Assembly (NCBI RefSeq): GCF_017876625.1 | Contig: NZ_JAGIOH010000001.1 | Coordinates: 372,001-436,000 of the forward strand | Source: Streptomyces syringium | Lineage (GTDB): Bacteria; Actinomycetota; Actinomycetes; Streptomycetales; Streptomycetaceae | Direction: 5' to 3' | DNA: 64,000 nucleotides | Shown: positions 1 through 64,000 of the stretch, piece after piece | How the letters are laid out: every line of letters begins with the position of its first letter | Numbering within the stretch: position 1 is the first letter of the stretch | Notes under the pieces: model-generated | Told to the model about the DNA's origin: nothing | Seen by the model: the letters and a program-made list of their open reading frames with translations, nothing else | The model's database searches: none | Made by a program: the position numbers and the translations under genes

Positions 1-2072
1 GGTGCCTCGGTCTGCTCCGCGGCGGGGCCCATGGCACCGAGGCCGGGGCCGGGCTCCTCGGTTTCCGCCATGGCGCCGGGCGCTCCGGCGGCGTCCGAGG
101 GCCCTGGGCCGCCCGGTCCCGGGCGGGCCCGCTCGGAGCGGCCACGCCCGTCCGCCGACGGGGCCTCGGCGACGGCCGGTTCGACGTCCTGCCGCCCGGG
201 GCCGTCGCTGTGGGAGGGCTCGGGCGCCGCCTCCTGGTCCGTCTCCGGGCTCAGCTGGCCCGCCTCGGGCCCTCCCGCCTCCGGGTCGGGTCCGACTTCC
301 TGCTCGACCGGCTTGTCCGGCTGGAGATCCCGTGCCGTGCGGCTCTCCGCCTCCCGGTCGGCCTCACGCCGGGCCGAGGCGTCTGCCTCGGGTGCCGGTG
401 CGGGCCGGTCGGCCTCGGCTTGTCGGGGAGCGGGCGGTTCGGGTGCCTCCTCGGGTTCCTCCTCCGCCTCGTTCTCCCGGTCCTGCTGGATCTCATCGGC
501 CTTGGTACTCGGCGGCTCGGGGAACGAGGGTGCTTCCTGCGCCGCCGGTCCGCCGGCGGAGACATCGAGCCGGTCGGCGGTCGGCACGGACGAGACATCG
601 AGATCGGTGCTCGGGACGAAGTCCTCCGGACGCAGCTCCGGGCCGGCCGGCTTGGCGGCCTCCGGCTCTTCGTCCTGCGGGGTCTCGACGTCCTTCTCGG
701 CCTCCGCCTCCACCCCCAGCGGCTCGTCCTCCGCCTTGCCCTGCTCGTCGTCGAGCAGACCGTGCCGGGCCAGCGGACTGTCCTTCGCACCGGCGAGCTT
801 GTCCACCTGCTCAGGGCGGGCCGGGCCCGGCTGCCGGTCCTGGCGCCGGTCGACGGCCTTGGGCCTGGAACCCTCGGCAGGGCGGCGCTGCCCGGCCACG
901 CGCTGCTGCTCGGGCGCACCGGGGGCCTGCGCGGCGGCAGCCGCTGCCCGAGATGGTTCGGCACCCACCACCGCCCCGGCGGCCGCGCCGACAGTGGCCT
1001 CTTGAGGGCGCCCGGTCCCGGCCGGGCCCGCCTCCCCGGCCCCGGGCTCGGGCTTCGGCTCGGGCTCCGCGTCCTCGGCGGACGGTTCCTCCTCCGCCTC
1101 CTCCTCGGGCTTCTTCTCCTTCTCCTCGGGCTTCTCGTCCTGGCCCTCTTCCTTGCCTTCTTCTTTGCCCTCTTCCTTGCCTTTCCCCTCTTCCTCGTCC
1201 TTCTCCCCCGCCGGGTCCTTCGGCAGATCCTTCGGCGGGACGTCGGACTCCTCGACCGGTTCGTGCGCCGGCTCCGTCACCGGCCCCGGGATCACTCCCG
1301 CGTCCGTCTCCGCCGGGCCGCGTTCGCTCCGCTCCACCAGCTCCAGCAGCCGCTCATGGTCCGAAGTCGGCAAGCGGAGCGAGAGCCTTTCCAGTACCGA
1401 TGCCTTCAACTCTGGTGCGAAGCGCGTCAGTTGCTGTCGCACCCGACCGGCCGCGTCCGTCGGGTCGCCGCGCAGCGAGCGGAGGATGCCCGCGGTGAGG
1501 CGGTCCACCAGCGTCGCCGGGTCCAGCAGCTCCGTGCGGAACTGGTCGGCGCGCACCCGTGCGTACCGCAGCCAGCCCGGTGTGGCGTTCCGCGTCACCT
1601 CCGGGCGCGGGCGCTGTGAGCGGGCGCCGTCCTCGGCCTGCCGTTCCACCGCGTCCTGCGGCATGCTGACCGCGCCGAGGTCGCGGCCCGCCTTCAGCGC
1701 GCCCAGGGGGTGCGGTGCCTGGACGGTGTGCAGCAGTTCGTGGGCGACCAGCCGCCGGCCGTCCTCCGTTCCCGGGCGGAACCTTCCTTCGGCGAAGAAG
1801 ACGTCCTCGCCGACGGTGACGGCGTCCGCGCCCAGCAGATCGGTCAGCAGAGCGGCGTCCCGGTCGGTGTGGACACGGACGCGGCTGAAGTCGTGACCGA
1901 GCCGCTCCTCCAGCTCGCGGCGCAGTCCGAGGTCGAGCGGCTGCCCGGCGCCGGTGATGATCTCTTTGGGTTCCGGGGTACGGGCCTTGGGCGCGCGGGC
2001 CTTGCGTTTGCGCTGCTGCGCAGCCGCCTCGTTCGTCTGCTGGTGGCCGGCGGGCACCTGGACCCGGCTCAT
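1..2072 (-). CDS. eCIS-associated DUF4157 domain protein (3' end beyond left edge)
   Basis: The minus frame opens at ATG 2072 and stays open to base 1, giving about 690 residues with no stop. Residues 107-118 read RRLVAHELLHTV, the HExxH zinc-metallopeptidase-like motif of DUF4157, the family that marks eCIS loci. After residue 210 the protein is low-complexity, with acidic and Lys/Glu runs and then long Pro/Ala/Glu stretches, so most of it is probably disordered. The start overlaps the stop of the preceding gene as ATGA, so translation is coupled. The role is inferred: DUF4157 proteins are thought to be cargo or processing factors of contractile injection particles. Whether a folded toxin domain lies beyond the edge cannot be seen. 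Confidence 0.85.
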   Translation of the reverse strand, partial: MSRVQVPAGHQQTNEAAAQQRKRKARAPKARTPEPKEIITGAGQPLDLGLRRELEERLGHDFSRVRVHTDRDAALLTDLLGADAVTVGEDVFFAEGRFRPGTEDGRRLVAHELLHTVQAPHPLGALKAGRDLGAVSMPQDAVERQAEDGARSQRPRPEVTRNATPGWLRYARVRADQFRTELLDPATLVDRLTAGILRSLRGDPTDAAGRVRQQLTRFAPELKASVLERLSLRLPTSDHERLLELVERSERGPAETDAGVIPGPVTEPAHEPVEESDVPPKDLPKDPAGEKDEEEGKGKEEGKEEGKEEGQDEKPEEKEKKPEEEAEEEPSAEDAEPEPKPEPGAGEAGPAGTGRPQEATVGAAAGAVVGAEPSRAAAAAAQAPGAPEQQRVAGQRRPAEGSRPKAVDRRQDRQPGPARPEQVDKLAGAKDSPLARHGLLDDEQGKAEDEPLGVEAEAEKDVETPQDEEPEAAKPAGPELRPEDFVPSTDLDVSSVPTADRLDVSAGGPAAQEAPSFPEPPSTKADEIQQDRENEAEEEPEEAPEPPAPRQAEADRPAPAPEADASARREADREAESRTARDLQPDKPVEQEVGPDPEAGGPEAGQLSPETDQEAAPEPSHSDGPGRQDVEPAVAEAPSADGRGRSERARPGPGGPGPSDAAGAPGAMAETEEPGPGLGAMGPAAEQTEA

Positions 2073-2440
2073 GCGCGCCGCCCCCCGGTATCCGTACTGC
2101 TGCCGCCCGCGTCGCCCCGGCCCGTCAGTCCGGCGTGCACCGCGCGCGCCAGCGCGGTGCCCAGCCGGTGCGGGGAGGTGGTGGCCGGCAGCGGTGGCAG
2201 ACCGCGGAGGAGGTCCAGACGGACGCCGGTGTCCCCGGCGATCGGGACACCGCGGTCCCGGACCAGGCGGTGGAGTTCGTGCCGGAAGGCGTCGGCGACG
2301 CGCTCGTGATCGACGTGTTCGAAGCCGTGCAGGGCCAGCTCGCCGATCTCGACATGAACGCGTCCCGGACGATCGCGTCCCGGCTGGCCGCGCCCTGGGA
2401 GATCGCGCCCCGGGTCCCGCCTCGGATCCGTCACACCCAT
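2069..2440 (-). CDS. small hypothetical eCIS protein
   Basis: This 123-residue protein lies between the AAA+ ATPase and the DUF4157 gene and overlaps both (10 nt with the ATPase end, ATGA with DUF4157). The N-terminus is rich in Arg, Pro and Asp. The middle, RVHVEIGELALHGFEHVD, looks like a short beta-alpha fold and is followed by a helical HELHRLV segment. I know no assigned function. Its position and coupling suggest an eCIS assembly or cargo-loading accessory. Confidence 0.75.
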   Translation of the reverse strand: MGVTDPRRDPGRDLPGRGQPGRDRPGRVHVEIGELALHGFEHVDHERVADAFRHELHRLVRDRGVPIAGDTGVRLDLLRGLPPLPATTSPHRLGTALARAVHAGLTGRGDAGGSSTDTGGRRA

Positions 2441-4407
2441 CCGCGTACCTCCGAGGGGGTCAGCGAGCGCTCCAGCTTCACGTACTCGGTACGCGCTGCG
2501 GCCAGCATGTGCCGCATCCGCAGCGGGCTGCCCTCATCCGCGGCGAGGAACGCCGCCGACAGGGCGATGTTCCTGATGGACCCGCCCGCCACGGTGAGCT
2601 GGGCCAGCCGCTCCGGGTCCAGGTCCTCGCTCGGTGTCTGCCGGGGGATGACCCGGCGCCAGATCTCGGCCCGCTCCGGCACCCCGGGGAAGGGGAAGTC
2701 GACGATGAAGCGGATCCGGCGCATGAACGCCTGGTCGAGTGCCTGCTTCATATTGGTGGTCAGGATGGCGAGTCCCCGGTACGCCTCCATGCGCATCAGC
2801 AGATAGCTGACCTCGAGGTTGGCGTAGCGGTCGTGGCTGTCCTTGACCTCGCTGCGCTTGCCGAACAGCGCGTCGGCCTCGTCGAAGAGCAGCAGGGCGC
2901 CGCCGCGCTCGGCGGCGTCGAAGACCCGTCGCAGGTTCTTCTCGGTCTCCCCGATGTACTTGCTGACGATCTGGGAGAGGTCGATGACGAACAGGTCGAC
3001 GCCCAGCTCGCCCGCGACGACCTCGGCGGCGAGTGTCTTGCCCGTTCCCGACCCTCCGGCGAACAGGGCGGTCACCCCGAGGCCGCGCCGCAGCACCGCT
3101 TCGAAGCCCCACTCCTGGTAGACGGTGGCGCGGCGCCGCACGTGGGCCACGGCTTCTTTCAGCGCCTCGCGCTGGCGGTCGGCGAGGACGAGGTCCTCCC
3201 ATCCGGCGCGGGGTTCGATGCGGCGGCCGAGCTCGTCCAGGGACATGCGTGCCTCGGCCAGGCCCGCTCGCCACGCCAGCTGCTTGGCGTCGCCCTCGGG
3301 GGCCCGGCGCACCGCCGCTCCCGCCGAGCGGATGACATGGGCGGGCAGCGAGAACTGGGCGACGAGGTCGCGTACGTCCTGTTCCCGGACGCCCGCGACA
3401 CCGTCGAGTGCCCCTGTCCACAGCCGTAGTTGCTCGTCGGGGGTGAGGGGCTGGGCGATGACGCGTTCGCGGCGGGCGGTGAGGCCCGGCTGGGGTTCGT
3501 CGCTGGAGACGATCACGGGTACGGGCAGCTCGGCGAGGAAGGCCTCGGCCGCGCCGCGGCGTTCGCCCGCCCGGTCGCCGCCCTCGATCAGGAGGGCGGC
3601 CGGCAGCAGGATGGCCTCGCGCTGCCAGAGCCGGGCGAGCCGGTCCCGTTCGGCGGGCTCGGTGGGCAGGTCGTCCGCGGCGGCGGTGTACAGGGCCAGC
3701 CCCGCGCGGTCGGCGGCGGTGGCGGCGATGTCCCAGCGGGTGGCGCGGTCCGCGCCGACGAGTTCGGTGTGCGGCGGCCCGTCGAGCTCGGCACCGGACC
3801 AGGCGCGGGTGATGCTCTCGGCGGCTTCCTGGTGGCCGGGGGGCAGTTCCTCCCGGCCGGGAGGACGGTGCCTGAGCAGTCCGTGCAGGCGTACGTCCAG
3901 GTAGGGCACGCCGACCAGGAAGTGCAGGATGCGTTCGTCGAGGCGTAAGCGTGACGTCGTCGGGGAGCTGTCGTCGTCGAGCTCGATCAGCCGCCAGCGG
4001 CGCAGCGGCCCGACGGGGGTCAGCGCGCTCCAGTGCGGGGCGTCGAGGGCGGCGAGGGCCAGGGCGAAGGTGGGGTGGGGACGGGCCGGATCGCCGCAGG
4101 CTGCGGCGCAGCGGGGGCCGGTGGTGGGGTCGGTCTCGGCCGCGGCGGCGAGGACCAGCACATCGCGTTCGAAGGGGGTGAGGCCGAGGCAGGAGACGAC
4201 GACCGCCAGGGCATCGAAGGACGGGACGCCGCTCGCCGGGGCGGGCGCGGCCCCCGCGTCTCCGGTGGCGGGTTCGCCGGCCGGTGCGTCCGGGGTGGTG
4301 CGGGTCCCGGCGGGCGAACGCGCGGAGGCGTGCGCGTCCAGGCGTCGGAGCACCGCCTCCACGGCGGCGGCGAGCGCCCGCTGGTGTGCGCCGTGCCGCT
4401 CGTTCAT
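2431..4407 (-). CDS. AAA+ ATPase of contractile injection system (Afp15/Pvc15-like)
   Basis: This 658-residue ATPase has a variable N-terminal half and a C-terminal AAA+ module. Walker A GGSGTGKT lies near residue 450, Walker B is LLLFDEAD, and sensor-1 is ILTTN. The pore-side [10 protein letters not shown] segment is also typical of AAA+ proteins. In AFP/PVC-type eCIS such an ATPase is required for particle assembly, probably at a late step. The start ATG 4407 has a strong site, GGGGGAGG, a few bases upstream. It sits between the DUF4255 terminator gene and the small protein, as in known actinobacterial eCIS loci. Confidence 0.93.
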
Positions 4408-4470
4408 GTCCTCCCCCGACGTGTATCGGTGCGCTGCCCGGTCCCCCGTCTCGTCACCCTCCGGCCCCCG

Positions 4471-5745
4471 TCAGCGCGTCTCGCCGAGGTCGAGGGCCGG
4501 TCCGTCGAAGGTGCCCTCGTCCGAGAACGTGAGCGCGCTCGGTACCCCGTCGACCTGGACTCGCACCAGGTAGGCGACGGGGCGTACCCCGGTGATCGCG
4601 ATCCTCAGCCGTTCGGGGTCGGGCCGTTGGCCGAGCGGGAAGGGCGCGCGGAACTGGTATCCGGCCGGGCGCCGGCCCGGGGGTGGCTGCTTCTCGTCGA
4701 GCAGGAGCAGCACCCGTTGGTCTGCGCCCAGTGGCATGTCGAGGCCGAGGACGAGGACGGCCGAGATCTCGTCGTCGCCGGTGCGGTCCTCGACGCCGAT
4801 GGGCCCGGTGATGCCGGGGCGGCGGGCGAAGGTGGCGGCGTTGGATTCCAGGCCCCAGTGCGGTGTCGCCGGGATGCCCAGGTCGAGGGCGTGCAGCAGT
4901 TGCACGGGGTGGACTCCGGGCGGCAGGTCGTCCGGCACGCGGATGACGGCCTGGTCGTCGCGTACCTTGTCGGCATCGAGGGGCAGTTCGCGTCCGCTTA
5001 CGCGGGCGGAGACGCGGTCGGCGCGCAGCCCTGTGCCGCGGGCGACCAGTTCGTGTCCCGCCGGCACCGGTCCCTCCACCGGTTCGGTGCCGGGTGGTGA
5101 TCCGGCGGGGCGGGACAGCAGCCGGTCGATGAGGGGCTGCCGGGTCGGGACAGCCCGCACGGTGCGGCGCAGGACCGGCTTTCCGGCGATGGGCTCCTGC
5201 CTGCCCTCGATGAAGACGGCGGTGCCCTGATAGGTCAGGGACAGCGCGTAGGGGGTCTGGAAAAGCATCGACCAGAGCTTCGAGGCGTCGTCGACGTCCA
5301 TCTGCGAGGGGGTGAACCGCACCCGCTGGGGTGCTGCCGCGAGGTCGCTGCCCACGAGGAACGGCGAGGCCGCGGCTTCGTCGATCAACTCCTTGGGCAG
5401 GGTGGGGAGTTCGTGGAGGGTGCGGACGACCGAGCCGAGCAGGCGCTGGGCGACGAGTTCCCGCTCGTCACCGTAGAAGCTGACCAGGTAGTGCAGGTCG
5501 AGGGCGGCGGCGGGTTTGGTGAGCAGGGTGCCGTCGCCCGTGCGGGTCGGTGTGTCGCGGTTGCGCAGCGTCCCGTTGGGCGTGACCTGGTACAGGAAGA
5601 CGGTGACCGTGGGCTGTGCCGGGGGCTGGGCGGGCGGTTTGATGGCGGCGACGTCGACGGCGAACGGGACGTCGAGGGCGACGGAGTTCGCGATGAGCAG
5701 GCGCAGCGCTTCGGTGACGGTGGCGATGGCCAGCGAGTTGCTCAT
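4471..5745 (-). CDS. DUF4255 domain protein (Pvc16/Afp16-like tail terminator)
   Basis: The 424-residue protein begins MSNSLAIATVTEALRLLI and includes VTVFLYQVTPNGTLRNRD and LHYLVSFYGDERELVAQRLLG, the signature of DUF4255. In AFP/PVC particles this family caps the sheath-tube end and sets particle length. The first 200 residues are the DUF4255 core. The C-terminal 200 residues contain two Ig-like beta segments, a common extension in actinobacterial versions. The start overlaps the upstream stop as ATGA. Confidence 0.9.
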   Translation of the reverse strand: MSNSLAIATVTEALRLLIANSVALDVPFAVDVAAIKPPAQPPAQPTVTVFLYQVTPNGTLRNRDTPTRTGDGTLLTKPAAALDLHYLVSFYGDERELVAQRLLGSVVRTLHELPTLPKELIDEAAASPFLVGSDLAAAPQRVRFTPSQMDVDDASKLWSMLFQTPYALSLTYQGTAVFIEGRQEPIAGKPVLRRTVRAVPTRQPLIDRLLSRPAGSPPGTEPVEGPVPAGHELVARGTGLRADRVSARVSGRELPLDADKVRDDQAVIRVPDDLPPGVHPVQLLHALDLGIPATPHWGLESNAATFARRPGITGPIGVEDRTGDDEISAVLVLGLDMPLGADQRVLLLLDEKQPPPGRRPAGYQFRAPFPLGQRPDPERLRIAITGVRPVAYLVRVQVDGVPSALTFSDEGTFDGPALDLGETR

Positions 5746-6479
5746 GACTGCCCGCCCCTTCCCGCGCCCAGGTACTGGTCGAGCGTCATGGCGGGCCGGG
5801 GCCGTCCGTTGTCTTCGGTCCCGGCGCGCCGGTCCAGTTTCGCCGGGCCCTGGCGCTGCCCGGCGGTGACCTCCAGGCGGCCGATGCTGACGTGCACGAC
5901 CCGCTCGGGTGGCTTCTGGCGTCGGCGCCGGTCGCCGGTGGCCGTGCTGTCGGTGGGTCGCTGGGGTGGTTTGGGGCGGACGGCCGGGACGGCGGGTGTG
6001 CCGGGTGTCGGCGTGGGGGGCCGGGAGGCCGGTGGGGCCGGTCGCCGGGTGGCTTGCGCCGAGGGCCGTCCGGTGGTGTCGGACCGTGCGGCGCCGGAGT
6101 GCCGGCCCGGCGCCCGTTCGCCGTTCGGTGCGGCGGTGGCGGCCGGTGGCAGGGGCGGGGCGACGAGCAGGGGCCGCGCGGGAAGAAGGCGTACCGCCGG
6201 GGCGGGACGTTCCGGGGGCGGCGTCGTCGTCGCACGGGGCGCGGGTGGAGCGGCTGATGGGGCCGGTCGCGGCGACACGGGTACGGATGCCGGCCCGGCA
6301 GTGCGGGCGGAGCCGGGCGCGGGCGCGGTTGCCGCGATGGGCGAGGGTGCGTCCGTCCCGGCCGTCTCGATCCGTTCGAACGGTCCCGGCAGGCGCGGGC
6401 GCAGTCTCACCACGGCGGTCGGCGCGCCCTGCCGGCCGGGCACGTGGCGTGCCAGCAGGCGGTCGAAGAAGTCAGGCAT
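5742..6479 (-). CDS. proline-rich eCIS linker protein, unknown function
   Basis: The 245-residue protein starts MPDFFDRLLARHVPG at ATG 6479, overlapping the previous stop by 8 nt. After about 40 residues it becomes a long Pro/Ala/Arg/Thr-rich stretch, probably disordered. It ends with a conserved-looking segment (VVHVSIGRLEVTA) and the terminal TLDQYLGAGRGG. This layout, with short ordered ends joined by a disordered linker, fits a scaffold or adaptor in particle assembly. The function is inferred from position only. Confidence 0.75.
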   Translation of the reverse strand: MPDFFDRLLARHVPGRQGAPTAVVRLRPRLPGPFERIETAGTDAPSPIAATAPAPGSARTAGPASVPVSPRPAPSAAPPAPRATTTPPPERPAPAVRLLPARPLLVAPPLPPAATAAPNGERAPGRHSGAARSDTTGRPSAQATRRPAPPASRPPTPTPGTPAVPAVRPKPPQRPTDSTATGDRRRRQKPPERVVHVSIGRLEVTAGQRQGPAKLDRRAGTEDNGRPRPAMTLDQYLGAGRGGQS

Positions 6480-7203
6480 CCGCACACAGCTCCAGGTAGT
6501 AGCGGCGCCGCAGCGGGCTGAGCGCCAGGATCTCCGGTTCGCTCCAGCCGTACGCGGTGGCGAGCAGGTGGACGTCCAGGAGGGTGTCGCGGGCCCAGGC
6601 GTCCAGCTCGGCCCACAGGTAGGAGGCGATGTCGAGTTCAGCCCGGGTCGCCTTCCCGCACTCCGGGCAGGCGACGTTGAGCGTGACGTCGGCGAACGGG
6701 TCCGACTCCTCGGAGGCCGCGGCGATCCGTCGCTGCACGTGGTCGGGCAGGGGCCGGTCCGTCGCGTCCTGTCCGCCGTGCTCGGCCCGCAGGACGCACC
6801 GGGCCAGCAGCGCGGCTCTGGCCCGGTGCTCCGGTACGGCCTCGACCGCGGCGAGGTCGGCGGGGGTGGGCAGTCTGAACTCGACCGTCCACTCCCCCGC
6901 TTCGACGCGAATGGGCTTGCCGGGCCCGTCGACAGCGGTGCCCATATCGCCCGCGTCGAACGCGAACTCCATCTCCTCCCCGCACTCGGCGCAGTCGGTA
7001 CGCACCTCCAGCCGCGCCCCGAACAGCGCCCGCCGGACGGCGAACAGCTCGGCGTCACGCCGGCCCACCGGCACCGCGAGCAGTTCCCCGGCGTCGGATC
7101 CCGGGCGGGCGAGCCCGTGCAGGAGCAGGGCGCGCCCGCCGTCGTCGGACGCGAGCCCCGCCTCCCACGCGGCGAGCAACGCCCCGGCCTCCAGGTGTTC
7201 CAT
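6472..7203 (-). CDS. baseplate-related protein with zinc-ribbon cysteines (T4 gp51-like)
   Basis: This 243-residue protein starts at ATG 7203, 11 nt after the tube stop. It carries two CxxC pairs, CAEC near residue 68 and CPEC near 180, which suggest a zinc-stabilised fold. Its location directly after tube and sheath matches the gp51/T4-baseplate-like proteins of eCIS and myophage loci, which help assemble the baseplate hub. The family assignment rests on context and overall character rather than a diagnostic motif. Confidence 0.65.
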   Translation of the reverse strand: MEHLEAGALLAAWEAGLASDDGGRALLLHGLARPGSDAGELLAVPVGRRDAELFAVRRALFGARLEVRTDCAECGEEMEFAFDAGDMGTAVDGPGKPIRVEAGEWTVEFRLPTPADLAAVEAVPEHRARAALLARCVLRAEHGGQDATDRPLPDHVQRRIAAASEESDPFADVTLNVACPECGKATRAELDIASYLWAELDAWARDTLLDVHLLATAYGWSEPEILALSPLRRRYYLELCADA

Positions 7204-7214
7204 CCGCGACCGGC

Positions 7215-7739
7215 CTAGGCCGGCTGCTGGTACGAGGGCTCTTCCGGCTCGGGGACCTCGTAGTCCCGCTCCCAGCCCTCGCATTCGAGCTTGAGGCTCT
7301 GGATCGCGACCGCGTTGGCGTTCGCGTCCAGTTCACCGACGATCTGGTACTCGCTGATCCAGGCGCGGTAGAGCTTGTGGGAGACCGCGACCTGACCTGC
7401 CTCGTTGAGCACCTGGATGACGATGTCCTTGCGGAAGTCGGCCAGTGACACCTCGGAGCCGCGGCCCGCGCCGACCATCCACACCTTGTTCGCCCAGCGG
7501 TCGAACTCGGTGTCGTGGGTGACGCCGCGTTCCAGCGTGACGGCTTCGAACTCGGTGCGCCCCGGTGACTTCCGCGGAGAGCTGGCGTCGCCTCCGTTGC
7601 GGTGCTTGACCACCTCGGTGGTGCGCTTGAGTGGACTGATCTTGCTGACGCCTGCGACGACGCGCCCGTCCCAGACGACCAGGAACTTGAAGTTCTTGTA
7701 CGGGTCGAACCGCTGCGCGTTGACCGTGAACTCGGCCAT
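7215..7739 (-). CDS. phage tail tube-like inner tube protein (T4 gp19 family)
   Basis: At 174 residues it matches inner-tube proteins in length and character: MAEFTVNAQRFDPYKNFKFL, then a VGGS-like hydrophobic strand, FEAVTLERGVTHDTEFDRW and a C-terminal LKLECEGWERDY. This FExVTLxRGxTxDxEFxxW pattern is typical of the gp19/Hcp-fold tube family. The tube stacks inside the sheath and carries cargo. It follows the sheath gene by 7 nt and presumably shares its promoter. Confidence 0.93.
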   Translation of the reverse strand: MAEFTVNAQRFDPYKNFKFLVVWDGRVVAGVSKISPLKRTTEVVKHRNGGDASSPRKSPGRTEFEAVTLERGVTHDTEFDRWANKVWMVGAGRGSEVSLADFRKDIVIQVLNEAGQVAVSHKLYRAWISEYQIVGELDANANAVAIQSLKLECEGWERDYEVPEPEEPSYQQPA

Positions 7740-7746
7740 GGAGCTC

Positions 7747-9597
7747 CTATACCTCGATCTGTCCGGCCATCTGCTCGATCTTGACGATCACGAACTCCGC
7801 GGGCTTGAGCGGAGCGAATCCGACCACGACGTTCACCACGCCGCGGTTGATGTCGTCCTGCGTGGTGGTGTCCTTGTCGCACTTGACGAAGTACGCCTCG
7901 CGTGCGGCCGTGCCCTGGAACGCCCCCTGTTGGAAGAGCGTGTGCAGGAACGCGCCGATGTTGAGCCGGATCTGCGACCACAGACGTTCGTCGTTGGGCT
8001 CGAAGACGACCCACTTGGTGCCGCGGTACAGGCTCTCCTCGAGCATCAGCGCCAGACGCCTGACCGGTACGTACTTCCACTGGGAGGCGAGCACGTCCGC
8101 CCCCGCCAGGGTCCGCGCGCCCCAGATCACCGGGCCGACGACGGGGAAGGAGCGGAGGCAGTTGAGCGCCACGGGGTTGAGCAGCCCGTTCTCCCGGTCG
8201 GTCATCGGCACGGTGAGCGCCCGTACCCCGGCGAGCCGGGCTTCGGTACCGGCCGGTGCCTTCCACACCCCGCGCTCGCTGTCCGTGCGGGCCATGACCC
8301 CGGCGACGGCGCCCGACGGCGGGAAGGCCCGCAGCCGCCCGGTGACCAGGTCGACCATCTCCAGGTGCGGGAAGTACAGAGCCGCGTGCGTGCCGGGCAC
8401 GGACTCGAACATGGGCAGGCCGGCCCGTGCGGCATCGATGCTCCGCCACGCGGCGGGCGCGTCGGCCACCAGGAACATCCGCTTCTCCTGGCACAGGGCC
8501 ACGGCGGCGGACAGGACGGTCGCGGCGTCGTCGACGTTGGTGTAGCCGGCCACCTCCGGCAGGACCAGGAGGTTGACGTCCTGGACCTCGCGCAGGGCGT
8601 TGATGCCGGTCTTCCCGGCCTCGCTGCCGATCAGGTCGGTCGGTCCCGGCGGGCTCGCGTCCTGACCGCCGTCGAGGACGAAGGCGGGCGGCCGGGCGAA
8701 GTCCTCGAGGCCGAGCGGTCCCGCGGCGTCGCCGCTGAAATGGACCACGTCGTCCTTGTCGAGGGAGCCCGCCACGACCTGGAGCCGCTGCCCGAACGCG
8801 GTGACCCGGGTACCCGCGAAGGCCCGCTTGCCCGGGGCGTCGGGAAGGGCCCGCAGTTTCCGTTCCAGCAGGAGGGCGAGTTGCGGGACGGATTTCGGTG
8901 GGGAGTCGCCGTCGGCCTGCGGATCGTAGATCTTGAATGTGTGCTTGACCGCGCCGATTTTCACGTCGATCGCCGCGGTCAAATCCGGAAGCCGTTCCCC
9001 GAACGGCTTGGAAACCGTGCCCACGGGGTCGGGGCGGCCACCCCGGGCCAACGTCACCTGGACCAGGGAAGAAGCGGAATCCACCAGGGCTTTTACGTAA
9101 CGGGGGTGGGCCGGATCCATGGATATTCCGGTGAAGGATTCCCGCGCCCCGCCCGCACTGTCAAAAACGTGCAGGTTGAAGGTCTCTTTCGGCTTCGGTG
9201 TGTCGTAGTCGATCGCGACGCGCAGCCCTGAGCCCCATACGCCCGGCTCCTTGGCGGTGAGCCCCAGCGCGTCGGCGGCCGCCTCGGTCTCGCTCGACGT
9301 CAGCGTCACACCGGCGGACTTGCCGGTCCCCGCGGCGCCCACCCGCACGACGACCGCGACCGATCCCCCGTTGAGGAAGAACTGCTGGACGGCATAGCTG
9401 ACCGCGCTGTCCGAGGCGAGACCGCCGAACCGGCGCTCGTAGTCCGCGAAGCTGGTGATGGTCACCGGCCGGTTGACCGGGCCCCGGCGGGTGTGCCCGA
9501 GGAACGCGGCCACAGAGGTGCTGACCGCCGTGATGGTACGGACGCTGCTGGGAAGTTCTTCGATGTAGACGCCGGGATAGGTCGGTTGCACCGGCAT
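7747..9597 (-). CDS. contractile tail sheath protein
   Basis: The 616-residue protein begins MPVQPTYPGVYIEELPSS, the hallmark N-terminus of phage and eCIS sheath subunits. TAVSTSVAAFLGHTRRGP and the C-terminal segments NIGAFLHTLFQQGAFQG and KCDKDTTTQDDINRG form the conserved sheath core. The middle (about residues 120-330) is the variable surface domain. ATG 9597 was chosen because GGAGGG lies directly upstream; a TTG 27 nt further up lacks such support. It is the first gene of the eCIS operon seen here. Confidence 0.96.
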   Translation of the reverse strand: MPVQPTYPGVYIEELPSSVRTITAVSTSVAAFLGHTRRGPVNRPVTITSFADYERRFGGLASDSAVSYAVQQFFLNGGSVAVVVRVGAAGTGKSAGVTLTSSETEAAADALGLTAKEPGVWGSGLRVAIDYDTPKPKETFNLHVFDSAGGARESFTGISMDPAHPRYVKALVDSASSLVQVTLARGGRPDPVGTVSKPFGERLPDLTAAIDVKIGAVKHTFKIYDPQADGDSPPKSVPQLALLLERKLRALPDAPGKRAFAGTRVTAFGQRLQVVAGSLDKDDVVHFSGDAAGPLGLEDFARPPAFVLDGGQDASPPGPTDLIGSEAGKTGINALREVQDVNLLVLPEVAGYTNVDDAATVLSAAVALCQEKRMFLVADAPAAWRSIDAARAGLPMFESVPGTHAALYFPHLEMVDLVTGRLRAFPPSGAVAGVMARTDSERGVWKAPAGTEARLAGVRALTVPMTDRENGLLNPVALNCLRSFPVVGPVIWGARTLAGADVLASQWKYVPVRRLALMLEESLYRGTKWVVFEPNDERLWSQIRLNIGAFLHTLFQQGAFQGTAAREAYFVKCDKDTTTQDDINRGVVNVVVGFAPLKPAEFVIVKIEQMAGQIEV

Positions 9598-9965
9598 TGA
9601 CCCTCCATTTCCTCCGGACGCCAAGAGATATGAAGGGGAGCTGATCGTTTTTCAGCGTTCGGTGCGCCGTGCAGCGTCGCAAGCGAATGCAAAATAGGAC
9701 GTTCCCCGTCATAAACCTCGCGACTCCATGCCGCGAGGGACTCAAGCACCCGCTTGGGACTCCTGGTGCCTCTGCGCGTGCCCATCATGGGTTGACTCGC
9801 AGCACGAGTCAAGATCTGAATAACAATCTGCATTTTCTTCAAGTACGGCTGCCGAGGGATCAGTTGGGACTGGATCTTGAATGGACCTTTCTCTCGGCCG
9901 GCCTGATCAAGAAATGCGGAAAACAGAATTCCGATCCGGAGGGACGTCAAAGCTGCGCGGGGCTC
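9598..9965 (-). other. AT-richer intergenic leader of the eCIS operon
   Basis: This 368-base gap is clearly lower in GC than its flanks and shows no convincing coding frame. It contains the inverted repeat and promoter-like hexamers annotated separately at 9784-9812. The roughly 185 bases between that promoter and the sheath start form a long untranslated leader. Both flanking genes read leftward, so the gap separates the signalling operon from the eCIS operon. Confidence 0.6.
9784..9812 (-). promoter_or_regulatory. candidate eCIS promoter overlapping a perfect inverted repeat
   Basis: On the minus strand TTGACT (9812-9807) and CATGAT (9789-9784) are spaced by 17 bases, a good fit to a vegetative -35/-10 pair. 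The -35 is one arm of a perfect 8-bp inverted repeat, TTGACTCG-N5-CGAGTCAA, at 9792-9812. A regulator bound there would occlude the promoter. The neighbouring Crp/Fnr-type protein is one candidate. Experimental support is lacking. Confidence 0.45.
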
Positions 9966-10676
9966 CTATGAGCTGCCTCGTTCCGGCTCGTCCAGCAGCT
10001 CGTCGACCACCTCCCGCAGCTGGTACCGGTCGATGAGCTCGGGAAGGGTGTCCTTGAACGCCCTCAGCAGCAGTTTCATCGCGAGCCGGTCGCCGTGCCG
10101 GTCGGGCAGCTCGGCGGAGAGCGTCTCGAGGCAGTCGAGCAAGGGGTACCACCACTGACCGCCCACCCGCAGGCTGCGCGACAGACGTTGGAAGTCCTTG
10201 ATGTCCGCGGTCCTGAGGTCCTGGGGGTGCCGTTCCAGGTGATCCAGGAGAACCATTTCCGGATCGCTGTAGAGGTGTTCCTTGAGGTAGCGCAGCCGGG
10301 CCACCCTGGCTCTGTCCTCGCGGTACTGCTCGGCGTCCGCGCGTGCCCGCGCGGACAGCGTCAGCCGGGCACGCGCGGACAGCTCCGAGTCCGCCTGACC
10401 CGGGATCGGGACGGGGTGGCCGAGCACCGCGTTGAGCGCGTCCTCGGCGCCGCGGACGTCCGTGGCCTCCCAGTTCCCGGTGACCGAGGTGGCCAGCCGT
10501 ACGAGTTCGGTGATCACCACGGCTTCCGGGGTGTGATGGCCGGTGCCGCCCAGCACCCACCTGGCGGAGAACATCGCCGTGAAGCAGATGCCCGGAGTGC
10601 CGCTGCGCAGGGACCTGGGCTCGGCGAAGGTGTGCTCGGTGTACGCGGGTGGGCGCCGGCGGCGGAATCGGAACAT
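9966..10676 (-). CDS. hypothetical protein of cyclase/NTPase operon
   Basis: I do not recognise this 236-residue protein. It starts MFRFRRRRPPAYTEHTF at ATG 10676, which overlaps the NTPase stop as ATGA. No signal peptide or convincing membrane span is seen. After residue 100 it is strongly helical and charged (ARADAEQYREDRARVARLR and later LREVVDELLDEPE). The tight coupling implies it works with the NTPase, perhaps as a binding partner or effector. Confidence 0.7.
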   Translation of the reverse strand: MFRFRRRRPPAYTEHTFAEPRSLRSGTPGICFTAMFSARWVLGGTGHHTPEAVVITELVRLATSVTGNWEATDVRGAEDALNAVLGHPVPIPGQADSELSARARLTLSARARADAEQYREDRARVARLRYLKEHLYSDPEMVLLDHLERHPQDLRTADIKDFQRLSRSLRVGGQWWYPLLDCLETLSAELPDRHGDRLAMKLLLRAFKDTLPELIDRYQLREVVDELLDEPERGSS

Positions 10677-12946
10677 CACGCGGGGTACGTCCCCCTCAGG
10701 GGGAACTCCCCGAGGTCGGGGTCGTCCCCGAGGATGTCCCGCAACTGCGTGCCGGGGTCGCTGCCGTCCGGCCTGCGGACCTTGCCCAACTCGTTGATCA
10801 GCCGTGCCAGCGCCTTGAACCCGACCCGGTCGGAGACGGCGTCCTGGAAGAGAGCGAGCACCTGGTCGTGCATGGTGCCTCCGTCGGCTCGCAGCCAACG
10901 GGTGAGCTCGTCGATCACCTCCGCGTTCTCGTCCAGGTCCGCCAGCAGCTCACGCAGCGCGGCGGTGACGTCCAGCTCGGGTGCGGCCCCGGTCAGAAGC
11001 CACGGGCGGTTCCCCGCGTCCACGGACATGAGGGCGAGCGTTCCGAGGTTCACGGCGCGCGAGCCCCCACTCCCGGCCTGGTGCTGCCAGGCGGTGACGG
11101 ATTCGGCGAACCAGCCCGTCAGCCGGGGTACGTTCGCCACCTCCTTGAACGTGCGCAGGACATCGGCGGCGACGTGCTCGTCGGCGCGGTTGTCGGCCAC
11201 CCTGCGCAGCCGGGTCAGCGCGGGGACCGGCTGATCGTCGAGCAGTTCACGGCAGACGGCGACCACCAGCCGTTGCGTCTTCGCGTCCTTCTGTCCCGCC
11301 CAGGTGTACAGCAACTGGCGGGCGCGGCGGCCCACGTGCTCATCGCGCGCCGCTCCGGCCATCACGGCGGTCGCCAGCTGTGTCTTCCCCAGGGCGGCGG
11401 CCTGCCTACGGACCTCCGCGAGCTGCGAGTCGTCCTGATGGTAGGTGAGCACTCCCAGAATGGCCCGTACGGCCGGATCGTCACCGGCGGCGCGCCCGTC
11501 CTCTTCCCCGCAGGACACCATCCATCCGATGAGCCGCTCGTGCAGCGGGTGGTACTGGTCCCATATGTGCGTCAGGAGGGCGTCCCCGTAGGTCGGCGAG
11601 GTGAATCGCGCCTCTCCGAAGCGCACTTCGGCGCCGATGTTCTCGAACCGGGTACGCAGTCCGACACCGCCGAGGACATGCGTCAGGTCGACGGGCCCCT
11701 TCCTTTCGCCGTTCTTCGGTGCACCCGACACGGCCGCGCCCGCCAGAATGCCCGCCAGGCGCTCGGCGTCGGCCTGGATCCTGGTGACCGGGCCGGAGCC
11801 ACGAACGGCCAGGGCGAGGGACAGACAACGGTCGTCGACATCGAGCGGCGCCACATGGCCGTGCGGCGTCGCGGGGCCCCGCGCCCCCGGCCTCGTACTG
11901 TCCGCGAAACGGCTGCCGAGGATCGTCGCCCAGCCCTGGGCCAGTTCCCGGATCGCCGAGCGCAGACGGTCCTCGTGGTCCGCGAGGGCGGTTCCCTCTT
12001 CGGCGGCGGTACGGGCGTGTTCCTGCGCCAGGCGGATCATCTCGTCGACCAGCCACACCGCGCGGGCGGGTGTCCAGGCCTCGATGCCGTCCCGCACCGT
12101 CGGATCGTCCAGGTAGCGCGTCAGGCTCGTGTGCCCGCGGGCAAGCAGGTGAGCGCGCGCCACCTGGTCGGCTTCCGGGTGGCTGCTCAGCCGTACCACG
12201 GCCAGCCCGGCGGGCACTTGGCCCGCGACGTGGGACCACAGTTCGGGGGTGATGGTGATGACGAGACGGGAGCCGATGCCGCCGAGGTTCCGCGCGTGCT
12301 GTTCGAGACCGGTCAGGAAGGACCTGTCGATCCTGTCCCGTTCCGGGTCCTGGAAGTCGAGCAGATAAGCGGAGTCGCGCTGGACGGGAAGCTTGCTGAC
12401 CAGCGGACGGTCCCAGCTGGGCTCGACCACCTGCAGGGCCACGTCCTCTTCGGTCGCTTCGGCGAGCAGCCGCAGGGAGAACGTGGTGGCGCCGTGCCGG
12501 CGCGGGGCGACGAGGAACACGACGGAGGTTTCGGCGAGCGCCCCGGCCGCGCGTCGTCGCACTTCCCGCCACACCTCCGCCTCGACGTAGGAGGCGTCGG
12601 CCAGGACGTGCTCACGGGAGACGAGAACGGTCTCCAGCAGTTCGGCGGTGCGCACCTCATACGTCTGGCTGACGTTGATGGGCCCGGTGGGGCCGACGAT
12701 GAGGTTGCCGACGGTATCGATCGACGGTGTGCGGCCGGGGAGCGTGAGCGTGGCGATCGGCACGTACGGCTGCGCTCGGGGCTTGGGCAGTTCCCGACTC
12801 GGACCGTCCTGCGATCGGACCGGCTCCGCGGGCAGCTCCCGGTCCCCCTGGGCCGTTGCCTGCGGACCAGGGGCATGGGCGTGGTCGACGGGCGGCTTCG
12901 GGGCCGCCTCGTCGGATACCGACTGGTCGGGTATGGGCTCGTTCAC
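10676..12946 (-). CDS. STAND-like NTPase with degenerate Walker A
   Basis: This 756-residue protein starts at GTG 12946, preceded by GAGGAGG. Residues 1-70 are Pro/Ala-rich and disordered. Residues 76-98 contain DTVGNLIVGPTGPINVSQ, a motif echoed at the C-terminus of the adjacent cyclase. An NTPase-like core follows. The P-loop position reads APRRHGATTF (147-156), with Ala where Lys is expected, and YLLDFQD fits Walker B. The rest is an alpha-helical repeat-like region. It resembles the inactive STAND proteins known from bacterial conflict systems. The probable role is a signal-gated scaffold; the family is inferred, not certain. Confidence 0.7.
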   Translation of the reverse strand: MNEPIPDQSVSDEAAPKPPVDHAHAPGPQATAQGDRELPAEPVRSQDGPSRELPKPRAQPYVPIATLTLPGRTPSIDTVGNLIVGPTGPINVSQTYEVRTAELLETVLVSREHVLADASYVEAEVWREVRRRAAGALAETSVVFLVAPRRHGATTFSLRLLAEATEEDVALQVVEPSWDRPLVSKLPVQRDSAYLLDFQDPERDRIDRSFLTGLEQHARNLGGIGSRLVITITPELWSHVAGQVPAGLAVVRLSSHPEADQVARAHLLARGHTSLTRYLDDPTVRDGIEAWTPARAVWLVDEMIRLAQEHARTAAEEGTALADHEDRLRSAIRELAQGWATILGSRFADSTRPGARGPATPHGHVAPLDVDDRCLSLALAVRGSGPVTRIQADAERLAGILAGAAVSGAPKNGERKGPVDLTHVLGGVGLRTRFENIGAEVRFGEARFTSPTYGDALLTHIWDQYHPLHERLIGWMVSCGEEDGRAAGDDPAVRAILGVLTYHQDDSQLAEVRRQAAALGKTQLATAVMAGAARDEHVGRRARQLLYTWAGQKDAKTQRLVVAVCRELLDDQPVPALTRLRRVADNRADEHVAADVLRTFKEVANVPRLTGWFAESVTAWQHQAGSGGSRAVNLGTLALMSVDAGNRPWLLTGAAPELDVTAALRELLADLDENAEVIDELTRWLRADGGTMHDQVLALFQDAVSDRVGFKALARLINELGKVRRPDGSDPGTQLRDILGDDPDLGEFPLRGTYPA

Positions 12947-12983
12947 ATGTCCTCCTCGAGACGGCGTTCGGGGCGCCGGCCGC

Positions 12984-13787
12984 TCACCGGCCGGTCCGCC
13001 TGAAGTCCTGCGTGAATGACAGGTCTCCCTGGGGCGTATCGATGATGTTGCCTACGGTTTCGATGGCGAACCTGGGGGCCGCCGGCGTCGGCGACGCGGC
13101 CGGTGCCTCGGGAGTCGGCGCCGCCTCCGCGGCCCGCTCGGATCCGCCTCCGGCCGGGGTACCGAGATCGGCCGGGCTCCGCCGGGGCACGTGGACCCAC
13201 GCGGTCTCGGAGTATTTGTTCTTCACCTCGGCCCGCGTGGGCAGGAAGTCCTGCTCGGTGAGCCGTGTCGTGCGCCGAGGACGCACGACGGCCTGGAACA
13301 CCGCTTCGGAGATCACCAGCGCGACGTACGAACCCAGTGCCCGCGCCTTGTCCACCGCGTCCCGGGCCGCGTCGCTGTCGATCAGCCGGCATGCGTCGTT
13401 GATGGGATCGCCCCGGTAGCTGTCGGGAAGCGGACCGACGTGAACGCTCATGCGCACCCGGATCTCCGGAGTCGACGCGAGGCGTTCCCTGTCGTAGCGG
13501 GCGAGCACGCCGTCGAGTATCTCGGGCAGGGGGTCCACCAGCCGCCACATCCGGCGGACCGGCAGGGCCAGGATGCAGCCGTCCCCCGTGTCACTCCAGT
13601 ACGCGCGCTCTTCCCATTCCCGTCCGAGACCGCTCTCCGCGAAGGCCGTGGCGAGCATGTTGTCGAGGTCGCCCCGCATGGCCGGCATGCGGTGGGAGGG
13701 AACCTTGCTGTACCCCTTCATGTCGATCACGACCAGGGCTTGGTAGTCCGGTATGTCCCGGACGTCATCGGGCTGTCGGGCATCCAT
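12984..13787 (-). CDS. class III nucleotide-cyclase-like protein with C-terminal interaction motif
   Basis: The 267-residue protein has a class III cyclase homology domain at 15-200. It keeps metal-binding Asp22 (VVIDMKGYSK), Asp69 in SDTGDG, and the N-x3-R transition-state pair Asn130/Arg134 (INDACRL), so it may be catalytic. A Pro/Ala linker follows, then a terminal 28-residue motif with ETVGNIIDTPQGDLSFTQ that matches the NTPase N-terminus. ATG 13787 was chosen for its GGAAGGA site. With a Pycsar-like effector and a cNMP-binding protein next door, it probably makes a cyclic nucleotide, though the base used cannot be read from sequence. Confidence 0.78.
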   Translation of the reverse strand: MDARQPDDVRDIPDYQALVVIDMKGYSKVPSHRMPAMRGDLDNMLATAFAESGLGREWEERAYWSDTGDGCILALPVRRMWRLVDPLPEILDGVLARYDRERLASTPEIRVRMSVHVGPLPDSYRGDPINDACRLIDSDAARDAVDKARALGSYVALVISEAVFQAVVRPRRTTRLTEQDFLPTRAEVKNKYSETAWVHVPRRSPADLGTPAGGGSERAAEAAPTPEAPAASPTPAAPRFAIETVGNIIDTPQGDLSFTQDFRRTGR

Positions 13788-13908
13788 GTGCGCACGTCCT
13801 TCCGTCGGAGGGAATCTCGGGGACGATGATGCGCGCCCCGCGAAGTCCCCGCTGCCCAGAACTGGGCACGGCGCGCATGGCCTGGGTCTCATCGGGCCGT
13901 TGGGCGCC

Positions 13909-14568
13909 TCACCGGGGACCGACGACGCGCCTCAGTCCGTCGAGATGCTCGAGGACGAGCCCACCGCCCGGCGCGGCGCGGATCCATCCCTCGGCGCGCC
14001 AGGGTGAGAGCGAATGCACCACGGAATTGCGTGAGGTGCCGATGAGCTGCGCCAGCTCCTCCTGGGTCAGCCCGATGTGCACGGGCAGGACAGCCGGCTG
14101 CCCCGAGGCCTCGGCCAGGCGGAGAAGAGCCGCGGCGAGCCGGGCGGGAGCGGGGGCGGTCGCCAGTTCCTGGCGGATCTCCTCGCTCTCCCTGATACGG
14201 CCCACCGCGTGCCGCGTCAGTGCGTGCATCAGTCGGTGCTCGCTGACGAAGGCTTCGAAGTCGGGTGCGGGCACGGTGTGCACCCGGCAGGGGCCGGCCG
14301 CGATGACGGTGGCGCTGCGCACTCCACCGTCGAGCAAGGAGAGCTCGCCGAGCAGTTCACCGGCTCCGCGCACGGCGAGCAGCGTGCGTTGCCCCCGCCC
14401 GTCCCGCCGGGTGACGGCGACGGATCCTGAGCACAGTACGAGGACGTGGGTGGCGGGATCGCCTTGGCGCAGCAGCAGGCTGCGGGCCTCCCTGGGCCGC
14501 TCCGGGGCGAGGTGCAGCAGGGCGGTCCACAAGCGGTCGCCGAGCAACGCCCGATGGGACTGGTACAA
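13909..14568 (-). CDS. Crp/Fnr family transcriptional regulator (possible frameshift at N-terminus)
   Basis: The protein has a cyclic-nucleotide-binding beta-roll (LRQGDPATHVLVLCSGSVAV, GELLGELSLLDGG) and a C-terminal winged helix with LTQEELAQLIGTSRNSV, the HTH_Crp signature. In this frame the only usable start is TTG 14568, which has no ribosome-binding site. A better start, ATG 14638, lies 11 nt after the upstream stop but is out of frame beyond a run of five C. Removing one C would join MLSPDGPSRLRAV to this protein. It may bind the product of the adjacent cyclase and regulate this locus. Confidence 0.8.
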   Translation of the reverse strand: MYQSHRALLGDRLWTALLHLAPERPREARSLLLRQGDPATHVLVLCSGSVAVTRRDGRGQRTLLAVRGAGELLGELSLLDGGVRSATVIAAGPCRVHTVPAPDFEAFVSEHRLMHALTRHAVGRIRESEEIRQELATAPAPARLAAALLRLAEASGQPAVLPVHIGLTQEELAQLIGTSRNSVVHSLSPWRAEGWIRAAPGGGLVLEHLDGLRRVVGPR

Positions 14569-14649
14569 GGCGCCCCCGGTGGAGGAGAGGGAGGTGCGGA
14601 CCGCCCGCAGCCTCGACGGGCCGTCAGGGGGAGAGCATATTCAACCCGT

Positions 14650-15228
14650 TCACCTTTCGGCGACCGCGTCGACGAACGCGGCCAGGGCGCCGATACTCGC
14701 CGCTGTCAAGGCCAGCTGCGACAGCACGGTGGCGCGGCGCAGCATCCTGAACTTGGCCTGGGCCAGGAAGGACAGCTCCGTGGCGCGGCGGCTTTCGGCC
14801 CGGGCCAGGTCGGCGGTGGTGAGGCCGGCCACCACTGCCAGCAGCTCGTCGGTGGTGGCCGCCGCGCAGTCCAGATAGCAGGCCGGTCGTCGCCGGTTCC
14901 CGGACCGGAGCGACGGGCGCACGGCGGAGAGGCACTGTCCGATCGAGAGGACGAAGCAGGCGCCCGCACACCACAGACCGATCACGGCCCACAGGGGCAT
15001 TGCGTGCGCCGCCGCGGACACCGCCGCGATCACCGCTCCCAGCCCGGCCCCGGCCGTGCCGCAGACGGCAGCCGCCTTGGCATCGCCGCGCTGCAACTCC
15101 GCGAAGGCGTCCCCGGCCAGTACGCGCAGACGCTCGACCGAGACCTCGTCCGCGGAGCGGGATGTCAAGGAGTTCGGAGAGCGGTCGGGGTCCGTTGTGT
15201 GAGGTGTCCTCATGCCGAGGTGGTTCAT
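14650..15228 (-). CDS. Pycsar effector-like membrane protein (DUF5706-like)
   Basis: The 192-residue protein starts at ATG 15228 with GGAGGGACC just upstream. It has hydrophobic segments near residues 58-100 and 168-190. Between them is the segment ATELSFLAQAKFRMLRRA, resembling the conserved (L)S-x2-x3-K(Y/F)-x2-L-R-A element before the last membrane helix of Pycsar TM effectors. In Pycsar defence a cyclic pyrimidine nucleotide triggers such a protein to damage the membrane. It heads a minus-strand operon with the cNMP-binding regulator and the cyclase. Homology is judged by eye. Confidence 0.68.
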   Translation of the reverse strand: MNHLGMRTPHTTDPDRSPNSLTSRSADEVSVERLRVLAGDAFAELQRGDAKAAAVCGTAGAGLGAVIAAVSAAAHAMPLWAVIGLWCAGACFVLSIGQCLSAVRPSLRSGNRRRPACYLDCAAATTDELLAVVAGLTTADLARAESRRATELSFLAQAKFRMLRRATVLSQLALTAASIGALAAFVDAVAER

Positions 15229-15476
15229 GGTCCCTCCAGGGTCCGGGCCGGAAGTCCGGGCAAGGTGACCCCAGAGTGGCGGTGAGCGGGGCGGGATGCT
15301 GCCCAATGCTGGGCGCTCGGGAGGAGATCCGCAGCACGTGCCTCCGCCTGATCGGATCCGGTTTCCCCCGGACGCGACGGTGGCTGTAGGCGTCTTGCGT
15401 ACTGAGTACGTGTACCGATGTCACTTGAGTACCCGTGCCGAAGCGCACCGCCGGGGACGGAAGGTTCACTGCCCCT

Positions 15477-15923
15477 ATGAACGATCAAGAGACGGTCGCG
15501 GACCGCGAGCTGCGGCGGGCCTGGGCCGCCGCCAACGCCGCGGACGCCGCCGCGGACGCACGCGACACCTCGCCCTCGCCCCGGGGACCCGCCGACCGCG
15601 ACGAATCCGCCTGGGTGGCACCCGGCTGGGCCACGGGCCTGGCACTGTTCCTCATCCCCGTCGCCATGATCTTCGGCGGGCTCTCCCCAATGGCGACGGA
15701 CAGTTGCGGCCCGGACCACTGTTCCGCTGCCCTCGATCATGCCCTCGCGGCCATCATCGGATGTCTGTACGCGACCCTGTCCGTCACGCCCGCAGCGCTT
15801 CTGACCTCCTGGCTTCTGCCGCGCCGCATGCGGTACTCGACGGCACGCAGGATCGTCGCATGGTGCGCGCTGTTGCCACCGGTGCTCGTGATCCTCATGG
15901 TCTTCACTCTGCCGGAGGGATGA
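15477..15923 (+). CDS. small membrane protein, unknown function
   Basis: This 148-residue protein has a charged, Ala-rich N-terminal 45 residues followed by three hydrophobic spans (ATGLALFLIPVAMIFGG, ALAAIIGCLYATLSVTPAAL and IVAWCALLPPVLVILMVF). The start ATG 15477 has GGAAGG 9-14 nt upstream. It is divergent from the Pycsar-like operon. I do not recognise the family; membership in the neighbouring signalling module is only possible. Confidence 0.65.
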   Translation: MNDQETVADRELRRAWAAANAADAAADARDTSPSPRGPADRDESAWVAPGWATGLALFLIPVAMIFGGLSPMATDSCGPDHCSAALDHALAAIIGCLYATLSVTPAALLTSWLLPRRMRYSTARRIVAWCALLPPVLVILMVFTLPEG

Positions 15924-15969
15924 GTCCGCCGGCGGGGCGCGCGGGAACGTTCGGCGCCGATACGGCAGG

Positions 15970-17070
15970 TCAGGGGCTGACCGCGAGCACGATGTAGGCC
16001 GCCAGCAGGGAGAGGTGCACACCGCCCTGGAGCGGCGTCGCGCGGCCCGGGATCACCGTGAGGGTGCCGACGACGACCGTCAGGGCCAGCAGCACCATGT
16101 GGGTCGCGCCCAGGCCGAGCACCAGCGGGCCCTCCAGCCAGATCGAGGCCATCGCGACCGCGGGAATGGTCAGGCCGATGCTGGCCATGGCCGAACCGAG
16201 ACCGAGGTTGAGGCTGGTCTGGACGCGGTCACGGCGGGCCGCGCGCAGGGCCGCGATCGTCTCGGGGAGCAGGACCAGCAACGCGATGACGACCCCGACG
16301 ACCGAGGCGGGCAGACCGGCGGCGGCCACACCGGACTCGATCGTCGGGGAGACGCCCTTGGCCAGACCGACCACCGAAAGCAGAGCGACGGCCAGCAGGC
16401 CGAGGCTGGTGAGGGCGACCTTGGACGAGGGCGGATCGGCGTGGTCGTCGGCGTCGATGACCACACCGTCGGCGGTCACCGGCAGGAAGTAGTCACGGTG
16501 CCGTACGGTCTGGGTCGCCACGAACAGCCCGTACAGGATCAGCGCGGCGAGCGCGGCGAAGACCAGCTGGGCCGAGGAGAACTGCGGCCCCGGGGTGCTC
16601 GTGGTGAAGGTCGGCAGGACCAGGCTCAGCCCCGCCAGCGTCGCCACGGTCCCGAAGGCGGCGCCGGTGCCCTCGGCGTTGAACACCGCCACCCGGCGTC
16701 GGAGCGCACACACCAGCAGCGACAGACCGACGATGCCGTTGCAGGTGATCATGACGGCGGCGAAGACGGTGTCGCGGGCGAGGGAGCTGCTCTTCTCGCC
16801 GCCGTCGGCCATCAGGGTCACGATGAGGGCCACTTCGATGATGGTCACCGCGACGGCCAGCACCAGCGATCCGAAGGGTTCGCCGACCCGGTGCGCGATC
16901 ACCTCCGCGTGGTGCACCGCGGAGAGCACCGCACCGGCCAGACAGCAGCTCACCAGCACCACCGCCCCGACGGACAGTGACCGCCCCCAGGTCAGGGCGA
17001 GCACGACGGCGGCCAGGGCAGGCACGAGGAAGGGCCAGCGCCCGGCAAGCAAGCGGAGCTGATGGTTCAT
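15970..17070 (-). CDS. chaA: ChaA-like Ca2+(Na+)/H+ antiporter
   Basis: The 366-residue integral membrane protein has about eleven hydrophobic spans. The paired acidic repeats of the CaCA superfamily are visible: EPFGSLVLAVAVTIIEVALI in the first half and VVIALLVLLPETIAALRAA in the second. The exchange residues are expected to be these Glu positions. It should export calcium, sodium or potassium in exchange for protons. The start was placed at ATG 17070 because the membrane domain begins just after; the upstream 30 codons look non-coding. It stands alone. Confidence 0.88.
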   Translation of the reverse strand: MNHQLRLLAGRWPFLVPALAAVVLALTWGRSLSVGAVVLVSCCLAGAVLSAVHHAEVIAHRVGEPFGSLVLAVAVTIIEVALIVTLMADGGEKSSSLARDTVFAAVMITCNGIVGLSLLVCALRRRVAVFNAEGTGAAFGTVATLAGLSLVLPTFTTSTPGPQFSSAQLVFAALAALILYGLFVATQTVRHRDYFLPVTADGVVIDADDHADPPSSKVALTSLGLLAVALLSVVGLAKGVSPTIESGVAAAGLPASVVGVVIALLVLLPETIAALRAARRDRVQTSLNLGLGSAMASIGLTIPAVAMASIWLEGPLVLGLGATHMVLLALTVVVGTLTVIPGRATPLQGGVHLSLLAAYIVLAVSP

Positions 17071-17196
17071 GACAGAAGCTTCGCAGATCGCCGGGAAAAT
17101 ACTTTTCATCCGTGTTGACGCGGTGACGTCCCGAGGGCCCCCCATCGCCGTGGTCGGCAACGGGTCGAGTGGTGACGGGGTGATGCGGCACGCGTC

Positions 17197-18309
17197 TCAG
17201 GCGGGCTGAACGATCAGCGTGCCGTCCGGCGCGGAATCGACGCGTGTACCGAAGTCACGGCCGATCCGTTCGAAGAGGCCGTGCAGCCATCGGCAATCCT
17301 CCGGCGATGCGTGCCGCAGCCGCATCCGCCAGGCCTGCAAGGGGGTGATGCGCACCTCGTGGAGGCAACCGGTGCCGGGGTCGACCGAGACCAGGTACAG
17401 CAGTCGCAGGTCGTCCCGGTACGCCTCGTAGCCGGTGATGCCCTCGTAGTCGTTGACCAGGTCGCCGCAGCCGTAGGCGATGAGCTTTCCGCGGTGCACT
17501 TCCAGTGGACGGGGATGGTGTGAGGAGTGCCCGTGCACGATGTCCGCGCCGCCGTCGATGAGGGCGTGCGCGAAGCGGATCTGGTCGCGTGGGACGTCGT
17601 AACCCCAGTTGGAACCCCAGTGGATCGACGCGACGGTGATGTCGTCGGGGCGCTTCGACTGCCGCATCCGCGCGACCACCTCGGCTGCCGCGGCGTCCGA
17701 CGGCCCGGCCACGAAATGGACCCCGTTCCGGGCTGCCGTGGCGGCCCAGTTCCGGGGGATGCCGCTGGACGCCATCCCGAAGGAGAGGACCTGCACCCGT
17801 CGGCCCCCGGCGACAGGGACGATCGCGGGCCTTCGGGCCTCGTCCGCGTCGTGGCCGGCCCCTGCTGTGCGCAGGCCCGCGCCGGTGAGGGCATCGAGGG
17901 TTTCTTCGAGGCCACGACGGCCGTGGTCCAGGACGTGGTTGTTGGCCAGCACACAGACGTCGGGACGGGCGACGGCCAGGCACGGCAGGTTGGCGGGGTG
18001 CATGCGGTAGTGCACCTCTTTGCCGGGCGCGAACTCGTCGTTTCGCGTGACGCTGGTTTCCAGGTTGAGGACCCGTGCGTCGGGCGCGGCTTCCTCGAGC
18101 ACGGCCAACGCGTCACCCCACGGCCAGCGGAAGTCGACGGGGCGGGGAATCGGGCCGTTCGCCTCCTCCGCCAGCTCGACGTAGGCGCGGGCGTCCCTGA
18201 TGTACGCCTCCCGCAGTGCCGGGTCTCCGGGGTGCGGAAGGATCTGGTCGACGCCGCGGCCGAGCATCACGTCACCACTGAGGAACAGGGTGACGGAGTC
18301 ACCACCCAT
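17197..18309 (-). CDS. CapA family metallophosphatase-like protein
   Basis: The 370-residue protein starts VTLFLSGDVMLGRGVDQI, the GDxMxGR motif of the CapA/PgsA fold. It continues with LNLETSVT, ANNHVLDHG, ASIHWGSNWG and HGHSSHHPRP, the full set of metal-ligand motifs of this calcineurin-like family. CapA proteins occur in poly-gamma-glutamate capsule synthesis, but no capsule genes lie nearby and no signal peptide is seen, so the substrate is unknown. It is monocistronic, with a convergent-free gap on either side. Confidence 0.88.
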   Translation of the reverse strand: MGGDSVTLFLSGDVMLGRGVDQILPHPGDPALREAYIRDARAYVELAEEANGPIPRPVDFRWPWGDALAVLEEAAPDARVLNLETSVTRNDEFAPGKEVHYRMHPANLPCLAVARPDVCVLANNHVLDHGRRGLEETLDALTGAGLRTAGAGHDADEARRPAIVPVAGGRRVQVLSFGMASSGIPRNWAATAARNGVHFVAGPSDAAAAEVVARMRQSKRPDDITVASIHWGSNWGYDVPRDQIRFAHALIDGGADIVHGHSSHHPRPLEVHRGKLIAYGCGDLVNDYEGITGYEAYRDDLRLLYLVSVDPGTGCLHEVRITPLQAWRMRLRHASPEDCRWLHGLFERIGRDFGTRVDSAPDGTLIVQPA

Positions 18310-18422
18310 TCCCCCAGGCTATGCCCATTCGTCACGGTTTTCAGCTCGCAGGTGACGGCAGAGACCACTCGATGTCCGATGGCCGCCGGTAACCTCCGGC
18401 TCCACTGATCACACTGGCGGGT

Positions 18423-18872
18423 ATGACGAAACCAGCCACGACCGACTCGATGACTGTCCTCACCGGCATGTACGAAGCCGAGGCGAAGTACCTGGCAGCC
18501 GGCGGCCCCGGCGAGGCGCCCTTCGATCTCCTCGCTCCATACTTCGCGTCCGATGTCGTACTGCATCAAGCCGAGGCGCTCCCCTATGGCGGAACGTGGC
18601 GTGGGCACGCGGGTCTCACGCGGTTCTTCCTCGCGATGAGCGATGTGTGGGAGTCGTTCGACATGGTGGATCAGACGTTTCTCGCCACCGGCGAGACCGC
18701 GGTGGTGCTCACCCAGGTACAGGCGCGCGCTCGCGCTACGGGCCGCGAGCTCGCCTTCCCCATCCTGCAGACGATCACGGTCAGGGACGGTCGAATCGTC
18801 GAGGTCCGCCCCTTCTACTGGGACACCGCCGCTATTGCCGACGCCTGCGCGGTACCCACACGGCCGGCCTGA
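18423..18872 (+). CDS. NTF2-like / SnoaL-like protein
   Basis: At 149 residues it has the length and pattern of the NTF2-like fold: an N-terminal helix, APYFASDVVLHQAEALPYGGTWRGHAGLTRFF, and a C-terminal sheet ending ITVRDGRIVEVRPFYWD. Members include SnoaL-type cyclases, isomerases and binding proteins of unknown role. No catalytic residues can be assigned. It is followed at 88 nt by a VOC protein on the same strand. Confidence 0.82.
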   Translation: MTKPATTDSMTVLTGMYEAEAKYLAAGGPGEAPFDLLAPYFASDVVLHQAEALPYGGTWRGHAGLTRFFLAMSDVWESFDMVDQTFLATGETAVVLTQVQARARATGRELAFPILQTITVRDGRIVEVRPFYWDTAAIADACAVPTRPA

Positions 18873-18960
18873 AGGGGGCAGAAAACTCGGCCGACCGCCC
18901 CGGCCTGCCCGGTACAGTCCGACGAGGAACTTCGCGAGCGTGACAACACGAGGAGATCGA

Positions 18961-19359
18961 GTGACATCCCTCTTCCGGCACATCACCTTCGACTGCGCCG
19001 AGCCGCACGAGCCCTACGAGCTGGCCGAGTTCTGGAGCAGGGTCATCGGGCACCCGGTCGATCCGCAGGCTGAACCGGGCGACGACGAAGTCGTCCTGGA
19101 GGCGCCCGCCGGTCAGCCGACCCTGCTGTTCATGCGGGTACCCGAGGCGAAAACGCTGAAGAACCGGGTACACCTCGACCTGCAACCCGACCAGCCGCGG
19201 GATGAGGAAGTGCAGCGGGTGTCGGCGCTCGGCGCGGCCATCGTCGACGACCGGCGCCAGCCGAACGGCAGCGGCTGGGTGGTCTTCACGGATCCGGCCG
19301 GTAACGAGTTCTGTATCGAAAGGAGCGCGGCGGAACGCGCGGTGGCCGAGCGGGAGTAG
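18961..19359 (+). CDS. VOC superfamily (glyoxalase-like) protein
   Basis: The 132-residue protein starts at GTG 18961 and runs VTSLFRHITFDCAEPHE to VVFTDPAGNEFCIE, typical of the glyoxalase/bleomycin-resistance fold. VHLDLQP and DPAGNEFC mark the second beta-alpha-beta-beta-beta repeat. Metal ligands are not fully conserved, so it may be a binding protein rather than an enzyme. It ends 23 nt from the convergent response-regulator gene. Confidence 0.87.
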   Translation: MTSLFRHITFDCAEPHEPYELAEFWSRVIGHPVDPQAEPGDDEVVLEAPAGQPTLLFMRVPEAKTLKNRVHLDLQPDQPRDEEVQRVSALGAAIVDDRRQPNGSGWVVFTDPAGNEFCIERSAAERAVAERE

Positions 19360-19382
19360 GTCACACCACCGCCGCTGCGGAG

Positions 19383-20045
19383 CTACCCGCGTTCCGGGCG
19401 GGTGATCAGGCCGCGTTCGAGGGCTGTGACCACCGCGTGCGTGCGGTCGCTCACCTCGAGCTTCGCGAAGACACGCAGCAGGTGCGTCTTCACCGTGGCT
19501 TCCGCGATGACCAGCCGTTTGCCGATGTCGGCGTTGGACAGGCCGTCGGCGACCGCGTTCAGCACGTCCCGCTCGCGTGAGGTCAGGGCGACCAGGGCGG
19601 GTTGCCGCATTCTGGCCATGAGCCGTTGCGCGACCCGGGGGGCCAGGACGGTCTCGCCCCGGGCGGCGGAGCGGATGGCGTCGACGAGTTGCTCGCGCGT
19701 GGTGTCCTTGAGGAGGTAACCGATGGCGCCCGCCTCGACCGCGCGCTCGATCTCGGCGTCGGTGTCGTAGGTCGTCAGGATCAGTACGCGCGTCCCGGTC
19801 CGGCCCGCCACGATTTCCGTGGTGGCGGCCACCCCGTCGAGGACCGGCATGCGCAGGTCGATCAGCGCCACGTCGGGTTGGAGGCGCCGGGCGAGCTCGA
19901 CGGCCTCCCGGCCGTCGCCCGCCTCGCCGACGATGTCGATGGCGGGCTCCGAGGCCAGCAGGGCGACCACGCCGGCGCGCATCACCGTGTGATCGTCCAC
20001 CACGATGATGCGGAGCTTTCCTGCTGTCGCTGTCACGGCCGTCAT
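19383..20045 (-). CDS. NarL/FixJ-type response regulator
   Basis: The 220-residue protein has a receiver domain with acidic pocket VVDDHTVMRAG, phospho-acceptor Asp in VALIDLRMP, and Lys in YLLKDTT. A LuxR-type helix-turn-helix follows (LTSRERDVLNAVADGLSNADIG). It follows its histidine kinase gene by one base. It probably controls the MMPL transporter gene at the head of the operon. Confidence 0.95.
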   Translation of the reverse strand: MTAVTATAGKLRIIVVDDHTVMRAGVVALLASEPAIDIVGEAGDGREAVELARRLQPDVALIDLRMPVLDGVAATTEIVAGRTGTRVLILTTYDTDAEIERAVEAGAIGYLLKDTTREQLVDAIRSAARGETVLAPRVAQRLMARMRQPALVALTSRERDVLNAVADGLSNADIGKRLVIAEATVKTHLLRVFAKLEVSDRTHAVVTALERGLITRPERG

Positions 20046-20046
20046 G

Positions 20047-21222
20047 TCACACCTGACCGTTCGTGGGGACCATGGCGAGGACGCGGGTGCCGTCGCCGAC
20101 GGAGCTGGTGACGGTGAGTTCGCCGCCGAGTTCGGCCAGCCGCTTGCGCATGCCGTCGAGGCCGAAGCCTCGGGAGTCCGCGACGACGAAGCCGCGGCCG
20201 TCGTCGGTGATCTCCAGTTCCAGGCCGTGGCCGTGGTCGGTGAGGACGACGCCCGCCGTGGAGGCGGCCGCGTGTTTGCGTATGTTGGCCAGTGACTCCT
20301 GGGTGCAGCGCAGGAGTGCGATGCGGGTCTGCTGGTCGCATTCGACGTCCGGCAGCTCCGCGTCGACCGTGAGGCCGGTGTCCTCGGCGAACCGGTCCAG
20401 GGTGCGGCGCAGGGTGCGGGCGACCGAGCCGGGGGCGACGCCGCTCTGGGGTGCGGAGCCGACGAGGACGCGCGCCTCGGCGAGGTTCTCGCGGGCGGTG
20501 TGCTCGATCGAGAGCAGCTGTTGGGCGCTCTTGCCCAGGTCGGTGCCGAGACCGGACCGGGCCGCTTCGGCGAGCACGATGATGGACGCGAAACCCTGGG
20601 CGAGGGTGTCGTGGATGTCCCGAGCGAGCCGTTCCCTCTCCTCCGCGGCGCCTTGCCGCTGGTGGGCCTCGACCAGTTGGTGGTGGGCGTTCTCCAGCTC
20701 GGTGTTCAGTCGGCGGGCGCGTTCGTCACTCTGCTGCACGATGCGGTGCACCAGCAGCCCGACGAGCACACCGGCGGCGTAGCCGAGGACGGTGAAGGCG
20801 ACGTTGCCCGTGAGGAGTTCCATGTGCCGAACGGTCCGGGCGGTCACGGCCGCCCCAACGGCGGCGCCGCTGTAGGCAATGGCGGATACCGGGCCCGCGG
20901 CGAACATCCAGAATTGCGGCAGGGACACGATGAACAGCGCCGCGCCCCCGCCCGGCAGACCGGCCATCGCCCCCACACCGAGGGTGAGGACCCACAGCTG
21001 GACGTGCGGACGCACCACGGCGTTGTCCGGGAAGAGGCGCAGGGTGGCGTAGCCGAGGGAGATCACGGCCAGCAGCGCCAGCGACCAGTATTTGGCCGCT
21101 CCGGAATCGTTCCGCACGCCGATGACGGAGGGCGCCAGTCCGAGGAGCACCCAGGCGACGGTGTACCACCGGTGGAGCGTCGGTATCCAGAACCGGTCGT
21201 TGGGCTGTGGCCGTTGCTTCAT
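20047..21222 (-). CDS. NarL-type sensor histidine kinase
   Basis: This 391-residue kinase has six hydrophobic spans in the first 170 residues, a coiled-coil linker, and the HisKA_3 box with phospho-acceptor His in ERERLARDIHDTLAQGF. The ATP-binding domain ends DDGRGFVVADSRGFGLDGM. The start ATG 21222 lies 6 nt after the MMPL stop. The short extracellular loops suggest sensing within the membrane, as in LiaS/DesK-like kinases that respond to envelope stress. Confidence 0.94.
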   Translation of the reverse strand: MKQRPQPNDRFWIPTLHRWYTVAWVLLGLAPSVIGVRNDSGAAKYWSLALLAVISLGYATLRLFPDNAVVRPHVQLWVLTLGVGAMAGLPGGGAALFIVSLPQFWMFAAGPVSAIAYSGAAVGAAVTARTVRHMELLTGNVAFTVLGYAAGVLVGLLVHRIVQQSDERARRLNTELENAHHQLVEAHQRQGAAEERERLARDIHDTLAQGFASIIVLAEAARSGLGTDLGKSAQQLLSIEHTARENLAEARVLVGSAPQSGVAPGSVARTLRRTLDRFAEDTGLTVDAELPDVECDQQTRIALLRCTQESLANIRKHAAASTAGVVLTDHGHGLELEITDDGRGFVVADSRGFGLDGMRKRLAELGGELTVTSSVGDGTRVLAMVPTNGQV

Positions 21223-21227
21223 GCTGG

Positions 21228-23453
21228 TCAGCCTACGTTTTCGAGCGGGCGCCCGGCCGGGACGACGTGGTGTGCTCCGCGTCCGTTCCGCGACGGCCAC
21301 CAGCACCTGTCGCCGAGCAGCAGCATGAGGGCGGGCAGGATGACGATGCGGATGACGAAGGCGTCGATCAGTACGGCCACCGCCAGGCTGAAGCCGATCT
21401 GTTTCATCTCCATGATGTGCAGGGGCACGAAGCTGGCGAACACGGTCACCATCACGAAGGCGGCGCTGGTCACCACACTCGCCGAGCCGCCGATGCCGTC
21501 GAGTACGGCCTGCCGGGTCGGCACACCGCGGAGCACTCCCTCCCGGATCCGGGTGATGACGAACACCTGGTAGTCCATCGACAGACCGAAGAGGATCACG
21601 AACAGGAACAGCGGTACCCGGGAGCCGACCGAGCCGGTGGAGGTGAAGTCGAGCAGGCTCTCGGCCCATTCGTCTTGGAAGACCAGCACCAGCAGACCGA
21701 GCGAGGCGGCGGCCGAGAGCAGGTTCAGTGCCACGCCGACGAGGCCGAGGACGAGTGAGCGGAACGCCCACACCGTCATGGCGAAGGTCACCAGGAGCAG
21801 GGACCCGATGACGATCGGCAGCTTCTGCCTCTGGTGCTCGGGGTAGTCGGCGTAGCGGGCGACGTCCCCGGTCACCGCGGTCCGGGCGCCGGTCACCTGG
21901 CCGACGGTGGCCGGCACGTACCTCTGGCGGAGGCGTTCGAGGGACGTCTGCGCCGCGTCGGAGCTCACGTGGTGCGGTACGGGCAGTTCCAGGAGGCTGA
22001 CGCGCCGGTCGGGTGAGGTGCGCAGTTCCGCCGTGCCGGCGAGCGCCGGGTCGGCTTCGGCGCGGCGGGCCAGTGCGCGCAGCGCGCCGGTCACCTCGCC
22101 GGCGAGGGCCGGCTCGGCGCGTACGACGACCTGGTGCATGGACTTCAGTTCCGGGAAGGCGTGGTTGAGCCGGTCGTACGTCCGCATGGCGGGGATGGAG
22201 CGGGAGTGGGTCTCGCGGCCCATGTCGGTCAGCTCGAGGTCCAGTAGCGGGGCGGCCAGGGCGAGGGTCGCGAGGACGGCGACCGTCAGGGTGGCGGCCG
22301 GACGCCTGCTCGTGGCGCGCAGTACGGCCCCGGTGATCCGGCCGGCACGGGCCTTCGGCTGCGGGGGGTGCGTCGGCTGTGCGGTGCCGCGCCCGGCCGC
22401 GCGGGCGGCCTTGCGCAGCGCGCGGCGCTCCGCCCGCTCACCGAAGGTGGCCAGCAGCGCGGGCAGCACGGTGAGCGAGCTGACCACGGCGACCAGGGTG
22501 ACGACGATCGCGCCCGTGGCGATCGAGGAGAAGATGACGTCGTCCACCAGGTACAGCGTCGCGCTGGAGACGGCGACGGCGAGCCCGGAGAGCACGACGG
22601 CCCGTCCGGATGTGGCCGCGGCGAGTTCCACCACGGCCTGCGAGCTGAGCCGGCCGCCTGCCCGGGCGCGTTCCTCCCGTTCGCGCTTGAGGTAGAAGAG
22701 GGTGTAGTCGACGCCGACGGCCAGGCCGATCAGCAGGATGACGTTGGTGCCGACGCCGGCGTCGGGGAAGGCGTGCGAGGCCGGCATCGACAGGCCGATG
22801 GCGGCGGCGATCGAGGAGAGCGCCAGCAGCAGCGGCACGGTGGCCATCGCCACGGAGCGGAAGACGAACAACAGGGTGATCAGGGTGACGGGCAGCGCGA
22901 TGAGCTCCGTGCGGGAGAGATCGTCTCCCCGCAGCTTCTCGACGCCCTTGCTGATGGAGGGGCTGCCGGTCTCCTCCACGCGCAGCCCGGGGTGTGCGGC
23001 CTGCACCGCGGCGGTCTGCGCCCGCAGGGGGTCCACGTGCTTCTTGCCGTCGAGCTCGGGGCCCTTCATGGTCACGTCGACCCGGACCGCTCTGCCGTCG
23101 GCCGAGCGCACGGGCGCGGCCACGGCGCCGACTTCGGGGAGTTTGCGCATCCGGGCGGTGATGTCCCGCGCGGCAGTGTCCGCCGCGGCCCGGTCGAGCG
23201 TGCCCGTGCCCGGCTTCGCGGAAATCAGCACGCGCTCCACGGGCCTTTGTTGCAGACCGCCCCCGGCCGCCATGGCCTCCGCCCGGCCCGCTTCGCCGAC
23301 GCGGAAGTCCTCACTGGTGGCGGCGTTGCCGCCCACCGAGATCCCGGTGCCGAGACACAGGGCGACGAAGAGGAACCAGCCGGCTATGGCGCGCCACGGG
23401 TGTCCGGCGCTCCAACGAGCCATGCGTACAGGGAAAGTCGTCATGCCGTACAT
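21228..23453 (-). CDS. MMPL family RND-type transporter
   Basis: The protein (about 741 residues from ATG 23453) has the two-fold MMPL layout: an N-terminal membrane helix, an extracellular domain, GVGTNVILLIGLAVGVDYTLF and, in the second half, LFLFVILFGLSMDYQVFVITR. The membrane-buried Asp in GVDY and SMDY is the proton-relay position. Such pumps export lipids or drugs. It leads an operon with a kinase and regulator. Neither the 23453 nor the 23444 ATG has a strong ribosome-binding site, so the exact start is uncertain. Confidence 0.92.
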   Translation of the reverse strand: MYGMTTFPVRMARWSAGHPWRAIAGWFLFVALCLGTGISVGGNAATSEDFRVGEAGRAEAMAAGGGLQQRPVERVLISAKPGTGTLDRAAADTAARDITARMRKLPEVGAVAAPVRSADGRAVRVDVTMKGPELDGKKHVDPLRAQTAAVQAAHPGLRVEETGSPSISKGVEKLRGDDLSRTELIALPVTLITLLFVFRSVAMATVPLLLALSSIAAAIGLSMPASHAFPDAGVGTNVILLIGLAVGVDYTLFYLKREREERARAGGRLSSQAVVELAAATSGRAVVLSGLAVAVSSATLYLVDDVIFSSIATGAIVVTLVAVVSSLTVLPALLATFGERAERRALRKAARAAGRGTAQPTHPPQPKARAGRITGAVLRATSRRPAATLTVAVLATLALAAPLLDLELTDMGRETHSRSIPAMRTYDRLNHAFPELKSMHQVVVRAEPALAGEVTGALRALARRAEADPALAGTAELRTSPDRRVSLLELPVPHHVSSDAAQTSLERLRQRYVPATVGQVTGARTAVTGDVARYADYPEHQRQKLPIVIGSLLLVTFAMTVWAFRSLVLGLVGVALNLLSAAASLGLLVLVFQDEWAESLLDFTSTGSVGSRVPLFLFVILFGLSMDYQVFVITRIREGVLRGVPTRQAVLDGIGGSASVVTSAAFVMVTVFASFVPLHIMEMKQIGFSLAVAVLIDAFVIRIVILPALMLLLGDRCWWPSRNGRGAHHVVPAGRPLENVG

Positions 23454-23630
23454 GCTGATCGCCGGGGTGCCGCCGCCATGAGCCTCGACCGGTTGAACTT
23501 CGTGTCCACCGGTCGGTGGACACGAGGGGTCGTCTCCAGGCGCCCTTCGCCCCAAGTCCCTTTCACGGCAACCCCGGTGGGACCGTCAGGCCCCCTGTCG
23601 CACACGCGTCCGTCCCTTTACTCTGGGGAC

Positions 23631-23831
23631 GCAGTCGGTTCGCGCTGTCCGCCTGGCAGCCGCGGCGTAAGAGGGAACCCGGTGGAAGTCCGGGACTGCC
23701 CCGCAGCGGTGAGTGGGAACGAACGTCGTCATCGGCACCGGGCCGGGAGACCGGATCCGGGAAGCGACGGCCGGTAGGCGCGAGGTCGCGTGCGACCTCG
23801 CGGGCCCACGAGTCCGAAACCTGCCCACTGC
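23631..23831 (+). promoter_or_regulatory. cobalamin riboswitch 1
   Basis: The region contains the conserved cobalamin core AAGAGGGAACCCGG, the P3 stem CCCGG-CCGGG, CCCCGCAGCGGTGAG, GGGAAGCGACGGCC and the 3' element GAGTCCGAAACCTGCC. A closing P1 stem pairs GCAGTCGG (23631-23638) with CCCACTGC (23824-23831), 7 of 8 positions. It is oriented toward the kinase/PLP/ATP-grasp operon, so high adenosylcobalamin should turn that operon off. Confidence 0.9.
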
Positions 23832-23852
23832 GCGCGTGCGGCCCGCACGCGC
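23832..23852 (+). terminator. GC-rich hairpin after riboswitch 1, possible expression platform
   Basis: GCGCGTGCGG and CCGCACGCGC are perfect inverted arms directly after the riboswitch P1 strand. There is no U-tract, as usual for streptomycete terminators. It could terminate transcription or compete with P1 when cobalamin is bound. About 130 bases then separate it from the first ribosome-binding site, with nothing else recognised in them. Confidence 0.4.
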
Positions 23853-23983
23853 TGATCACGGTGGCCTCGAGGGTGGGCCGGCGGGTACAGGCGGGCATCG
23901 CGCTCTTGCCGGGCGGCGTCCGCTGTTCCTTCGCGTGCCCTCAGCGGTCCCGGGATCCCGGCGACGCGCGAAGGAGTGTCCTG

Positions 23984-24028
23984 GTGACCGATGGCCCTCA
24001 CCGCCCTGCCCCCAGGCCGCCTCGGTGA
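23984..24028 (+). CDS. 14-codon leader ORF overlapping GHMP kinase start
   Basis: GTG 23984 has an ideal AAGGAG site 7 nt upstream and encodes VTDGPHRPAPRPPR before TGA at 24026-24028. That stop overlaps the proposed GTG start (24025) of the kinase, which itself has no good ribosome-binding site. This suggests translational coupling. Alternatively this is the true kinase N-terminus and a one-base indel separates the two frames. Confidence 0.4.
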   Translation: MTDGPHRPAPRPPR

Positions 24029-25005
24029 CGTCCTCCGGGCAGGGGCGTGCCCCCGCCTCGCCCTCCCGGACGGCGGCCGGGAAGGCGCCGCAGACCGATC
24101 GGGCCATCACCGGCGGGCCCACGCTCCGCGTTCCGTGTGCGCGGGACGGGCGGACCTTCTCGGGGGTGTGCCACGGCACCCTGGGGGAGCTGTTCCAGGG
24201 GCCGCTCCGGCACGGGGGCGAGCAACGCATCGCGCTCGTCTCGTTCCCCGTCGACCGGCACTCCTGGGTGCATTTCACCCGGGGTGCCGGACCCCCGGGT
24301 GCCCTCCCGGCGGGCGAGAAGACGGCTCGGGCCGCCGGGCTGTTCCTGGAGCGCTACGGCCTGACCCTGCCGCCGGGCCGGTGGAGTGCCCATTCCGACC
24401 TCCGGGTCGGTGTGGGCATGGCCAGTTCCACCGCCGACATCGTGGCGACGCTGCGCTGTCTGTTCCGGGTCTTCTCGCTGCCGTACGACCTGCGTGCGGT
24501 GATCGAGGTGCTGTCCGCGATCGAACGCGCGGACAGTGTCTTCCTCGACGAGTTCGCGCTGTATCTCAGTGACCGGCACCGTGTCGTCCGCCGCCTGGGA
24601 ACCGCCATCGGCTTCCACACCGCGTTCATCACGGAGCCCGGCACCGTCGACACCGCCGTGGTGACGCCGCTGCTGCTGCGGCACTACCGGCGGCGGTCGG
24701 CGGAATACGAGCGCTGCCTGACCGATCTGCTCAAGGGGTTCTCGGCAGCCGATCCGGCGGCCGTCGCCCGTTCCGCGACGGCCGACGCCGCTCTCTCCCA
24801 GGAGGTGCTGCCCAAAGCCACGTTCGAGACCGTGCTGGCACACCGCGAGGAGTTCGGGGCGGACGGTGTGTTCGTCGCGCACACCGGCTGCCTCGTCGGC
24901 TACCTCTTCGCCCGCCGCCCCTCCCCCTCGCTCAAGGACGAACTGTCCGGCTTCTTCCACACGCTCGGCCACCAGTGCTCATTCGCCCAAGGAGGCTACG
25001 GGTGA
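24025..25005 (+). CDS. GHMP kinase, PduX-like (L-threonine/serine kinase-like)
   Basis: The protein (326 residues from GTG 24025) carries VCHGTLGELFQGPL, matching the GEL-x-QG element of PduX. The ATP loop VGVGMASSTADIVATL closely resembles the PduX GMASSTADI motif. PduX phosphorylates L-threonine for the cobalamin side arm. Here the next gene is a cysteine-synthase-fold enzyme, so O-phosphothreonine or O-phosphoserine may instead feed a different pathway. The first 35 residues are low-complexity, leaving the start uncertain. It is the first gene after riboswitch 1. Confidence 0.85.
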   Translation: MTSSGQGRAPASPSRTAAGKAPQTDRAITGGPTLRVPCARDGRTFSGVCHGTLGELFQGPLRHGGEQRIALVSFPVDRHSWVHFTRGAGPPGALPAGEKTARAAGLFLERYGLTLPPGRWSAHSDLRVGVGMASSTADIVATLRCLFRVFSLPYDLRAVIEVLSAIERADSVFLDEFALYLSDRHRVVRRLGTAIGFHTAFITEPGTVDTAVVTPLLLRHYRRRSAEYERCLTDLLKGFSAADPAAVARSATADAALSQEVLPKATFETVLAHREEFGADGVFVAHTGCLVGYLFARRPSPSLKDELSGFFHTLGHQCSFAQGGYG

Positions 25006-26024
25006 TACACGCCCATATCGCCGACGCTCTCAAGTCCCCGCACCTGGTCCGACTGTCCGACGGCATGGTCCTGGCCCGCTTCGAATCGATGAAGATCTAC
25101 TCCGCGCTGGCCGCGGTGCGACGGCTCCTCGACCGGGGCACGGTCCGGCCCGGGCAGACCCTCGTCGACAGCTCCAGCGGGATCTACGCCCAGGCACTGG
25201 CGCTGGCCTGTCACCGCTACGGCATGCGCTGCCACATCGTCGCCTCCACCACCGTCGACGCCACCACCCGTGCCCAGTTGGAGATCCTCGGCGCCACCGT
25301 CGAGCAGGTCGCCCCGTCGAAGAACCTCAAACTCGACCAGGAGCTGCGCGTGGCGCGGGTGCGGCAGATCCTGGCGGAGCGTCCCGACGTCCACTGGATG
25401 CGTCAGTACCACGACGACATCCACTATCTCGGCTACCGGGAGTTCGCGGACACCGTCGCCGCCGCGTTCCCGGACCGGCCGCTGACCGTCGTCGGGGGGA
25501 TCGGGTCGGGCGCCTCCACGGGCGGGCTGGCCGAGCATCTGCGGCAGCGTGACCCGTCGGTCCGTCTGATCGGTCTGCAGCCCTTCGGGAGCGTCACCTT
25601 CGGCAGCGAGGACCACCACGATCCGGAGGCGATCATCGCCGGCATCGGCTCCTCGATCGTCTTCGACAACGTCCGCCACCATCTGTACGACGCGATCCAC
25701 TGGATGGACTTCCACCACGCCATGGCGGGAGCCGTGGCCCTGCTGCGCGAGCACGCGGTGTTCGCCGGCCTGTCCACGGGCGCCGCCTACCTCGCCGCCT
25801 CCTGGGAGGCGCACCGCTGTCCCGGCCGGCTCCATCTGGTGATCGGGGCCGACACCGGTCACCGCTACGTCGAGCGGGTCTTCGCCCGGCACCGCGAGGC
25901 TCTGGACACCGCCGCGCTCGGCCCGGCCGAGATCACCTCGCCGGCGGACCTGTCGATGCCCTGGTCGACGATGGCCTGGAACCGCAGCCCCGCACCGGGC
26001 CGGCAGAAGGAGCTCGCGTCGTGA
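25002..26024 (+). CDS. PLP-dependent cysteine synthase family enzyme (fold type II)
   Basis: The 340-residue protein starts at GTG 25002, overlapping the kinase stop. FESMKIYSAL holds Lys31, the probable Schiff-base lysine. LVDSSSGIYAQALALACHRYG corresponds to the SSGN substrate loop and VGGIGSGASTGGLAEHL to the phosphate cup. The usual NPTGSxKDR context is altered (ESMK), so the substrate differs from O-acetylserine. By analogy with SbnA-type enzymes that use O-phosphoserine, it may perform beta-replacement on the kinase product. That reaction is inferred. Confidence 0.85.
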   Translation: MIHAHIADALKSPHLVRLSDGMVLARFESMKIYSALAAVRRLLDRGTVRPGQTLVDSSSGIYAQALALACHRYGMRCHIVASTTVDATTRAQLEILGATVEQVAPSKNLKLDQELRVARVRQILAERPDVHWMRQYHDDIHYLGYREFADTVAAAFPDRPLTVVGGIGSGASTGGLAEHLRQRDPSVRLIGLQPFGSVTFGSEDHHDPEAIIAGIGSSIVFDNVRHHLYDAIHWMDFHHAMAGAVALLREHAVFAGLSTGAAYLAASWEAHRCPGRLHLVIGADTGHRYVERVFARHREALDTAALGPAEITSPADLSMPWSTMAWNRSPAPGRQKELAS

Positions 26025-27253
26025 CGGTGGTCTCCCTCGAAGCCCTCACCTTCGGCCTGGGGCACCTGATCCGGGCCGCCGACGCGCTCGGCGAGCGCAT
26101 CCGGCTGCTGACCCGTGACCCGCTCGTCTACGCGCACGAATTGCGGCAGCTGCCGGACGGGGCTCTCGACGTGGTCGAGATGGACACCTTCGACGTGGAC
26201 GCCGTGGCCGCGGACCTTTGCGGCCTTCCCGGGCTGCGGGGGCTCATCAGCTCGACCGACACCTGGACCCTGGTCGGTGCCGAGCTGACGGCCCGCTTCC
26301 GACTGCCCGGCCTGGACGCCGCCGTACTGGAGCTGACGCGGGACAAGGCAAGGGTGCGCAACGTGCTTTACGAGGCGGGCCTGACGAGGGGCCGCGCGGT
26401 GGAGGCCGGAGCCCTGGGGGCCGACGCCGACTACCCGCGCCGGCTGGGGAAGGAGGTGGGCTTCCCCGCCGTCCTGAAGGACACCGCCGGAACCGGCAGC
26501 CAGAACGTCTGGCTCGCCCGTGACGAGCCGGAGCTCGCAGAGGCCCTGCGCGCGGCCGGCGGGCGGCGGCTGACCGGCCGCCTCTTCGCGGAGCCGTACT
26601 TCTCCGGGCCTCTCTACAGCGCCGAGACACTCACCTGGGAGGGACACACCAGGCTGCTGGGCGTCTCCAGCCGGCTGATGTCGCACGAGCCGCGCTTCCG
26701 TGAGGAGATCACCGCGTTCCCCGTCGCCTTCCCCGAGCCGCAGCGCCTGTCGCTGGAGAAGTGGCTGGGCGAGGTGCTCGCGGCCGTGGGTTACACCGAC
26801 CGGTTCGCCCATGTCGAGTTCGCCCTCACCGTGACGGGCCCGGAGATCATCGAGATCAATCCCCGGATCGGCGGCGCTCTCGTCGCGGAGGGCATGTGCC
26901 GGGCGCTCGGCTGCAATGTGTACGAGGCGATGGTGGAGGCCTCTCTCGGCCGTCGTCCCCGCCTCATCGACGCGGAGCTTCCGGGCGGCCCGGCGGTCGC
27001 GTTCGTTCTCGGATATCCGGAACAGGCAGGAGTGTTCACGGGGGTGACGGGGCTCGACCGGCTGGAGGGCATGCCGGGGTCGCCCGCCTGGTATCCGGTC
27101 AAGCGCGTCGGAGACCGCATCGAGTACCTGGGCGACAGCCGGGGCTACGCGGGCATCGTCTGGGCGGAGGCGGAGACCGCTGAGCTGGCCACCCACCGCG
27201 CCGTGGCCGCCGCCAACGCGGTACGGGTCCACACCGAGCGGGCGGCCGGGTGA
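26021..27253 (+). CDS. ATP-grasp carboxylate-amine ligase
   Basis: The 410-residue protein starts at GTG 26021 (GTGA overlap). It has the ATP-grasp layout: an N-terminal Rossmann-like domain, VGFPAVLKDTAGTGSQNVWLA (ATP loop), RLFAEPYFSGPLYSAETLTW, and the metal-binding EIIEINPRIGGALVAEG. ATP-grasp ligases of this type join an amino acid to a second amine or acid through an acyl-phosphate. Within this operon it likely forms the amide bond of a small peptide-like metabolite from the PLP enzyme product. Confidence 0.9.
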   Translation: MTVVSLEALTFGLGHLIRAADALGERIRLLTRDPLVYAHELRQLPDGALDVVEMDTFDVDAVAADLCGLPGLRGLISSTDTWTLVGAELTARFRLPGLDAAVLELTRDKARVRNVLYEAGLTRGRAVEAGALGADADYPRRLGKEVGFPAVLKDTAGTGSQNVWLARDEPELAEALRAAGGRRLTGRLFAEPYFSGPLYSAETLTWEGHTRLLGVSSRLMSHEPRFREEITAFPVAFPEPQRLSLEKWLGEVLAAVGYTDRFAHVEFALTVTGPEIIEINPRIGGALVAEGMCRALGCNVYEAMVEASLGRRPRLIDAELPGGPAVAFVLGYPEQAGVFTGVTGLDRLEGMPGSPAWYPVKRVGDRIEYLGDSRGYAGIVWAEAETAELATHRAVAAANAVRVHTERAAG

Positions 27254-28521
27254 GCGCAGGGCGGGCCACGGCGACACCCCTCGGCATCTCGCTTCTCCGG
27301 CTGAGCGGACCGCTGCGGTTCCTGCTGGTCAGTTCCTTCCTCATCCCGCTGGGCAGCTTCATGGTCCTGCCGTTCATGTCGGTGTTCCTGCACGAACGGC
27401 TCGGCATGGGCCTGGGAGCGGTGGGGCTGGTCCTGGCCGTGGCGTCCCTCGTGCAGTTCTCCGGTGGCGTGGTCGGCGGGGCGCTCGCGGACCGTATCGG
27501 CCTGCGGCGCACCATGGTGTGGGCCCTGACGGTACGTACGGCGGGCTTCGTGGGTCTGCTGCTGGCGTTGCGCTGGCCGCCGCTCGTCGTGGGCGCGCTG
27601 ATCCTCACCTGTTGCGGTGCGGCGCTGTATCTCCCCGCCAACAAGGCCTATCTGGTGCGCGGCGTGGACGACGAGCGGCGGCCGATGTTCCTGTCGGCCG
27701 GGAACGCGGCGCTCAACGCGGGCATGGCGGTCGGACCACTGATCGCCGGCCCGTTCGTGCTGTCCTCACCCGGCTGGCTGTTCCTCGCGACGACAGCCCT
27801 GTTCCTGGGCGTGACGGCCGGCCACGCGCTGCTGCCCACGGAGAGGACCCCGGTGGGGCCGGCGGGCGGAGCCGTCGGCGCGGACCCGGGGAAGGCCGAT
27901 GGTCTCCCGGTGAGCAGGGGCCTGCTCTCGGGAGTGGCACCGCTGCCGTTCGCGGCCAATCTGCTGGCCTTCTATCTGTACTTCCACTTCCAGCACTATC
28001 TGGCCGTGTTCGCGGTGGAGCGGGCGTCCAGCGAGTTCTACAGCCTGGTGCTGCTCACCTGCTTCGTCCTGGTCATCGTGGTCCAGCCACTGGCCTCCGG
28101 CCGGATCCGCCGGATGCCGTACCGGCGGGCGCTGGTGGGGGGCTTCCTCGCGCTCGCCGCCGGAATGGCGGTCCTGTCGGCCGGCACCAGGACGGCGCTG
28201 CTGCTGGGCGGCGCGCTGATCACCTTCGGTGACATCGTGTTGTTCCTGAAGAACGACTTGGAGGCCTTGCGCCGCAGTCCGCGCTCCGATGCCGTCGTGT
28301 TCGGGCAGCAGCGTCTCGCGGCCGGCCTCGGCGCGTGCGCGAGCGGGATTCTCGGCGGGCAGCTCTACGGTCTCGGCCTCGACGCCGGGGAGACCGGCTG
28401 GTTCTGGCTGGCGGCCGCGGCTCAGTGTCTGCTTCTCCCGCCCCTGCTGCTCGCGGTGCGCACGGCACCGGGTGCGGGGAAACCGATCGACTCGACGACG
28501 CGAAGGAAGGCCGGTTCCTGA
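27250..28521 (+). CDS. MFS transporter
   Basis: The 423-residue protein has about twelve membrane spans and the MFS motif A-like loop GGALADRIGLRRTMVW between helices 2 and 3. It overlaps the ligase as GTGA. The position between a ligase and a methyltransferase in a biosynthetic operon suggests export of the product or uptake of a metal-loaded form. Close to DHA1-type exporters in character. Confidence 0.92.
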   Translation: MSAGRATATPLGISLLRLSGPLRFLLVSSFLIPLGSFMVLPFMSVFLHERLGMGLGAVGLVLAVASLVQFSGGVVGGALADRIGLRRTMVWALTVRTAGFVGLLLALRWPPLVVGALILTCCGAALYLPANKAYLVRGVDDERRPMFLSAGNAALNAGMAVGPLIAGPFVLSSPGWLFLATTALFLGVTAGHALLPTERTPVGPAGGAVGADPGKADGLPVSRGLLSGVAPLPFAANLLAFYLYFHFQHYLAVFAVERASSEFYSLVLLTCFVLVIVVQPLASGRIRRMPYRRALVGGFLALAAGMAVLSAGTRTALLLGGALITFGDIVLFLKNDLEALRRSPRSDAVVFGQQRLAAGLGACASGILGGQLYGLGLDAGETGWFWLAAAAQCLLLPPLLLAVRTAPGAGKPIDSTTRRKAGS

Positions 28522-29270
28522 TGACACGGACGGACGGGTTCGAGGACGACGAGTTCTGGACCGAGTTCTACGACTTTCTCTTCTCCGAACAGCGCTACAG
28601 CCAGGCGGAGGAACTTCTCGACTCCTCTCCCCTGTTGGCCTTCACTCCCGGGGCCCGTGTCCTGGACCTGTGCTGCGGCCCGGGTGTGTTCACCGTTCCG
28701 CTGGCGCGTCGCGGCCACCACGTCACCGGCGTGGACCGCAGTCCCGCGATGCTGGAGCGGGCGCGGGAGTTCTGCGGGGCGGCGGGGGCGAAGGCCCGGT
28801 TCGTCCGGACCGACGCGCTGCACCACGTCGAGCCGGAGGCCTACGACGTCGTGCTCAACATGTTCACATCGTTCGGGTACTTCGAGGAACACGCCGCCAA
28901 CATGCGGGTGTTGCGCAACATGCGTGCTTGTCTGGAACCCGGTGGCCGTCTGCTGCTGGACGTGGCGGGCAAGGAGCTCCTGGCCCGTAAGGTCGTGCCG
29001 CCGAAGGTCGTCCACCGGGGCGGTGATCTGCTGGTGCAGACCGACACCGTGCTCGACGACTGGGCCCGGCTGCGCAGCGACTGGGTGCTGGTCCGCGGGG
29101 ACCGCGTTCGCCGGGCGAGCCTGGTCTGGTTCGTGTACAGCGCGGTCGAACTGCGGGCGATGGCCGAGGAGGCCGGCTTCGAAGAGGTCGAGATCTTCGG
29201 TGGCTTCGACGGCCGGCCCTACGACCAGGACGCCGAACGACTGATCCTTCGCGCCTCCCGTCAGGGCTGA
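28521..29270 (+). CDS. SAM-dependent methyltransferase
   Basis: The 249-residue protein starts at ATG 28521, sharing the A with the transporter stop TGA. It is a class I methyltransferase: motif I RVLDLCCGPGVFTVPLARRG, acidic VTGVDRS, and LEPGGRLLLDVAG after strand 5. The substrate is unknown; it is the last gene of the riboswitch-1 operon and probably tailors its product by N-, O- or C-methylation. Confidence 0.92.
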   Translation: MTRTDGFEDDEFWTEFYDFLFSEQRYSQAEELLDSSPLLAFTPGARVLDLCCGPGVFTVPLARRGHHVTGVDRSPAMLERAREFCGAAGAKARFVRTDALHHVEPEAYDVVLNMFTSFGYFEEHAANMRVLRNMRACLEPGGRLLLDVAGKELLARKVVPPKVVHRGGDLLVQTDTVLDDWARLRSDWVLVRGDRVRRASLVWFVYSAVELRAMAEEAGFEEVEIFGGFDGRPYDQDAERLILRASRQG

Positions 29271-29352
29271 ATGAGGCGGAGGGGGGCGCGAATTGATCGA
29301 TCGTGCGCCCTTTCCCGCCTCGCCCGCCACTCGTAATATCACCGGGTCATCG

Positions 29353-29499
29353 TCGCGACGGGGAATCAGGAAGCCGGTGTGAATCCGGCACGGTCCCGCC
29401 ACTGTGACCGGGAAGCGATACCTCTGGGGGAGACCACCGCGAGAGCGGTCGGAGGCCAGGGGACGTCGCTCCGGGAGTCAGGACACTGTCCCGTCGCGA
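29353..29499 (+). promoter_or_regulatory. cobalamin riboswitch 2
   Basis: A perfect 10-bp P1 stem (TCGCGACGGG at 29353-29362 with CCCGTCGCGA at 29490-29499) closes a typical cobalamin element. It contains GGGAATCAGGAAGCCGG, the P3 hairpin GCCGG-CCGGC, CCCGCCACTGTGACCGGGAAGC and GAGTCAGGACACTG. It sits 40 bases before the BtuF-like gene, with AGGAGG in between, so it should repress the importer when cobalamin is abundant. Confidence 0.95.
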
Positions 29500-29538
29500 G
29501 GGCTGTCCGAGGAGCGCGGACTCCGCAGGAGGCATCAC

Positions 29539-30567
29539 ATGTACGACGGCATCCACCGTCTTTCCTTTTCGTCCCCCACCCGTCGGCGGATCATCCGTTG
29601 TGCGTTGGCTTCGGTCCTTGCCACGAGCTTCCTGGCAGGCTGCGGAGCGACGGACCCTGCGGACGACCGGGCCACGGCCCCGCGGGCGAAGGGGTTTCCC
29701 GTCACCATCGACAATTGCGGCACCCGGACCACCTATCGGAAGCCACCCGCCCGGGTGGTGACCATCCACCAGCACCCGGCCGAGCTGATGCTCGCTCTCG
29801 GGCTGAAGAAGGCGATGGTCGGCACGTCGTTCCCCGACTCCGCGGTGCTGCCCGAGCACCGCCGCGACTTCGGCCGGATTCCCGAGCTGGCGAAGAAGGA
29901 GCCGTCCTTCGAGACCGTCGTGGACGCCGAGCCCGACTTCGTGTACGGCGGCTACGGTTCCGCCTTCGCGGAGAAGGAGGGGCGATCCCGCAAGGTGTTC
30001 GCCGAGGCGGGCATCGACACCTATCTCAACCGCGAGTACTGCGGCAAAGGCCGCGTGGCCATGGCGGACGCCTACGAGGAGGTCCGTACCATCGGCCGGA
30101 TCTTCGGCATCCAGGGCAGGGCCGACGACCTCGTGACGCGCCTCGAGGAACGCGTCGCCAGGACGACCGAAGCGGTCGAAGGCAGCCGGCCGGTGCCGGT
30201 GTTCGTCTACGACAGCGGGGACAAGGCGGCCTTCACGGCAGGCGGCAAGAGCCTGGGCACGGAGATCATCCGGCTGGCCGGAGGGCGCAACGTGTTCGGC
30301 GACCTCGACGAGGTCTTCGGTGACGTCTCCTGGGAGCAGGTCGTCGAGCGCAAACCCGAGGTCATCGCCATCTACGACTACCGCGGTTCGGGCAGTGTCG
30401 AGCAGAAGAAGAAGTTCCTCCTGTCCCACCCCGCCCTCGCCGACGTGCCCGCCGTCAAGAACCAGCGGTTCACGGTACTGCCGCTGACCTCGACCCTGGT
30501 CGGTGTGCGGCCCCCCTACGCGGTGGAGGATCTGGCCCGCCGACTGCATCCCGAGCGGTTCCGGTGA
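29539..30567 (+). CDS. btuF: ABC transporter substrate-binding lipoprotein, cobalamin/corrinoid (BtuF-like)
   Basis: The 342-residue protein has a lipoprotein signal peptide with lipobox LAGC (Cys35) and two lobes of the helical-backbone BtuF/FhuD family: RVVTIHQHPAELMLALGL, then VDAEPDFVYGGYG, and in lobe two FVYDSGDKAAFTAGG. It starts at ATG 29539 with AGGAGG upstream. Riboswitch control indicates a corrinoid, or a cobalt chelate linked to the neighbouring operon, as ligand. Confidence 0.88.
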   Translation: MYDGIHRLSFSSPTRRRIIRCALASVLATSFLAGCGATDPADDRATAPRAKGFPVTIDNCGTRTTYRKPPARVVTIHQHPAELMLALGLKKAMVGTSFPDSAVLPEHRRDFGRIPELAKKEPSFETVVDAEPDFVYGGYGSAFAEKEGRSRKVFAEAGIDTYLNREYCGKGRVAMADAYEEVRTIGRIFGIQGRADDLVTRLEERVARTTEAVEGSRPVPVFVYDSGDKAAFTAGGKSLGTEIIRLAGGRNVFGDLDEVFGDVSWEQVVERKPEVIAIYDYRGSGSVEQKKKFLLSHPALADVPAVKNQRFTVLPLTSTLVGVRPPYAVEDLARRLHPERFR

Positions 30568-31694
30568 CGGCCCGTCCGTCGGCCGTGGCGGACACGGCCG
30601 ACACGGCATCCCGGCGCTCCAGGACGGTCCGGATGCCACCGCGCGGACGGCGCAAGGTGCCCTATCCGCTGGTCCTGGTGCTTCTCGGCGCTCTCCTGCT
30701 GGTCTCGGTGACGGCCGGGCTGACCATCGGCTCGGTGAACGTGCCGCCCGGTGAGGTGTGGGGCATCGTCGCCCACCGCGTGGGGGCGCCGTGGCCGGAG
30801 CCGGCCTGGACCCGGGCGCGCGAGACCATCGTCCTCGACGCCCGGGCTCCCCGGGTACTGCTCGGCGCGGTGACCGGCTCCGGGCTCGCGGTGGTCGGCA
30901 CGGCCATGCAGGCCCTGGTCCGCAATCCGCTCGCGGACCCGTATCTGCTGGGCGTGTCCTCGGGCGCCTCGCTGGGGGCGGTCCTGGTCATCGTTTCCGG
31001 TGTGACCCTGTTCGGCACGCTGTCGCTGTCGGTGTCCGCCTTCGCGGGAGCCCTGCTCACCCTGCTGCTGGTGTACGCGACCGCCCGGGCCACCGGTCGG
31101 ATCACCTCCGTCCGGCTGGTGCTGTCCGGAGTCGCCGTCGCCGCCGTCGCGACCGCCCTGACCGACCTCGTGCTGCTGACCGCCGACCGTGGCAACCAGG
31201 CCCGCGAGGTGCTCGCCTGGACACTCGGGGGCCTCGGCGGAGTGCGGTGGGACACCCTCTGGCTGCCGGCGGGCGCACTGCTGGTGGCCGTCGCGGTGCT
31301 GATCCTGCGGGCCCGGTCGCTCAATCTGTTGCTGGCGGGCGAGGAGGCTGCCACCACCATGGGGCTGGATGTGGCGCGGTTCCGCGGCCGGATGTTCGTG
31401 CTGCTCTCCCTCGTCACCGGTGTCCTGGTGGCGGCGGCCGGGCCCATCGGCTTCGTCGGGCTCATGCTGCCGCACATCGTTCGTCTCTTCGTCGGCGGGG
31501 ACCACCGTCGCGTCCTGCCGGCGGCTGCTCTGGCGGGGGCCGTCTTCCTGGTGTGGGCCGACATCACGGCCCGTACGGTCGCCGCACCGCAGGAGATTCC
31601 GGTCGGGGTGCTGACCGCCCTGTGCGGTGGCCCCTTCTTCCTGTGGCTGATGCGCCGGGACGCCCGGCGGGGCACCGGCCAGGGGGTGGAATGA
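30564..31694 (+). CDS. btuC: ABC transporter permease (BtuC/FecCD family)
   Basis: The 376-residue protein starts at GTG 30564 (GTGA overlap). It has about ten membrane spans and the family marks GAVTGSGLAVVGTAMQALVRNPLADPYLLGVSSGAS near its N-terminal third and GPIGFVGLMLPHIVRLF near the C-terminus, which contacts the ATPase. It forms the membrane channel of the cobalamin importer. Confidence 0.93.
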   Translation: MTARPSAVADTADTASRRSRTVRMPPRGRRKVPYPLVLVLLGALLLVSVTAGLTIGSVNVPPGEVWGIVAHRVGAPWPEPAWTRARETIVLDARAPRVLLGAVTGSGLAVVGTAMQALVRNPLADPYLLGVSSGASLGAVLVIVSGVTLFGTLSLSVSAFAGALLTLLLVYATARATGRITSVRLVLSGVAVAAVATALTDLVLLTADRGNQAREVLAWTLGGLGGVRWDTLWLPAGALLVAVAVLILRARSLNLLLAGEEAATTMGLDVARFRGRMFVLLSLVTGVLVAAAGPIGFVGLMLPHIVRLFVGGDHRRVLPAAALAGAVFLVWADITARTVAAPQEIPVGVLTALCGGPFFLWLMRRDARRGTGQGVE

Positions 31695-32596
31695 GCGCGA
31701 CCGAACTGTGCGTGGAGGGCCTCACGGTCACCGCCGGGGCACACCGCCTCATCCACGACGTGTCCGTGAACGCCGCCCCCGGTGAGGTGGTCGGGGTGGT
31801 GGGGCCCAACGGCAGCGGCAAGTCGAGCTTGTTGCGCACCGTCTACCGGGTGCTGCGCCCCGACACCGGGCGGGTGATCGTCGACGGGGCGGACGCCTGG
31901 CAGCTGCCCGTACGGCGGCTGGCACGCACGCTGGCGGCGGTGGTGCAGGAGCCCGGCGCCGATTTCGATCTGGTGGTGCGCGACGTGGTGGCCATGGGGC
32001 GCACTCCCCACAAACGTCTGCTCGACGGGGACACCGCCGAGGACACCCGGCTGGTGGATTCCGCACTGGCACGGGTCGACGCGACGGAGCTGTCGGACCG
32101 CCCCTTCGGCCGGCTCTCGGGGGGCGAGCGACAGCGCGTACTGATCGCGCGGGCACTGGCCCAGCAGCCCACTCTCCTGGTTCTCGACGAGCCGACCAAC
32201 CACCTGGACATCCGGCATCAGATGCAGGTGCTGGGGCTCCTGCGCCGACTGCCCACCACGGCCCTGGTCGCGCTCCACGATCTCAACCTGGCCGCCTACT
32301 ACTGCGACCGCCTCTACGTGCTGCGGGACGGCGCGGTGGCGGCATCGGGGCCGCCCCGGGAGGTGCTCACCGCCCGGCTGCTCGCCGAGGTCTACGGAGT
32401 GACGGGAGAGGTCACCCTCCATCCCAGGACCGGCGCGCCCCACGTCACCTTCTTCCCCGAGGAGACGGCATCGGGCGGGGACGTGGTGGTGGCCGAGAAG
32501 CCGGCCGCGGCCATCGACGGGCGTCAGTCCGAGCCGTGGTCGTGCGGCGCCTGCGGCGAGGGGGCGGGTGCGGGGCGTTCCCGGCCGCCGTCGTGA
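31691..32596 (+). CDS. btuD: ABC transporter ATP-binding protein (BtuD/FecE type)
   Basis: The 301-residue ATPase has Walker A GPNGSGKSS, signature LSGGERQRV, Walker B TLLVLDEP and the switch His in VALHDLN. It starts at ATG 31691 (ATGA overlap). The last 25 or so residues are low-complexity and overlap the 3' end of the convergent ferric-reductase-like gene by 73 bases. Confidence 0.94.
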   Translation: MSATELCVEGLTVTAGAHRLIHDVSVNAAPGEVVGVVGPNGSGKSSLLRTVYRVLRPDTGRVIVDGADAWQLPVRRLARTLAAVVQEPGADFDLVVRDVVAMGRTPHKRLLDGDTAEDTRLVDSALARVDATELSDRPFGRLSGGERQRVLIARALAQQPTLLVLDEPTNHLDIRHQMQVLGLLRRLPTTALVALHDLNLAAYYCDRLYVLRDGAVAASGPPREVLTARLLAEVYGVTGEVTLHPRTGAPHVTFFPEETASGGDVVVAEKPAAAIDGRQSEPWSCGACGEGAGAGRSRPPS

Positions 32597-33537
32597 CCCG
32601 AGGCGACCACGGCGACGAGGCCCACGAGCACCGCGCCGACCGCGACCCGGCCCGCCACCCGGGCTGCCCATGCCGGGAGCCGGGGCGGAGACGGCCGGTC
32701 GGTGCCGCCTCCGCGCCGGCCGGGCCACGTGAGCCGTTCGGCGCGGCGGGCGGGGCGCAGCAGCCGGAGCAGGAGCAGCGCGGCGACGGGGAGTTGCAGC
32801 AGCCACAGCGCGGTGCGCGGCCACTCGGCGTACCAGACGTTGGTGCCGTACAGCAGGGTGTGCCAGACGCTGAGGACGTAGACGACGACGATGAAGCGGT
32901 GCAGCCTGCGCCAGGTGTGCGGGCCTATACGGTGCCGGACGTAGAAGAGCAGGCCCAGGGGGATGGCGAGATAGAGGGCTCCCTGCCCGATGGGGATGGC
33001 GAGCCGACCGGTTCCCGAGGAGTATCCGCCGGGCACGAAGGTGTCCACGAACGCTTCCCAGAAGCGCTCGGTCCACGTCGATTCCGCTTTGTAGCGCACG
33101 AGTTCCGCCGCGAACATCAAGGCGTGGGCGACCATCAGCGCCAGGGTGGTGAGGCTGGTGACACGGTGCCAGCGTTCGAGCCCGGCCCTGGAGATCGGCA
33201 GCCGGCCGGGCCGGGGACCGGAGAGGAGCAGCCCGAGCATGATCGTGATCCAGGCCCACAGCAGTCCCGACCAGCCGAACGCCTGGCTGAGGAAATACAT
33301 CCAGTAGGCGCCGGCGTCCTTCATGAAGGGCATGACCGCGACCGTCGAGGACTCCCCCGAGCGCACGCGCGCGAAGAGGAACAGGAACACGGTCGCGGTG
33401 ACGGCCAAGGCGGCGCAGACATCGGGTACGGCGGACCGTGCGTCGGCCTTCAGCGCGGGCCCGCCGCGACGCCGAGGACCGTCGGGCTCGCGTACGCCCT
33501 CTTGACTGCCGGAAGCGGATGCCGCGTCAGGACTCAT
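32524..33537 (-). CDS. ferric reductase-like transmembrane protein
   Basis: The 337-residue protein starts at ATG 33537 with GGAAGGA upstream. It has about seven membrane spans. His residues in GLERWHRVTS, MVAHALMFA, WRRLHRFIVV and VWHTLLYG are placed as paired haem ligands across two helices, as in the FRE/NOX/YedZ cytochrome b-like domain. There is no FAD/NAD domain. It ends against the cobalamin importer; a role in metal or cob(III)alamin reduction is possible but unproven. Confidence 0.85.
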   Translation of the reverse strand: MSPDAASASGSQEGVREPDGPRRRGGPALKADARSAVPDVCAALAVTATVFLFLFARVRSGESSTVAVMPFMKDAGAYWMYFLSQAFGWSGLLWAWITIMLGLLLSGPRPGRLPISRAGLERWHRVTSLTTLALMVAHALMFAAELVRYKAESTWTERFWEAFVDTFVPGGYSSGTGRLAIPIGQGALYLAIPLGLLFYVRHRIGPHTWRRLHRFIVVVYVLSVWHTLLYGTNVWYAEWPRTALWLLQLPVAALLLLRLLRPARRAERLTWPGRRGGGTDRPSPPRLPAWAARVAGRVAVGAVLVGLVAVVASGHDGGRERPAPAPSPQAPHDHGSD

Positions 33538-33630
33538 ACGCCGATCCTTCCGCGCGGGGGCCTGCCGTGTCCCAGGATCACCGATTCCGGTCCGCGTGGC
33601 TTGTGTTGACGGGAGCCTGCGAGGCATCCG

Positions 33631-33662
33631 GGGGCCGCCCGCTGAGGGGTGCGGGCGGCCCC
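33631..33662 (-). terminator. strong hairpin terminator after MMPL gene
   Basis: A perfect 12-bp stem (GGGGCCGCCCGC with GCGGGCGGCCCC) closes an 8-base loop, beginning 3 bases after the MMPL stop. No U-tract follows, as is usual in this genus. Being symmetric it could also stop transcripts from the other strand, shielding the ferric-reductase-like gene. Confidence 0.65.
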
Positions 33663-33664
33663 GG

Positions 33665-35857
33665 TCAGGGGCGGCGTCCGCGCCCCTTCGGCATTCCTGA
33701 CACCGCTCGCCTGCCTCCCGGCAACCACCAGTTCGCCTGGCCCGCGAGAGTCATCAGACCGGGCACCAGAGCCCCCCGCACCACCACGGCGTCCACCAGG
33801 ACAGCCAGAGCCAGTCCCACCCCGGTCAGTTTGAGCGAGGCGACCTCAGAGGTCGCGGGTCCGGCCATGGCGGCGGCGAAGACAAGAGACGCTGCCGTGA
33901 CCAGTCGGCCTGTTCGCTGCATTCCCACGACGACAGCCGAGGTGTTGTCACCTGACGCGAGATACTCCTCCTTGATACGCGCGACGATGAAGACCTCGTA
34001 ATCCACCGACAGCGCGTAGGCGGTCGCCAGCAGGAAGACGGTCGTCGTGGCGAAGAGGTACCCGGGGACGTGGAAGTCACCGACGACATCCCGCAGGTGC
34101 CCGTCCTGGAACACGTACACCAGACAGCCCAGCGTCGCCGTCAGGCTTGCCACCGCCACCACCACGGCCTTGAGCGGTACCAGCAAGCTGCGGGTGAACA
34201 GCGCCATGAGCACGAACGTCGCAGCCGCAATGAGGCCACAGCACCAGGGTGAAGCACGCCGAATGGCGGACAGGGTGTCCACCGCCTGCGCCGCCTCCCC
34301 GGCGACGAGGACATGACCGTGGGCAGGAAGAGTGCGCAGCCGCTGTACCAGGGCCGCCGATTCCTCCGCCCCAGGGTCGGAACGTGAAGTGACGACCAGC
34401 ACCGGGCCGCCCGGGGAGTGACCGGTGAGGGTGCGGACGGCGGCCGCCTGGGGCAGCGCCGACACGCTACGGGCGTAGCCCTCGACGTCCTCGGGCGGTG
34501 TCCCTCGCGGAAGGCCGACGAGCAGTTCTCGCTCCGGTGCCGAGGCGAAGTCATGACGGATCGCCACAGCTGCCGTACGGGTCCTGCTGTGCTGGGGGAG
34601 ATCGTCAGCGCTGTCCGGGCCAAGGGTGACATGCCATGCGGGCAGGGACAGCGCGGCCAGCACGCAGGTGCCGGCGAGTGCGGCTGCGACAGGCCGTCGG
34701 GTGACGGCCAGAGCCACTCGGCGCCAGCCCTGGCTTCCTTCGGGGCCGAAAGCGCCGTGCCTGCGGAGGCGAGCGAACAGGTCGAACCGGTCGATGTGCC
34801 GTCCGAGGAGCGCCAGCAGGGCCGGGACCACGGTCACGGACGCCGCTGCGGAGAAGACCACCACCGCGATCGCGGCCCAGGCGGCCGAGCGCAGGAACAG
34901 GAAGGGGAAGAGCAGCAAGGCGGAAATGGATACCAGCACGATGCTCGCCGAGACGACGACGGAGCTGCCCGCCGTGCGGACGCTGCGAGCGATGGCATCC
35001 CGCGGAGGGGCGCCGGCCGCGGATTCCTCGCGAAAGCGTGAGACCACCAGGATGCCGTAGTCCACCGCCAGGCCGAGCCCCAGAGCGGTGGCGATGTTCG
35101 AGGCGTACACCGAGACCTCGGTGAAGGAGGTCAGCAGCCGGAGAAAGGCCAGGGTGCCCGCCGTGGCGATCAGCGCACTGATGACCGGCAGCAGCGCTGC
35201 GACGAGGGATCGGAAGACGAAGAGGAGAAGGAGGGCACAGGCCGGCGCGGAGATCAGCTCCGCCCTGAGGAGGTCGGCGCGGTTGTCCTCCAGGGTCTCG
35301 GCGTGTGTCCATGCCGTTCCGGTGGGCGTGATCTTCACCGGCCCGCGGTGGTCGCCGAGGGCGGTGACCAGCCTTTGGGCGGTCTTCGCCCTGAGTGCCT
35401 CGTCACCGGTCAGGTCGGCGGTGACCAGTGCCGAACGCGTGTCCCGGGAGATCAGATCGGGGTCCTTCGCGCTCCAGTACGAGGAGACGGTGCCGACACC
35501 CGGCGACCGCCGGATGTCCTCCTCCACCGCACGGCCCACCGCCGCGACCCCCGACGAGCGTACGTCCGACGGGGCACTCAGCAGCAGCACCAGGTCGGGG
35601 TCGGAGAAGCCATGGCGCTCCCCGAGCGTGGCGCTGTCCCGGGCGGCGGGGGATCCGGACGGGGCCGCACCGGTGTTGCTGAGCCGGTCCAGACCGGCTG
35701 TGCCGAACAGGCCCATCGCCACGGTGCCGACCACGCACGCGGCCAGTGTCAGGCGAGCAGTGTGCCAGGGCCGCCACCGGACGACGGCTTCGGGGAGACG
35801 GAGGAGGCCGCCTTTCCGGGGTGACGCATGACCGTGAACGCTGCGCCGACGGTGCAC
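33665..35857 (-). CDS. MMPL family RND-type transporter
   Basis: The 730-residue protein starts at GTG 35857 behind a CAGGGGGG site. It shows the duplicated MMPL plan: TALGLGLAVDYGILVVSRFRE in the first half and LLATAYALSVDYEVFIVARIKE in the second, each with the buried Asp (VDY). Related transporters move lipids and hydrophobic compounds. It sits between the cobalamin locus and the sterol genes, so it might export or place sterol-type lipids, but no direct evidence supports this. Confidence 0.92.
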   Translation of the reverse strand: MHRRRSVHGHASPRKGGLLRLPEAVVRWRPWHTARLTLAACVVGTVAMGLFGTAGLDRLSNTGAAPSGSPAARDSATLGERHGFSDPDLVLLLSAPSDVRSSGVAAVGRAVEEDIRRSPGVGTVSSYWSAKDPDLISRDTRSALVTADLTGDEALRAKTAQRLVTALGDHRGPVKITPTGTAWTHAETLEDNRADLLRAELISAPACALLLLFVFRSLVAALLPVISALIATAGTLAFLRLLTSFTEVSVYASNIATALGLGLAVDYGILVVSRFREESAAGAPPRDAIARSVRTAGSSVVVSASIVLVSISALLLFPFLFLRSAAWAAIAVVVFSAAASVTVVPALLALLGRHIDRFDLFARLRRHGAFGPEGSQGWRRVALAVTRRPVAAALAGTCVLAALSLPAWHVTLGPDSADDLPQHSRTRTAAVAIRHDFASAPERELLVGLPRGTPPEDVEGYARSVSALPQAAAVRTLTGHSPGGPVLVVTSRSDPGAEESAALVQRLRTLPAHGHVLVAGEAAQAVDTLSAIRRASPWCCGLIAAATFVLMALFTRSLLVPLKAVVVAVASLTATLGCLVYVFQDGHLRDVVGDFHVPGYLFATTTVFLLATAYALSVDYEVFIVARIKEEYLASGDNTSAVVVGMQRTGRLVTAASLVFAAAMAGPATSEVASLKLTGVGLALAVLVDAVVVRGALVPGLMTLAGQANWWLPGGRRAVSGMPKGRGRRP

Positions 35858-35883
35858 GAATGCATCCCCCCTGAGCTCGGCCG

Positions 35884-36058
35884 GCCACGTGCTCTTCGGC
35901 GTTCTCGCCCTCAAGAGGGATACCCGGTAACGCGATGGTCGAGTCCCCCGCAGCGGAAAGTGCTCCACTGTTCGAGGGGATGGAGCGGGCAGGTGCCCCT
36001 TTCGGCGGAACGTCCTTCGACGGGGTTTCCCTCATACAGACGCCGGGTAGCCCGTGGC
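35884..36058 (+). promoter_or_regulatory. candidate diverged cobalamin-riboswitch-like RNA
   Basis: This leader shares blocks with riboswitch 1: AAGAGGGAT then CCCGGT, the exact core CCCCGCAGCGG, a CCACTG block, and a 3' CTCATACAGACGCC that vaguely matches the GAGTCxGGAGACC element. GCCACG (35884-35889) and CGTGGC (36053-36058) could form P1. The P3 stem is not clearly conserved, so this may be a decayed or different RNA. It precedes the sterol C14-reductase gene. Confidence 0.3.
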
Positions 36059-36082
36059 ACAACCACAGAAGGACTCGAATCC

Positions 36083-37150
36083 ATGGCCGCTCTTGCCCTG
36101 ATGGCTTTCGTCCTGGTGTTGTTCGTGGGTTCCCGCTGGATTCCCGGGCGGTCGGTGCCGGCAGCGGTGACGGAGGATACGGGGGCGCCGCGGGCCTATC
36201 GCCTCAACGGTGCGTGGCTCTTCGCGCTGACCGCGAGCGCCGTGGCGGGCTGCTGGCTCTGGGCGCCGCGGGTTCTCGCCTGGCCGGAACGGCACTGGGG
36301 AGAGCTTCTCCTGGCGGCCAACGTGTTCGCGTTCGCGCTGGCCTGGCTGCTGTTCCTCACCGGTGGGCGCCGGACGCGGGCCGCGTCCCGGGTGCCCGGA
36401 TGGCGCCGTGGCCCGGCCGACTATTTCTACGGCGTGGAGCTGAATCCCGTATGGGCGGGGGTGGATCTGAAATTCTTCTCCTATCGCCCCTCCCTCATCG
36501 GTCTCTTCGTGCTCAACGTGTCCGCTATGGCTGCCCACTACGCGGACCAGGGATCGGTAAGCGGCCGGATGCTGCTCTACCAGCTCTTCTTCTTCGTCTA
36601 CCTGACGAACTATTTCCAGTTCGAGGCCGGCATGGTGTACACGTGGGACCTCCTCGCCGAGAGATTCGGATGGGGGCTGGTGTGGGGGGACTACGTTCTC
36701 GTACCGTTCTTCTACGGAATCGGCGGACGCACGCTCATCGACGTACAGAAACCCCTTCCCCTATGGCTGGGTGCGATGTGCTGCGTGCTGTTCGTCTTCG
36801 GCTTCTGGCTCTTCCGCGGAGCGAACGAGCAGAAGCACCGCTTCAAAACCGCTGGAGCGACCACCATCTGGGGCCGTCCGGTCGAGACGCTGGGGGGCAA
36901 GCTCCTGGTGTCGGGGTTCTGGGGCATCGGCAGGAAGCTCAACTACACCGGCGAACTGCTGGTGTACCTCAGCTGGACGCTGCTGTGCGGCGCCGAATCC
37001 GTCCTGCCGTACCTGCTCCCGGCCTTCCTCCTGCTCCTGTTCGTCCATCGGGCGCACCGTGACGACCACCGCTGCCGCGCCAAGTACGGCGAGCTCTGGG
37101 ACGAGTACTGCCGCCGTGCCAGGTTCCGGATGTTCCCGTTCGTCTACTGA
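36083..37150 (+). CDS. sterol C14-reductase family protein (ERG24/ERG4-like)
   Basis: The 355-residue membrane protein has eight to nine spans. It carries family marks GVELNPVWAGVDLKFF and the C-terminal GFWGIGRKLNYTGELLVYLSW plus HRAHRDDHRCRAKYGELWDEYC, matching Delta14-sterol reductase and DHCR7. It starts at ATG 36083 with GAAGGA upstream. In sterol synthesis this family uses NADPH to reduce the C14-15 double bond left by CYP51. It faces the frameshifted epoxidase gene, with stops 24 bases apart. Confidence 0.85.
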   Translation: MAALALMAFVLVLFVGSRWIPGRSVPAAVTEDTGAPRAYRLNGAWLFALTASAVAGCWLWAPRVLAWPERHWGELLLAANVFAFALAWLLFLTGGRRTRAASRVPGWRRGPADYFYGVELNPVWAGVDLKFFSYRPSLIGLFVLNVSAMAAHYADQGSVSGRMLLYQLFFFVYLTNYFQFEAGMVYTWDLLAERFGWGLVWGDYVLVPFFYGIGGRTLIDVQKPLPLWLGAMCCVLFVFGFWLFRGANEQKHRFKTAGATTIWGRPVETLGGKLLVSGFWGIGRKLNYTGELLVYLSWTLLCGAESVLPYLLPAFLLLLFVHRAHRDDHRCRAKYGELWDEYCRRARFRMFPFVY

Positions 37151-37173
37151 GCCGGCAGGATCCGCCCCTTCGT

Positions 37174-38458
37174 TCACCGGCCCCAGCCGTGTCCCGGGGG
37201 GCGGCTCATCCATCGCAGCCAGCTGAGGTACTCCCCGCACATCCGCGCGGACGTGCGCCATGTCCTGCGGCACCGTCCGGTCACGAGCTGTTCGCGCAGT
37301 GCGTGACCGGCGACGTGCAGGACGGCGCCCGTCAGAGGGAGGGGGCCGAGTTCCTCCGCGCACAGCAGCCGCATCATGCGGTCACGTTCGTTGCCGCTGG
37401 CGCGCAGGACGGCGTACATGCTGCGGCGCAGGTCGCCGGTGGGCCGGCTCAGGTCGCAGAAGATGCGGTGCATGGCGGCGGCGAGGTGTTCGTGTGCCCG
37501 TACGTCGGCCCGTCGGCGCCGGCCGTGAGCGGCGACGTCCCCGGTGCCGGCAAGGCATTCGGCGTCGCGCAGGCCGATGGTCAGTCCGGAGGCGGTGAGT
37601 GGGTGGCAGGTGCCGACCGCGTCACCGACCAGGGCGTAGGGACCCCGGCCGTGGAAGGTGCGCAGCCGGACCCGGTTGGCCGCCCACCGCACCGGCTGCT
37701 GCTCCAAGGCCGTGCACAGCGGACCGGCCAGGGCGGCGGGCAGGAACCGGGTGTAGAGGCGATGTACGTAGGACGGCAGGTCCACGGAGCGCAGGGGGGA
37801 CAGGGGGACGTCGATCGTCACCCGGATGGTGTCGTCGTCCAGCCGGTAGGCCAGTACGGGGCCGGGGCCGCCCGCGAAGACGTGGCCGTATCCCTCTGCG
37901 GGGAGGGCGAGGCCACGCAGCAGCACGCCGGCTGTGCGTGAGACGGTCGTGGCCGGGGCAGCGGAGTGGATCGTACGCCGCACCATGGAGGACTGCCCGT
38001 CGCCGCCGATGATGCGCCACACGCGTGCGTGCCGTTCGGGGCCGCTCCCGGGTGTAGGCGACCGTGGTGTGCCGGATGGAGGTGACGCGCGCGCCGAGAG
38101 TGAGGCTGATGCCGGGGTGGTCCGCTGCGACGGCCCGGAGTACGGCGACGAGTTCGCGGTGACGCATGGTGGCGGCTCGGTCGCCGCGTGGGCAGGCCAG
38201 CGTGATCGGGGCACTGCCGTCCTCCGGGTGCAGGACGAAACCCAGAGCCGGGACGGAGAGGGACGCGGGCATGCCGACACCGAGCCTGCGCAGCACCGCG
38301 ACTCCGTCGGGGTGGATCCATTCCCCGGCCAGCCGGGTGGGCAGCCGGCGCGAGGCCTCAAGGAGCAGGACGCGGTGACCGGCACGGGCATGGGCGAGTG
38401 CGGCGGCGCAGCCTGCCGGGCCCGCGCCGATGACGGCGACGTCGCACGGCGCGTTCAT
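37174..38458 (-). pseudogene. squalene epoxidase-like FAD monooxygenase, frameshifted
   Basis: Two frames together encode about 428 residues. The first (from ATG 38458) has the FAD motif VAVIGAGPAGCAAALAHARAG and RLAGEWIHPDGVAVLRRLG, close to the R-x-GE-x2-P-x-G element of squalene epoxidase. The second carries WRIIGGDGQSS and YALVGDAVGTCHPLTASGLTIGL, the GD/HPL FAD motifs. The frames join cleanly if one base is dropped in the GGG run at about 38047-38053 (residue 136). This may be a real inactivating mutation or a sequencing error. The enzyme would make 2,3-oxidosqualene for the cyclase in the same operon. Confidence 0.8.
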
Positions 38459-38464
38459 CGGTAT

Positions 38465-39829
38465 TCATCGTTTCCTGCGGCGGTATCGCACCGTGCACGG
38501 TCGACGGGGCAGGCGCATCACAGTGGTGCGGGCCTCGCGGACCTCGGGATCGGCGAGCTCGAAGTCGAACGCGCGCAGGAGGGCGCTCCAGATGACTTTG
38601 ATCGTTTGCTGGGCGAGGGTCGCGCCCAGGCAGGGGTGCCGGCCTCCGCCGAAACCGATCAGGGCCTGGGGAGTGGTGCGGTGTTCCGCACGGTCCGGAA
38701 GGTACCGGTCGGGATCGAATGCCTCGGGACGGCGGAACACACTCGTCAGGCGGTGCGACAGCCCCGGTGAGGCACACACCACGTAGCCGCGCGGTACCCG
38801 GTAGCCGTGGATGTTCAGGTCCCGCGCGGCCGGGCGCGGGAGCACCACGATGGGCGGGTGCAGGCGTTCGGCCTCCAGGAGGCAGTGGCTCAGCCGCTCG
38901 AGTTTGTGGAGTGCCGAAAGGGTGGTCGGCGGGTAGTCCGCGAAGGCTGCTTCCTGCTCCGCGCGCAGCACGGGCAGCCACTGGGGGTGCTGGAGCACGA
39001 GGACTCCCGTCCAGGCGGCAAGGGCAGTGGTAGGAACCGCGGCGAACAGCCAGTTGACCATGAGGGCGGCGGCGGTGTCCTCGTCCAGGGAACTGCCGCC
39101 GGGCCCCGTCGCACGCATGAGTTCCTCGAAATGGCTGCGCTCGCTGCCCTCGGGGCAGTCGCGGGGGGCGATCTCCTTGATGGCATGGACGAGGGTCTCT
39201 CGTGCCCGGTCGGCCAGGCCATGGGGCAGGGGACCGCGGGGGCCGATCACAGCGAACGCGAAGAGAGCTGCCTCCAGTCGGCCCAGCAGCCTGGGAAGGG
39301 CCGGACCCATGGTCCGGCCGAACCGGGGACCGATCAGACAACAGGCGGCGATGCGTGCGCTCAAGTCCCGCATCACTGCCAGGAGATCGAACGTGCCGTG
39401 CCCGTCCCATGGGGCGACATAGCGCTCGACCTCGTCGAACATGACCGGGATGTGCCGGGTCAGGGCATCGCGTCGGAGCAGGGGCAGCAGCAGGGAGTGC
39501 TGCCATTTCATGAGCTCGGAGGGAGCTGTGAGGCCCACACCTGGGCCCAGCAGAGGGGCCAGAAGCGGGTCGTAGAAGAGGTGGCGGTCCACTTCCGTGT
39601 CGTCTTGCAGGCCCAGGATGAGGGCGTTCGCCTGTGGCCCGCAGAACGACGCCATCCGCCGGCCCGGCAGTGAGAAGGCCACGGCTTCGCCCCGGCTGCT
39701 GTGCACACGCGCCAGGAAGCCCACAGGGTCCCGGAAGAAGGGGATCCCGTGACCGATCAGCGGCAGACCGCCGTCGAGAGCGGGGAGTTCCCGACCGCCG
39801 GGCGGGAGCGGTTCGTGGTCACCGGTCAT
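38465..39829 (-). CDS. cytochrome P450, CYP51-related, atypical I-helix
   Basis: The 454-residue P450 starts at ATG 39829, ATGA-overlapping the cyclase stop. ExxR is EAER in LLEAERLHPP and the haem loop is GFGGGRHPCLGATLAQ with Cys400. The region after the haem Cys (QTIKVIWSALLRAF and ending PRRPCTVRYRRRK) resembles CYP51. The I-helix reads FAAVPTTALA, lacking the acid-alcohol pair and the AGQHTS of true CYP51. It probably oxidises a sterol at another site. Confidence 0.88.
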   Translation of the reverse strand: MTGDHEPLPPGGRELPALDGGLPLIGHGIPFFRDPVGFLARVHSSRGEAVAFSLPGRRMASFCGPQANALILGLQDDTEVDRHLFYDPLLAPLLGPGVGLTAPSELMKWQHSLLLPLLRRDALTRHIPVMFDEVERYVAPWDGHGTFDLLAVMRDLSARIAACCLIGPRFGRTMGPALPRLLGRLEAALFAFAVIGPRGPLPHGLADRARETLVHAIKEIAPRDCPEGSERSHFEELMRATGPGGSSLDEDTAAALMVNWLFAAVPTTALAAWTGVLVLQHPQWLPVLRAEQEAAFADYPPTTLSALHKLERLSHCLLEAERLHPPIVVLPRPAARDLNIHGYRVPRGYVVCASPGLSHRLTSVFRRPEAFDPDRYLPDRAEHRTTPQALIGFGGGRHPCLGATLAQQTIKVIWSALLRAFDFELADPEVREARTTVMRLPRRPCTVRYRRRKR

Positions 39830-41883
39830 GGCCGGCCCCCGGGGCTCGGAGAAGAACTCGGAGAAGAGGGGGCGACGGACCGCAGGTAGCGGCCGATGGC
39901 CATGGCCGGGAAGTACACCGGGTAGAGGCGGTAGACGAGCATCATCGTGGTGAAGAAGACACCATTGACGTGGCCACCTGTCCAGGAGCCGTCCGCCTGC
40001 TGGTGGGTGCACAGCCAGCGGACGCCGTTCTCGACGGCGGGGTGCCGGGGGCCGAGCGTGTCGAGCCCGGCCAGGACCGCCCAGGCGGTCATCTCGGGCA
40101 GGCCCCCGTCGAGCGCGAGGTAACGGCGTTCGAGGCAACTTCGCCAGTCCTCCCCCCAACCGCCGTCCCCGAGCTGGGTCTCCTGCAGCCAGCGGGCCAG
40201 CGCGGTCATCGTCGGGTCGTCGGCCGGGACCCCCGCGGCGCGCAGCCCCCGGGCGGCGTGGAAGGCGGCGTAGGTGTAGTTGATGCCCCACGTTCCGCTG
40301 AAGGACCCGTCGTGGTTCTGGGACGCGCGGATGAAGGCGATGCCTCGTGTGATCGCCGTTTCGGCCCGGCCGCGCGCGGCCGGTTCCATCAGAGGCCGCA
40401 TGCGGCACAGGGCGGTGAGGACGGAGCCGGTACATTCGACCGAGGACGCGTCGACCATGCACCCGGCGAACATCTCCGTCGGGTTGAGCGCCTCCATCCA
40501 TTCGCCGGCACGCCGACGGTCGAGGGTGCCAAACCCGCCGTCGGGGTTCTGCCGGTCCAGCATGACTTTCAACGCGCCGCGCATGGCGTGCCGGTCGAGG
40601 TGGGCAGACGCCGGAATCCGGTGGGTGCCGAGACCGGTCGCATCCTGCGCCCGCAACAGGGCGCCCACGGCTTCAGCCGTGCAGTCGCTCACGGGCCAGC
40701 GGCTGTGACCGTCGGAAAACGCCCAGCCGTGGCGGACGGTGCGCAGGGGCGGTACCCGTCCGGTGTACGTGGTGATCTGCGCCTCGCGCAGGAAGGCGTG
40801 CGCCCGGTCGAGCGCCGGGCCCAGCCTGCCGTCCGGTTCGTGCTCCGGGCATGCCGCACCTCCCGACAGCAGTGCTTCCACGGCGAAGGAGGTGTCCCAT
40901 ACGAGGGACCGGTCCCCGCAGACGCGCAGACCGCGATCGTCCTCCCAACACCAGTAGCGCAGGCGGGCGACGGCGTCCTCCAGCAAGGGGTGCTGCCGGT
41001 CCCGTGCGAACAGCACCAGGCACTCGACCAGGGCATTCACCGAAGACAGGCCGTGGTGCGGCGAAGCGTGCTGCTCATCGACGACGGAGCGGTGACAGCG
41101 CTCCAGCCCGGCGCGGCGCAGGCGGGGACTGTGCACCCGCTCCCATCCGTGCAGGCACCGCTGCAGCAGGCGCAGTGCGCGACCGCCGACCACGTACACG
41201 TCCGTGCTTCGGGCGGGTGGGGCACCGGCTCCTGTGCCCGGGGCGGCGAACAACTCCCGCCGGAGGTCACGGGCGACAGCGCCCAGGTCCGCACGGAACT
41301 TCGCGCCGTACAGGTAGGCCATGGCCTGGTAGAGCATCCGGGTCCAGCCCAGCAGCCGTTCGGGGTGCAAGGGTGCCCACTTGGGGAGGAGCATCATCTC
41401 AGGGGGAAGCGGTACCACCTGCCGGTAGGGCACCAGGCCCAGCAGCGCGAGCCAGAAGAATCCCCATTGCGGAACGGCGTGGACGCCGCCCGGCTGTGCG
41501 TGGATCCACTGCCTGGCACCGGCAGCGAGGGGGTCATGGGGTTCGGTACCGAGCAGGCGCAGGGCCACGTAGGCCAGCGTCGTGCCGTACGCCGACGGCG
41601 GGGCCTGCGGGTGCATCCCCCAACCCCCCTCAGCCGTACGGGTCGTCCGGTAGCACTGGAGGATCGCCTGCCGTTCCGGCTCGTCCGGGGGACGTTCCAG
41701 GATGTGCATGACGATGACGTACTGGGAGAGGATCATGGTGCTCCATTCCATCTCTCCCTCCCACGCCCCGCTTTCGTGCTGGAGGCCGAGCAGGCGCCCG
41801 CAGGCGGCCCGGTACGCGCGGTGCGCGCCGGGCACGGGAATGAAGGCCGCGGAGTCACTGGTGGCGGTGTCAGGCGTCGCCAT
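39826..41883 (-). CDS. oxidosqualene cyclase (lanosterol/cycloartenol synthase-like)
   Basis: The 685-residue protein has the catalytic VSDCTAEA motif (Asp400), which is specific to oxidosqualene cyclases; hopene cyclases have DxDD. QW repeats are seen in DGSFSGTWG and LGDGGWGEDW, and SCLERRYL and KWAPLHPERLLGWTRMLYQAMAYLYG are typical cyclase elements. It would fold 2,3-oxidosqualene to a tetracyclic sterol precursor. Start ATG 41883 has GGAAGAA upstream. It heads the leftward operon cyclase - P450 - epoxidase. Confidence 0.93.
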   Translation of the reverse strand: MATPDTATSDSAAFIPVPGAHRAYRAACGRLLGLQHESGAWEGEMEWSTMILSQYVIVMHILERPPDEPERQAILQCYRTTRTAEGGWGMHPQAPPSAYGTTLAYVALRLLGTEPHDPLAAGARQWIHAQPGGVHAVPQWGFFWLALLGLVPYRQVVPLPPEMMLLPKWAPLHPERLLGWTRMLYQAMAYLYGAKFRADLGAVARDLRRELFAAPGTGAGAPPARSTDVYVVGGRALRLLQRCLHGWERVHSPRLRRAGLERCHRSVVDEQHASPHHGLSSVNALVECLVLFARDRQHPLLEDAVARLRYWCWEDDRGLRVCGDRSLVWDTSFAVEALLSGGAACPEHEPDGRLGPALDRAHAFLREAQITTYTGRVPPLRTVRHGWAFSDGHSRWPVSDCTAEAVGALLRAQDATGLGTHRIPASAHLDRHAMRGALKVMLDRQNPDGGFGTLDRRRAGEWMEALNPTEMFAGCMVDASSVECTGSVLTALCRMRPLMEPAARGRAETAITRGIAFIRASQNHDGSFSGTWGINYTYAAFHAARGLRAAGVPADDPTMTALARWLQETQLGDGGWGEDWRSCLERRYLALDGGLPEMTAWAVLAGLDTLGPRHPAVENGVRWLCTHQQADGSWTGGHVNGVFFTTMMLVYRLYPVYFPAMAIGRYLRSVAPSSPSSSPSPGGRP

Positions 41884-42162
41884 GGGGAGAATTCTTCCTT
41901 CGACACCTGATCGATAAGCCGCATGAGCAAAAAAATCCGGAACTCCCCATGATGGAGAAAGACTTATCACTCATACAAAATTACTCATCATATCTGTAAT
42001 CCAATGGTATCCGGGGCCATCCGGGAAGGCGCCCGGGAGGGGCGCGGACGTATTCGCACGCCGCCTCCGAGAATCCATGCGACCCCTTGCGCGAGACTTT
42101 CCCCCGACTCACTGGGAAGCCTTCCATGAAACCCCGGCTCTGAAAGTGGTAAGGGGAGGGCC
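41884..42162. promoter_or_regulatory. AT-rich divergent control region of the sterol cluster
   Basis: This 279-base gap separates the two divergent sterol operons and is the lowest-GC stretch in the window, about 41900-42000. The minus strand has a TATGAT hexamer (41992-41987) suitable as a -10 for the cyclase, and ATGAGT repeated directly with an 8-base gap (41988-41969). Near the rightward gene is the short palindrome GGAAG-C-CTTCC (42115-42125). A regulator binding site is plausible; no cognate regulator is encoded nearby. Confidence 0.55.
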
Positions 42163-43224
42163 TTGATTCTTGTGACAGGCGCAAGCGGGCATCTCGGTGC
42201 GAACCTTGCGCGACGCCTGCTTTTCGACGGTCATGAAGTCCGGGCATTGGTGTGGCCCTCCGTATCAGCCGGCGAGGCGCTGGCCGGCCTCCCGATCCGC
42301 CGAGCGGTCGGCGACGTGCGGGACCCGGAGGCGGTCGCGGCCGCCGTCGCAGGCTGTGAGGGCGTGTACCACTGCGCGGCGCGCATTTCGACGACGGCGC
42401 GCGGACATCGCGAAATCCATGCGGTCAATGTGCTGGGCACGCGCAATGTGCTGGAAGCGGCGCGGCAGCACGGCGTGCGCCGGGTCGTGGTGACCGGGTC
42501 GTTCAGCGCCACGGGCCCGACCCCGGGGCGGGCCAGCACCGAGCGCGACCTGCACTACCCCTTTGGAGCCCACACCCCGTACACGCGCAGCAAGGTGCTG
42601 GTGGAACACGAATGCTGCAAGGCCGCGGCCCAGGGCCTCGAGGTGGTGGTCGCGGTATCGACGGCGATCATCGGCCCGCACGACTATGTCCCGTCCCGGA
42701 TGGGGCGCGTGCTGCTCGACTTCGCGCACGGCAGGCTGTTCGCCTACATGCCCGGCGGCTTCGAGTTCGTCTCCGTCCAGGACCTCGTAGAAGGCCACCT
42801 GCTGGCCATGGAACGCGGCCTGTCGGGTCATAAGTACCTGCTGTCCACCGAATTCCGCACGGTCGAGCAGATGATGGACCTCTACGCACGGGCCACCGGG
42901 CGCCCCAAGCCGCGCCTACGGATTCCCCCACCGGCCATGGGGGCGCTGGCCCGGCTTGCCGAGGGACCGCGGTCGGTGCTGACGCCGCACCGGGAAGCGC
43001 GCTTCACCCCCGCGGCCGTTCGCTTCCTGCGCTCCGAGCGGCGGGCGGACTGTTCCCTCAGCCGGGAGGCTCTGGGCTACCGACCGACAGACATCTCCAC
43101 TGCCGTCGAGCAGGCCTACCGCTGCTTCGTGGACCGCGGGCTGGTGGAGCGGCGCCGGGCAGCGATGCGCACGCCCCGCCCCACCGTGCGGCGCGGGCGG
43201 GACGTGGGGGTGGGGCCACGATGA
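42163..43224 (+). CDS. NAD-dependent sterol dehydrogenase/decarboxylase-like SDR (SdmB/3beta-HSD type)
   Basis: The 353-residue protein starts at TTG 42163 directly after AAGGGGAGGG. It has the extended-SDR NAD motif TGASGHLGANLARRL, YTRSK (YxxxK catalytic pair) and SGHKYLLSTEF. The nearest functions are 3beta-hydroxysteroid dehydrogenase and NSDHL-type C4-carboxylate dehydrogenase. Next to the Rieske oxygenase it matches the SdmA/SdmB logic of bacterial C4-demethylation. Confidence 0.85.
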   Translation: MILVTGASGHLGANLARRLLFDGHEVRALVWPSVSAGEALAGLPIRRAVGDVRDPEAVAAAVAGCEGVYHCAARISTTARGHREIHAVNVLGTRNVLEAARQHGVRRVVVTGSFSATGPTPGRASTERDLHYPFGAHTPYTRSKVLVEHECCKAAAQGLEVVVAVSTAIIGPHDYVPSRMGRVLLDFAHGRLFAYMPGGFEFVSVQDLVEGHLLAMERGLSGHKYLLSTEFRTVEQMMDLYARATGRPKPRLRIPPPAMGALARLAEGPRSVLTPHREARFTPAAVRFLRSERRADCSLSREALGYRPTDISTAVEQAYRCFVDRGLVERRRAAMRTPRPTVRRGRDVGVGPR

Positions 43225-44645
43225 CGACCGGAACCTTCGCGGCGGGCAGCCGGGACACCGTCCCCGCGCCCCGCCTGCCGGCCCGCCACCTGCCGTGGCT
43301 GGGCCCCCTGCCTGCGTTCTACCGCGACCCGGTCGCCATGCTGCGCGCCGCACGGGAACAGGTCGGCAACGCCTTCGCCTTCCCCTTGCTGGGCCAGGAC
43401 ATCGTCTTCGTCTGCGGACCCGAGGCGCATGCCGAGGTGTTTGAAGCGGACGAGGCGGTCCTCAGCCCGCGGGAGGCCTATCGCTTCATGGCGCCGGTCT
43501 TCGGGCGCGGCATCGGTTACGACGCCGCCACCCCGGAGGAGATGGATGCGCAGATCGCGCCCATCCGGCCCGCACTCGGCTCCCGGAACCTCGACACGTA
43601 CGCCCGCGTCATGGAGGCGGAGGTACGGGCCCAGGTGGCGCGCTGGCCGGCGGAGGGCGAGATCGACCTGCTCGCCGAGCTGAACCGGACGACCGTGGCC
43701 ATCGCCACGCGTTGTCTCATCGGAGAGGAGTTCCACGGCCGCATGGGCCCGGAGCTGCCCCGCCTCTACCACGAACTGGAAAGCGGCATCCGGCTCGCGG
43801 GCATGCTCAGTCCCAAGGTACCGATCCCCGCGTTCCGGCGCCGCGACCGGGCCCGCGCGGCCATCGCCGAGGCCATCGGCGAGGCCATCGCGGAACGCCG
43901 CGGACGGCCTCCGGGGGACGGGCCCGTCGGCCTCCCCGATTTCCCTTCCGGCGCCGCCCCCGGGCAGGACATGCTCGCCGTGCTGCTCGCGGCCCGCACC
44001 CCGGACGGTCACCCGCTGCCCGACCGCATCGTGACCGGCATCCTGATCGCAATGATCTTCGCCGGCCAGCACACGAGCGCGGTGCTCGCCACCTGGACCG
44101 GCGTGCTGCTCATGCGCCACCCCGAGTACGTCCCACGGCTGCGCTCCGAGCAGCAGGAGCTGTGGACACCCGGCAGCCCGCTCGGCACCCGGGTCCTGCA
44201 CCGCATGGAACTCCTGGACAACTGCGTGCGCGAGGCCGAGCGGCTGCACCCGCCGCTGATCCTGCTGATGCGCAAGGCGCTGCGCGACACCACGATCCGC
44301 GGCCACCACGTGCCGGCCGGGGCGCTTGTCATGGTCTCCCCCGCGGTGGCGCACCGCATGCCCGAGGTGTTCCGCGACCCCGATCGCTTCGACCCCTCCC
44401 GCTACGGGGCCGGGCGCGCCGAGCACCGCCGCCCCTACGGCCTCATCGGCTTCGGCGGGGGCAAGCACCGCTGCATCGGACTCGCCTTCGCCTATCTCCA
44501 GGTCAAGGCGGTGTGGAGCGTCTTGCTGCGCGAGGTGGACCTGTGGCCCGTCACGTCCTACGCGCCGGACTACTCGACCTTCGTCCCCGCCCCGACCGCC
44601 CCCTGCACCGTCCGTTACCGCAAGCGTTCCATGGAGACGTCGTGA
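43221..44645 (+). CDS. sterol 14alpha-demethylase (CYP51)
   Basis: The 474-residue P450 has the CYP51 I-helix FAGQHTSAVLATWTG, EAER, and the haem loop GFGGGKHRCIGLAFAY with Cys418 followed by QVKAVWSVLLRE. It ends VPAPTAPCTVRYRKR, as CYP51s do. It removes the 14alpha-methyl of lanosterol- or cycloartenol-type sterols, generating the Delta14 bond that the C14-reductase would reduce. It overlaps the SDR gene as ATGA. Confidence 0.92.
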   Translation: MTTGTFAAGSRDTVPAPRLPARHLPWLGPLPAFYRDPVAMLRAAREQVGNAFAFPLLGQDIVFVCGPEAHAEVFEADEAVLSPREAYRFMAPVFGRGIGYDAATPEEMDAQIAPIRPALGSRNLDTYARVMEAEVRAQVARWPAEGEIDLLAELNRTTVAIATRCLIGEEFHGRMGPELPRLYHELESGIRLAGMLSPKVPIPAFRRRDRARAAIAEAIGEAIAERRGRPPGDGPVGLPDFPSGAAPGQDMLAVLLAARTPDGHPLPDRIVTGILIAMIFAGQHTSAVLATWTGVLLMRHPEYVPRLRSEQQELWTPGSPLGTRVLHRMELLDNCVREAERLHPPLILLMRKALRDTTIRGHHVPAGALVMVSPAVAHRMPEVFRDPDRFDPSRYGAGRAEHRRPYGLIGFGGGKHRCIGLAFAYLQVKAVWSVLLREVDLWPVTSYAPDYSTFVPAPTAPCTVRYRKRSMETS

Positions 44646-45826
44646 CCGGCGACGCCCGGCGCGCCCGGACGGCACGTCCGGGACCGCCCGGGCCCCCGGC
44701 ATTCACCGAGGCCCAGAGCAAGCGGGCCAGGGTACGGGCAGCCGGCATGGATCCCGACTACTGGTACGCCGTCGCCCATGAAAGCGAACTGCCCCGCGGC
44801 AAGACCCTGGCCACCCGTTTCTGGGGCCATCCCATCGTGGTCTACCGCGGTGCGGACGGCACCCTGCACGCTCTGGAGGACCGCTGCGCGCACCGGCAAC
44901 TGAAACTCTCCGGCGGTGAGGTCAACGGCTGCCATCTGACCTGCACCTACCACGGCTGGTCCTACGACGGCGACGGCAACGTCGTGCACTACGCCCACGA
45001 CCTGTTCGGCCGCGCCCGGCCCGAGGCCAAGGTGGCCGGCTATCCGGTGACCTCCCGGCACGGCCTGATCTGGATCTTCCCGGGTGAGCCGGCGCTGGCC
45101 CCTGTGCGGACCATCCCGGCCATCCCGGAATTGTCGGGGCGCAGGCCGTGGGCCCGGCTGGACGCCTCGTTCACCTGGCAGGCCCATCACTCGATGATCA
45201 TCGACAATGTCAGCGACTTCACCCATAGCTATCTGCACCGCCGCTTCCGCCCCTTCTGGGACGCCAAGCTCACCCGCCACGAGCTGATCGGAGACCGGGT
45301 GGAACTGTCGTACGCGACCCACGTGGGCGGGGGCCGCCTCACCTCCCGCTTCGTGGACCGGCGCCAGGTGGACACCACCTCCATCGAGCTTGCCTTCGAC
45401 TACCCCTACCAGCGCTCCGACACCGGCGGGTCGATCAAACACTGGTGCTTCGTGCTGCCGATGGACCGGCGCACCAGCCGGGTGTTCTTCATCTTCTACT
45501 TCGACGCGGTGAGGATCCCCGGCACCCGGTGGACGGTGCCCCGCAGACTGCTGCCGCTGTTCATGCGCGTGGCCGGAGCGCTCGTCGTCAAACCCTTGCT
45601 GGGCGAGGACGGCGAGGCCGTCGAGTCGGAACAGCTCGGCTACGAGACCCACTACGCCGCCCCCATTCTCGAACTCAACCCCGCGGTGGGCCTCTTCCAG
45701 GACCTCACCATCCGCAAATGGGAGGAATTCCTCGACCGCGACCGAGCCCGGCCCCGCCCCTCCGGCATCGCCACCGCCGACGGGCGCGTCGTCCCCTCGC
45801 GCCACGATTCACGCCACGATCGCTGA
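44642..45826 (+). CDS. Rieske non-haem iron oxygenase (SdmA-like C4-demethylase candidate)
   Basis: The 394-residue protein starts at GTG 44642 (GTGA overlap). The Rieske centre is Cys82-x-His84 (DRCAHR) and Cys101-x2-His104 (CTYHGW). The mononuclear iron site is in DNVSDFTHSYLHRRF (Asp-x2-His-x3-His). Known bacterial C4-demethylation uses such an oxygenase (SdmA) with an SDR (SdmB), as found here. It would oxidise the C4 methyl group to a carboxylate. Confidence 0.87.
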   Translation: MTGDARRARTARPGPPGPPAFTEAQSKRARVRAAGMDPDYWYAVAHESELPRGKTLATRFWGHPIVVYRGADGTLHALEDRCAHRQLKLSGGEVNGCHLTCTYHGWSYDGDGNVVHYAHDLFGRARPEAKVAGYPVTSRHGLIWIFPGEPALAPVRTIPAIPELSGRRPWARLDASFTWQAHHSMIIDNVSDFTHSYLHRRFRPFWDAKLTRHELIGDRVELSYATHVGGGRLTSRFVDRRQVDTTSIELAFDYPYQRSDTGGSIKHWCFVLPMDRRTSRVFFIFYFDAVRIPGTRWTVPRRLLPLFMRVAGALVVKPLLGEDGEAVESEQLGYETHYAAPILELNPAVGLFQDLTIRKWEEFLDRDRARPRPSGIATADGRVVPSRHDSRHDR

Positions 45827-45885
45827 CGCCCGTCCCTCCACCGCACCGTCGAACCGTGCCACCCTCATCACAGGAGAGCACAGCC

Positions 45886-47409
45886 ATGAGCCAGACGTCC
45901 GTCCCCCGCTCCGCCCAGTGGCTGGCCGACCACCGCTGGCTGTACGTGGTCCCGGTCCTGCTGCCCCTGTCCAAGGCGTACGCACTGGCCGAAGCGCTGT
46001 CCTCCAGGCTGCTCCGTCGCCGGGCAGGTGTGTTACGGCGCCACCGGCGGCAGGTGGCCCGCATGCAGGTCCGTGTGCGTGAGCGCGAGCGGCAGGGCGA
46101 CGCAGGGCTGCTGTGCACCGCACGTCCGCAGTGGCGGTCGATGTCGCACTCCCGCAACGAGTCCTACAAGCGTGGGGCTTTTTTGGTGCCGGCGCAGCTG
46201 GACGGCATTCTCCAGGTGGATGCGGAGCGCGGAACCGTGACGGTCGGTCCGGCGGTCACCATGGGGCGTCTGACGGCCGCGCTGCCGCGTGGCTGGACCC
46301 TGCCGGTGGTACCGGAGATGGAGGACCTCACCGTCGGCGGCCTCATCATGGGCTACGGCATCGAGACGTCCTCCCACCGCTACGGTCTGTTCGCGGACAA
46401 CGTGGAATCCTGCGAGGTCCTCCTGGCCAACGGTGAGGTGGTGGCGGCGGACCGCACCCGCCACGCGGACCTCTTCCACGCCCTGCCCTGGAGCCGCGGC
46501 ACCCTGGGGCTGCTGACCTCCGTGCGGCTGCGGATGGTCCCTGCCTCCCCGTGGGTCCGCCTCTCCTACCACCGGCTCGGCAGCGCGGCCGCGCTCACCG
46601 AGTGCATCGCGTCCCGTTCCGCCGGCCCCAACCCACCCGACTTCGTGGAGGGCTTCCACTTCTCCCCGACGGAATGCGTCGTGGTCACCGGAACATTCGC
46701 CGACCGTCCGCGCGCCGGCGACGGCGTGGTCAACCGGATGGGGCGGTGGTACAAGCCCTGGTACTACGAGCACGCCCGGGCGCGGTGCCGACTGCGGCGC
46801 AACGTCGAGTACGTGCCGTTGCGGGACTTCTACTTCCGGCACAGTCGCAGCATTTACTGGGCGGCCGAGATGCTCGTCCCGACCGGCAACCATCCGCTGT
46901 TCCGGTACGCCCTGGGCTGGCTGATGCCGCCCAAGGTCGCGTTCCTCAAGCGCACCGAGACGCCGGGGATCCGTCAGCTGTACCTGCAGAAAACGGCGAC
47001 GCAGGAGGCCCTCGTCCCTGTGCGGACACTGCCGGAGGCGATCGAGAAGTGCCGCGAGGCATTCCACGTGGACCGCATGTGGCTGTGCCCGGTCACGCTG
47101 CGCCGCTCGGATCCGGAGGGCCTGGTGAGTCCGAGTACCGCGGACGGGCTCTACGTCGATATCGCCGTCGTCTTCGAGACGCCGGAACCGGTCCGGCTCG
47201 GCCTGCCGTGGGACGCCCGGCAGGCCACCCGGGAATTCGAGGCCTGGCTGCGGGACAACGGCGGGTTCCAGGTCCCCTATGTGGCATCGCACATGACACG
47301 CGATGAGTTCTGGTCCATGTTCGACGGCCGAACCTATCTCGCCGCGCGCAAGAAGTACGGGGCGGAAGGCTCCTTCCTCGACATCCACGACAAGGCCGGC
47401 TGCAACTGA
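45886..47409 (+). CDS. Delta24-sterol reductase-like FAD oxidoreductase (DHCR24-like)
   Basis: The 507-residue protein has an N-terminal hydrophobic segment and a VAO/PCMH-type FAD domain with PVVPEMEDLTVGGLIMGYGI and ETSSHRYGLFADNVESCEVL, nearly the DHCR24/DIM1 signature. The C-terminal GSFLDIHDK also fits. It reduces the Delta24, or after alkylation the Delta24(28), side-chain bond. Start ATG 45886 has AGGAGAG upstream. Confidence 0.9.
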   Translation: MSQTSVPRSAQWLADHRWLYVVPVLLPLSKAYALAEALSSRLLRRRAGVLRRHRRQVARMQVRVRERERQGDAGLLCTARPQWRSMSHSRNESYKRGAFLVPAQLDGILQVDAERGTVTVGPAVTMGRLTAALPRGWTLPVVPEMEDLTVGGLIMGYGIETSSHRYGLFADNVESCEVLLANGEVVAADRTRHADLFHALPWSRGTLGLLTSVRLRMVPASPWVRLSYHRLGSAAALTECIASRSAGPNPPDFVEGFHFSPTECVVVTGTFADRPRAGDGVVNRMGRWYKPWYYEHARARCRLRRNVEYVPLRDFYFRHSRSIYWAAEMLVPTGNHPLFRYALGWLMPPKVAFLKRTETPGIRQLYLQKTATQEALVPVRTLPEAIEKCREAFHVDRMWLCPVTLRRSDPEGLVSPSTADGLYVDIAVVFETPEPVRLGLPWDARQATREFEAWLRDNGGFQVPYVASHMTRDEFWSMFDGRTYLAARKKYGAEGSFLDIHDKAGCN

Positions 47410-47430
47410 CCCATCAGAAGGGCCACGACC

Positions 47431-47967
47431 ATGCGACTGCTCGCGGACTCGCCGCCCACACCGGTGCGACGGCCCGCACTGGGACCGGGCGACCGCCTGG
47501 TTCTGGGCTTCCTCGCCTTCAGCCTCACGGTGGCGCTCTCCCTGGAGCTCTACTTCGTCCTCCACTTCCAGGACATGCACGAGCGGCACGATCTGTTCGC
47601 ACGCGGATTCCAGCTCTACGGAGCGGGAGACCGCACATACTCGGGGCAGGGCGACATCTATCTCCCCTTCGCTCTGGAGACCATCAACGTATTCCTCGTC
47701 CAGATACTCAACTGCGCACTCGGTTATGCCATCGTGCGCCCGCGCGCCTGGCGCCACCCCCTCCAGCTCGCCATCGGCTCGTACCTCTCCGGCTCGGTCG
47801 TCATCTACTTCTGGCACGCCCACGCGGCGGGATATCCCGACATGCCGGAGCACAGGTTCTGGAACTACGTCCTCTTCTACACCCCGAACCTCCCCTGGCT
47901 CGTGGGCAACCTCTGGATGTCCGCCGCCTCGTTCGGGGCCCTTGTCCGCGCCGTGAAGAAAAATTGA
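47431..47967 (+). CDS. EBP/EXPERA family sterol Delta8-Delta7 isomerase-like protein
   Basis: The 178-residue membrane protein has four to five spans and lines up with human EBP: LELYFVLHF for EGWFVLYY, GDRTYSGQGDIYLPFALETIN for GDSRY...METIT, HPLQLAIGS for HPLRFILQL, and a final PWLVGNLWM. The Glu residues of the active site (ELYF and LETI) are kept. EBP moves the Delta8 bond to Delta7, which DHCR7 could then reduce. Confidence 0.82.
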   Translation: MRLLADSPPTPVRRPALGPGDRLVLGFLAFSLTVALSLELYFVLHFQDMHERHDLFARGFQLYGAGDRTYSGQGDIYLPFALETINVFLVQILNCALGYAIVRPRAWRHPLQLAIGSYLSGSVVIYFWHAHAAGYPDMPEHRFWNYVLFYTPNLPWLVGNLWMSAASFGALVRAVKKN

Positions 47968-47981
47968 TGGGGGATTTCCGG

Positions 47982-48881
47982 ATGACCGAATCCACCGAGG
48001 TGGCGCTCGACCGCTACCGGCAACTGGCCGCGGGAGGCGACTGCGCACGCAGCGGCCACTACCGCGACCTCGTGACGTCCTACTACGACCTGGTCACCGA
48101 TCTGTACCTGGAAGGCTGGGGAGCGTCCCACCACTTCGCCCCCCTCAAGCCCGGCGACTCGCACGTCGAGGCCCTGGCCGCGCGCCAGAAGTTCCTCGCC
48201 GACCGTGCGGGTCTGCGCCCCGGAATGAAGGTCCTGGACGTGGGCAGCGGGGTGGGCGGTCCGGCACTCAACATCGCCGGTATCTCCGGCGCCCACGTGA
48301 CGGGCCTGGACCTCACCCCGGTGCGCGTGGAGCACGCCCGCCGACGGGCCCGCGACCTCGGCCTGCAGGAGCGGACCACGTTCGTCGACGGTGACGCAAT
48401 GCACATGCCCTTCGCCGACGCCTCGTTCGACGTCGTCTACGCCTTCGAGGCCATCTGCCACGCGGCCGACAAGGACCGCACCCACGCCGAGATCGCCCGG
48501 GTCCTCACCCCGGGCGGACTCTCGATCGGTTACGAGTGGCTGGCCGACGACGGACTGACCACCGAGGAAATCCACCGCCTCATCGAGCCGGTCTGCCGCT
48601 ACTACGCCCTGCCGCACCTCACCACGCCGGGCGGGCTCGCCGGACAACTGCGGCGAGCGGGCTTCACCGACGTCGTCGTGGGCGACGCCGAAGCGACGGG
48701 AGACCTCACCTCCACCTGGGACTACCTGGACACGCTGGCCGATCTCGGTGAACAGCTCGACGACTCCCCAGTCCGGCAGTTCATGGTCCAAGGGGCCCGC
48801 GCACTGACACGGGCCGCCCGGGAAGGAGCCTTCCTCATCGAGTTCTGGGAGGCTCGCAGGCCAGGAACGCCGGGCGCGTAG
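47982..48881 (+). CDS. sterol C24-methyltransferase (SMT/Erg6-like)
   Basis: The 299-residue protein has VTSYYDLVTDLYLEGWGAS (34-50) and HHFAPLK, the SMT-specific YYDxVTDFYExGWGxSFHF block. SAM motif I is VLDVGSGVGGPA, then DGDAMHMPFADASFDVVYAFEAICHA. It would transfer methyl to C24 of the sterol side chain. The chosen ATG 47982 has GGGGGAT 8 nt upstream; ATG 47967, overlapping the EBP stop, is an alternative that adds 5 residues. Confidence 0.92.
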   Translation: MTESTEVALDRYRQLAAGGDCARSGHYRDLVTSYYDLVTDLYLEGWGASHHFAPLKPGDSHVEALAARQKFLADRAGLRPGMKVLDVGSGVGGPALNIAGISGAHVTGLDLTPVRVEHARRRARDLGLQERTTFVDGDAMHMPFADASFDVVYAFEAICHAADKDRTHAEIARVLTPGGLSIGYEWLADDGLTTEEIHRLIEPVCRYYALPHLTTPGGLAGQLRRAGFTDVVVGDAEATGDLTSTWDYLDTLADLGEQLDDSPVRQFMVQGARALTRAAREGAFLIEFWEARRPGTPGA

Positions 48882-48898
48882 GCCAAGGGGGGTGCCCA

Positions 48899-50263
48899 GT
48901 GCGCGAACGGATCGCGATCGTGGGGGCCGGTGCGGCCGGGCTGGGAGCCGCGTGGGCGCTCAGCCGACACCCCGACCGCTTCGACTTCGAGGTGTACGAG
49001 ACCGCCGCCACCGTCGGCGGCAATGCCCGGACCGCGGACTTCCCACAGCGGGACGGCGGCACGGTGCCGGCGGACATCGCCGTCACCGCCTTCATCCCCT
49101 CCGTCTACCACAACCATGTCGAGCTGATGAGCCTGCTCGGCATCGAAGCCGTCGGCACCCGCTTCAGCTACGCCGTGCACTACGGCGACGACGTCTACGC
49201 CCACGACCTGGACACACCGTTGCGGCGCAGGCTGGCCGGCGACATCGCCGCCTTCCGGCGCCTGCTGCGCACCGTCGGAAGGTGCAACGCCCTCAACAAG
49301 CGCCCGTCATGGAGCACAACGGTGCTCAACCCCTTCAACTATGTCACCATGCGCCGGGCCCTCGACCTGTGGGGCATCTCGCAGGAGTTCCGCTACAAAG
49401 TCCTCAAGCCGCTGTTCGTGAACTTCGTCCTGACCTCGGGCGTCTTCGCCATGCCGGCTTCGGTGTTCGTCCGCTACATGGACTTCTTCGACATCGAGCA
49501 CAGTACGCCGATGATCACGTGGCAGGGCGGGACCCGCGCCGTCCACGCCCGGCTCATCGAAGGGTTCGCCGATCGCATCCACGTGGGGCGCCCCGTCACC
49601 GGGCTGTTCCGCGGGCCGGACGGGGTCCGGGTGCGGGACGCGGACGGCGTGACCGAACGATTCGACCAGGCGATCCTGGCCTGTAACGCCAACCACGCGC
49701 TGGCCTTGCTCCAGCCGCCCGGCGCCATGGAGCGCAGGGTGCTCGGGGCCGTGCGCTACGAGTCCGACCTGCACCGGGACGCGGTGGTACACACCGACGC
49801 CTCGCTCCTGCCGGACGACCATCTGCATGTCTCCGGCACGCGCAGCACCTTCGTGCGCCACTTCGGCGACCGGCCCGACAACTACGAGATCACGTACATC
49901 ATGCACAACCAGCAGCCCTGGGGTGACGGTGCCGTGTCGCCCTGCCTGGTGACCTATAACGCCCGCCGCCAGCCGGACCCGGCGAAGGTCATCAGCCGCC
50001 ACCGGTTCCAGCACGTCGTACACGACCTGCGGCACACCCTCGTGCTGCACGCGCTGGTGCCCCTGCTGCAGGGTCGTCGCAGAACCTGGTACTGCGGGGC
50101 CCACACCACTTTCAACAGTCAGGAGCACGCCTTCCTGTCCGGTCTGGCCGTAGCCCGCCAACTGGGGGCGGACTACCCGTTCACGGCGAACAAGGAGGCC
50201 ACCCGGTGGTTCAACTTCTATGGCCGCATGTGTCTGGGCATGCGCTTTCGCACCGCCCGTTGA
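48899..50263 (+). CDS. FAD-dependent oxidoreductase (amine oxidase-like), possible sterol desaturase
   Basis: The 454-residue protein starts at GTG 48899 with AAGGGGGG upstream. It carries IAIVGAGAAGLGAAWAL and an ETAATVGGNARTAD glycine-rich strand (FAD/NAD), the pattern of amine-oxidase and desaturase-like flavoproteins. No substrate motif is recognised. Its place among sterol genes and the lack of any ERG3-type C5-desaturase make a flavin-dependent desaturation or side-chain oxidation plausible. Confidence 0.8.
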   Translation: MRERIAIVGAGAAGLGAAWALSRHPDRFDFEVYETAATVGGNARTADFPQRDGGTVPADIAVTAFIPSVYHNHVELMSLLGIEAVGTRFSYAVHYGDDVYAHDLDTPLRRRLAGDIAAFRRLLRTVGRCNALNKRPSWSTTVLNPFNYVTMRRALDLWGISQEFRYKVLKPLFVNFVLTSGVFAMPASVFVRYMDFFDIEHSTPMITWQGGTRAVHARLIEGFADRIHVGRPVTGLFRGPDGVRVRDADGVTERFDQAILACNANHALALLQPPGAMERRVLGAVRYESDLHRDAVVHTDASLLPDDHLHVSGTRSTFVRHFGDRPDNYEITYIMHNQQPWGDGAVSPCLVTYNARRQPDPAKVISRHRFQHVVHDLRHTLVLHALVPLLQGRRRTWYCGAHTTFNSQEHAFLSGLAVARQLGADYPFTANKEATRWFNFYGRMCLGMRFRTAR

Positions 50264-50323
50264 CGCGCATGCCGGACAACCGGATCCGGCGCCCTTCACC
50301 CGGCCACGCATCGGAGGAGACGA

Positions 50324-51679
50324 ATGGCGGACCATGCGTCGACGAGCCCGGCGCCTCCCGGCGCCGGAACACCGGGCTGGACCGGTGCCCAGCGGGGCCG
50401 CCTGGCCCGGACGCTGCGGTGCACGGTGTTCCCGCTGGGCCTGCTGCTCGTCACGCCGCCGATCGTGATGCTCCTGTGGACGCTCGTCACCGCCTTCGAC
50501 GGAGCGATCCGGCCACTCGTCGATCCGGCCCGGTGGCCCGCCTTGATCTCCGCACTTCCGCACCCGAGCCTCTGGGCGGCGCTCAGCATCACGGGCTTCG
50601 TCGCGTTCGAGGCGGCGCTGCTGCGTCTGCTGCCGGGGCCTCAGCGGTACGGGCCGATCACCCCGGCCGGCGTCCGTCCCGTCTACCGGGCGAACGGCCT
50701 GTCCGCGCTGGCCGCGACGCACGCCGCGTATCTCGCCGCGAGCCTGGGGCCCGGCTGGTTTCCTCCCGGCGAACTCCACGACCGCTTCGGCGAGCTGCTG
50801 GCCACGGCATGCGTCCTGGCCTGGGCGCTCTCCGCCGCCCTCTACGCCAAAGGCCGGCTAGGCCCCTCCGGGCCCGATCACGGGACGACCGGCCATGTGG
50901 TCCTCGACATCTTCTGGGGGACGGAACTGCACCCGTCCCTCGGCCGCATCGATCTGAAGCAACTCTTCAACTGCCGGGTCGGAATGATGTCCTGGAGTCT
51001 GCTGCTGGTGTCGTTCACCGCCGCACAGCACGAGCAGACCCACGGCGTCTCGTCGTCGATGGCGGTGGCGACCGGACTGCAGCTCGCCTACATCGTGAAG
51101 TTCTTCCACTGGGAGACCGGCTACTTCGCAAGCCTCGACGTCATGCACGACCGTTTCGGGTACTACCTGTGCTGGGGCGTCACGGTATGGCTGCCGGGGG
51201 TCTACACCCTCAGCACGCTGTATCTGGTCGCTCATCCGCGCAGCCTGCCCTGGTGGGAGACCACGCTGCTGCTGACCACCGGCCTCACCGCGCTCGCCGT
51301 CAACTACTCGGCCGACGAACAGCGACAACGGGTACGGCGGACCGGCGGCGACACCAGGATCTGGGGCCGTCCGGCGAAGACCTTGCGCGCGTGCTACTCG
51401 ACGAGCGACGGGAGAGAGCACTCGACCGTGCTGCTCTGCTCGGGCTGGTGGGGCCTGTCCCGGCACTTCCACTACCTGCCGGAACTGGTGATCGCCCTGT
51501 GCTGGGTGGCCCCGGTCGGCGGCGCGCGGGTGCTCCCCTACTTCTACCCGGTGTTCCTGGCCGTGCTGCTGGCCGACCGCACCGGACGCGACGAGCGACG
51601 CTGCCTGCAGAAGTACGGCGACGCCTACCGTGAATACTGCCGTCGGGTGCGCTGGAAGGTGATCCCGTACCTGTACTGA
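50324..51679 (+). CDS. 7-dehydrocholesterol reductase-like (DHCR7 family)
   Basis: The 451-residue membrane protein has about nine spans. FWGTELHPSLGRIDLKQLF and GWWGLSRHFHYLPELVIALCW, with DERRCLQKYGDAYREYC and a terminal VIPYLY, are classic DHCR7/ERG24 marks, closer to DHCR7 than the paralogue at 36083. It starts at ATG 50324 with GGAGGAG upstream and is the last gene of the rightward sterol operon. It would reduce the Delta7 bond. Confidence 0.9.
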   Translation: MADHASTSPAPPGAGTPGWTGAQRGRLARTLRCTVFPLGLLLVTPPIVMLLWTLVTAFDGAIRPLVDPARWPALISALPHPSLWAALSITGFVAFEAALLRLLPGPQRYGPITPAGVRPVYRANGLSALAATHAAYLAASLGPGWFPPGELHDRFGELLATACVLAWALSAALYAKGRLGPSGPDHGTTGHVVLDIFWGTELHPSLGRIDLKQLFNCRVGMMSWSLLLVSFTAAQHEQTHGVSSSMAVATGLQLAYIVKFFHWETGYFASLDVMHDRFGYYLCWGVTVWLPGVYTLSTLYLVAHPRSLPWWETTLLLTTGLTALAVNYSADEQRQRVRRTGGDTRIWGRPAKTLRACYSTSDGREHSTVLLCSGWWGLSRHFHYLPELVIALCWVAPVGGARVLPYFYPVFLAVLLADRTGRDERRCLQKYGDAYREYCRRVRWKVIPYLY

Positions 51680-51688
51680 GACCGGGTC

Positions 51689-51780
51689 CTATGTGGTGAG
51701 GCTGATGAGTCGCTTGTAGCAGCAGATCGCGTGTCGCCCGAGGCGTTCACTCGACTCGATGTCTTCGCGGGCCCCGACCC
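51689..51780 (-). pseudogene. IS5-type transposase C-terminal relic
   Basis: The minus frame reads GAREDIESSERLGRH then AICCYKRLISLTT and a TAG stop at 51691-51689. The first part resembles the ESSERLGRHRW element of IS5-type DDE transposases. The second resembles their very C-terminus, as if the intervening residues were deleted. Only about 30 codons remain and no terminal repeat is evident. It marks the right boundary of the sterol cluster. Confidence 0.6.
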
Positions 51781-51903
51781 CTACCCGTAGTACTCCGGAG
51801 CTACGCGGAAAGTGCGCTCCCCGGCGGGACGCCGACCACGCGGCACGATCCATAACTTCGGTACCGGAAACCCGAAAAGCACCCGGTACGGAAGGACCCC
51901 ACC

Positions 51904-52872
51904 ATGGCGTTCCGCCCGCGCGGCAGCCGTTCGCGCCGCACCCTGCTCGCCGTGCTCGTCGCCGCTTCGGTGGCGGTGCCGGTCGCGGGAGCGGCCCGCC
52001 CCGCGGCCGTCCCGGCGCCCGCCCCGGCCCTCCTCGCCCCGATCACGACCGCGACGCCCGCCGCCCTCGACGAGCGGTACGCGGTCAACCGCGACGGCAT
52101 CCGGGCGGCCGGGCGGACGGCCGCGGACCACGGTGACCGGAGGCGGGCCGCGGTGCTGCGCGCCATGGCGGATCCGGCGCGTCACTTCCTCTCCTTCGAC
52201 GGCCGTGACGGCGGCCGCACCACCGAGGTCTTCGGCGACCTGTCCCGGGCCGAGCGGATAGCCGTGCTGGTACCGGGCTCGGACACCAGCCTGGACGCGT
52301 ACGGACGCTTCCGGGCCGGCGCCGAAGCGTTGCGACAGCAGCTGGGCGACAGGGCGGCGGTCATCGCCTGGCTCGGCTACCGGACACCGAGCACGGTGAG
52401 CCCCGAGGCGATGACAGCGGGGCGGGCCGACGTGGCGGCGCCACGACTGCGGCGCTTCATCGGGGAGTTGCGTGCGGTGAAGCCCTCGGCCCGGACGTCG
52501 CTGCTCTGTCACTCCTACGGTTCGGTCGTCTGCGCCCGCGGCGCCCCGGGCCTGCGGGTCGATGCCATCGTCCTGTACGGCAGCCCCGGCACCGGCACGG
52601 ACAGCGTCGGCCGGCTGAGCGGCCGGGCCGACGTCTGGGCGGGCCGGGGCGCCGACGACTGGATCGCCGCCGTGCCCCATGCACGGCTCCGGCTGCCCTT
52701 CACCACCGTCGGCTTCGGGACCGACCCGGTCGCGAAGGAGTTCGGTGCCCGCGTCTTCGACGCGGGGACCGGGGGTCACAGCGACTATCTCAAGCCCGGT
52801 TCCGTCCCGTTGCGGAACATCGCCCGGATCGTCTCCGGACGGGCACCGTCCCCGGCGGGCCGTCATGCGTGA
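51904..52872 (+). CDS. secreted alpha/beta hydrolase (DUF1023 type)
   Basis: The 322-residue protein has a Sec signal peptide (RRTLLAVLVAASVAVPVAGA). The hydrolase part includes RIAVLVPGSDTSLDAY and the nucleophile elbow LLCHSYGSVV, with Ser in HSYGS. DUF1023 proteins are common secreted hydrolases of Streptomyces; the substrate is unknown. It is followed by an overlapping acyltransferase. Confidence 0.87.
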   Translation: MAFRPRGSRSRRTLLAVLVAASVAVPVAGAARPAAVPAPAPALLAPITTATPAALDERYAVNRDGIRAAGRTAADHGDRRRAAVLRAMADPARHFLSFDGRDGGRTTEVFGDLSRAERIAVLVPGSDTSLDAYGRFRAGAEALRQQLGDRAAVIAWLGYRTPSTVSPEAMTAGRADVAAPRLRRFIGELRAVKPSARTSLLCHSYGSVVCARGAPGLRVDAIVLYGSPGTGTDSVGRLSGRADVWAGRGADDWIAAVPHARLRLPFTTVGFGTDPVAKEFGARVFDAGTGGHSDYLKPGSVPLRNIARIVSGRAPSPAGRHA

Positions 52873-54031
52873 TCTCGTCCGGCGGATCGACGCCGCCACC
52901 CCGCCCGACCGCGACCGGGCCGTCGACGCCCTGCGCGCCCTGGCCATCCTGGGCGTGGTGCTCGGCCACTGGCTGGTGACCGCCCTGGTCACCGACAGCG
53001 GCACCGTACGCGGCAGCAGCCCCCTGTACTACCTTCCCCGGCTCGCCCCCGTCTCGTGGCTGTTCCAGACCCTCGCCGTCTTCTTCCTGGTGGGCGGGTA
53101 CGTAGGCGCCAGGAGTCATACCGGTGCCCGCGCGCGGGGGGTGACGTACCGGCAGTGGCTCGGGGCGCGGACGGGCCGGCTGTTCAGGCCGGTCGCCGCC
53201 GTGCTGACGGTATGGGCGGTGGTGGCGGGCGCCTTGCTGGCATCGGGAGCCAGCTTGGAGACGGTGCGGGCCCTCTGCAAACTGGTCGTCTCACCCCTCT
53301 GGTTCCTGCTGGTCTTCACCGCGCTGACGGCGGCGACCCCGGCGGTATCCCGGCTCCACCCGTTGTGGCCCCTGGCCGTCGTGCTGTCCGTCGATGTACT
53401 CCGGTTCGCCTTCGACGGTCCCGAGCCGCTCGGCTGGGTCAATGTGGCGGCGGACTGGATGGTCCCGTACTGCATGGGGACGCGCTGGGCACGTCGCGGA
53501 CTGCCGGGGCGGCCCGCGATCGGGTGGGGGCTGCTCCTGGGTGGTGCGTGCGCCACCGCCTCTCTCGTACTGTTCGCCGGTTACCCAGCTTCCATGGTCG
53601 GCGTGCCCGGCGCCAGGATCTCCAACCTGAACCCGCCCACGCTCGCCGCCGTCGCCTTCGGCCTGGCCCAGAGCGGCGCGGCCCTGCTGCTGCTCGGCCC
53701 GCTGCGCCGGGTGTTGCGGCGGCCGGCGGTGTGGGCGGCGGTGGCGCTGGCGAACCTGTCCGCGATGACGGTGTTCCTGTGGCACCAGACCGCGATGATC
53801 GCGGTCACCGCCCTCGGTCTGCTCACCGGCAGCGCCCTGCCCGGTCTGCACACCGTCCCCGACGGGACGGGCTGGGTGATCGCCCGGCTCGCCTGGCTGC
53901 CGGTGTTCGCGGTGGCGCTGCTGGTGTGCTGGGCGGCGTTCCGCACCTACGAGCAAGGGCGGCCGCGAAAAGACAGCCGGGTCGTGCGCGAGGGGCGCCC
54001 CGCGCGGAAGACGGTGGTGCGCGGTGCCTAA
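52865..54031 (+). CDS. acyltransferase family 3 membrane protein
   Basis: The 388-residue protein has ten to eleven spans with RDRAVDALRALAILGVVLGHWL, the N-terminal R/H-containing block of acyltransferase-3 (OafA-like) proteins. The His in GHWL is the presumed catalytic residue. It overlaps the hydrolase by 8 nt. It may acylate a surface glycan or lipid; the acceptor is unknown. Confidence 0.87.
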   Translation: MRDLVRRIDAATPPDRDRAVDALRALAILGVVLGHWLVTALVTDSGTVRGSSPLYYLPRLAPVSWLFQTLAVFFLVGGYVGARSHTGARARGVTYRQWLGARTGRLFRPVAAVLTVWAVVAGALLASGASLETVRALCKLVVSPLWFLLVFTALTAATPAVSRLHPLWPLAVVLSVDVLRFAFDGPEPLGWVNVAADWMVPYCMGTRWARRGLPGRPAIGWGLLLGGACATASLVLFAGYPASMVGVPGARISNLNPPTLAAVAFGLAQSGAALLLLGPLRRVLRRPAVWAAVALANLSAMTVFLWHQTAMIAVTALGLLTGSALPGLHTVPDGTGWVIARLAWLPVFAVALLVCWAAFRTYEQGRPRKDSRVVREGRPARKTVVRGA

Positions 54032-54056
54032 AGTGGATCTTTCACAGGGGGAGAAC

Positions 54057-55355
54057 ATGGCGAAGTGGCCGAAGGGCGTACGGGCGGTGGCGTGCGCACT
54101 GCGCGAGGACCTGTGGACGACGTCCCCCGAACCGCCGTCCCGCGCGCGACGGCCGGGCTGGCTGGACTGGCGGCCCGCGCTCGCATTGCCGTTGGCGCTG
54201 GTGGCGGTCTTGCTACTGATCCTGAACGCCAACGACTACATGTTCGACTATCAGTTGAGCAAAGATCTCGGCTTTGTGCTCGCCTGCGTCCAGTCGGTGG
54301 GCCTCGTCGTCGCGTTGTACCGGCCGGTCCCGGCCTGGTGGGCCACGACGCTCGCCACGTTCGTGGCCGCTCAGTCCCTGGCCGACACCCGGTTCGCCAT
54401 GCCCTTCCCGTGGTCCCACGGCGGGATCGGCGTGCAGGCCGCCGTGTTGTTCCTGGTCGCGTTGCGGGTCCGTGTGCGGGCCTCGGTCACGGTCCTGGTG
54501 ATCAGTTCGCTGTCGGGGCTGGTCTGCCTGTTGAACCCCCCGCGGACGAGCTATTACCAGGACGCCGATGTGGCCATCCCGGTCTTCGTCGCCGTGACGG
54601 CGATCGGCGCCGCGCTGCGCGGCCGTGCGGTGGCCCGTACGCGACTGGTCGAGCAGGAGGAGCTCACCGCGGAGGAGCGGGCCCGGCGCACCCTCCTGGA
54701 GGAACGCAACCGGATCGCCCGCGAGCTGCACGACGTCGTCGCGCACCACATGTCGGTCATCTCCATCCAGGCACAGGTCGCCCCGCACCTGGTCGAGAAC
54801 CCGTCCGAGGAACTGAAGGAGAACCTCGCGGGCATCCGCGAGAACGCCGTCGAGGCACTCACCGAACTGCGCCAGGTGCTCGGCGTGCTGCGCTCGGAGG
54901 ACCCGCTGTCGGGGACCGTGCGCCACGCCCCGCAGCCCACCCTCGACCGGCTGGACGACCTGTTCGGCAACGTACGCGGTGCCGGGCTCACGGTCACCCG
55001 TCACACCAGCGGAGACCCGCTCCCGCTGTCGCCGGGCGTCGAGCTGTCGGCGTTCCGCATCGTGCAGGAGGCGCTCAGCAATGCGATACGGCACGCGCCC
55101 GGAGCCGATGTCCGGGTGGAGATCGGGTACCGCCCCGCCGGGGTCACCGTGCGGATCACCAACACCGCGCCGGACGGTCCCGCCCCGGCCCCGCCGGGCG
55201 CGGGCCACGGGCTGCTCGGCATGCGCGAGCGCACTGCCATGCTGGGCGGCGAACTGGCCACCGGCCCCACCCCCGACGGCGGCTGGGAAGTCACCGCGAT
55301 CCTGCCCGTACAGCCCCCCGCCGCGCCCACCGAACCCGCCGAGGACACCCCATGA
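54057..55355 (+). CDS. sensor histidine kinase (NarL/DesK type)
   Basis: The 432-residue kinase has four to five membrane spans in the first 180 residues. The HisKA_3 box is RNRIARELHDVVAHHMSVIS with the phospho-acceptor His. The ATPase domain includes LSNAIRHAPGA and PPGAGHGLLGMRER. ATG 54057 has GGGGGAG 5 nt upstream; the GTG at 54024 lacks this. It is coupled (ATGA) to its regulator. Confidence 0.94.
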   Translation: MAKWPKGVRAVACALREDLWTTSPEPPSRARRPGWLDWRPALALPLALVAVLLLILNANDYMFDYQLSKDLGFVLACVQSVGLVVALYRPVPAWWATTLATFVAAQSLADTRFAMPFPWSHGGIGVQAAVLFLVALRVRVRASVTVLVISSLSGLVCLLNPPRTSYYQDADVAIPVFVAVTAIGAALRGRAVARTRLVEQEELTAEERARRTLLEERNRIARELHDVVAHHMSVISIQAQVAPHLVENPSEELKENLAGIRENAVEALTELRQVLGVLRSEDPLSGTVRHAPQPTLDRLDDLFGNVRGAGLTVTRHTSGDPLPLSPGVELSAFRIVQEALSNAIRHAPGADVRVEIGYRPAGVTVRITNTAPDGPAPAPPGAGHGLLGMRERTAMLGGELATGPTPDGGWEVTAILPVQPPAAPTEPAEDTP

Positions 55356-56023
55356 CGACCATCCGCGTGCTGATCGCCGACGACCAGATGATGGTCCGCC
55401 AGGGCTTCACGGTGCTGCTCGACGCCGAGCCCGGCATCGAGGTCGTCGGGCAGGCGGTGGACGGTCTCGACGCCGTCGCCAAGGTCGCCGAACTGCGCCC
55501 CGACGTCGTCCTGATGGACATACGGATGCCCGCACTCGGCGGCATCGAGGCGACGCGCCTCATCACCGAACCGGCCGGGGCCACCGTGAAGGTCCTCGTC
55601 CTGACCACCTTCGACCTCGACGAGTACGTGTACGAGGCACTGCGCGCGGGCGCCTCCGGATTCCTCCTGAAGGACGCCTCCGCCGCCGAACTCGCCCAGG
55701 CGGTACGGGTCGTGGCGGACGGTGACGCCCTGCTCGCCCCGAACATCACCAAGCGTCTCATCGCCGAGTTCTCCCGCATGAGCGGCGCCCCCCGCGCCCC
55801 GCTCAAGGAGCGCGTCGGCGACCTGACGGAACGCGAGACGGAGGTCCTGTCCCTGATCGCGCAGGGCCTGTCGAACGCGGAGATCGCCCAGCGGCTGGTG
55901 GTGGCGGAACAGACCGTGAAGACCCATGTCAGCCGGATCCTGCTCAAGCTGGGTCTGCGCGACCGCACCCAGGCGGCTGTCTTCGCCTACGAGACGGGGC
56001 TGGTGCGCCCGGCCGGCTATTGA
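55352..56023 (+). CDS. NarL-type response regulator
   Basis: The 223-residue regulator has a receiver with IADDQMMVRQG, phospho-acceptor Asp in VVLMDIRMP and FLLKDAS. The LuxR helix-turn-helix is LTERETEVLSLIAQGLSNAE followed by a recognition helix. It pairs with the preceding kinase, and the four genes from 51904 form one transcription unit in layout. Confidence 0.96.
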   Translation: MTTIRVLIADDQMMVRQGFTVLLDAEPGIEVVGQAVDGLDAVAKVAELRPDVVLMDIRMPALGGIEATRLITEPAGATVKVLVLTTFDLDEYVYEALRAGASGFLLKDASAAELAQAVRVVADGDALLAPNITKRLIAEFSRMSGAPRAPLKERVGDLTERETEVLSLIAQGLSNAEIAQRLVVAEQTVKTHVSRILLKLGLRDRTQAAVFAYETGLVRPAGY

Positions 56024-56105
56024 GATTTCGCGGGGAAACACCCACCGGCGCAGGGGGACATGGCTAAGGTGCAAGGAGAGTCTCAAGTGACGGGGGTGGT
56101 CACGG

Positions 56106-57347
56106 ATGTTCGGAAAGTCCTGGCTTCGGGGTGTGGCGGCGGCGATCGCCGTGCTGGTCTCGGCACCGGGCACCGCCCACGCGTCACCACCGGAGCGAGC
56201 CCCGGTCGTGCTCTTCCCCGCGTTCCACGCCACCAAGCTCAAGGTGACCGTCGACGGGCAGACCGGGGTGCCCGGGTGTCCCCGCTCGGGCAGTTTCGAG
56301 GACTGGTACGGCAACGACCGCCCGAGCACCGTGTTCAGCCAGGTCTGCCAGGACCGGCTGCTCACCCTTCGCTACGACGCGAATCCGTCGAAGCCGATGT
56401 CCGCACGCTTCTCGAACCCGGCCGGGGTCGACGTCGACGTCATCGACTACGGCAAGACCGGTAGCGCACCGCTCTACGAGCCGCTCTACCGCCGGCTGGA
56501 AGCCGACGGATACCAGCGGGACACCGACATCCGGGTCGCCGGTTACGACAGCCGGCTCACCCCGGACATCGGCGGCTTCCTCGGACGGACCCGTCAGCTC
56601 GTCGAGACCACCTACCGGGACAACGGCAACCGCCGGGTGCATCTCGTGGGCCACTCCAACGGGCCGCTCTACGCGCAGTACCTGCTCACTCACACCACAC
56701 GCGCCTGGCGGGACAAGTACATCCAGGGGTTCACCCCCATCGCGGGGAACCTCCCCGGGCAGGGGCTGAGCTACTCGCTGCCCTTCACCGGGCTCAACAC
56801 CAGCGACTTCAGCTATCCGACGACCGGGGAGAACGCCGCGAGCAGCGCACGCATGCACGCGAGCGCCCCGTCGACGTACATGGCTGCCGCCGATCCGAAG
56901 ATCTTCGGCGATCGCGAGGTCGTCGTCCAGGACACGTCGACCGGTGTGTCCTACACACCGCGCGACCACGCGAAACTGCTCACCGACGCGAAGCTGCCGG
57001 TGGCCAAGGAGATCGCCGACCACTACATCGGCTTCGTCGCATTCGCCGAGGCCGGATCGTTCCCCGACGTCGACGTGTACGCCGAGAAGGGCTCCGGGCT
57101 CCCGACCGCCGTCGGAACGCGGCTGGCGAACCTGACCCCGGGACAGATCGTCGGCGGCGACCAGTTCCTCACCCGGGACGGCGACGGCAACCAGGAAGAC
57201 ATCACCAACGAAGCGGTGCTCGCCTGGCGGGCGATGCCGTGTCACGACTTCAGCCTCACCGACAACCCGGGCGTCGACCACATGTCCCTGGCGAGCCACC
57301 CCGGCGTGCTCGACCGGCTGGTCACCCACCTCAAGCGTTCGCCCTGA
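56106..57347 (+). CDS. secreted LCAT/PDAT-family acyltransferase or lipase
   Basis: The 413-residue protein has a signal peptide ending GTAHA. APVVLFPAFHATKLKV begins the mature domain. The nucleophile elbow is VHLVGHSNGPLYAQYLL, close to the HSMGG elbow of lecithin:cholesterol acyltransferases. The late VDHMSLASHP gives a candidate catalytic His. LCAT-like enzymes acylate sterols from phospholipids, so a role with the sterol cluster is possible. Confidence 0.8.
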   Translation: MFGKSWLRGVAAAIAVLVSAPGTAHASPPERAPVVLFPAFHATKLKVTVDGQTGVPGCPRSGSFEDWYGNDRPSTVFSQVCQDRLLTLRYDANPSKPMSARFSNPAGVDVDVIDYGKTGSAPLYEPLYRRLEADGYQRDTDIRVAGYDSRLTPDIGGFLGRTRQLVETTYRDNGNRRVHLVGHSNGPLYAQYLLTHTTRAWRDKYIQGFTPIAGNLPGQGLSYSLPFTGLNTSDFSYPTTGENAASSARMHASAPSTYMAAADPKIFGDREVVVQDTSTGVSYTPRDHAKLLTDAKLPVAKEIADHYIGFVAFAEAGSFPDVDVYAEKGSGLPTAVGTRLANLTPGQIVGGDQFLTRDGDGNQEDITNEAVLAWRAMPCHDFSLTDNPGVDHMSLASHPGVLDRLVTHLKRSP

Positions 57348-57358
57348 CATCGGTGCCT

Positions 57359-59743
57359 TCACTGAGGGCAGCCGCCGTGACGGCGGTCAGCAGAAGCAGT
57401 GCCGGCGCCGTCGGCGTCCTCGGCCGCCGCCCGCCATCGGGCCAGCTCCGCGCAGGCGTTGGCGGTTTCGGCGTGGTCGGGGCCGAGCACCCTCAGGTAG
57501 TCGGCCATCAGCTCCTCCAGGGCGACGGCCGCGCCCACGGCGTCACCGGCCGCCCCCCGGCACCGGGCCAGTCCACGGCGGGCGTGGAGGGAGTTGGGGT
57601 GGTCGGATCCCAGCACCCGAAGGCTGTCGGCGAGCAGGTCCCGGTACGCGGCGGCGGCGTGGGCGGCGTCGCCCGCTTCGGCCCACCAGTGGGCGAGGTC
57701 GGAGCGGGCGGTCAGGACGGTGGGGTGGTCGGGGCCCAGGACGCGGAGGTAGTCGGCCAGCAGGTGCTCGAAGGCCGTGGCGGCACCGGCGGCATCTCCC
57801 GCCGTCCCCCGCCACCACGCGCGGCCGTGACGCACGTTCAGGGTGTCGGGGTGGTCGGGGCCCAACACCCGTAGGTGGTCGGTCAACAGTTCCTCGAAGC
57901 CGGCGGCAGCCCCGGCGGCGTCCCCGGCCTCACCCCTCCAGTGGATCAGATTGCCGCGCGTGACCAGGCAGTGGAGGTGGTCGGGACCGAGCAGCCGCAG
58001 GTAGTCGGCCAGGAGTTCCTCGAAGCCCGTGGCGGCACCGGCGGCGTCGCCCGCCATGCCCCGCCACCAGGCAAGAGCGTGCCGGGTGTCCAGGGTGTCG
58101 GCGTGGTCGGGGCCGAGCAGCCGCAGTTCGTCGGCCGAGAGTTCGCGGTACGCGAGAGCGGCGCCCGCCGCGTCCCCGGCCATGCCCCGCCACCAGGCCT
58201 GGCGGTGCCGGGCCTGGAGGGCGTCGGCGTGGTCCGGGCCCCGGTGCCGGCAGGCGGTGGCGTGGAGGTCCTGGAAGTGGGTCACGGCAGAGGTGACGAG
58301 ACCGGCGTGACCGAGACTGTCTCCGGCGCGGAAGAGCACCGGATGCGCTCGGGACTCCCACAGGGCGCCGGGGGCGTGGGCGGTGAGGGCGGCGGTGTTG
58401 GCGCGCAGGGACCGCGCGAGGGCGGTGTCGCGTTCGGTGTCGGGCCAGACAGTGAACAGGGCGTCGGCACAGGTCCGCGCCAGTGCCTCGCGCGCGGCCT
58501 CCGGCAGGGTCTCCCGGGTGGCGCGTTGGACGAGGGCGTGGACGCGCACCGCCTGGTGGGGTGTGCCGGGGGTGTGGTCGGCCAGGCTGAGCCGGTGCAG
58601 GCACCGCAGGGCCTCCACCGCGTCCTCGGTGCCGATGAGGCGTTCCGGCGGGTGTCCGCCCTGGCCGGGGGTGCGGTGCGCGGAGAGGTGGGCCAGGGCC
58701 GGGGGCGAGGTCACTACGGTGGTGGGAATGCCGTTGGGGTCGAGCAGGGCGATCAGCTGCAGCATGGGCCGTGCCAGGCCGCGCGGGCGGAGCCGGTCGG
58801 CGTGCTCGACGGACAGGGACCAGGTGGCGGCCACGGTGGTGCGGTGGGCGTCCGGCAGTCCGCTGTCCTCCGGTACCAGCTCGGGCAGGGTCCGGGCCCG
58901 GTCGGCCAGCCGGACGCGGTACTCGGCGCAGCTGAGGTGGAGGTCGACCAGGTAGGTGGCCGCCTGGGCCAGGGCGAGCGGCAGCCGGCCGAGGTCGCGG
59001 GCGAGCGCCGCGATGTCCTCGGGGTCCTCCCGGCGGTCTTGGGCGGCGAGCTTCGCGGTGAGGTAGGCGACGGCCTCGGCGGGGGTGAACAGGCCGATGT
59101 CGACGCGGTGGCCGGGCAGGGCGGCGTCGCGGCGGCGGGTGGTGACCACCGTCCGGCCCCGCGGGTGCGTGGGGGGCCACAGCGCGAGCCGGCCGCCGAG
59201 GCCGCTCAGGTCGGCGGGGTCGGCCACGTCGTCCAGCACGATCAGCCATCGGCGGTCGGTGGACTGTGCCCAGTTCAGGAAGCGGGCGGCGGCACGCTCG
59301 GGGTCGTCGGCGCCGAGGCGTTGGGCGTCGTCGGTGCCGGTCACCGCGGCGGCGGCCTCGGCGTAGGCGCTCAGGATCGCGGCCCTGTCGGTCGCGGTGA
59401 CCCACACCAGCAGGTCGGTGTTTCCGGCTTCCCAGGTGGTGCGGGCGTGGTGGGCGGCGAGCTGGGTCTTGCCGGCTCCGCCGGTCCCGGAGAGAACGTG
59501 GCACAGCACCTCGGTGCCGCCCGTGGTGACCGTGCCGCTCAGGGCGTCGGCGGCGGCACGGTGCTGGAAGCAGTCCGCCTGCCGGGGGACGAGACCGACC
59601 GATCGCGGCCAGGGGGCCGGTGCCCGTGGCGGGGCGTGGTATTCGAGACGGCCGATGGTCAGGGCCGCGATGCTGTGGTCCCGGGCGGTGACCGAGGTGG
59701 CTTCGGGTAGGTGCGGGGCCGGGTGCGCGCCGGGTGCGGTCAG
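57359..59743 (-). CDS. NB-ARC/TPR STAND NTPase (NLR-like)
   Basis: The protein has an intact P-loop (SGTGGAGKTQLAAHHA), Walker B WLIVLDDVADPADL, winged-helix region, and C-terminal TPRs. Upstream of the P-loop is ARDHSIAALTIGRLEYHAPP, which I recall as typical of streptomycete members. In-frame canonical starts begin only at GTG 59509, just before the P-loop, so the upstream motif would be lost. A CTG overlapping the preceding stop (CTGA at 59743) is proposed as start. The family works as signal-sensing conflict proteins. Confidence 0.75.
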   Translation of the reverse strand: MTAPGAHPAPHLPEATSVTARDHSIAALTIGRLEYHAPPRAPAPWPRSVGLVPRQADCFQHRAAADALSGTVTTGGTEVLCHVLSGTGGAGKTQLAAHHARTTWEAGNTDLLVWVTATDRAAILSAYAEAAAAVTGTDDAQRLGADDPERAAARFLNWAQSTDRRWLIVLDDVADPADLSGLGGRLALWPPTHPRGRTVVTTRRRDAALPGHRVDIGLFTPAEAVAYLTAKLAAQDRREDPEDIAALARDLGRLPLALAQAATYLVDLHLSCAEYRVRLADRARTLPELVPEDSGLPDAHRTTVAATWSLSVEHADRLRPRGLARPMLQLIALLDPNGIPTTVVTSPPALAHLSAHRTPGQGGHPPERLIGTEDAVEALRCLHRLSLADHTPGTPHQAVRVHALVQRATRETLPEAAREALARTCADALFTVWPDTERDTALARSLRANTAALTAHAPGALWESRAHPVLFRAGDSLGHAGLVTSAVTHFQDLHATACRHRGPDHADALQARHRQAWWRGMAGDAAGAALAYRELSADELRLLGPDHADTLDTRHALAWWRGMAGDAAGAATGFEELLADYLRLLGPDHLHCLVTRGNLIHWRGEAGDAAGAAAGFEELLTDHLRVLGPDHPDTLNVRHGRAWWRGTAGDAAGAATAFEHLLADYLRVLGPDHPTVLTARSDLAHWWAEAGDAAHAAAAYRDLLADSLRVLGSDHPNSLHARRGLARCRGAAGDAVGAAVALEELMADYLRVLGPDHAETANACAELARWRAAAEDADGAGTASADRRHGGCPQ
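57380..58240 (-). repeat. tandem 126-bp repeats encoding TPR units
   Basis: About seven 42-residue units of form VLGPDHPDTLNVRHGRAWWR follow each other with strong DNA similarity. They encode superhelical TPR motifs of the NLR-like protein. Such near-identical repeats can recombine, changing unit number and ligand specificity. Confidence 0.85.
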
Positions 59744-60216
59744 CCCTGTTCCGGGCCCGGCTGCGGAGGGTTTCCCAGCGTCACGTCCCCCATGACCCCG
59801 GCGGCCGCCGATCCGTGTTCGGCGCGGACGTCCATGTTCCCGGCGACGGCGAGCCCTCCGTCTCCCGCCGAGACGGCGTTCGTCGCCCGCCGGGCCGACG
59901 TCACCATGTCGCGCAGCTGACCGGCGACTTCGGCGCGTTCCGCATCGCCGAGGTTCTCCAGCAGGTCCTCGAACCGGGTCTGCCAGGACGCTCCGAGAAG
60001 GATGCGCACCCGCTCGGCCTCCCGGGGGTCGACGCCTTCGACTTCGGCCGCCGTCCGGTCGAGGCGCCGGGCGACCAGCCCGCTCCCCGGTGTGCCGCCT
60101 CGGCGGAAGACACCGGCCACCCGCTCCCGGAGCGCCGCCCAGGCGTCCGTCCCCGCTGCCGCGGCCACCGCCGCCCCGGCCGCCGAGGCCAACGCGATCA
60201 ACGACTGATCCAACAT
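59740..60216 (-). CDS. small helical protein with C-terminal interaction motif, NLR partner
   Basis: The 158-residue protein starts at ATG 60216 with GGGGAGGGGACC. It begins with a hydrophobic Ala-rich helix (QSLIALASAAGAAVAAAAGT), continues helical, and ends with AEHGSAAAGVMGDVTLGNPP. That tail resembles the NLR N-terminal motif. The layout of helical domain plus tail fits bacterial effector partners of NLRs that signal through amyloid-like motifs. Its stop overlaps the NLR start region. Confidence 0.72.
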   Translation of the reverse strand: MLDQSLIALASAAGAAVAAAAGTDAWAALRERVAGVFRRGGTPGSGLVARRLDRTAAEVEGVDPREAERVRILLGASWQTRFEDLLENLGDAERAEVAGQLRDMVTSARRATNAVSAGDGGLAVAGNMDVRAEHGSAAAGVMGDVTLGNPPQPGPEQG

Positions 60217-60396
60217 GGTCCCCTCCCCCGCCTGTCCCCCGCTGTCCTCACTCTCCACCGCCTGTCCCCCGCAAGGCGACGCGGTATGCCTTCCACCGCT
60301 CACGGGACAGGCCTATCGTGGTCCGCAGGCAGAGCGAAGGGACTCATTGGGTACGGGCGAAGGCTGATACCCGGTGTTCCACCACGGGGGGGGGAC

Positions 60397-60828
60397 ATGT
60401 CCGACCTACTGCGTTTCGACTTGGCCGACCACGGCTCGATCATGGTGGAGGTCGACGCGGACGAGCCGGGGATAGCGAGAGCCTCGCGGGTGGGGGATCT
60501 GATCACCTCCACCGCGGAGTCGTTCGAAGCCGCGCTCGAGCACGTACGAAGAGCGGCCGACGCCGCCCTCAGCGGCTTCCGGAACATGGAGGCGCGGCCG
60601 GACGAGGTGCAGATCCAGTTCGGTGTCCGTCTCAACGCCGAAGCGGGCGCGGTCATCGCGAAGACCGGCGCCGACGGGCACCTCAAGGTCTCCCTGACCT
60701 GGCGCCGGGAAACGGTGCCCGACCAACCGCCCACCCAACTGCCCGCCCAACCGCCCGCTGAACCCCCCGTCCATCCGCCCGCCGGACCGGACGGCCAGGG
60801 CTGCGACGGCCCGCGACCGGCACACTGA
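60397..60828 (+). CDS. Trypco1 (CU044_2847-type) domain protein
   Basis: The 143-residue protein has the pattern RPDEVQIQFGVRLNAEAGAV followed by KVSLTW, seen in proteins that co-occur with trypsin-like peptidases (trypsin co-occurring domain 1). The C-terminal 40 residues are Pro-rich. A nine-G run precedes the start at spacing 2-3. It lies 24 nt before the peptidase-STAND gene. Confidence 0.82.
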   Translation: MSDLLRFDLADHGSIMVEVDADEPGIARASRVGDLITSTAESFEAALEHVRRAADAALSGFRNMEARPDEVQIQFGVRLNAEAGAVIAKTGADGHLKVSLTWRRETVPDQPPTQLPAQPPAEPPVHPPAGPDGQGCDGPRPAH

Positions 60829-60852
60829 CGGCCCGGCGATCCGGCGTCGCGG

Positions 60853-63800
60853 ATGCGGGAGCAATCGGGCAGCGCCATCGAACGAGCCATCGCCGTCGTC
60901 GACGCCGGGGGCTCGTCCTCCGGTCTCGCCTTCCTCGTCGGTCCGCGTGAAGTGATCACGTGTGCGCATGTGTTGGAAGCGGCGGTCCATCCACACCCCG
61001 CCTCCTGGATCGGGCACCGTCTCACCTTGGTCTTCCCTCTGGTGGCACCGGACGAGCCCGTCCTCGCCGAAGTCGTGACCTGGCATCCGGTGGCCGACGA
61101 CGAGTCGGGGGACGTGGCGGGGCTGCGTGTGCTGGGCCCCCTGCCCGCATCCGTACGGGCCGTGCGCCTCAGCCCCGTGACGGAGGTGTGGGACCACCCC
61201 TACCTGACCTTCGGGCTGCCCGAGGGCAGGCCCATGGGCGTGTGGAGCCGCGGCCGACTGCTCGCCCGGCTGGCGGGCGGGTGGCTCCAGTTGGAGGACA
61301 CCCGCACGGCGGGATTCCCCGTGGCGCGCGGGTTCAGCGGCGCGCCCGTCCACGACCTGCGGCTCGAAGCGGTCGTCGGCATGGTCGTCGCCGTGGAGAC
61401 ACGCGCCGAACGCCGCACCGGGTACGCCCTTCCCACGTCGGCTCTGCTGGACGCCTGGCCGGACCTGCGGTCCGCCGTCGACCCGCCCAGTCCCTACCGA
61501 GGGCTCGAAGCGTTCCGGCCGGAGGACGCCGCCGTCTTCCACGGCCGGGAACGGGACGTCGAGCGTCTGCACGCGTTGACGAGGTCCCACCGTGTGGTCC
61601 CGGTGGTGGGGGGATCGGGCAGCGGGAAGACCTCGCTCCTGCACGCGGGGCTGGTGCCGCGGCTCGCACGCTCGGACACCCCGTGGGCGGTGCTCCGCCC
61701 CCGGGCGGGAACGACTCTCGGCGCGGCCCTGGCCCGTTCCCTGGCCGGGCTGACGGCACCGCCCTCCCCCGGCGGTCCGCCGCCCGGCCATGAGCGCGTG
61801 CGGTCCCTCGAGGAGGACATCGCCCGGGGCGGGCTGCCCGGCATCGTCGTCGGCGCCGCGGAATCACACCACCGGGAACTCGTCCTGATCATCGACCAGT
61901 TCGAGGAACTCGTCATCGCTTCCACCGAGGAGGACGACCGTGTCCTCGAACAGCTCCTGTCGCTGGCCTTCGGCGGCCCCTCGGCGCGGCCCGCGGTCCT
62001 GCGGCTGGTGGTCGCCCTCCGCTCGGACTTCTTCGACGCGGCGCTGCGCCACCCCCTCCTGAGCCGGATGGTCACCGAAAACCCGCTGCTGCTGCACCGG
62101 CTCTCCGCCGACGACCTGCGACGGGTCATCGAGCAGCCGATCGAACGCTGGTGGGGCATCGGTTTCGAGGCAGGGCTGGTCAGCCGCATCCTCGACGAGG
62201 TCGGCCCGTCGGTCGAGCCCTTGCCGCTGGTGCAGTTCACATTGAGCCTGCTGTGGGAGCAGCGCAGCGCCGGTCTCATGACGCACCGGGTCTACGAGGA
62301 CTTCGGCGGCGTCACCGGGGCGCTCGCCCATTACGCGGAACGTGTCTGGCGCGATGGCCTGGAGCCCGCCGGCCAGGAGGACGCACGGTGGCTGTTCACC
62401 CAGTTGGTGCGACCGGACGCCTCCGGGCGGCACACGGGGCGGGCGGTGGCGCTGGACGACCTCACCCCACGGCGCCAGTCCGTCGTCGACCGGCTCTCGA
62501 CGGCCCGGCTCCTCGTCGCGGACAAGGATCCGCAAGGTCGCTGGACCGCGAGTCTCGTCCATGACGCGCTGATCGGCGCGTGGCCACGGTTGGCCGGCTG
62601 GGTCGCCGAGGACAGGACGTTCCGGGTATGGCAGGAGGAGCTGCGGGGCCATATCGCCCTCTGGGAGCGGGGCGGTCGCGAACGCGGCGGGCTGCTCACC
62701 CGACGGTCCCTGCAAGCCGCTCTGCGGTGGCTCGACGAGCGGAAGCCGGACCTGACCGAGCCGGAACGCTCCTACATTCTGGCCGGTCGCAGTGCCAGGC
62801 GCCGCCATGCGCTGTTGCGGACAGGCGGTGCCGCCCTGGCCGTCTGTCTGGTCCTGGCGCTCGTCGCGGCGGTCGTCGTGGTCGATGTGAGGAGCCGTCA
62901 GGCCGCTGATGCCCGCAGGACCAGCGCGTCCAAGCAGCTTGCCGCGCGGGCGAAGGACGCTGCGACCGCGCCCGACGCCGCGGGGGTGGCCGCCGTGGCC
63001 GCCTACCGGACGGAGGCGACTGGCGAGGCCTGGGAGAGTCTGCTGCTGCAGTTCTTCCGCACCCGGCACCACCGGGCTCTCCTGCCTTCCCCGGACGGGG
63101 AGGAGATGGCTTACACCACGGGCTCGCTCGGGCGGCTCGTCGCCGCGAGGACCAGCGAGGGACGCGTCCTGGTCTGGCGCCCGGGGAGCGGGGAGCGCGC
63201 CCGGGTGCTCGTGGACGGACGCGCCCGTGCCGTCGCCGTGTCGAGGGACGAGAGCCACCTGGCCACCGCGGTACCCGGCGGCGAGGTCGCCCTGTGGGAC
63301 GCGCGGACGCATCGGCGGGTGCGCTCGCTCCCGGTTCCCCCGGCCCGGGAGGGGGCGGGTCGCAGCGTCGTCAGCCTGGCGTTCGACGCGTCGGGGCAAC
63401 GGCTCGTGGGCATGGCGGCCGGAGGGCTGGGCGCCGTCCTGTGGGACCTGCGCCGGGCGGACGGGGCTCCGGCCCTCATCGGACCCGATGCCGTGGGACA
63501 GGAAAGGTTCTCCCGTGTCTGGCCGGGGACCGAAGGGCGTGTCCTCACCGAGGGAAGGGCCACCGCCACGCGCGCCGCCGGAGCCGGCACCAATGAGGTG
63601 ACCGTCTGGTCGGGCCGCCCGCCCCGTCCCGTCCACAGCACTGCCCTCACGCCGGCCGACGACGGGAGCGGCCGGGTCGTGTCCTCGTCGGGAGAACAGG
63701 CTCTGGCCTGCGAATTCGCCGACAACGTCGGCACGTGGCAGCTCACCGACCTCGTCTCCGGGCGCCACCGCATCCCGGGCTACGCGTCCGAACTCGCCCC

Positions 63801-64000
63801 CTGCAGCCTTGAGGAGACCCATCTGATCCAGCTCGGTGACGGTTCCCACGCCGCGGTCCTCGGGACCGAGGCTTCCGTGAGCGTACGGCCCGCTCCCGCA
63901 CCCCTCGCGGACGGGCGCGACGACACCTACGAGAAGGTGGCCGAGTACGGGCTGATGTCCGCGCGGGACCGGCTGCCGCTGCCGCTCGGCGGACCGCGGA
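60853..64000 (+). CDS. trypsin-like peptidase / nSTAND1 NTPase / WD40-like protein (partial)
   Basis: The frame from ATG 60853 stays open to base 64000 (at least 1049 residues). Residues 1-200 are a trypsin-like domain with His39 (TCAHV), Asp87 (SGDVAGL) and Ser162 (GFSGAPV). From about 215, SPYRGLEAFRPEDAAVFHGRER begins an nSTAND1 NTPase with Walker A GSGSGKTS (Lys259). A membrane span lies near 655-680, then WD40-like strands. With Trypco1 this is a known conflict-system layout. The 3' end is outside the window. Confidence 0.88.
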   Translation, partial: MREQSGSAIERAIAVVDAGGSSSGLAFLVGPREVITCAHVLEAAVHPHPASWIGHRLTLVFPLVAPDEPVLAEVVTWHPVADDESGDVAGLRVLGPLPASVRAVRLSPVTEVWDHPYLTFGLPEGRPMGVWSRGRLLARLAGGWLQLEDTRTAGFPVARGFSGAPVHDLRLEAVVGMVVAVETRAERRTGYALPTSALLDAWPDLRSAVDPPSPYRGLEAFRPEDAAVFHGRERDVERLHALTRSHRVVPVVGGSGSGKTSLLHAGLVPRLARSDTPWAVLRPRAGTTLGAALARSLAGLTAPPSPGGPPPGHERVRSLEEDIARGGLPGIVVGAAESHHRELVLIIDQFEELVIASTEEDDRVLEQLLSLAFGGPSARPAVLRLVVALRSDFFDAALRHPLLSRMVTENPLLLHRLSADDLRRVIEQPIERWWGIGFEAGLVSRILDEVGPSVEPLPLVQFTLSLLWEQRSAGLMTHRVYEDFGGVTGALAHYAERVWRDGLEPAGQEDARWLFTQLVRPDASGRHTGRAVALDDLTPRRQSVVDRLSTARLLVADKDPQGRWTASLVHDALIGAWPRLAGWVAEDRTFRVWQEELRGHIALWERGGRERGGLLTRRSLQAALRWLDERKPDLTEPERSYILAGRSARRRHALLRTGGAALAVCLVLALVAAVVVVDVRSRQAADARRTSASKQLAARAKDAATAPDAAGVAAVAAYRTEATGEAWESLLLQFFRTRHHRALLPSPDGEEMAYTTGSLGRLVAARTSEGRVLVWRPGSGERARVLVDGRARAVAVSRDESHLATAVPGGEVALWDARTHRRVRSLPVPPAREGAGRSVVSLAFDASGQRLVGMAAGGLGAVLWDLRRADGAPALIGPDAVGQERFSRVWPGTEGRVLTEGRATATRAAGAGTNEVTVWSGRPPRPVHSTALTPADDGSGRVVSSSGEQALACEFADNVGTWQLTDLVSGRHRIPGYASELAPCSLEETHLIQLGDGSHAAVLGTEASVSVRPAPAPLADGRDDTYEKVAEYGLMSARDRLPLPLGGPR

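Follow-up and report, generated by a model that had tools for sequence, protein, structure and literature searches.

Can a Streptomyces make a sterol of its own, and if it can, what kind of molecule would result? The question is raised by a stretch of 64 000 nucleotides of the Streptomyces syringium genome (the window), in which a preliminary description had noted a near-complete, eukaryote-like set of clustered sterol enzymes. Sterol genes of Actinobacteria have already been mentioned in print, and a search of an open-access library listed no account of the present cluster. In the excerpts of PMC10070321 cited here, steranes in rocks are broadly taken as signs of eukaryotes, and bacterial C24-methylation is, as of 2023, a matter of uncultured sources that is unconfirmed in an isolate.

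A clustered set of sterol-enzyme families

Pfam and NCBIfam profile searches place every sterol family named in the preliminary description where it had been assigned (Table 1). Together with the trees they uphold a near-complete clustered set of sterol enzymes in a Streptomyces genome, with EBP, SMT and DHCR7-clade members. To that list we add a second CYP51-like P450 (CYPb), a flavoenzyme (FADox) and a flanking MMPL transporter. The genes lie in two divergent operons, OSC-CYPb-SE on the minus strand and SDR to SR2 on the plus strand, plus SR1 and the MMPL gene; the segment 36083-51679 runs from the ATG of the first ERG4/ERG24-family gene to the end of the second. With the starts chosen there are 4-nt overlaps at CYPb/OSC, SDR/CYPa, CYPa/Rieske and EBP/SMT, and the spacing is operon-like. 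All of the cluster genes other than the epoxidase are open reading frames. Squalene-synthase-type genes are found elsewhere in the genome (G000:C1:6.389-6.391 Mb; SQS_PSY, 249 and 204 bits). A tRNA-Glu of 91 nt lies at 51823-51913 (ARAGORN). As regards a tRNA-borne island, a tRNA was found at none of the 15 relative loci examined.

Table 1. Features of the sterol locus, in window coordinates.
Feature	Position	Strand	Evidence
MMPL/RND-family transporter	33665..35968	-	Pfam MMPL 1.2e-66
SR1, C14-sterol-reductase clade	36083..37150	+	PF01222 4.3e-65
SE, squalene epoxidase, frame-shifted in the S. syringium genome	37174..38458	-	PF08491 5.7e-19 on C-terminal frame
CYPb, CYP51-like P450 without CYP51 signature	38465..39829	-	solved-structure match CYP51 7jj1 4.8e-69
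OSC, 2,3-oxidosqualene cyclase, altered active site	39826..41883	-	TIGR03463 650 bits, E=2.8e-195
Intergenic region separating the two divergent operons, 279 bp	41884..42162		sequence and spacing
SDR, SdmB-like, putative C4-demethylation	42163..43224	+	top NCBIfam match SdmB NF052578 292 bits
CYPa, CYP51, putative sterol C14-demethylase	43221..44645	+	solved-structure match CYP51 7jj1 1.5e-94
RSK, SdmA-like Rieske oxygenase, putative C4-demethylation	44642..45826	+	SdmA NF052579 360 bits; Rieske domain 1e-23
FAD24, putative DHCR24-like FAD-linked side-chain reductase	45886..47409	+	PF01565 5.8e-19
EBP-fold putative sterol delta8-delta7 isomerase	47431..47967	+	PF05241 3.3e-7
SMT, C24-sterol-methyltransferase, short form	47964..48881	+	homolog annotations, shared stretches, tree
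FADox, LkcE-like flavoenzyme, candidate sterol C5-desaturase	48899..50263	+	6f7l LkcE 1.5e-24
SR2, DHCR7-clade sterol reductase	50324..51679	+	PF01222 1e-69

How general is the cluster among Streptomyces? OSC genes are present in 8 of the 392 genomes of the genus that were sampled, and seven of the eight lie in multi-gene clusters. There is none in the other 393 genomes of a class-wide draw, and no further OSC genome turned up among 296 genomes around G213. All 13 genes are found in S. mashuensis, stop-free in the matched stretches, and its CYP51, C14-reductase, EBP and SdmAB-like genes are 79-87% identical to those of the window. The S. nondiastaticum genome lacks an ERG24-family gene, with neither EBP nor FADox at the locus. 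A TAG in the S. nondiastaticum Rieske match falls outside a stop-free stretch of 366 residues and is not counted as decay. A second Streptomyces lineage (G213, G163, G317, G119 and G303) has most of the same families. Most of the tailoring enzymes of the window recur there, at 51-78% identity where aligned (MMPL apart) and 56-78% for the core, with the OSC and the epoxidase the most diverged. The lineage differs in its gene orders, in a cyclase with the canonical His232 and Tyr503, in a second Rieske gene in two members, and in that no CYPb was found there. G317 and S. curacoi have identical OSCs, and there is a stop in the matched stretch of the G213 SMT and of the G119 SDR. Conservation in other Streptomyces, taken with the profile scores (e.g. 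that of TIGR03463), excludes chance as the source of the matches.

The oxidosqualene cyclase and its active site

The OSC falls short of the 851-bit cut-off of TIGR03463, and scores 254 bits against the hopene cyclase model TIGR01507. A sequence search of solved structures matches it to human lanosterol synthase at 2.6e-104. In the trees it lies among bacterial OSCs, separated from the hopene cyclases by a branch of support 100/100, and it has V453 and C456 where hopene cyclases have Asp at both positions. Grouping with the hopene cyclases was one of the outcomes that the preliminary description had named as refuting it; profile scores, tree and these two residues rule out that identity. The cyclase is placed with other bacterial enzymes, and 'eukaryote-like' as worded is unsupported for it.

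The DCTAE motif claimed for the cyclase is present, and (human numbering) D455, C456, C533, W581 and F444 are retained, including all of the catalytic D455, C456 and C533. The His232 and Tyr503 pair of the lanosterol-type pocket, presumed to complete the formation of lanosterol, is gone, the substitutions being H232W, Y503L, C449S and W230L. The enzyme is a member of a fast-diverged clade. With two odd rows (S. caatingaensis and G351) set aside beforehand, all 11 rows of that clade have Trp at 232 and Leu at 503, against His and Tyr in all 26 canonical bacterial rows. Nine changes are near-fixed in the clade, of which four are at ligand-contact positions of a docking table. The active-site enrichment hinges on the two odd rows, with p=0.008 without them and p=0.038 with both. 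With H232 and Y503 lost, there is no certainty of a lanosterol-type product. The suggestion of a new sterol or steroid pathway had been made already, and the rebuilt active site would argue more strongly for a new steroid. The clade provides a natural experiment on the rebuilding of a lanosterol-type active site.

Tailoring enzymes, a possible C5-desaturase and the epoxidase

The top solved structure for SR1 is the delta14-sterol reductase 4QUV (3e-57), and SR1 clusters with 4QUV and 9l5r at support 100. In the tree SR2 is set apart from SR1 and the delta14-reductases, again with support 100. Many of its homologs are annotated as 7-dehydrocholesterol reductase, and naming its branch DHCR7 relies on these annotations; against solved structures it has just two matches, both delta14-reductases, with no solved DHCR7 among them. 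CYPa retains the AYRF..PVFG.G and AGQHTS stretches, which we take to define CYP51. CYPb has AAVPTT in place of AGQHTS and lacks the CYP51 signature. It is separate from CYPa in the unrooted P450 tree, was found in the window, L012, L013 and L014, and is likely to be a tailoring oxygenase. SdmB and SdmA are by far the top NCBIfam matches of SDR and RSK, both below the cut-off of 600 bits. The tested enzymes fall in bacterial branches and this C4-demethylase pair is nearest to bacterial models, so that here too a eukaryotic likeness is unsupported.

FAD24 contains the motifs GWTLPVVPE..DLTVGGL and DLFHALPWS, which we take to resemble those of DHCR24; cytokinin dehydrogenase and DprE1 head its solved-structure matches, and no solved DHCR24 is among them. 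EBP matches human EBP at 9.4e-4 by sequence, and its predicted model has the EXPERA fold (TM 0.68 and probability 1.00 with human EBP 8w0r). E39 and E83, presumably the acidic residues with a role in EBP, are invariant in 7/7 rows. Four residues before the first Glu, all seven rows have Ala where human EBP has histidine. Many SMT homologs are annotated as 'sterol 24-C-methyltransferase' (the first, P0020, at 242 bits) and others just as 'SAM-dependent methyltransferase'. In common with fungal SMTs it has the stretches YYDLVTDxY..GWGxSxHF, GVGGP, CH and YEW, which we assume to be the sterol and SAM regions of C24-sterol-methyltransferases. The top solved structure is MitM, and the top NCBIfam match is an N-methyltransferase far under its cut-off. 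Neither the SMT nor its first 32 homologs contain Sterol_MT_C (PF08498), and a branch of support 100 separates it from the eukaryotic rows, as from the rows that bear this domain, which again speaks against a eukaryotic character. The top NCBIfam match of the MMPL protein is MmpL3 (269 bits, cut-off 1400); a BstA-type sterol transporter is unsupported, at 30 bits. Its gene also adjoins the cluster in L012, L013, L023, G163, G303 and G119, and it is likely to export the product of the pathway.

A DHCR7 calls for a delta5,7 substrate and hence for a C5-desaturase; which enzyme could act as one? None of the eight OSC-positive genomes has an ERG3-type gene linked to its cluster. There is a PF04116 gene elsewhere in the S. 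syringium genome, and such genes occur in 7/8 OSC-positive genomes and in 27/35 of the Streptomyces relatives that lack an OSC. Being so common in the latter they are not tied to the pathway, and with no enrichment nothing favours the unlinked gene as the ERG3-type enzyme, though it might still act as one. FADox behaves differently. At 1e-60 it is matched in 6 of 384 Streptomyces genomes, five of these matches lying inside OSC clusters, and it tracks OSC with a Fisher p=5e-9 on the assumption that the OSC-positive genomes are the same in both samples. The three SR2-bearing clusters (window, S. mashuensis and G213) all have FADox, and the five FADox-bearing clusters all have EBP and SR1. Beyond LkcE it matches 2b9w (8.5e-5), which we take to be a fatty-acid isomerase; its predicted model has a pLDDT of 39.5. 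FADox is a candidate sterol C5-desaturase, and if confirmed it would offer a flavin-dependent solution at a point where these clusters have no linked ERG3-type enzyme.

The squalene epoxidase-like gene noted earlier is of that family, and its frame reads as broken by a 2-nt shift that had gone unnoticed. It is split over two minus-strand frames (ORFs 37622-38458 and 37174-38391), and alignment with L012, L013, L014 and L015, in all of which the frame is open, puts the gap inside or beside 38032-38052. Both frames are otherwise open and are 82-87% identical to S. nondiastaticum. The S. mashuensis ortholog has squalene monooxygenase 6c6n as its top solved-structure match (1.3e-23). A quick epoxidase tree has a long G303 branch. 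The S. syringium genome has one other PF08491 match, at 29.6 bits. The frameshift could possibly be a sequencing error; unless it is, the pathway is predicted to be silent in this strain.

A proposed pathway and its relation to known systems

From the family matches, gene order, conservation and active-site changes we may propose a set of reactions, their order and a product. Squalene, supplied by the squalene-synthase-type genes elsewhere on the chromosome sequence, would be epoxidised by SE, and the OSC would convert 2,3-oxidosqualene into a tetracycle still bearing the 14-methyl group. SMT would methylate C24, CYPa would remove the 14-methyl group, and SR1 would then reduce the resulting delta14 bond. 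RSK and SDR would take off the C4 methyls and EBP would shift delta8 to delta7, after which FADox could introduce delta5 and SR2 reduce delta7. The side chain would be reduced by FAD24, and the product hydroxylated by CYPb and exported by MMPL. With slightly better than even confidence we conclude that the enzyme families at this locus are those of a bacterial sterol pathway, and that the intact S. mashuensis cluster would lead to a side-chain-methylated, C4- and C14-demethylated steroid whose ring system is set by the rebuilt cyclase. The product of the intact cluster would most likely be a noncanonical 24-methylated steroid. A broader proposition, to which we give rather little credence, is that a Streptomyces lineage has turned the bacterial sterol pathway into a new steroid class, with a cascade closed without His232 and Tyr503, rings decorated by CYPb, FADox replacing the ERG3-type C5-desaturase, and 24-methyl steroids made de novo in free-living bacteria.

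The altered cyclase might no longer be of lanosterol type at all, giving a protostane, a dammarane or another triterpenoid, with tailoring enzymes adapted to it or acting separately. The uniform Trp and Leu of its clade are in keeping with this, as is plant OSC 8j5z, which has Tyr and Trp at 232 and 503; the absence of His232 from plant enzymes has been tied to non-lanosterol products (PMC6515059, in part). Moreover the OSC-clade genomes UNOB3_S3, AV19 and S. caatingaensis have no RSK match at 1e-20 and no ERG24-family gene, so that the cyclase there has no need of such tailoring. However, the window and S. mashuensis keep the CYP51 signature stretches, C14-reductase, EBP and SdmAB-like genes, which would make little sense unless the substrate were of a 14-methyl, delta8 type. 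V453 is also kept, a residue linked to the synthesis of lanosterol instead of cycloartenol (PMC5101207, in part). We regard this reading as fairly unlikely.

It is improbable, in our estimation, that the pathway was inherited intact and is dead or dying in the S. syringium strain and several relatives. Decay would account for the epoxidase frameshift, for the genes missing from S. nondiastaticum, for the truncation of the S. klenkii locus and for the degenerate active-site letters of the S. caatingaensis OSC, but both epoxidase frames are otherwise open, a sequencing error is possible, the other window cluster genes are open, and S. mashuensis has its full stop-free set. Environmental sterol degradation is common in actinomycetes, and the operon might instead modify sterols acquired from fungi, plants or animals without making them; yet the cluster includes an OSC and an epoxidase and its families are those of biosynthesis, and we think this very improbable. 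The steroid-forming reading has a practical consequence. Because all of the genes occur, stop-free in matched stretches, in a named species of the culture collections, S. mashuensis, the question of bacterial 24-methyl steroids becomes a GC-MS experiment.

How does the locus compare with known systems? Gromomycin clusters, as described in part of PMC13010261, are likewise Streptomyces triterpene clusters that include a cyclase and in some cases a methyltransferase, but their hexaprenylguanidine route uses an FPP synthase and a prenyltransferase and is independent of squalene. We rejected a gromomycin cluster here, with no Pfam match to either enzyme among the 19 genes of 29.4-55.4 kb (20 queries, the epoxidase entering as two frames). 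Metagenomic clusters also have a C24-sterol-methyltransferase beside sdmA/sdmB and other sterol genes (excerpts of PMC10070321); those come from uncultured bacteria, whereas the Streptomyces SMT is in a culturable species and is a short form without Sterol_MT_C. The remark that bacterial sterol sets are usually scattered is right only in part, as sterol genes in clusters have been published for Calothrix and Sandaracinus amylolyticus (PMC10202945 and PMC12004948, in part). The pathways of Myxococcota, Methylococcaceae and Calothrix, on the portions cited of PMC10202945, PMC12004948 and PMC13277303, likewise include a bacterial OSC, CYP51 and other sterol steps, with SdmA/SdmB-type C4-demethylation resembling what is predicted here. 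Compared with these, the window has a Streptomyces host and unites SMT, DHCR24-like and DHCR7-clade genes in one cluster, to which it adds FADox, CYPb and an altered cyclase active site.

Organization of the locus

All the sterol enzyme families named in the preliminary description are found between 36083 and 51679 of the window (G000:C1:372001-436000, in a 7.7-Mb genome of two contigs). To these can be added a second CYP51-like P450 (CYPb), an LkcE-like flavoenzyme (FADox) and an MMPL/RND-family transporter (MMPL). With the chosen start codons there are 4-nt overlaps at four gene junctions. The genes adjoining the transporter are an iron-uptake set without relation to sterols. A tRNA gene is called directly past the cluster, and none is found in 15 related loci.

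Features of the sterol locus and its borders, in window positions. SDR and RSK, SdmB- and SdmA-like, putative C4-demethylase pair; CYPa, CYP51; FAD24, DHCR24-like flavoprotein; EBP, EBP-fold isomerase; SMT, C24-sterol-methyltransferase; SR1 and SR2, C14-sterol-reductase and DHCR7 clades.
Feature	Position	Strand	Remark
Periplasmic binding protein, FecCD permease, ferric-reductase-like genes	29404-33627		adjoining MMPL
MMPL transporter	33665-35968	minus	epoxidase side of locus
SR1	36083-37150	plus	standalone gene, epoxidase side of locus
Squalene epoxidase (SE)	37174-38458	minus	
CYPb	38465-39829	minus	
Oxidosqualene cyclase (OSC)	39826-41883	minus	
SDR, CYPa, RSK, FAD24, EBP, SMT, FADox, SR2, in that order	42163-51679	plus	
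tRNA-Glu(ttc), 91 nt (ARAGORN)	51823-51913	minus	directly past cluster

In the window the epoxidase reads as frame-shifted, with one half of the gene in a different reading frame from the other. Two bases are missing at ~38032-38052 relative to S. nondiastaticum, S. mashuensis, UNOB3_S3 and AV19, in all of which the gene is open across the same region. Since both halves are otherwise open, with 82-87% identity to the S. nondiastaticum epoxidase, the loss would be recent or a sequencing error. The sole further PF08491 match in the genome scores 29.6 bits. For the S. mashuensis epoxidase the top solved-structure match is squalene monooxygenase (6c6n, 1.3e-23).

The cyclase and its active site

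Judged by its sequence, the window cyclase is an oxidosqualene cyclase. It scores 650 bits against TIGR03463 (cut-off 851) versus 254 bits against the hopene cyclase profile, and 353 bits against human lanosterol synthase versus at most 175 bits against hopene cyclases. The cyclase of G213, from a second Streptomyces lineage, likewise falls under the 851 cut-off (749 bits). Trees were built from 46 rows (quick) and 23 rows (careful), with two eukaryotic rows included. In both, the window enzyme groups with actinomycete and metagenomic OSCs (careful-tree support 96/99), and hopene cyclases are separated from this group with support 100/100. Thus profile scores and trees alike place it among the OSCs and exclude a hopene type. 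The preliminary description of the pathway as eukaryote-like is not borne out for the cyclase, which joins the eukaryotic rows in neither tree. Inside the bacterial OSC clade the window and its relatives form a group on a long stem of 0.55-0.59 changes per column (support 100; 100/100).

In human numbering, D455, C456, C533, W387, W581, F444, F696 and V453 are kept, and H232 is replaced by Trp and Y503 by Leu. C449 is Ser, where 25 of 26 canonical bacterial rows have His, and W230 is Leu, where all 26 have Tyr. In these 26 rows 139 columns reach a conservation of 93% or more. With the S. caatingaensis and G351 rows removed before the count, nine of the 139 (230, 231, 232, 337, 443, 449, 503, 504 and 530) show a different residue in 10 or more of the 11 window-clade rows. 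Four of the nine are ligand contacts in human OSC according to the docking table excerpted from PMC8911567 (p=0.008); with the two rows restored, three of eight changed positions are contacts (p=0.038). The S. caatingaensis enzyme has Arg at 232, plus W387R and W581R.

Excerpts of PMC6515059 state that His232 ends the human OSC reaction by deprotonation, and link its absence from plant enzymes to products other than lanosterol. In 8j5z, a plant row, position 232 is Tyr and position 503 is Trp. Residues within 5 Å of lanosterol are tabulated for a plant dammarenyl-type enzyme in the excerpted PMC12858397, where Y256 and V530 would correspond to positions 232 and 503. The altered cyclase might instead of a lanosterol-type tetracycle make a protostane, dammarane or other triterpenoid. 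The main argument for this comes from the window clade itself: neither an RSK match at 1e-20 nor an ERG24-family gene is found in UNOB3_S3, AV19 and S. caatingaensis, so a window-type cyclase need not be accompanied by that tailoring. In Streptomyces sp. UNOB3_S3 the operon comprises four genes, OSC-SMT-CYPb-SE (L014 10001-15493), a smaller and perhaps different triterpenoid pathway.

Tailoring enzymes

CYPa matches CYP51 at 1.5e-94, and its AYRF..PVFG.G and AGQHTS stretches are kept in all eight rows inspected. The top match of CYPb is likewise CYP51 (4.8e-69), with AAVPTT where CYPa has AGQHTS; it was detected only in the window, S. nondiastaticum, S. mashuensis and UNOB3_S3, and would be a tailoring P450. 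SR1 clusters with the delta14-reductases 4QUV and 9l5r, whereas SR2 joins proteins that carry 7-dehydrocholesterol reductase annotations (split support 100). Counting against the DHCR7 assignment, the only two solved-structure matches of SR2 are both delta14-reductases. Sequence matches for EBP are weak (3.3e-7 to the Pfam model; 9.4e-4 to human EBP), and for its predicted model (pLDDT 73) human EBP ranks first and second (8w0r, TM 0.68; 6oht, 0.67). At the position of one human EBP histidine all seven sequences have Ala, and two Glu are invariant.

There are 209 SMT homologs at 1e-20. Among the best 120 of these, specific names outside Streptomyces are mostly 'sterol 24-C-methyltransferase' or 'Delta(24)-sterol C-methyltransferase', a few being 'SAM-dependent methyltransferase' or UbiE. 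SMT carries stretches conserved among fungal SMTs, and the Sterol_MT_C domain is absent from it and from the first 32 of the 209 homologs. A branch with support 100 parts Streptomyces rows from eukaryotic rows, the eukaryotic side including bacterial rows too. The top solved structure is MitM, '24-sterol C-methyltransferase' 6f5z reaching only 1.7e-9. Bacterial SMTs are described from uncultured sources in excerpts of PMC10070321, activity in a myxobacterial isolate awaiting confirmation. The clusters of G317 and G119 each have an additional Rieske oxygenase beside SMT (L042 7411-7884; L046 913-1386), with 29-30% identity to RSK and possibly acting as a tailoring hydroxylase.

FADox resembles LkcE along its length, and 2b9w weakly. 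It is matched at 1e-60 in 6/384 Streptomyces genomes, five times within OSC clusters (Fisher p=5e-9, assuming both genome samples share the same OSC-positive genomes). The three SR2-bearing clusters (window, S. mashuensis, G213) all have FADox, and the five FADox-bearing clusters all have EBP and SR1; in G163 and G303 EBP and SR1 are present, with FADox and SR2 both missing. Such nesting would suit a C5-desaturase acting after EBP and before SR2, although the correlation draws on few independent cases. The sixth homolog, in G242 (L067 19360-20000 and L068 1-718; 53% identity), has no other cluster gene within the 30.9 kb examined, and some neighbouring reading frames appear transposase-like by eye.

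Distribution, gene histories and known sterol pathways

OSC is found at 1e-120 in 8/392 Streptomyces genomes, and in a class-wide draw in 1/394, the window itself. Protein databases hold further Streptomyces OSCs, two Nonomuraea OSCs and two Actinomadura SR2 homologs. G351, one of the eight, has OSC and epoxidase only. These adjoin (C2 ~578900-582900; L049/L050), and a reading frame whose start resembles a polyketide synthase by eye lies ~2.3 kb away. The cyclase, with H232Y and F696C, is possibly another noncanonical candidate. All 13 genes are present in S. mashuensis, their matched stretches free of stop codons. S. nondiastaticum has no ERG24-family gene in its genome and no EBP or FADox at the locus, the S. 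klenkii locus is truncated, and a stop codon lies within the matched stretch of the G213 SMT and the G119 SDR.

Identity between the window and S. mashuensis is 78-87% for every gene except CYPb (70%) and MMPL (73%). With G213 it is 66-78% for SDR, RSK, FADox, SR2, SR1 and CYPa, 62% for EBP, 51% for SMT, 46% for OSC and 43% for SE. Across five second-lineage genomes (G213, G163, G317, G119, G303) the percentages are OSC 46-49, SE 37-51, FAD24 51-54, SMT 51-57, EBP 53-64, SR1 56-66, FADox 56-72, CYPa 58-68, SDR 63-78, RSK 64-76 and MMPL 39-64. Read with caution, these values suggest two gene histories in the locus, with OSC and SE the most diverged. SMT and FAD24 come close behind, and therefore the contrast holds against the core tailoring enzymes. 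Given the long stem in the careful OSC tree, the OSC/SE change would predate the S. mashuensis split.

Among the open-licence papers listed in the literature searches, no title or abstract opening described the cluster or its product. Actinobacterial sterol genes receive one-sentence mentions in excerpts of PMC10202945 and PMC12004948, and a Streptomyces C14-demethylase appears in a tree in the excerpted PMC13277303. We place the gene set within bacterial sterol biosynthesis, and rate the change in the cyclase as the part with the greatest potential.
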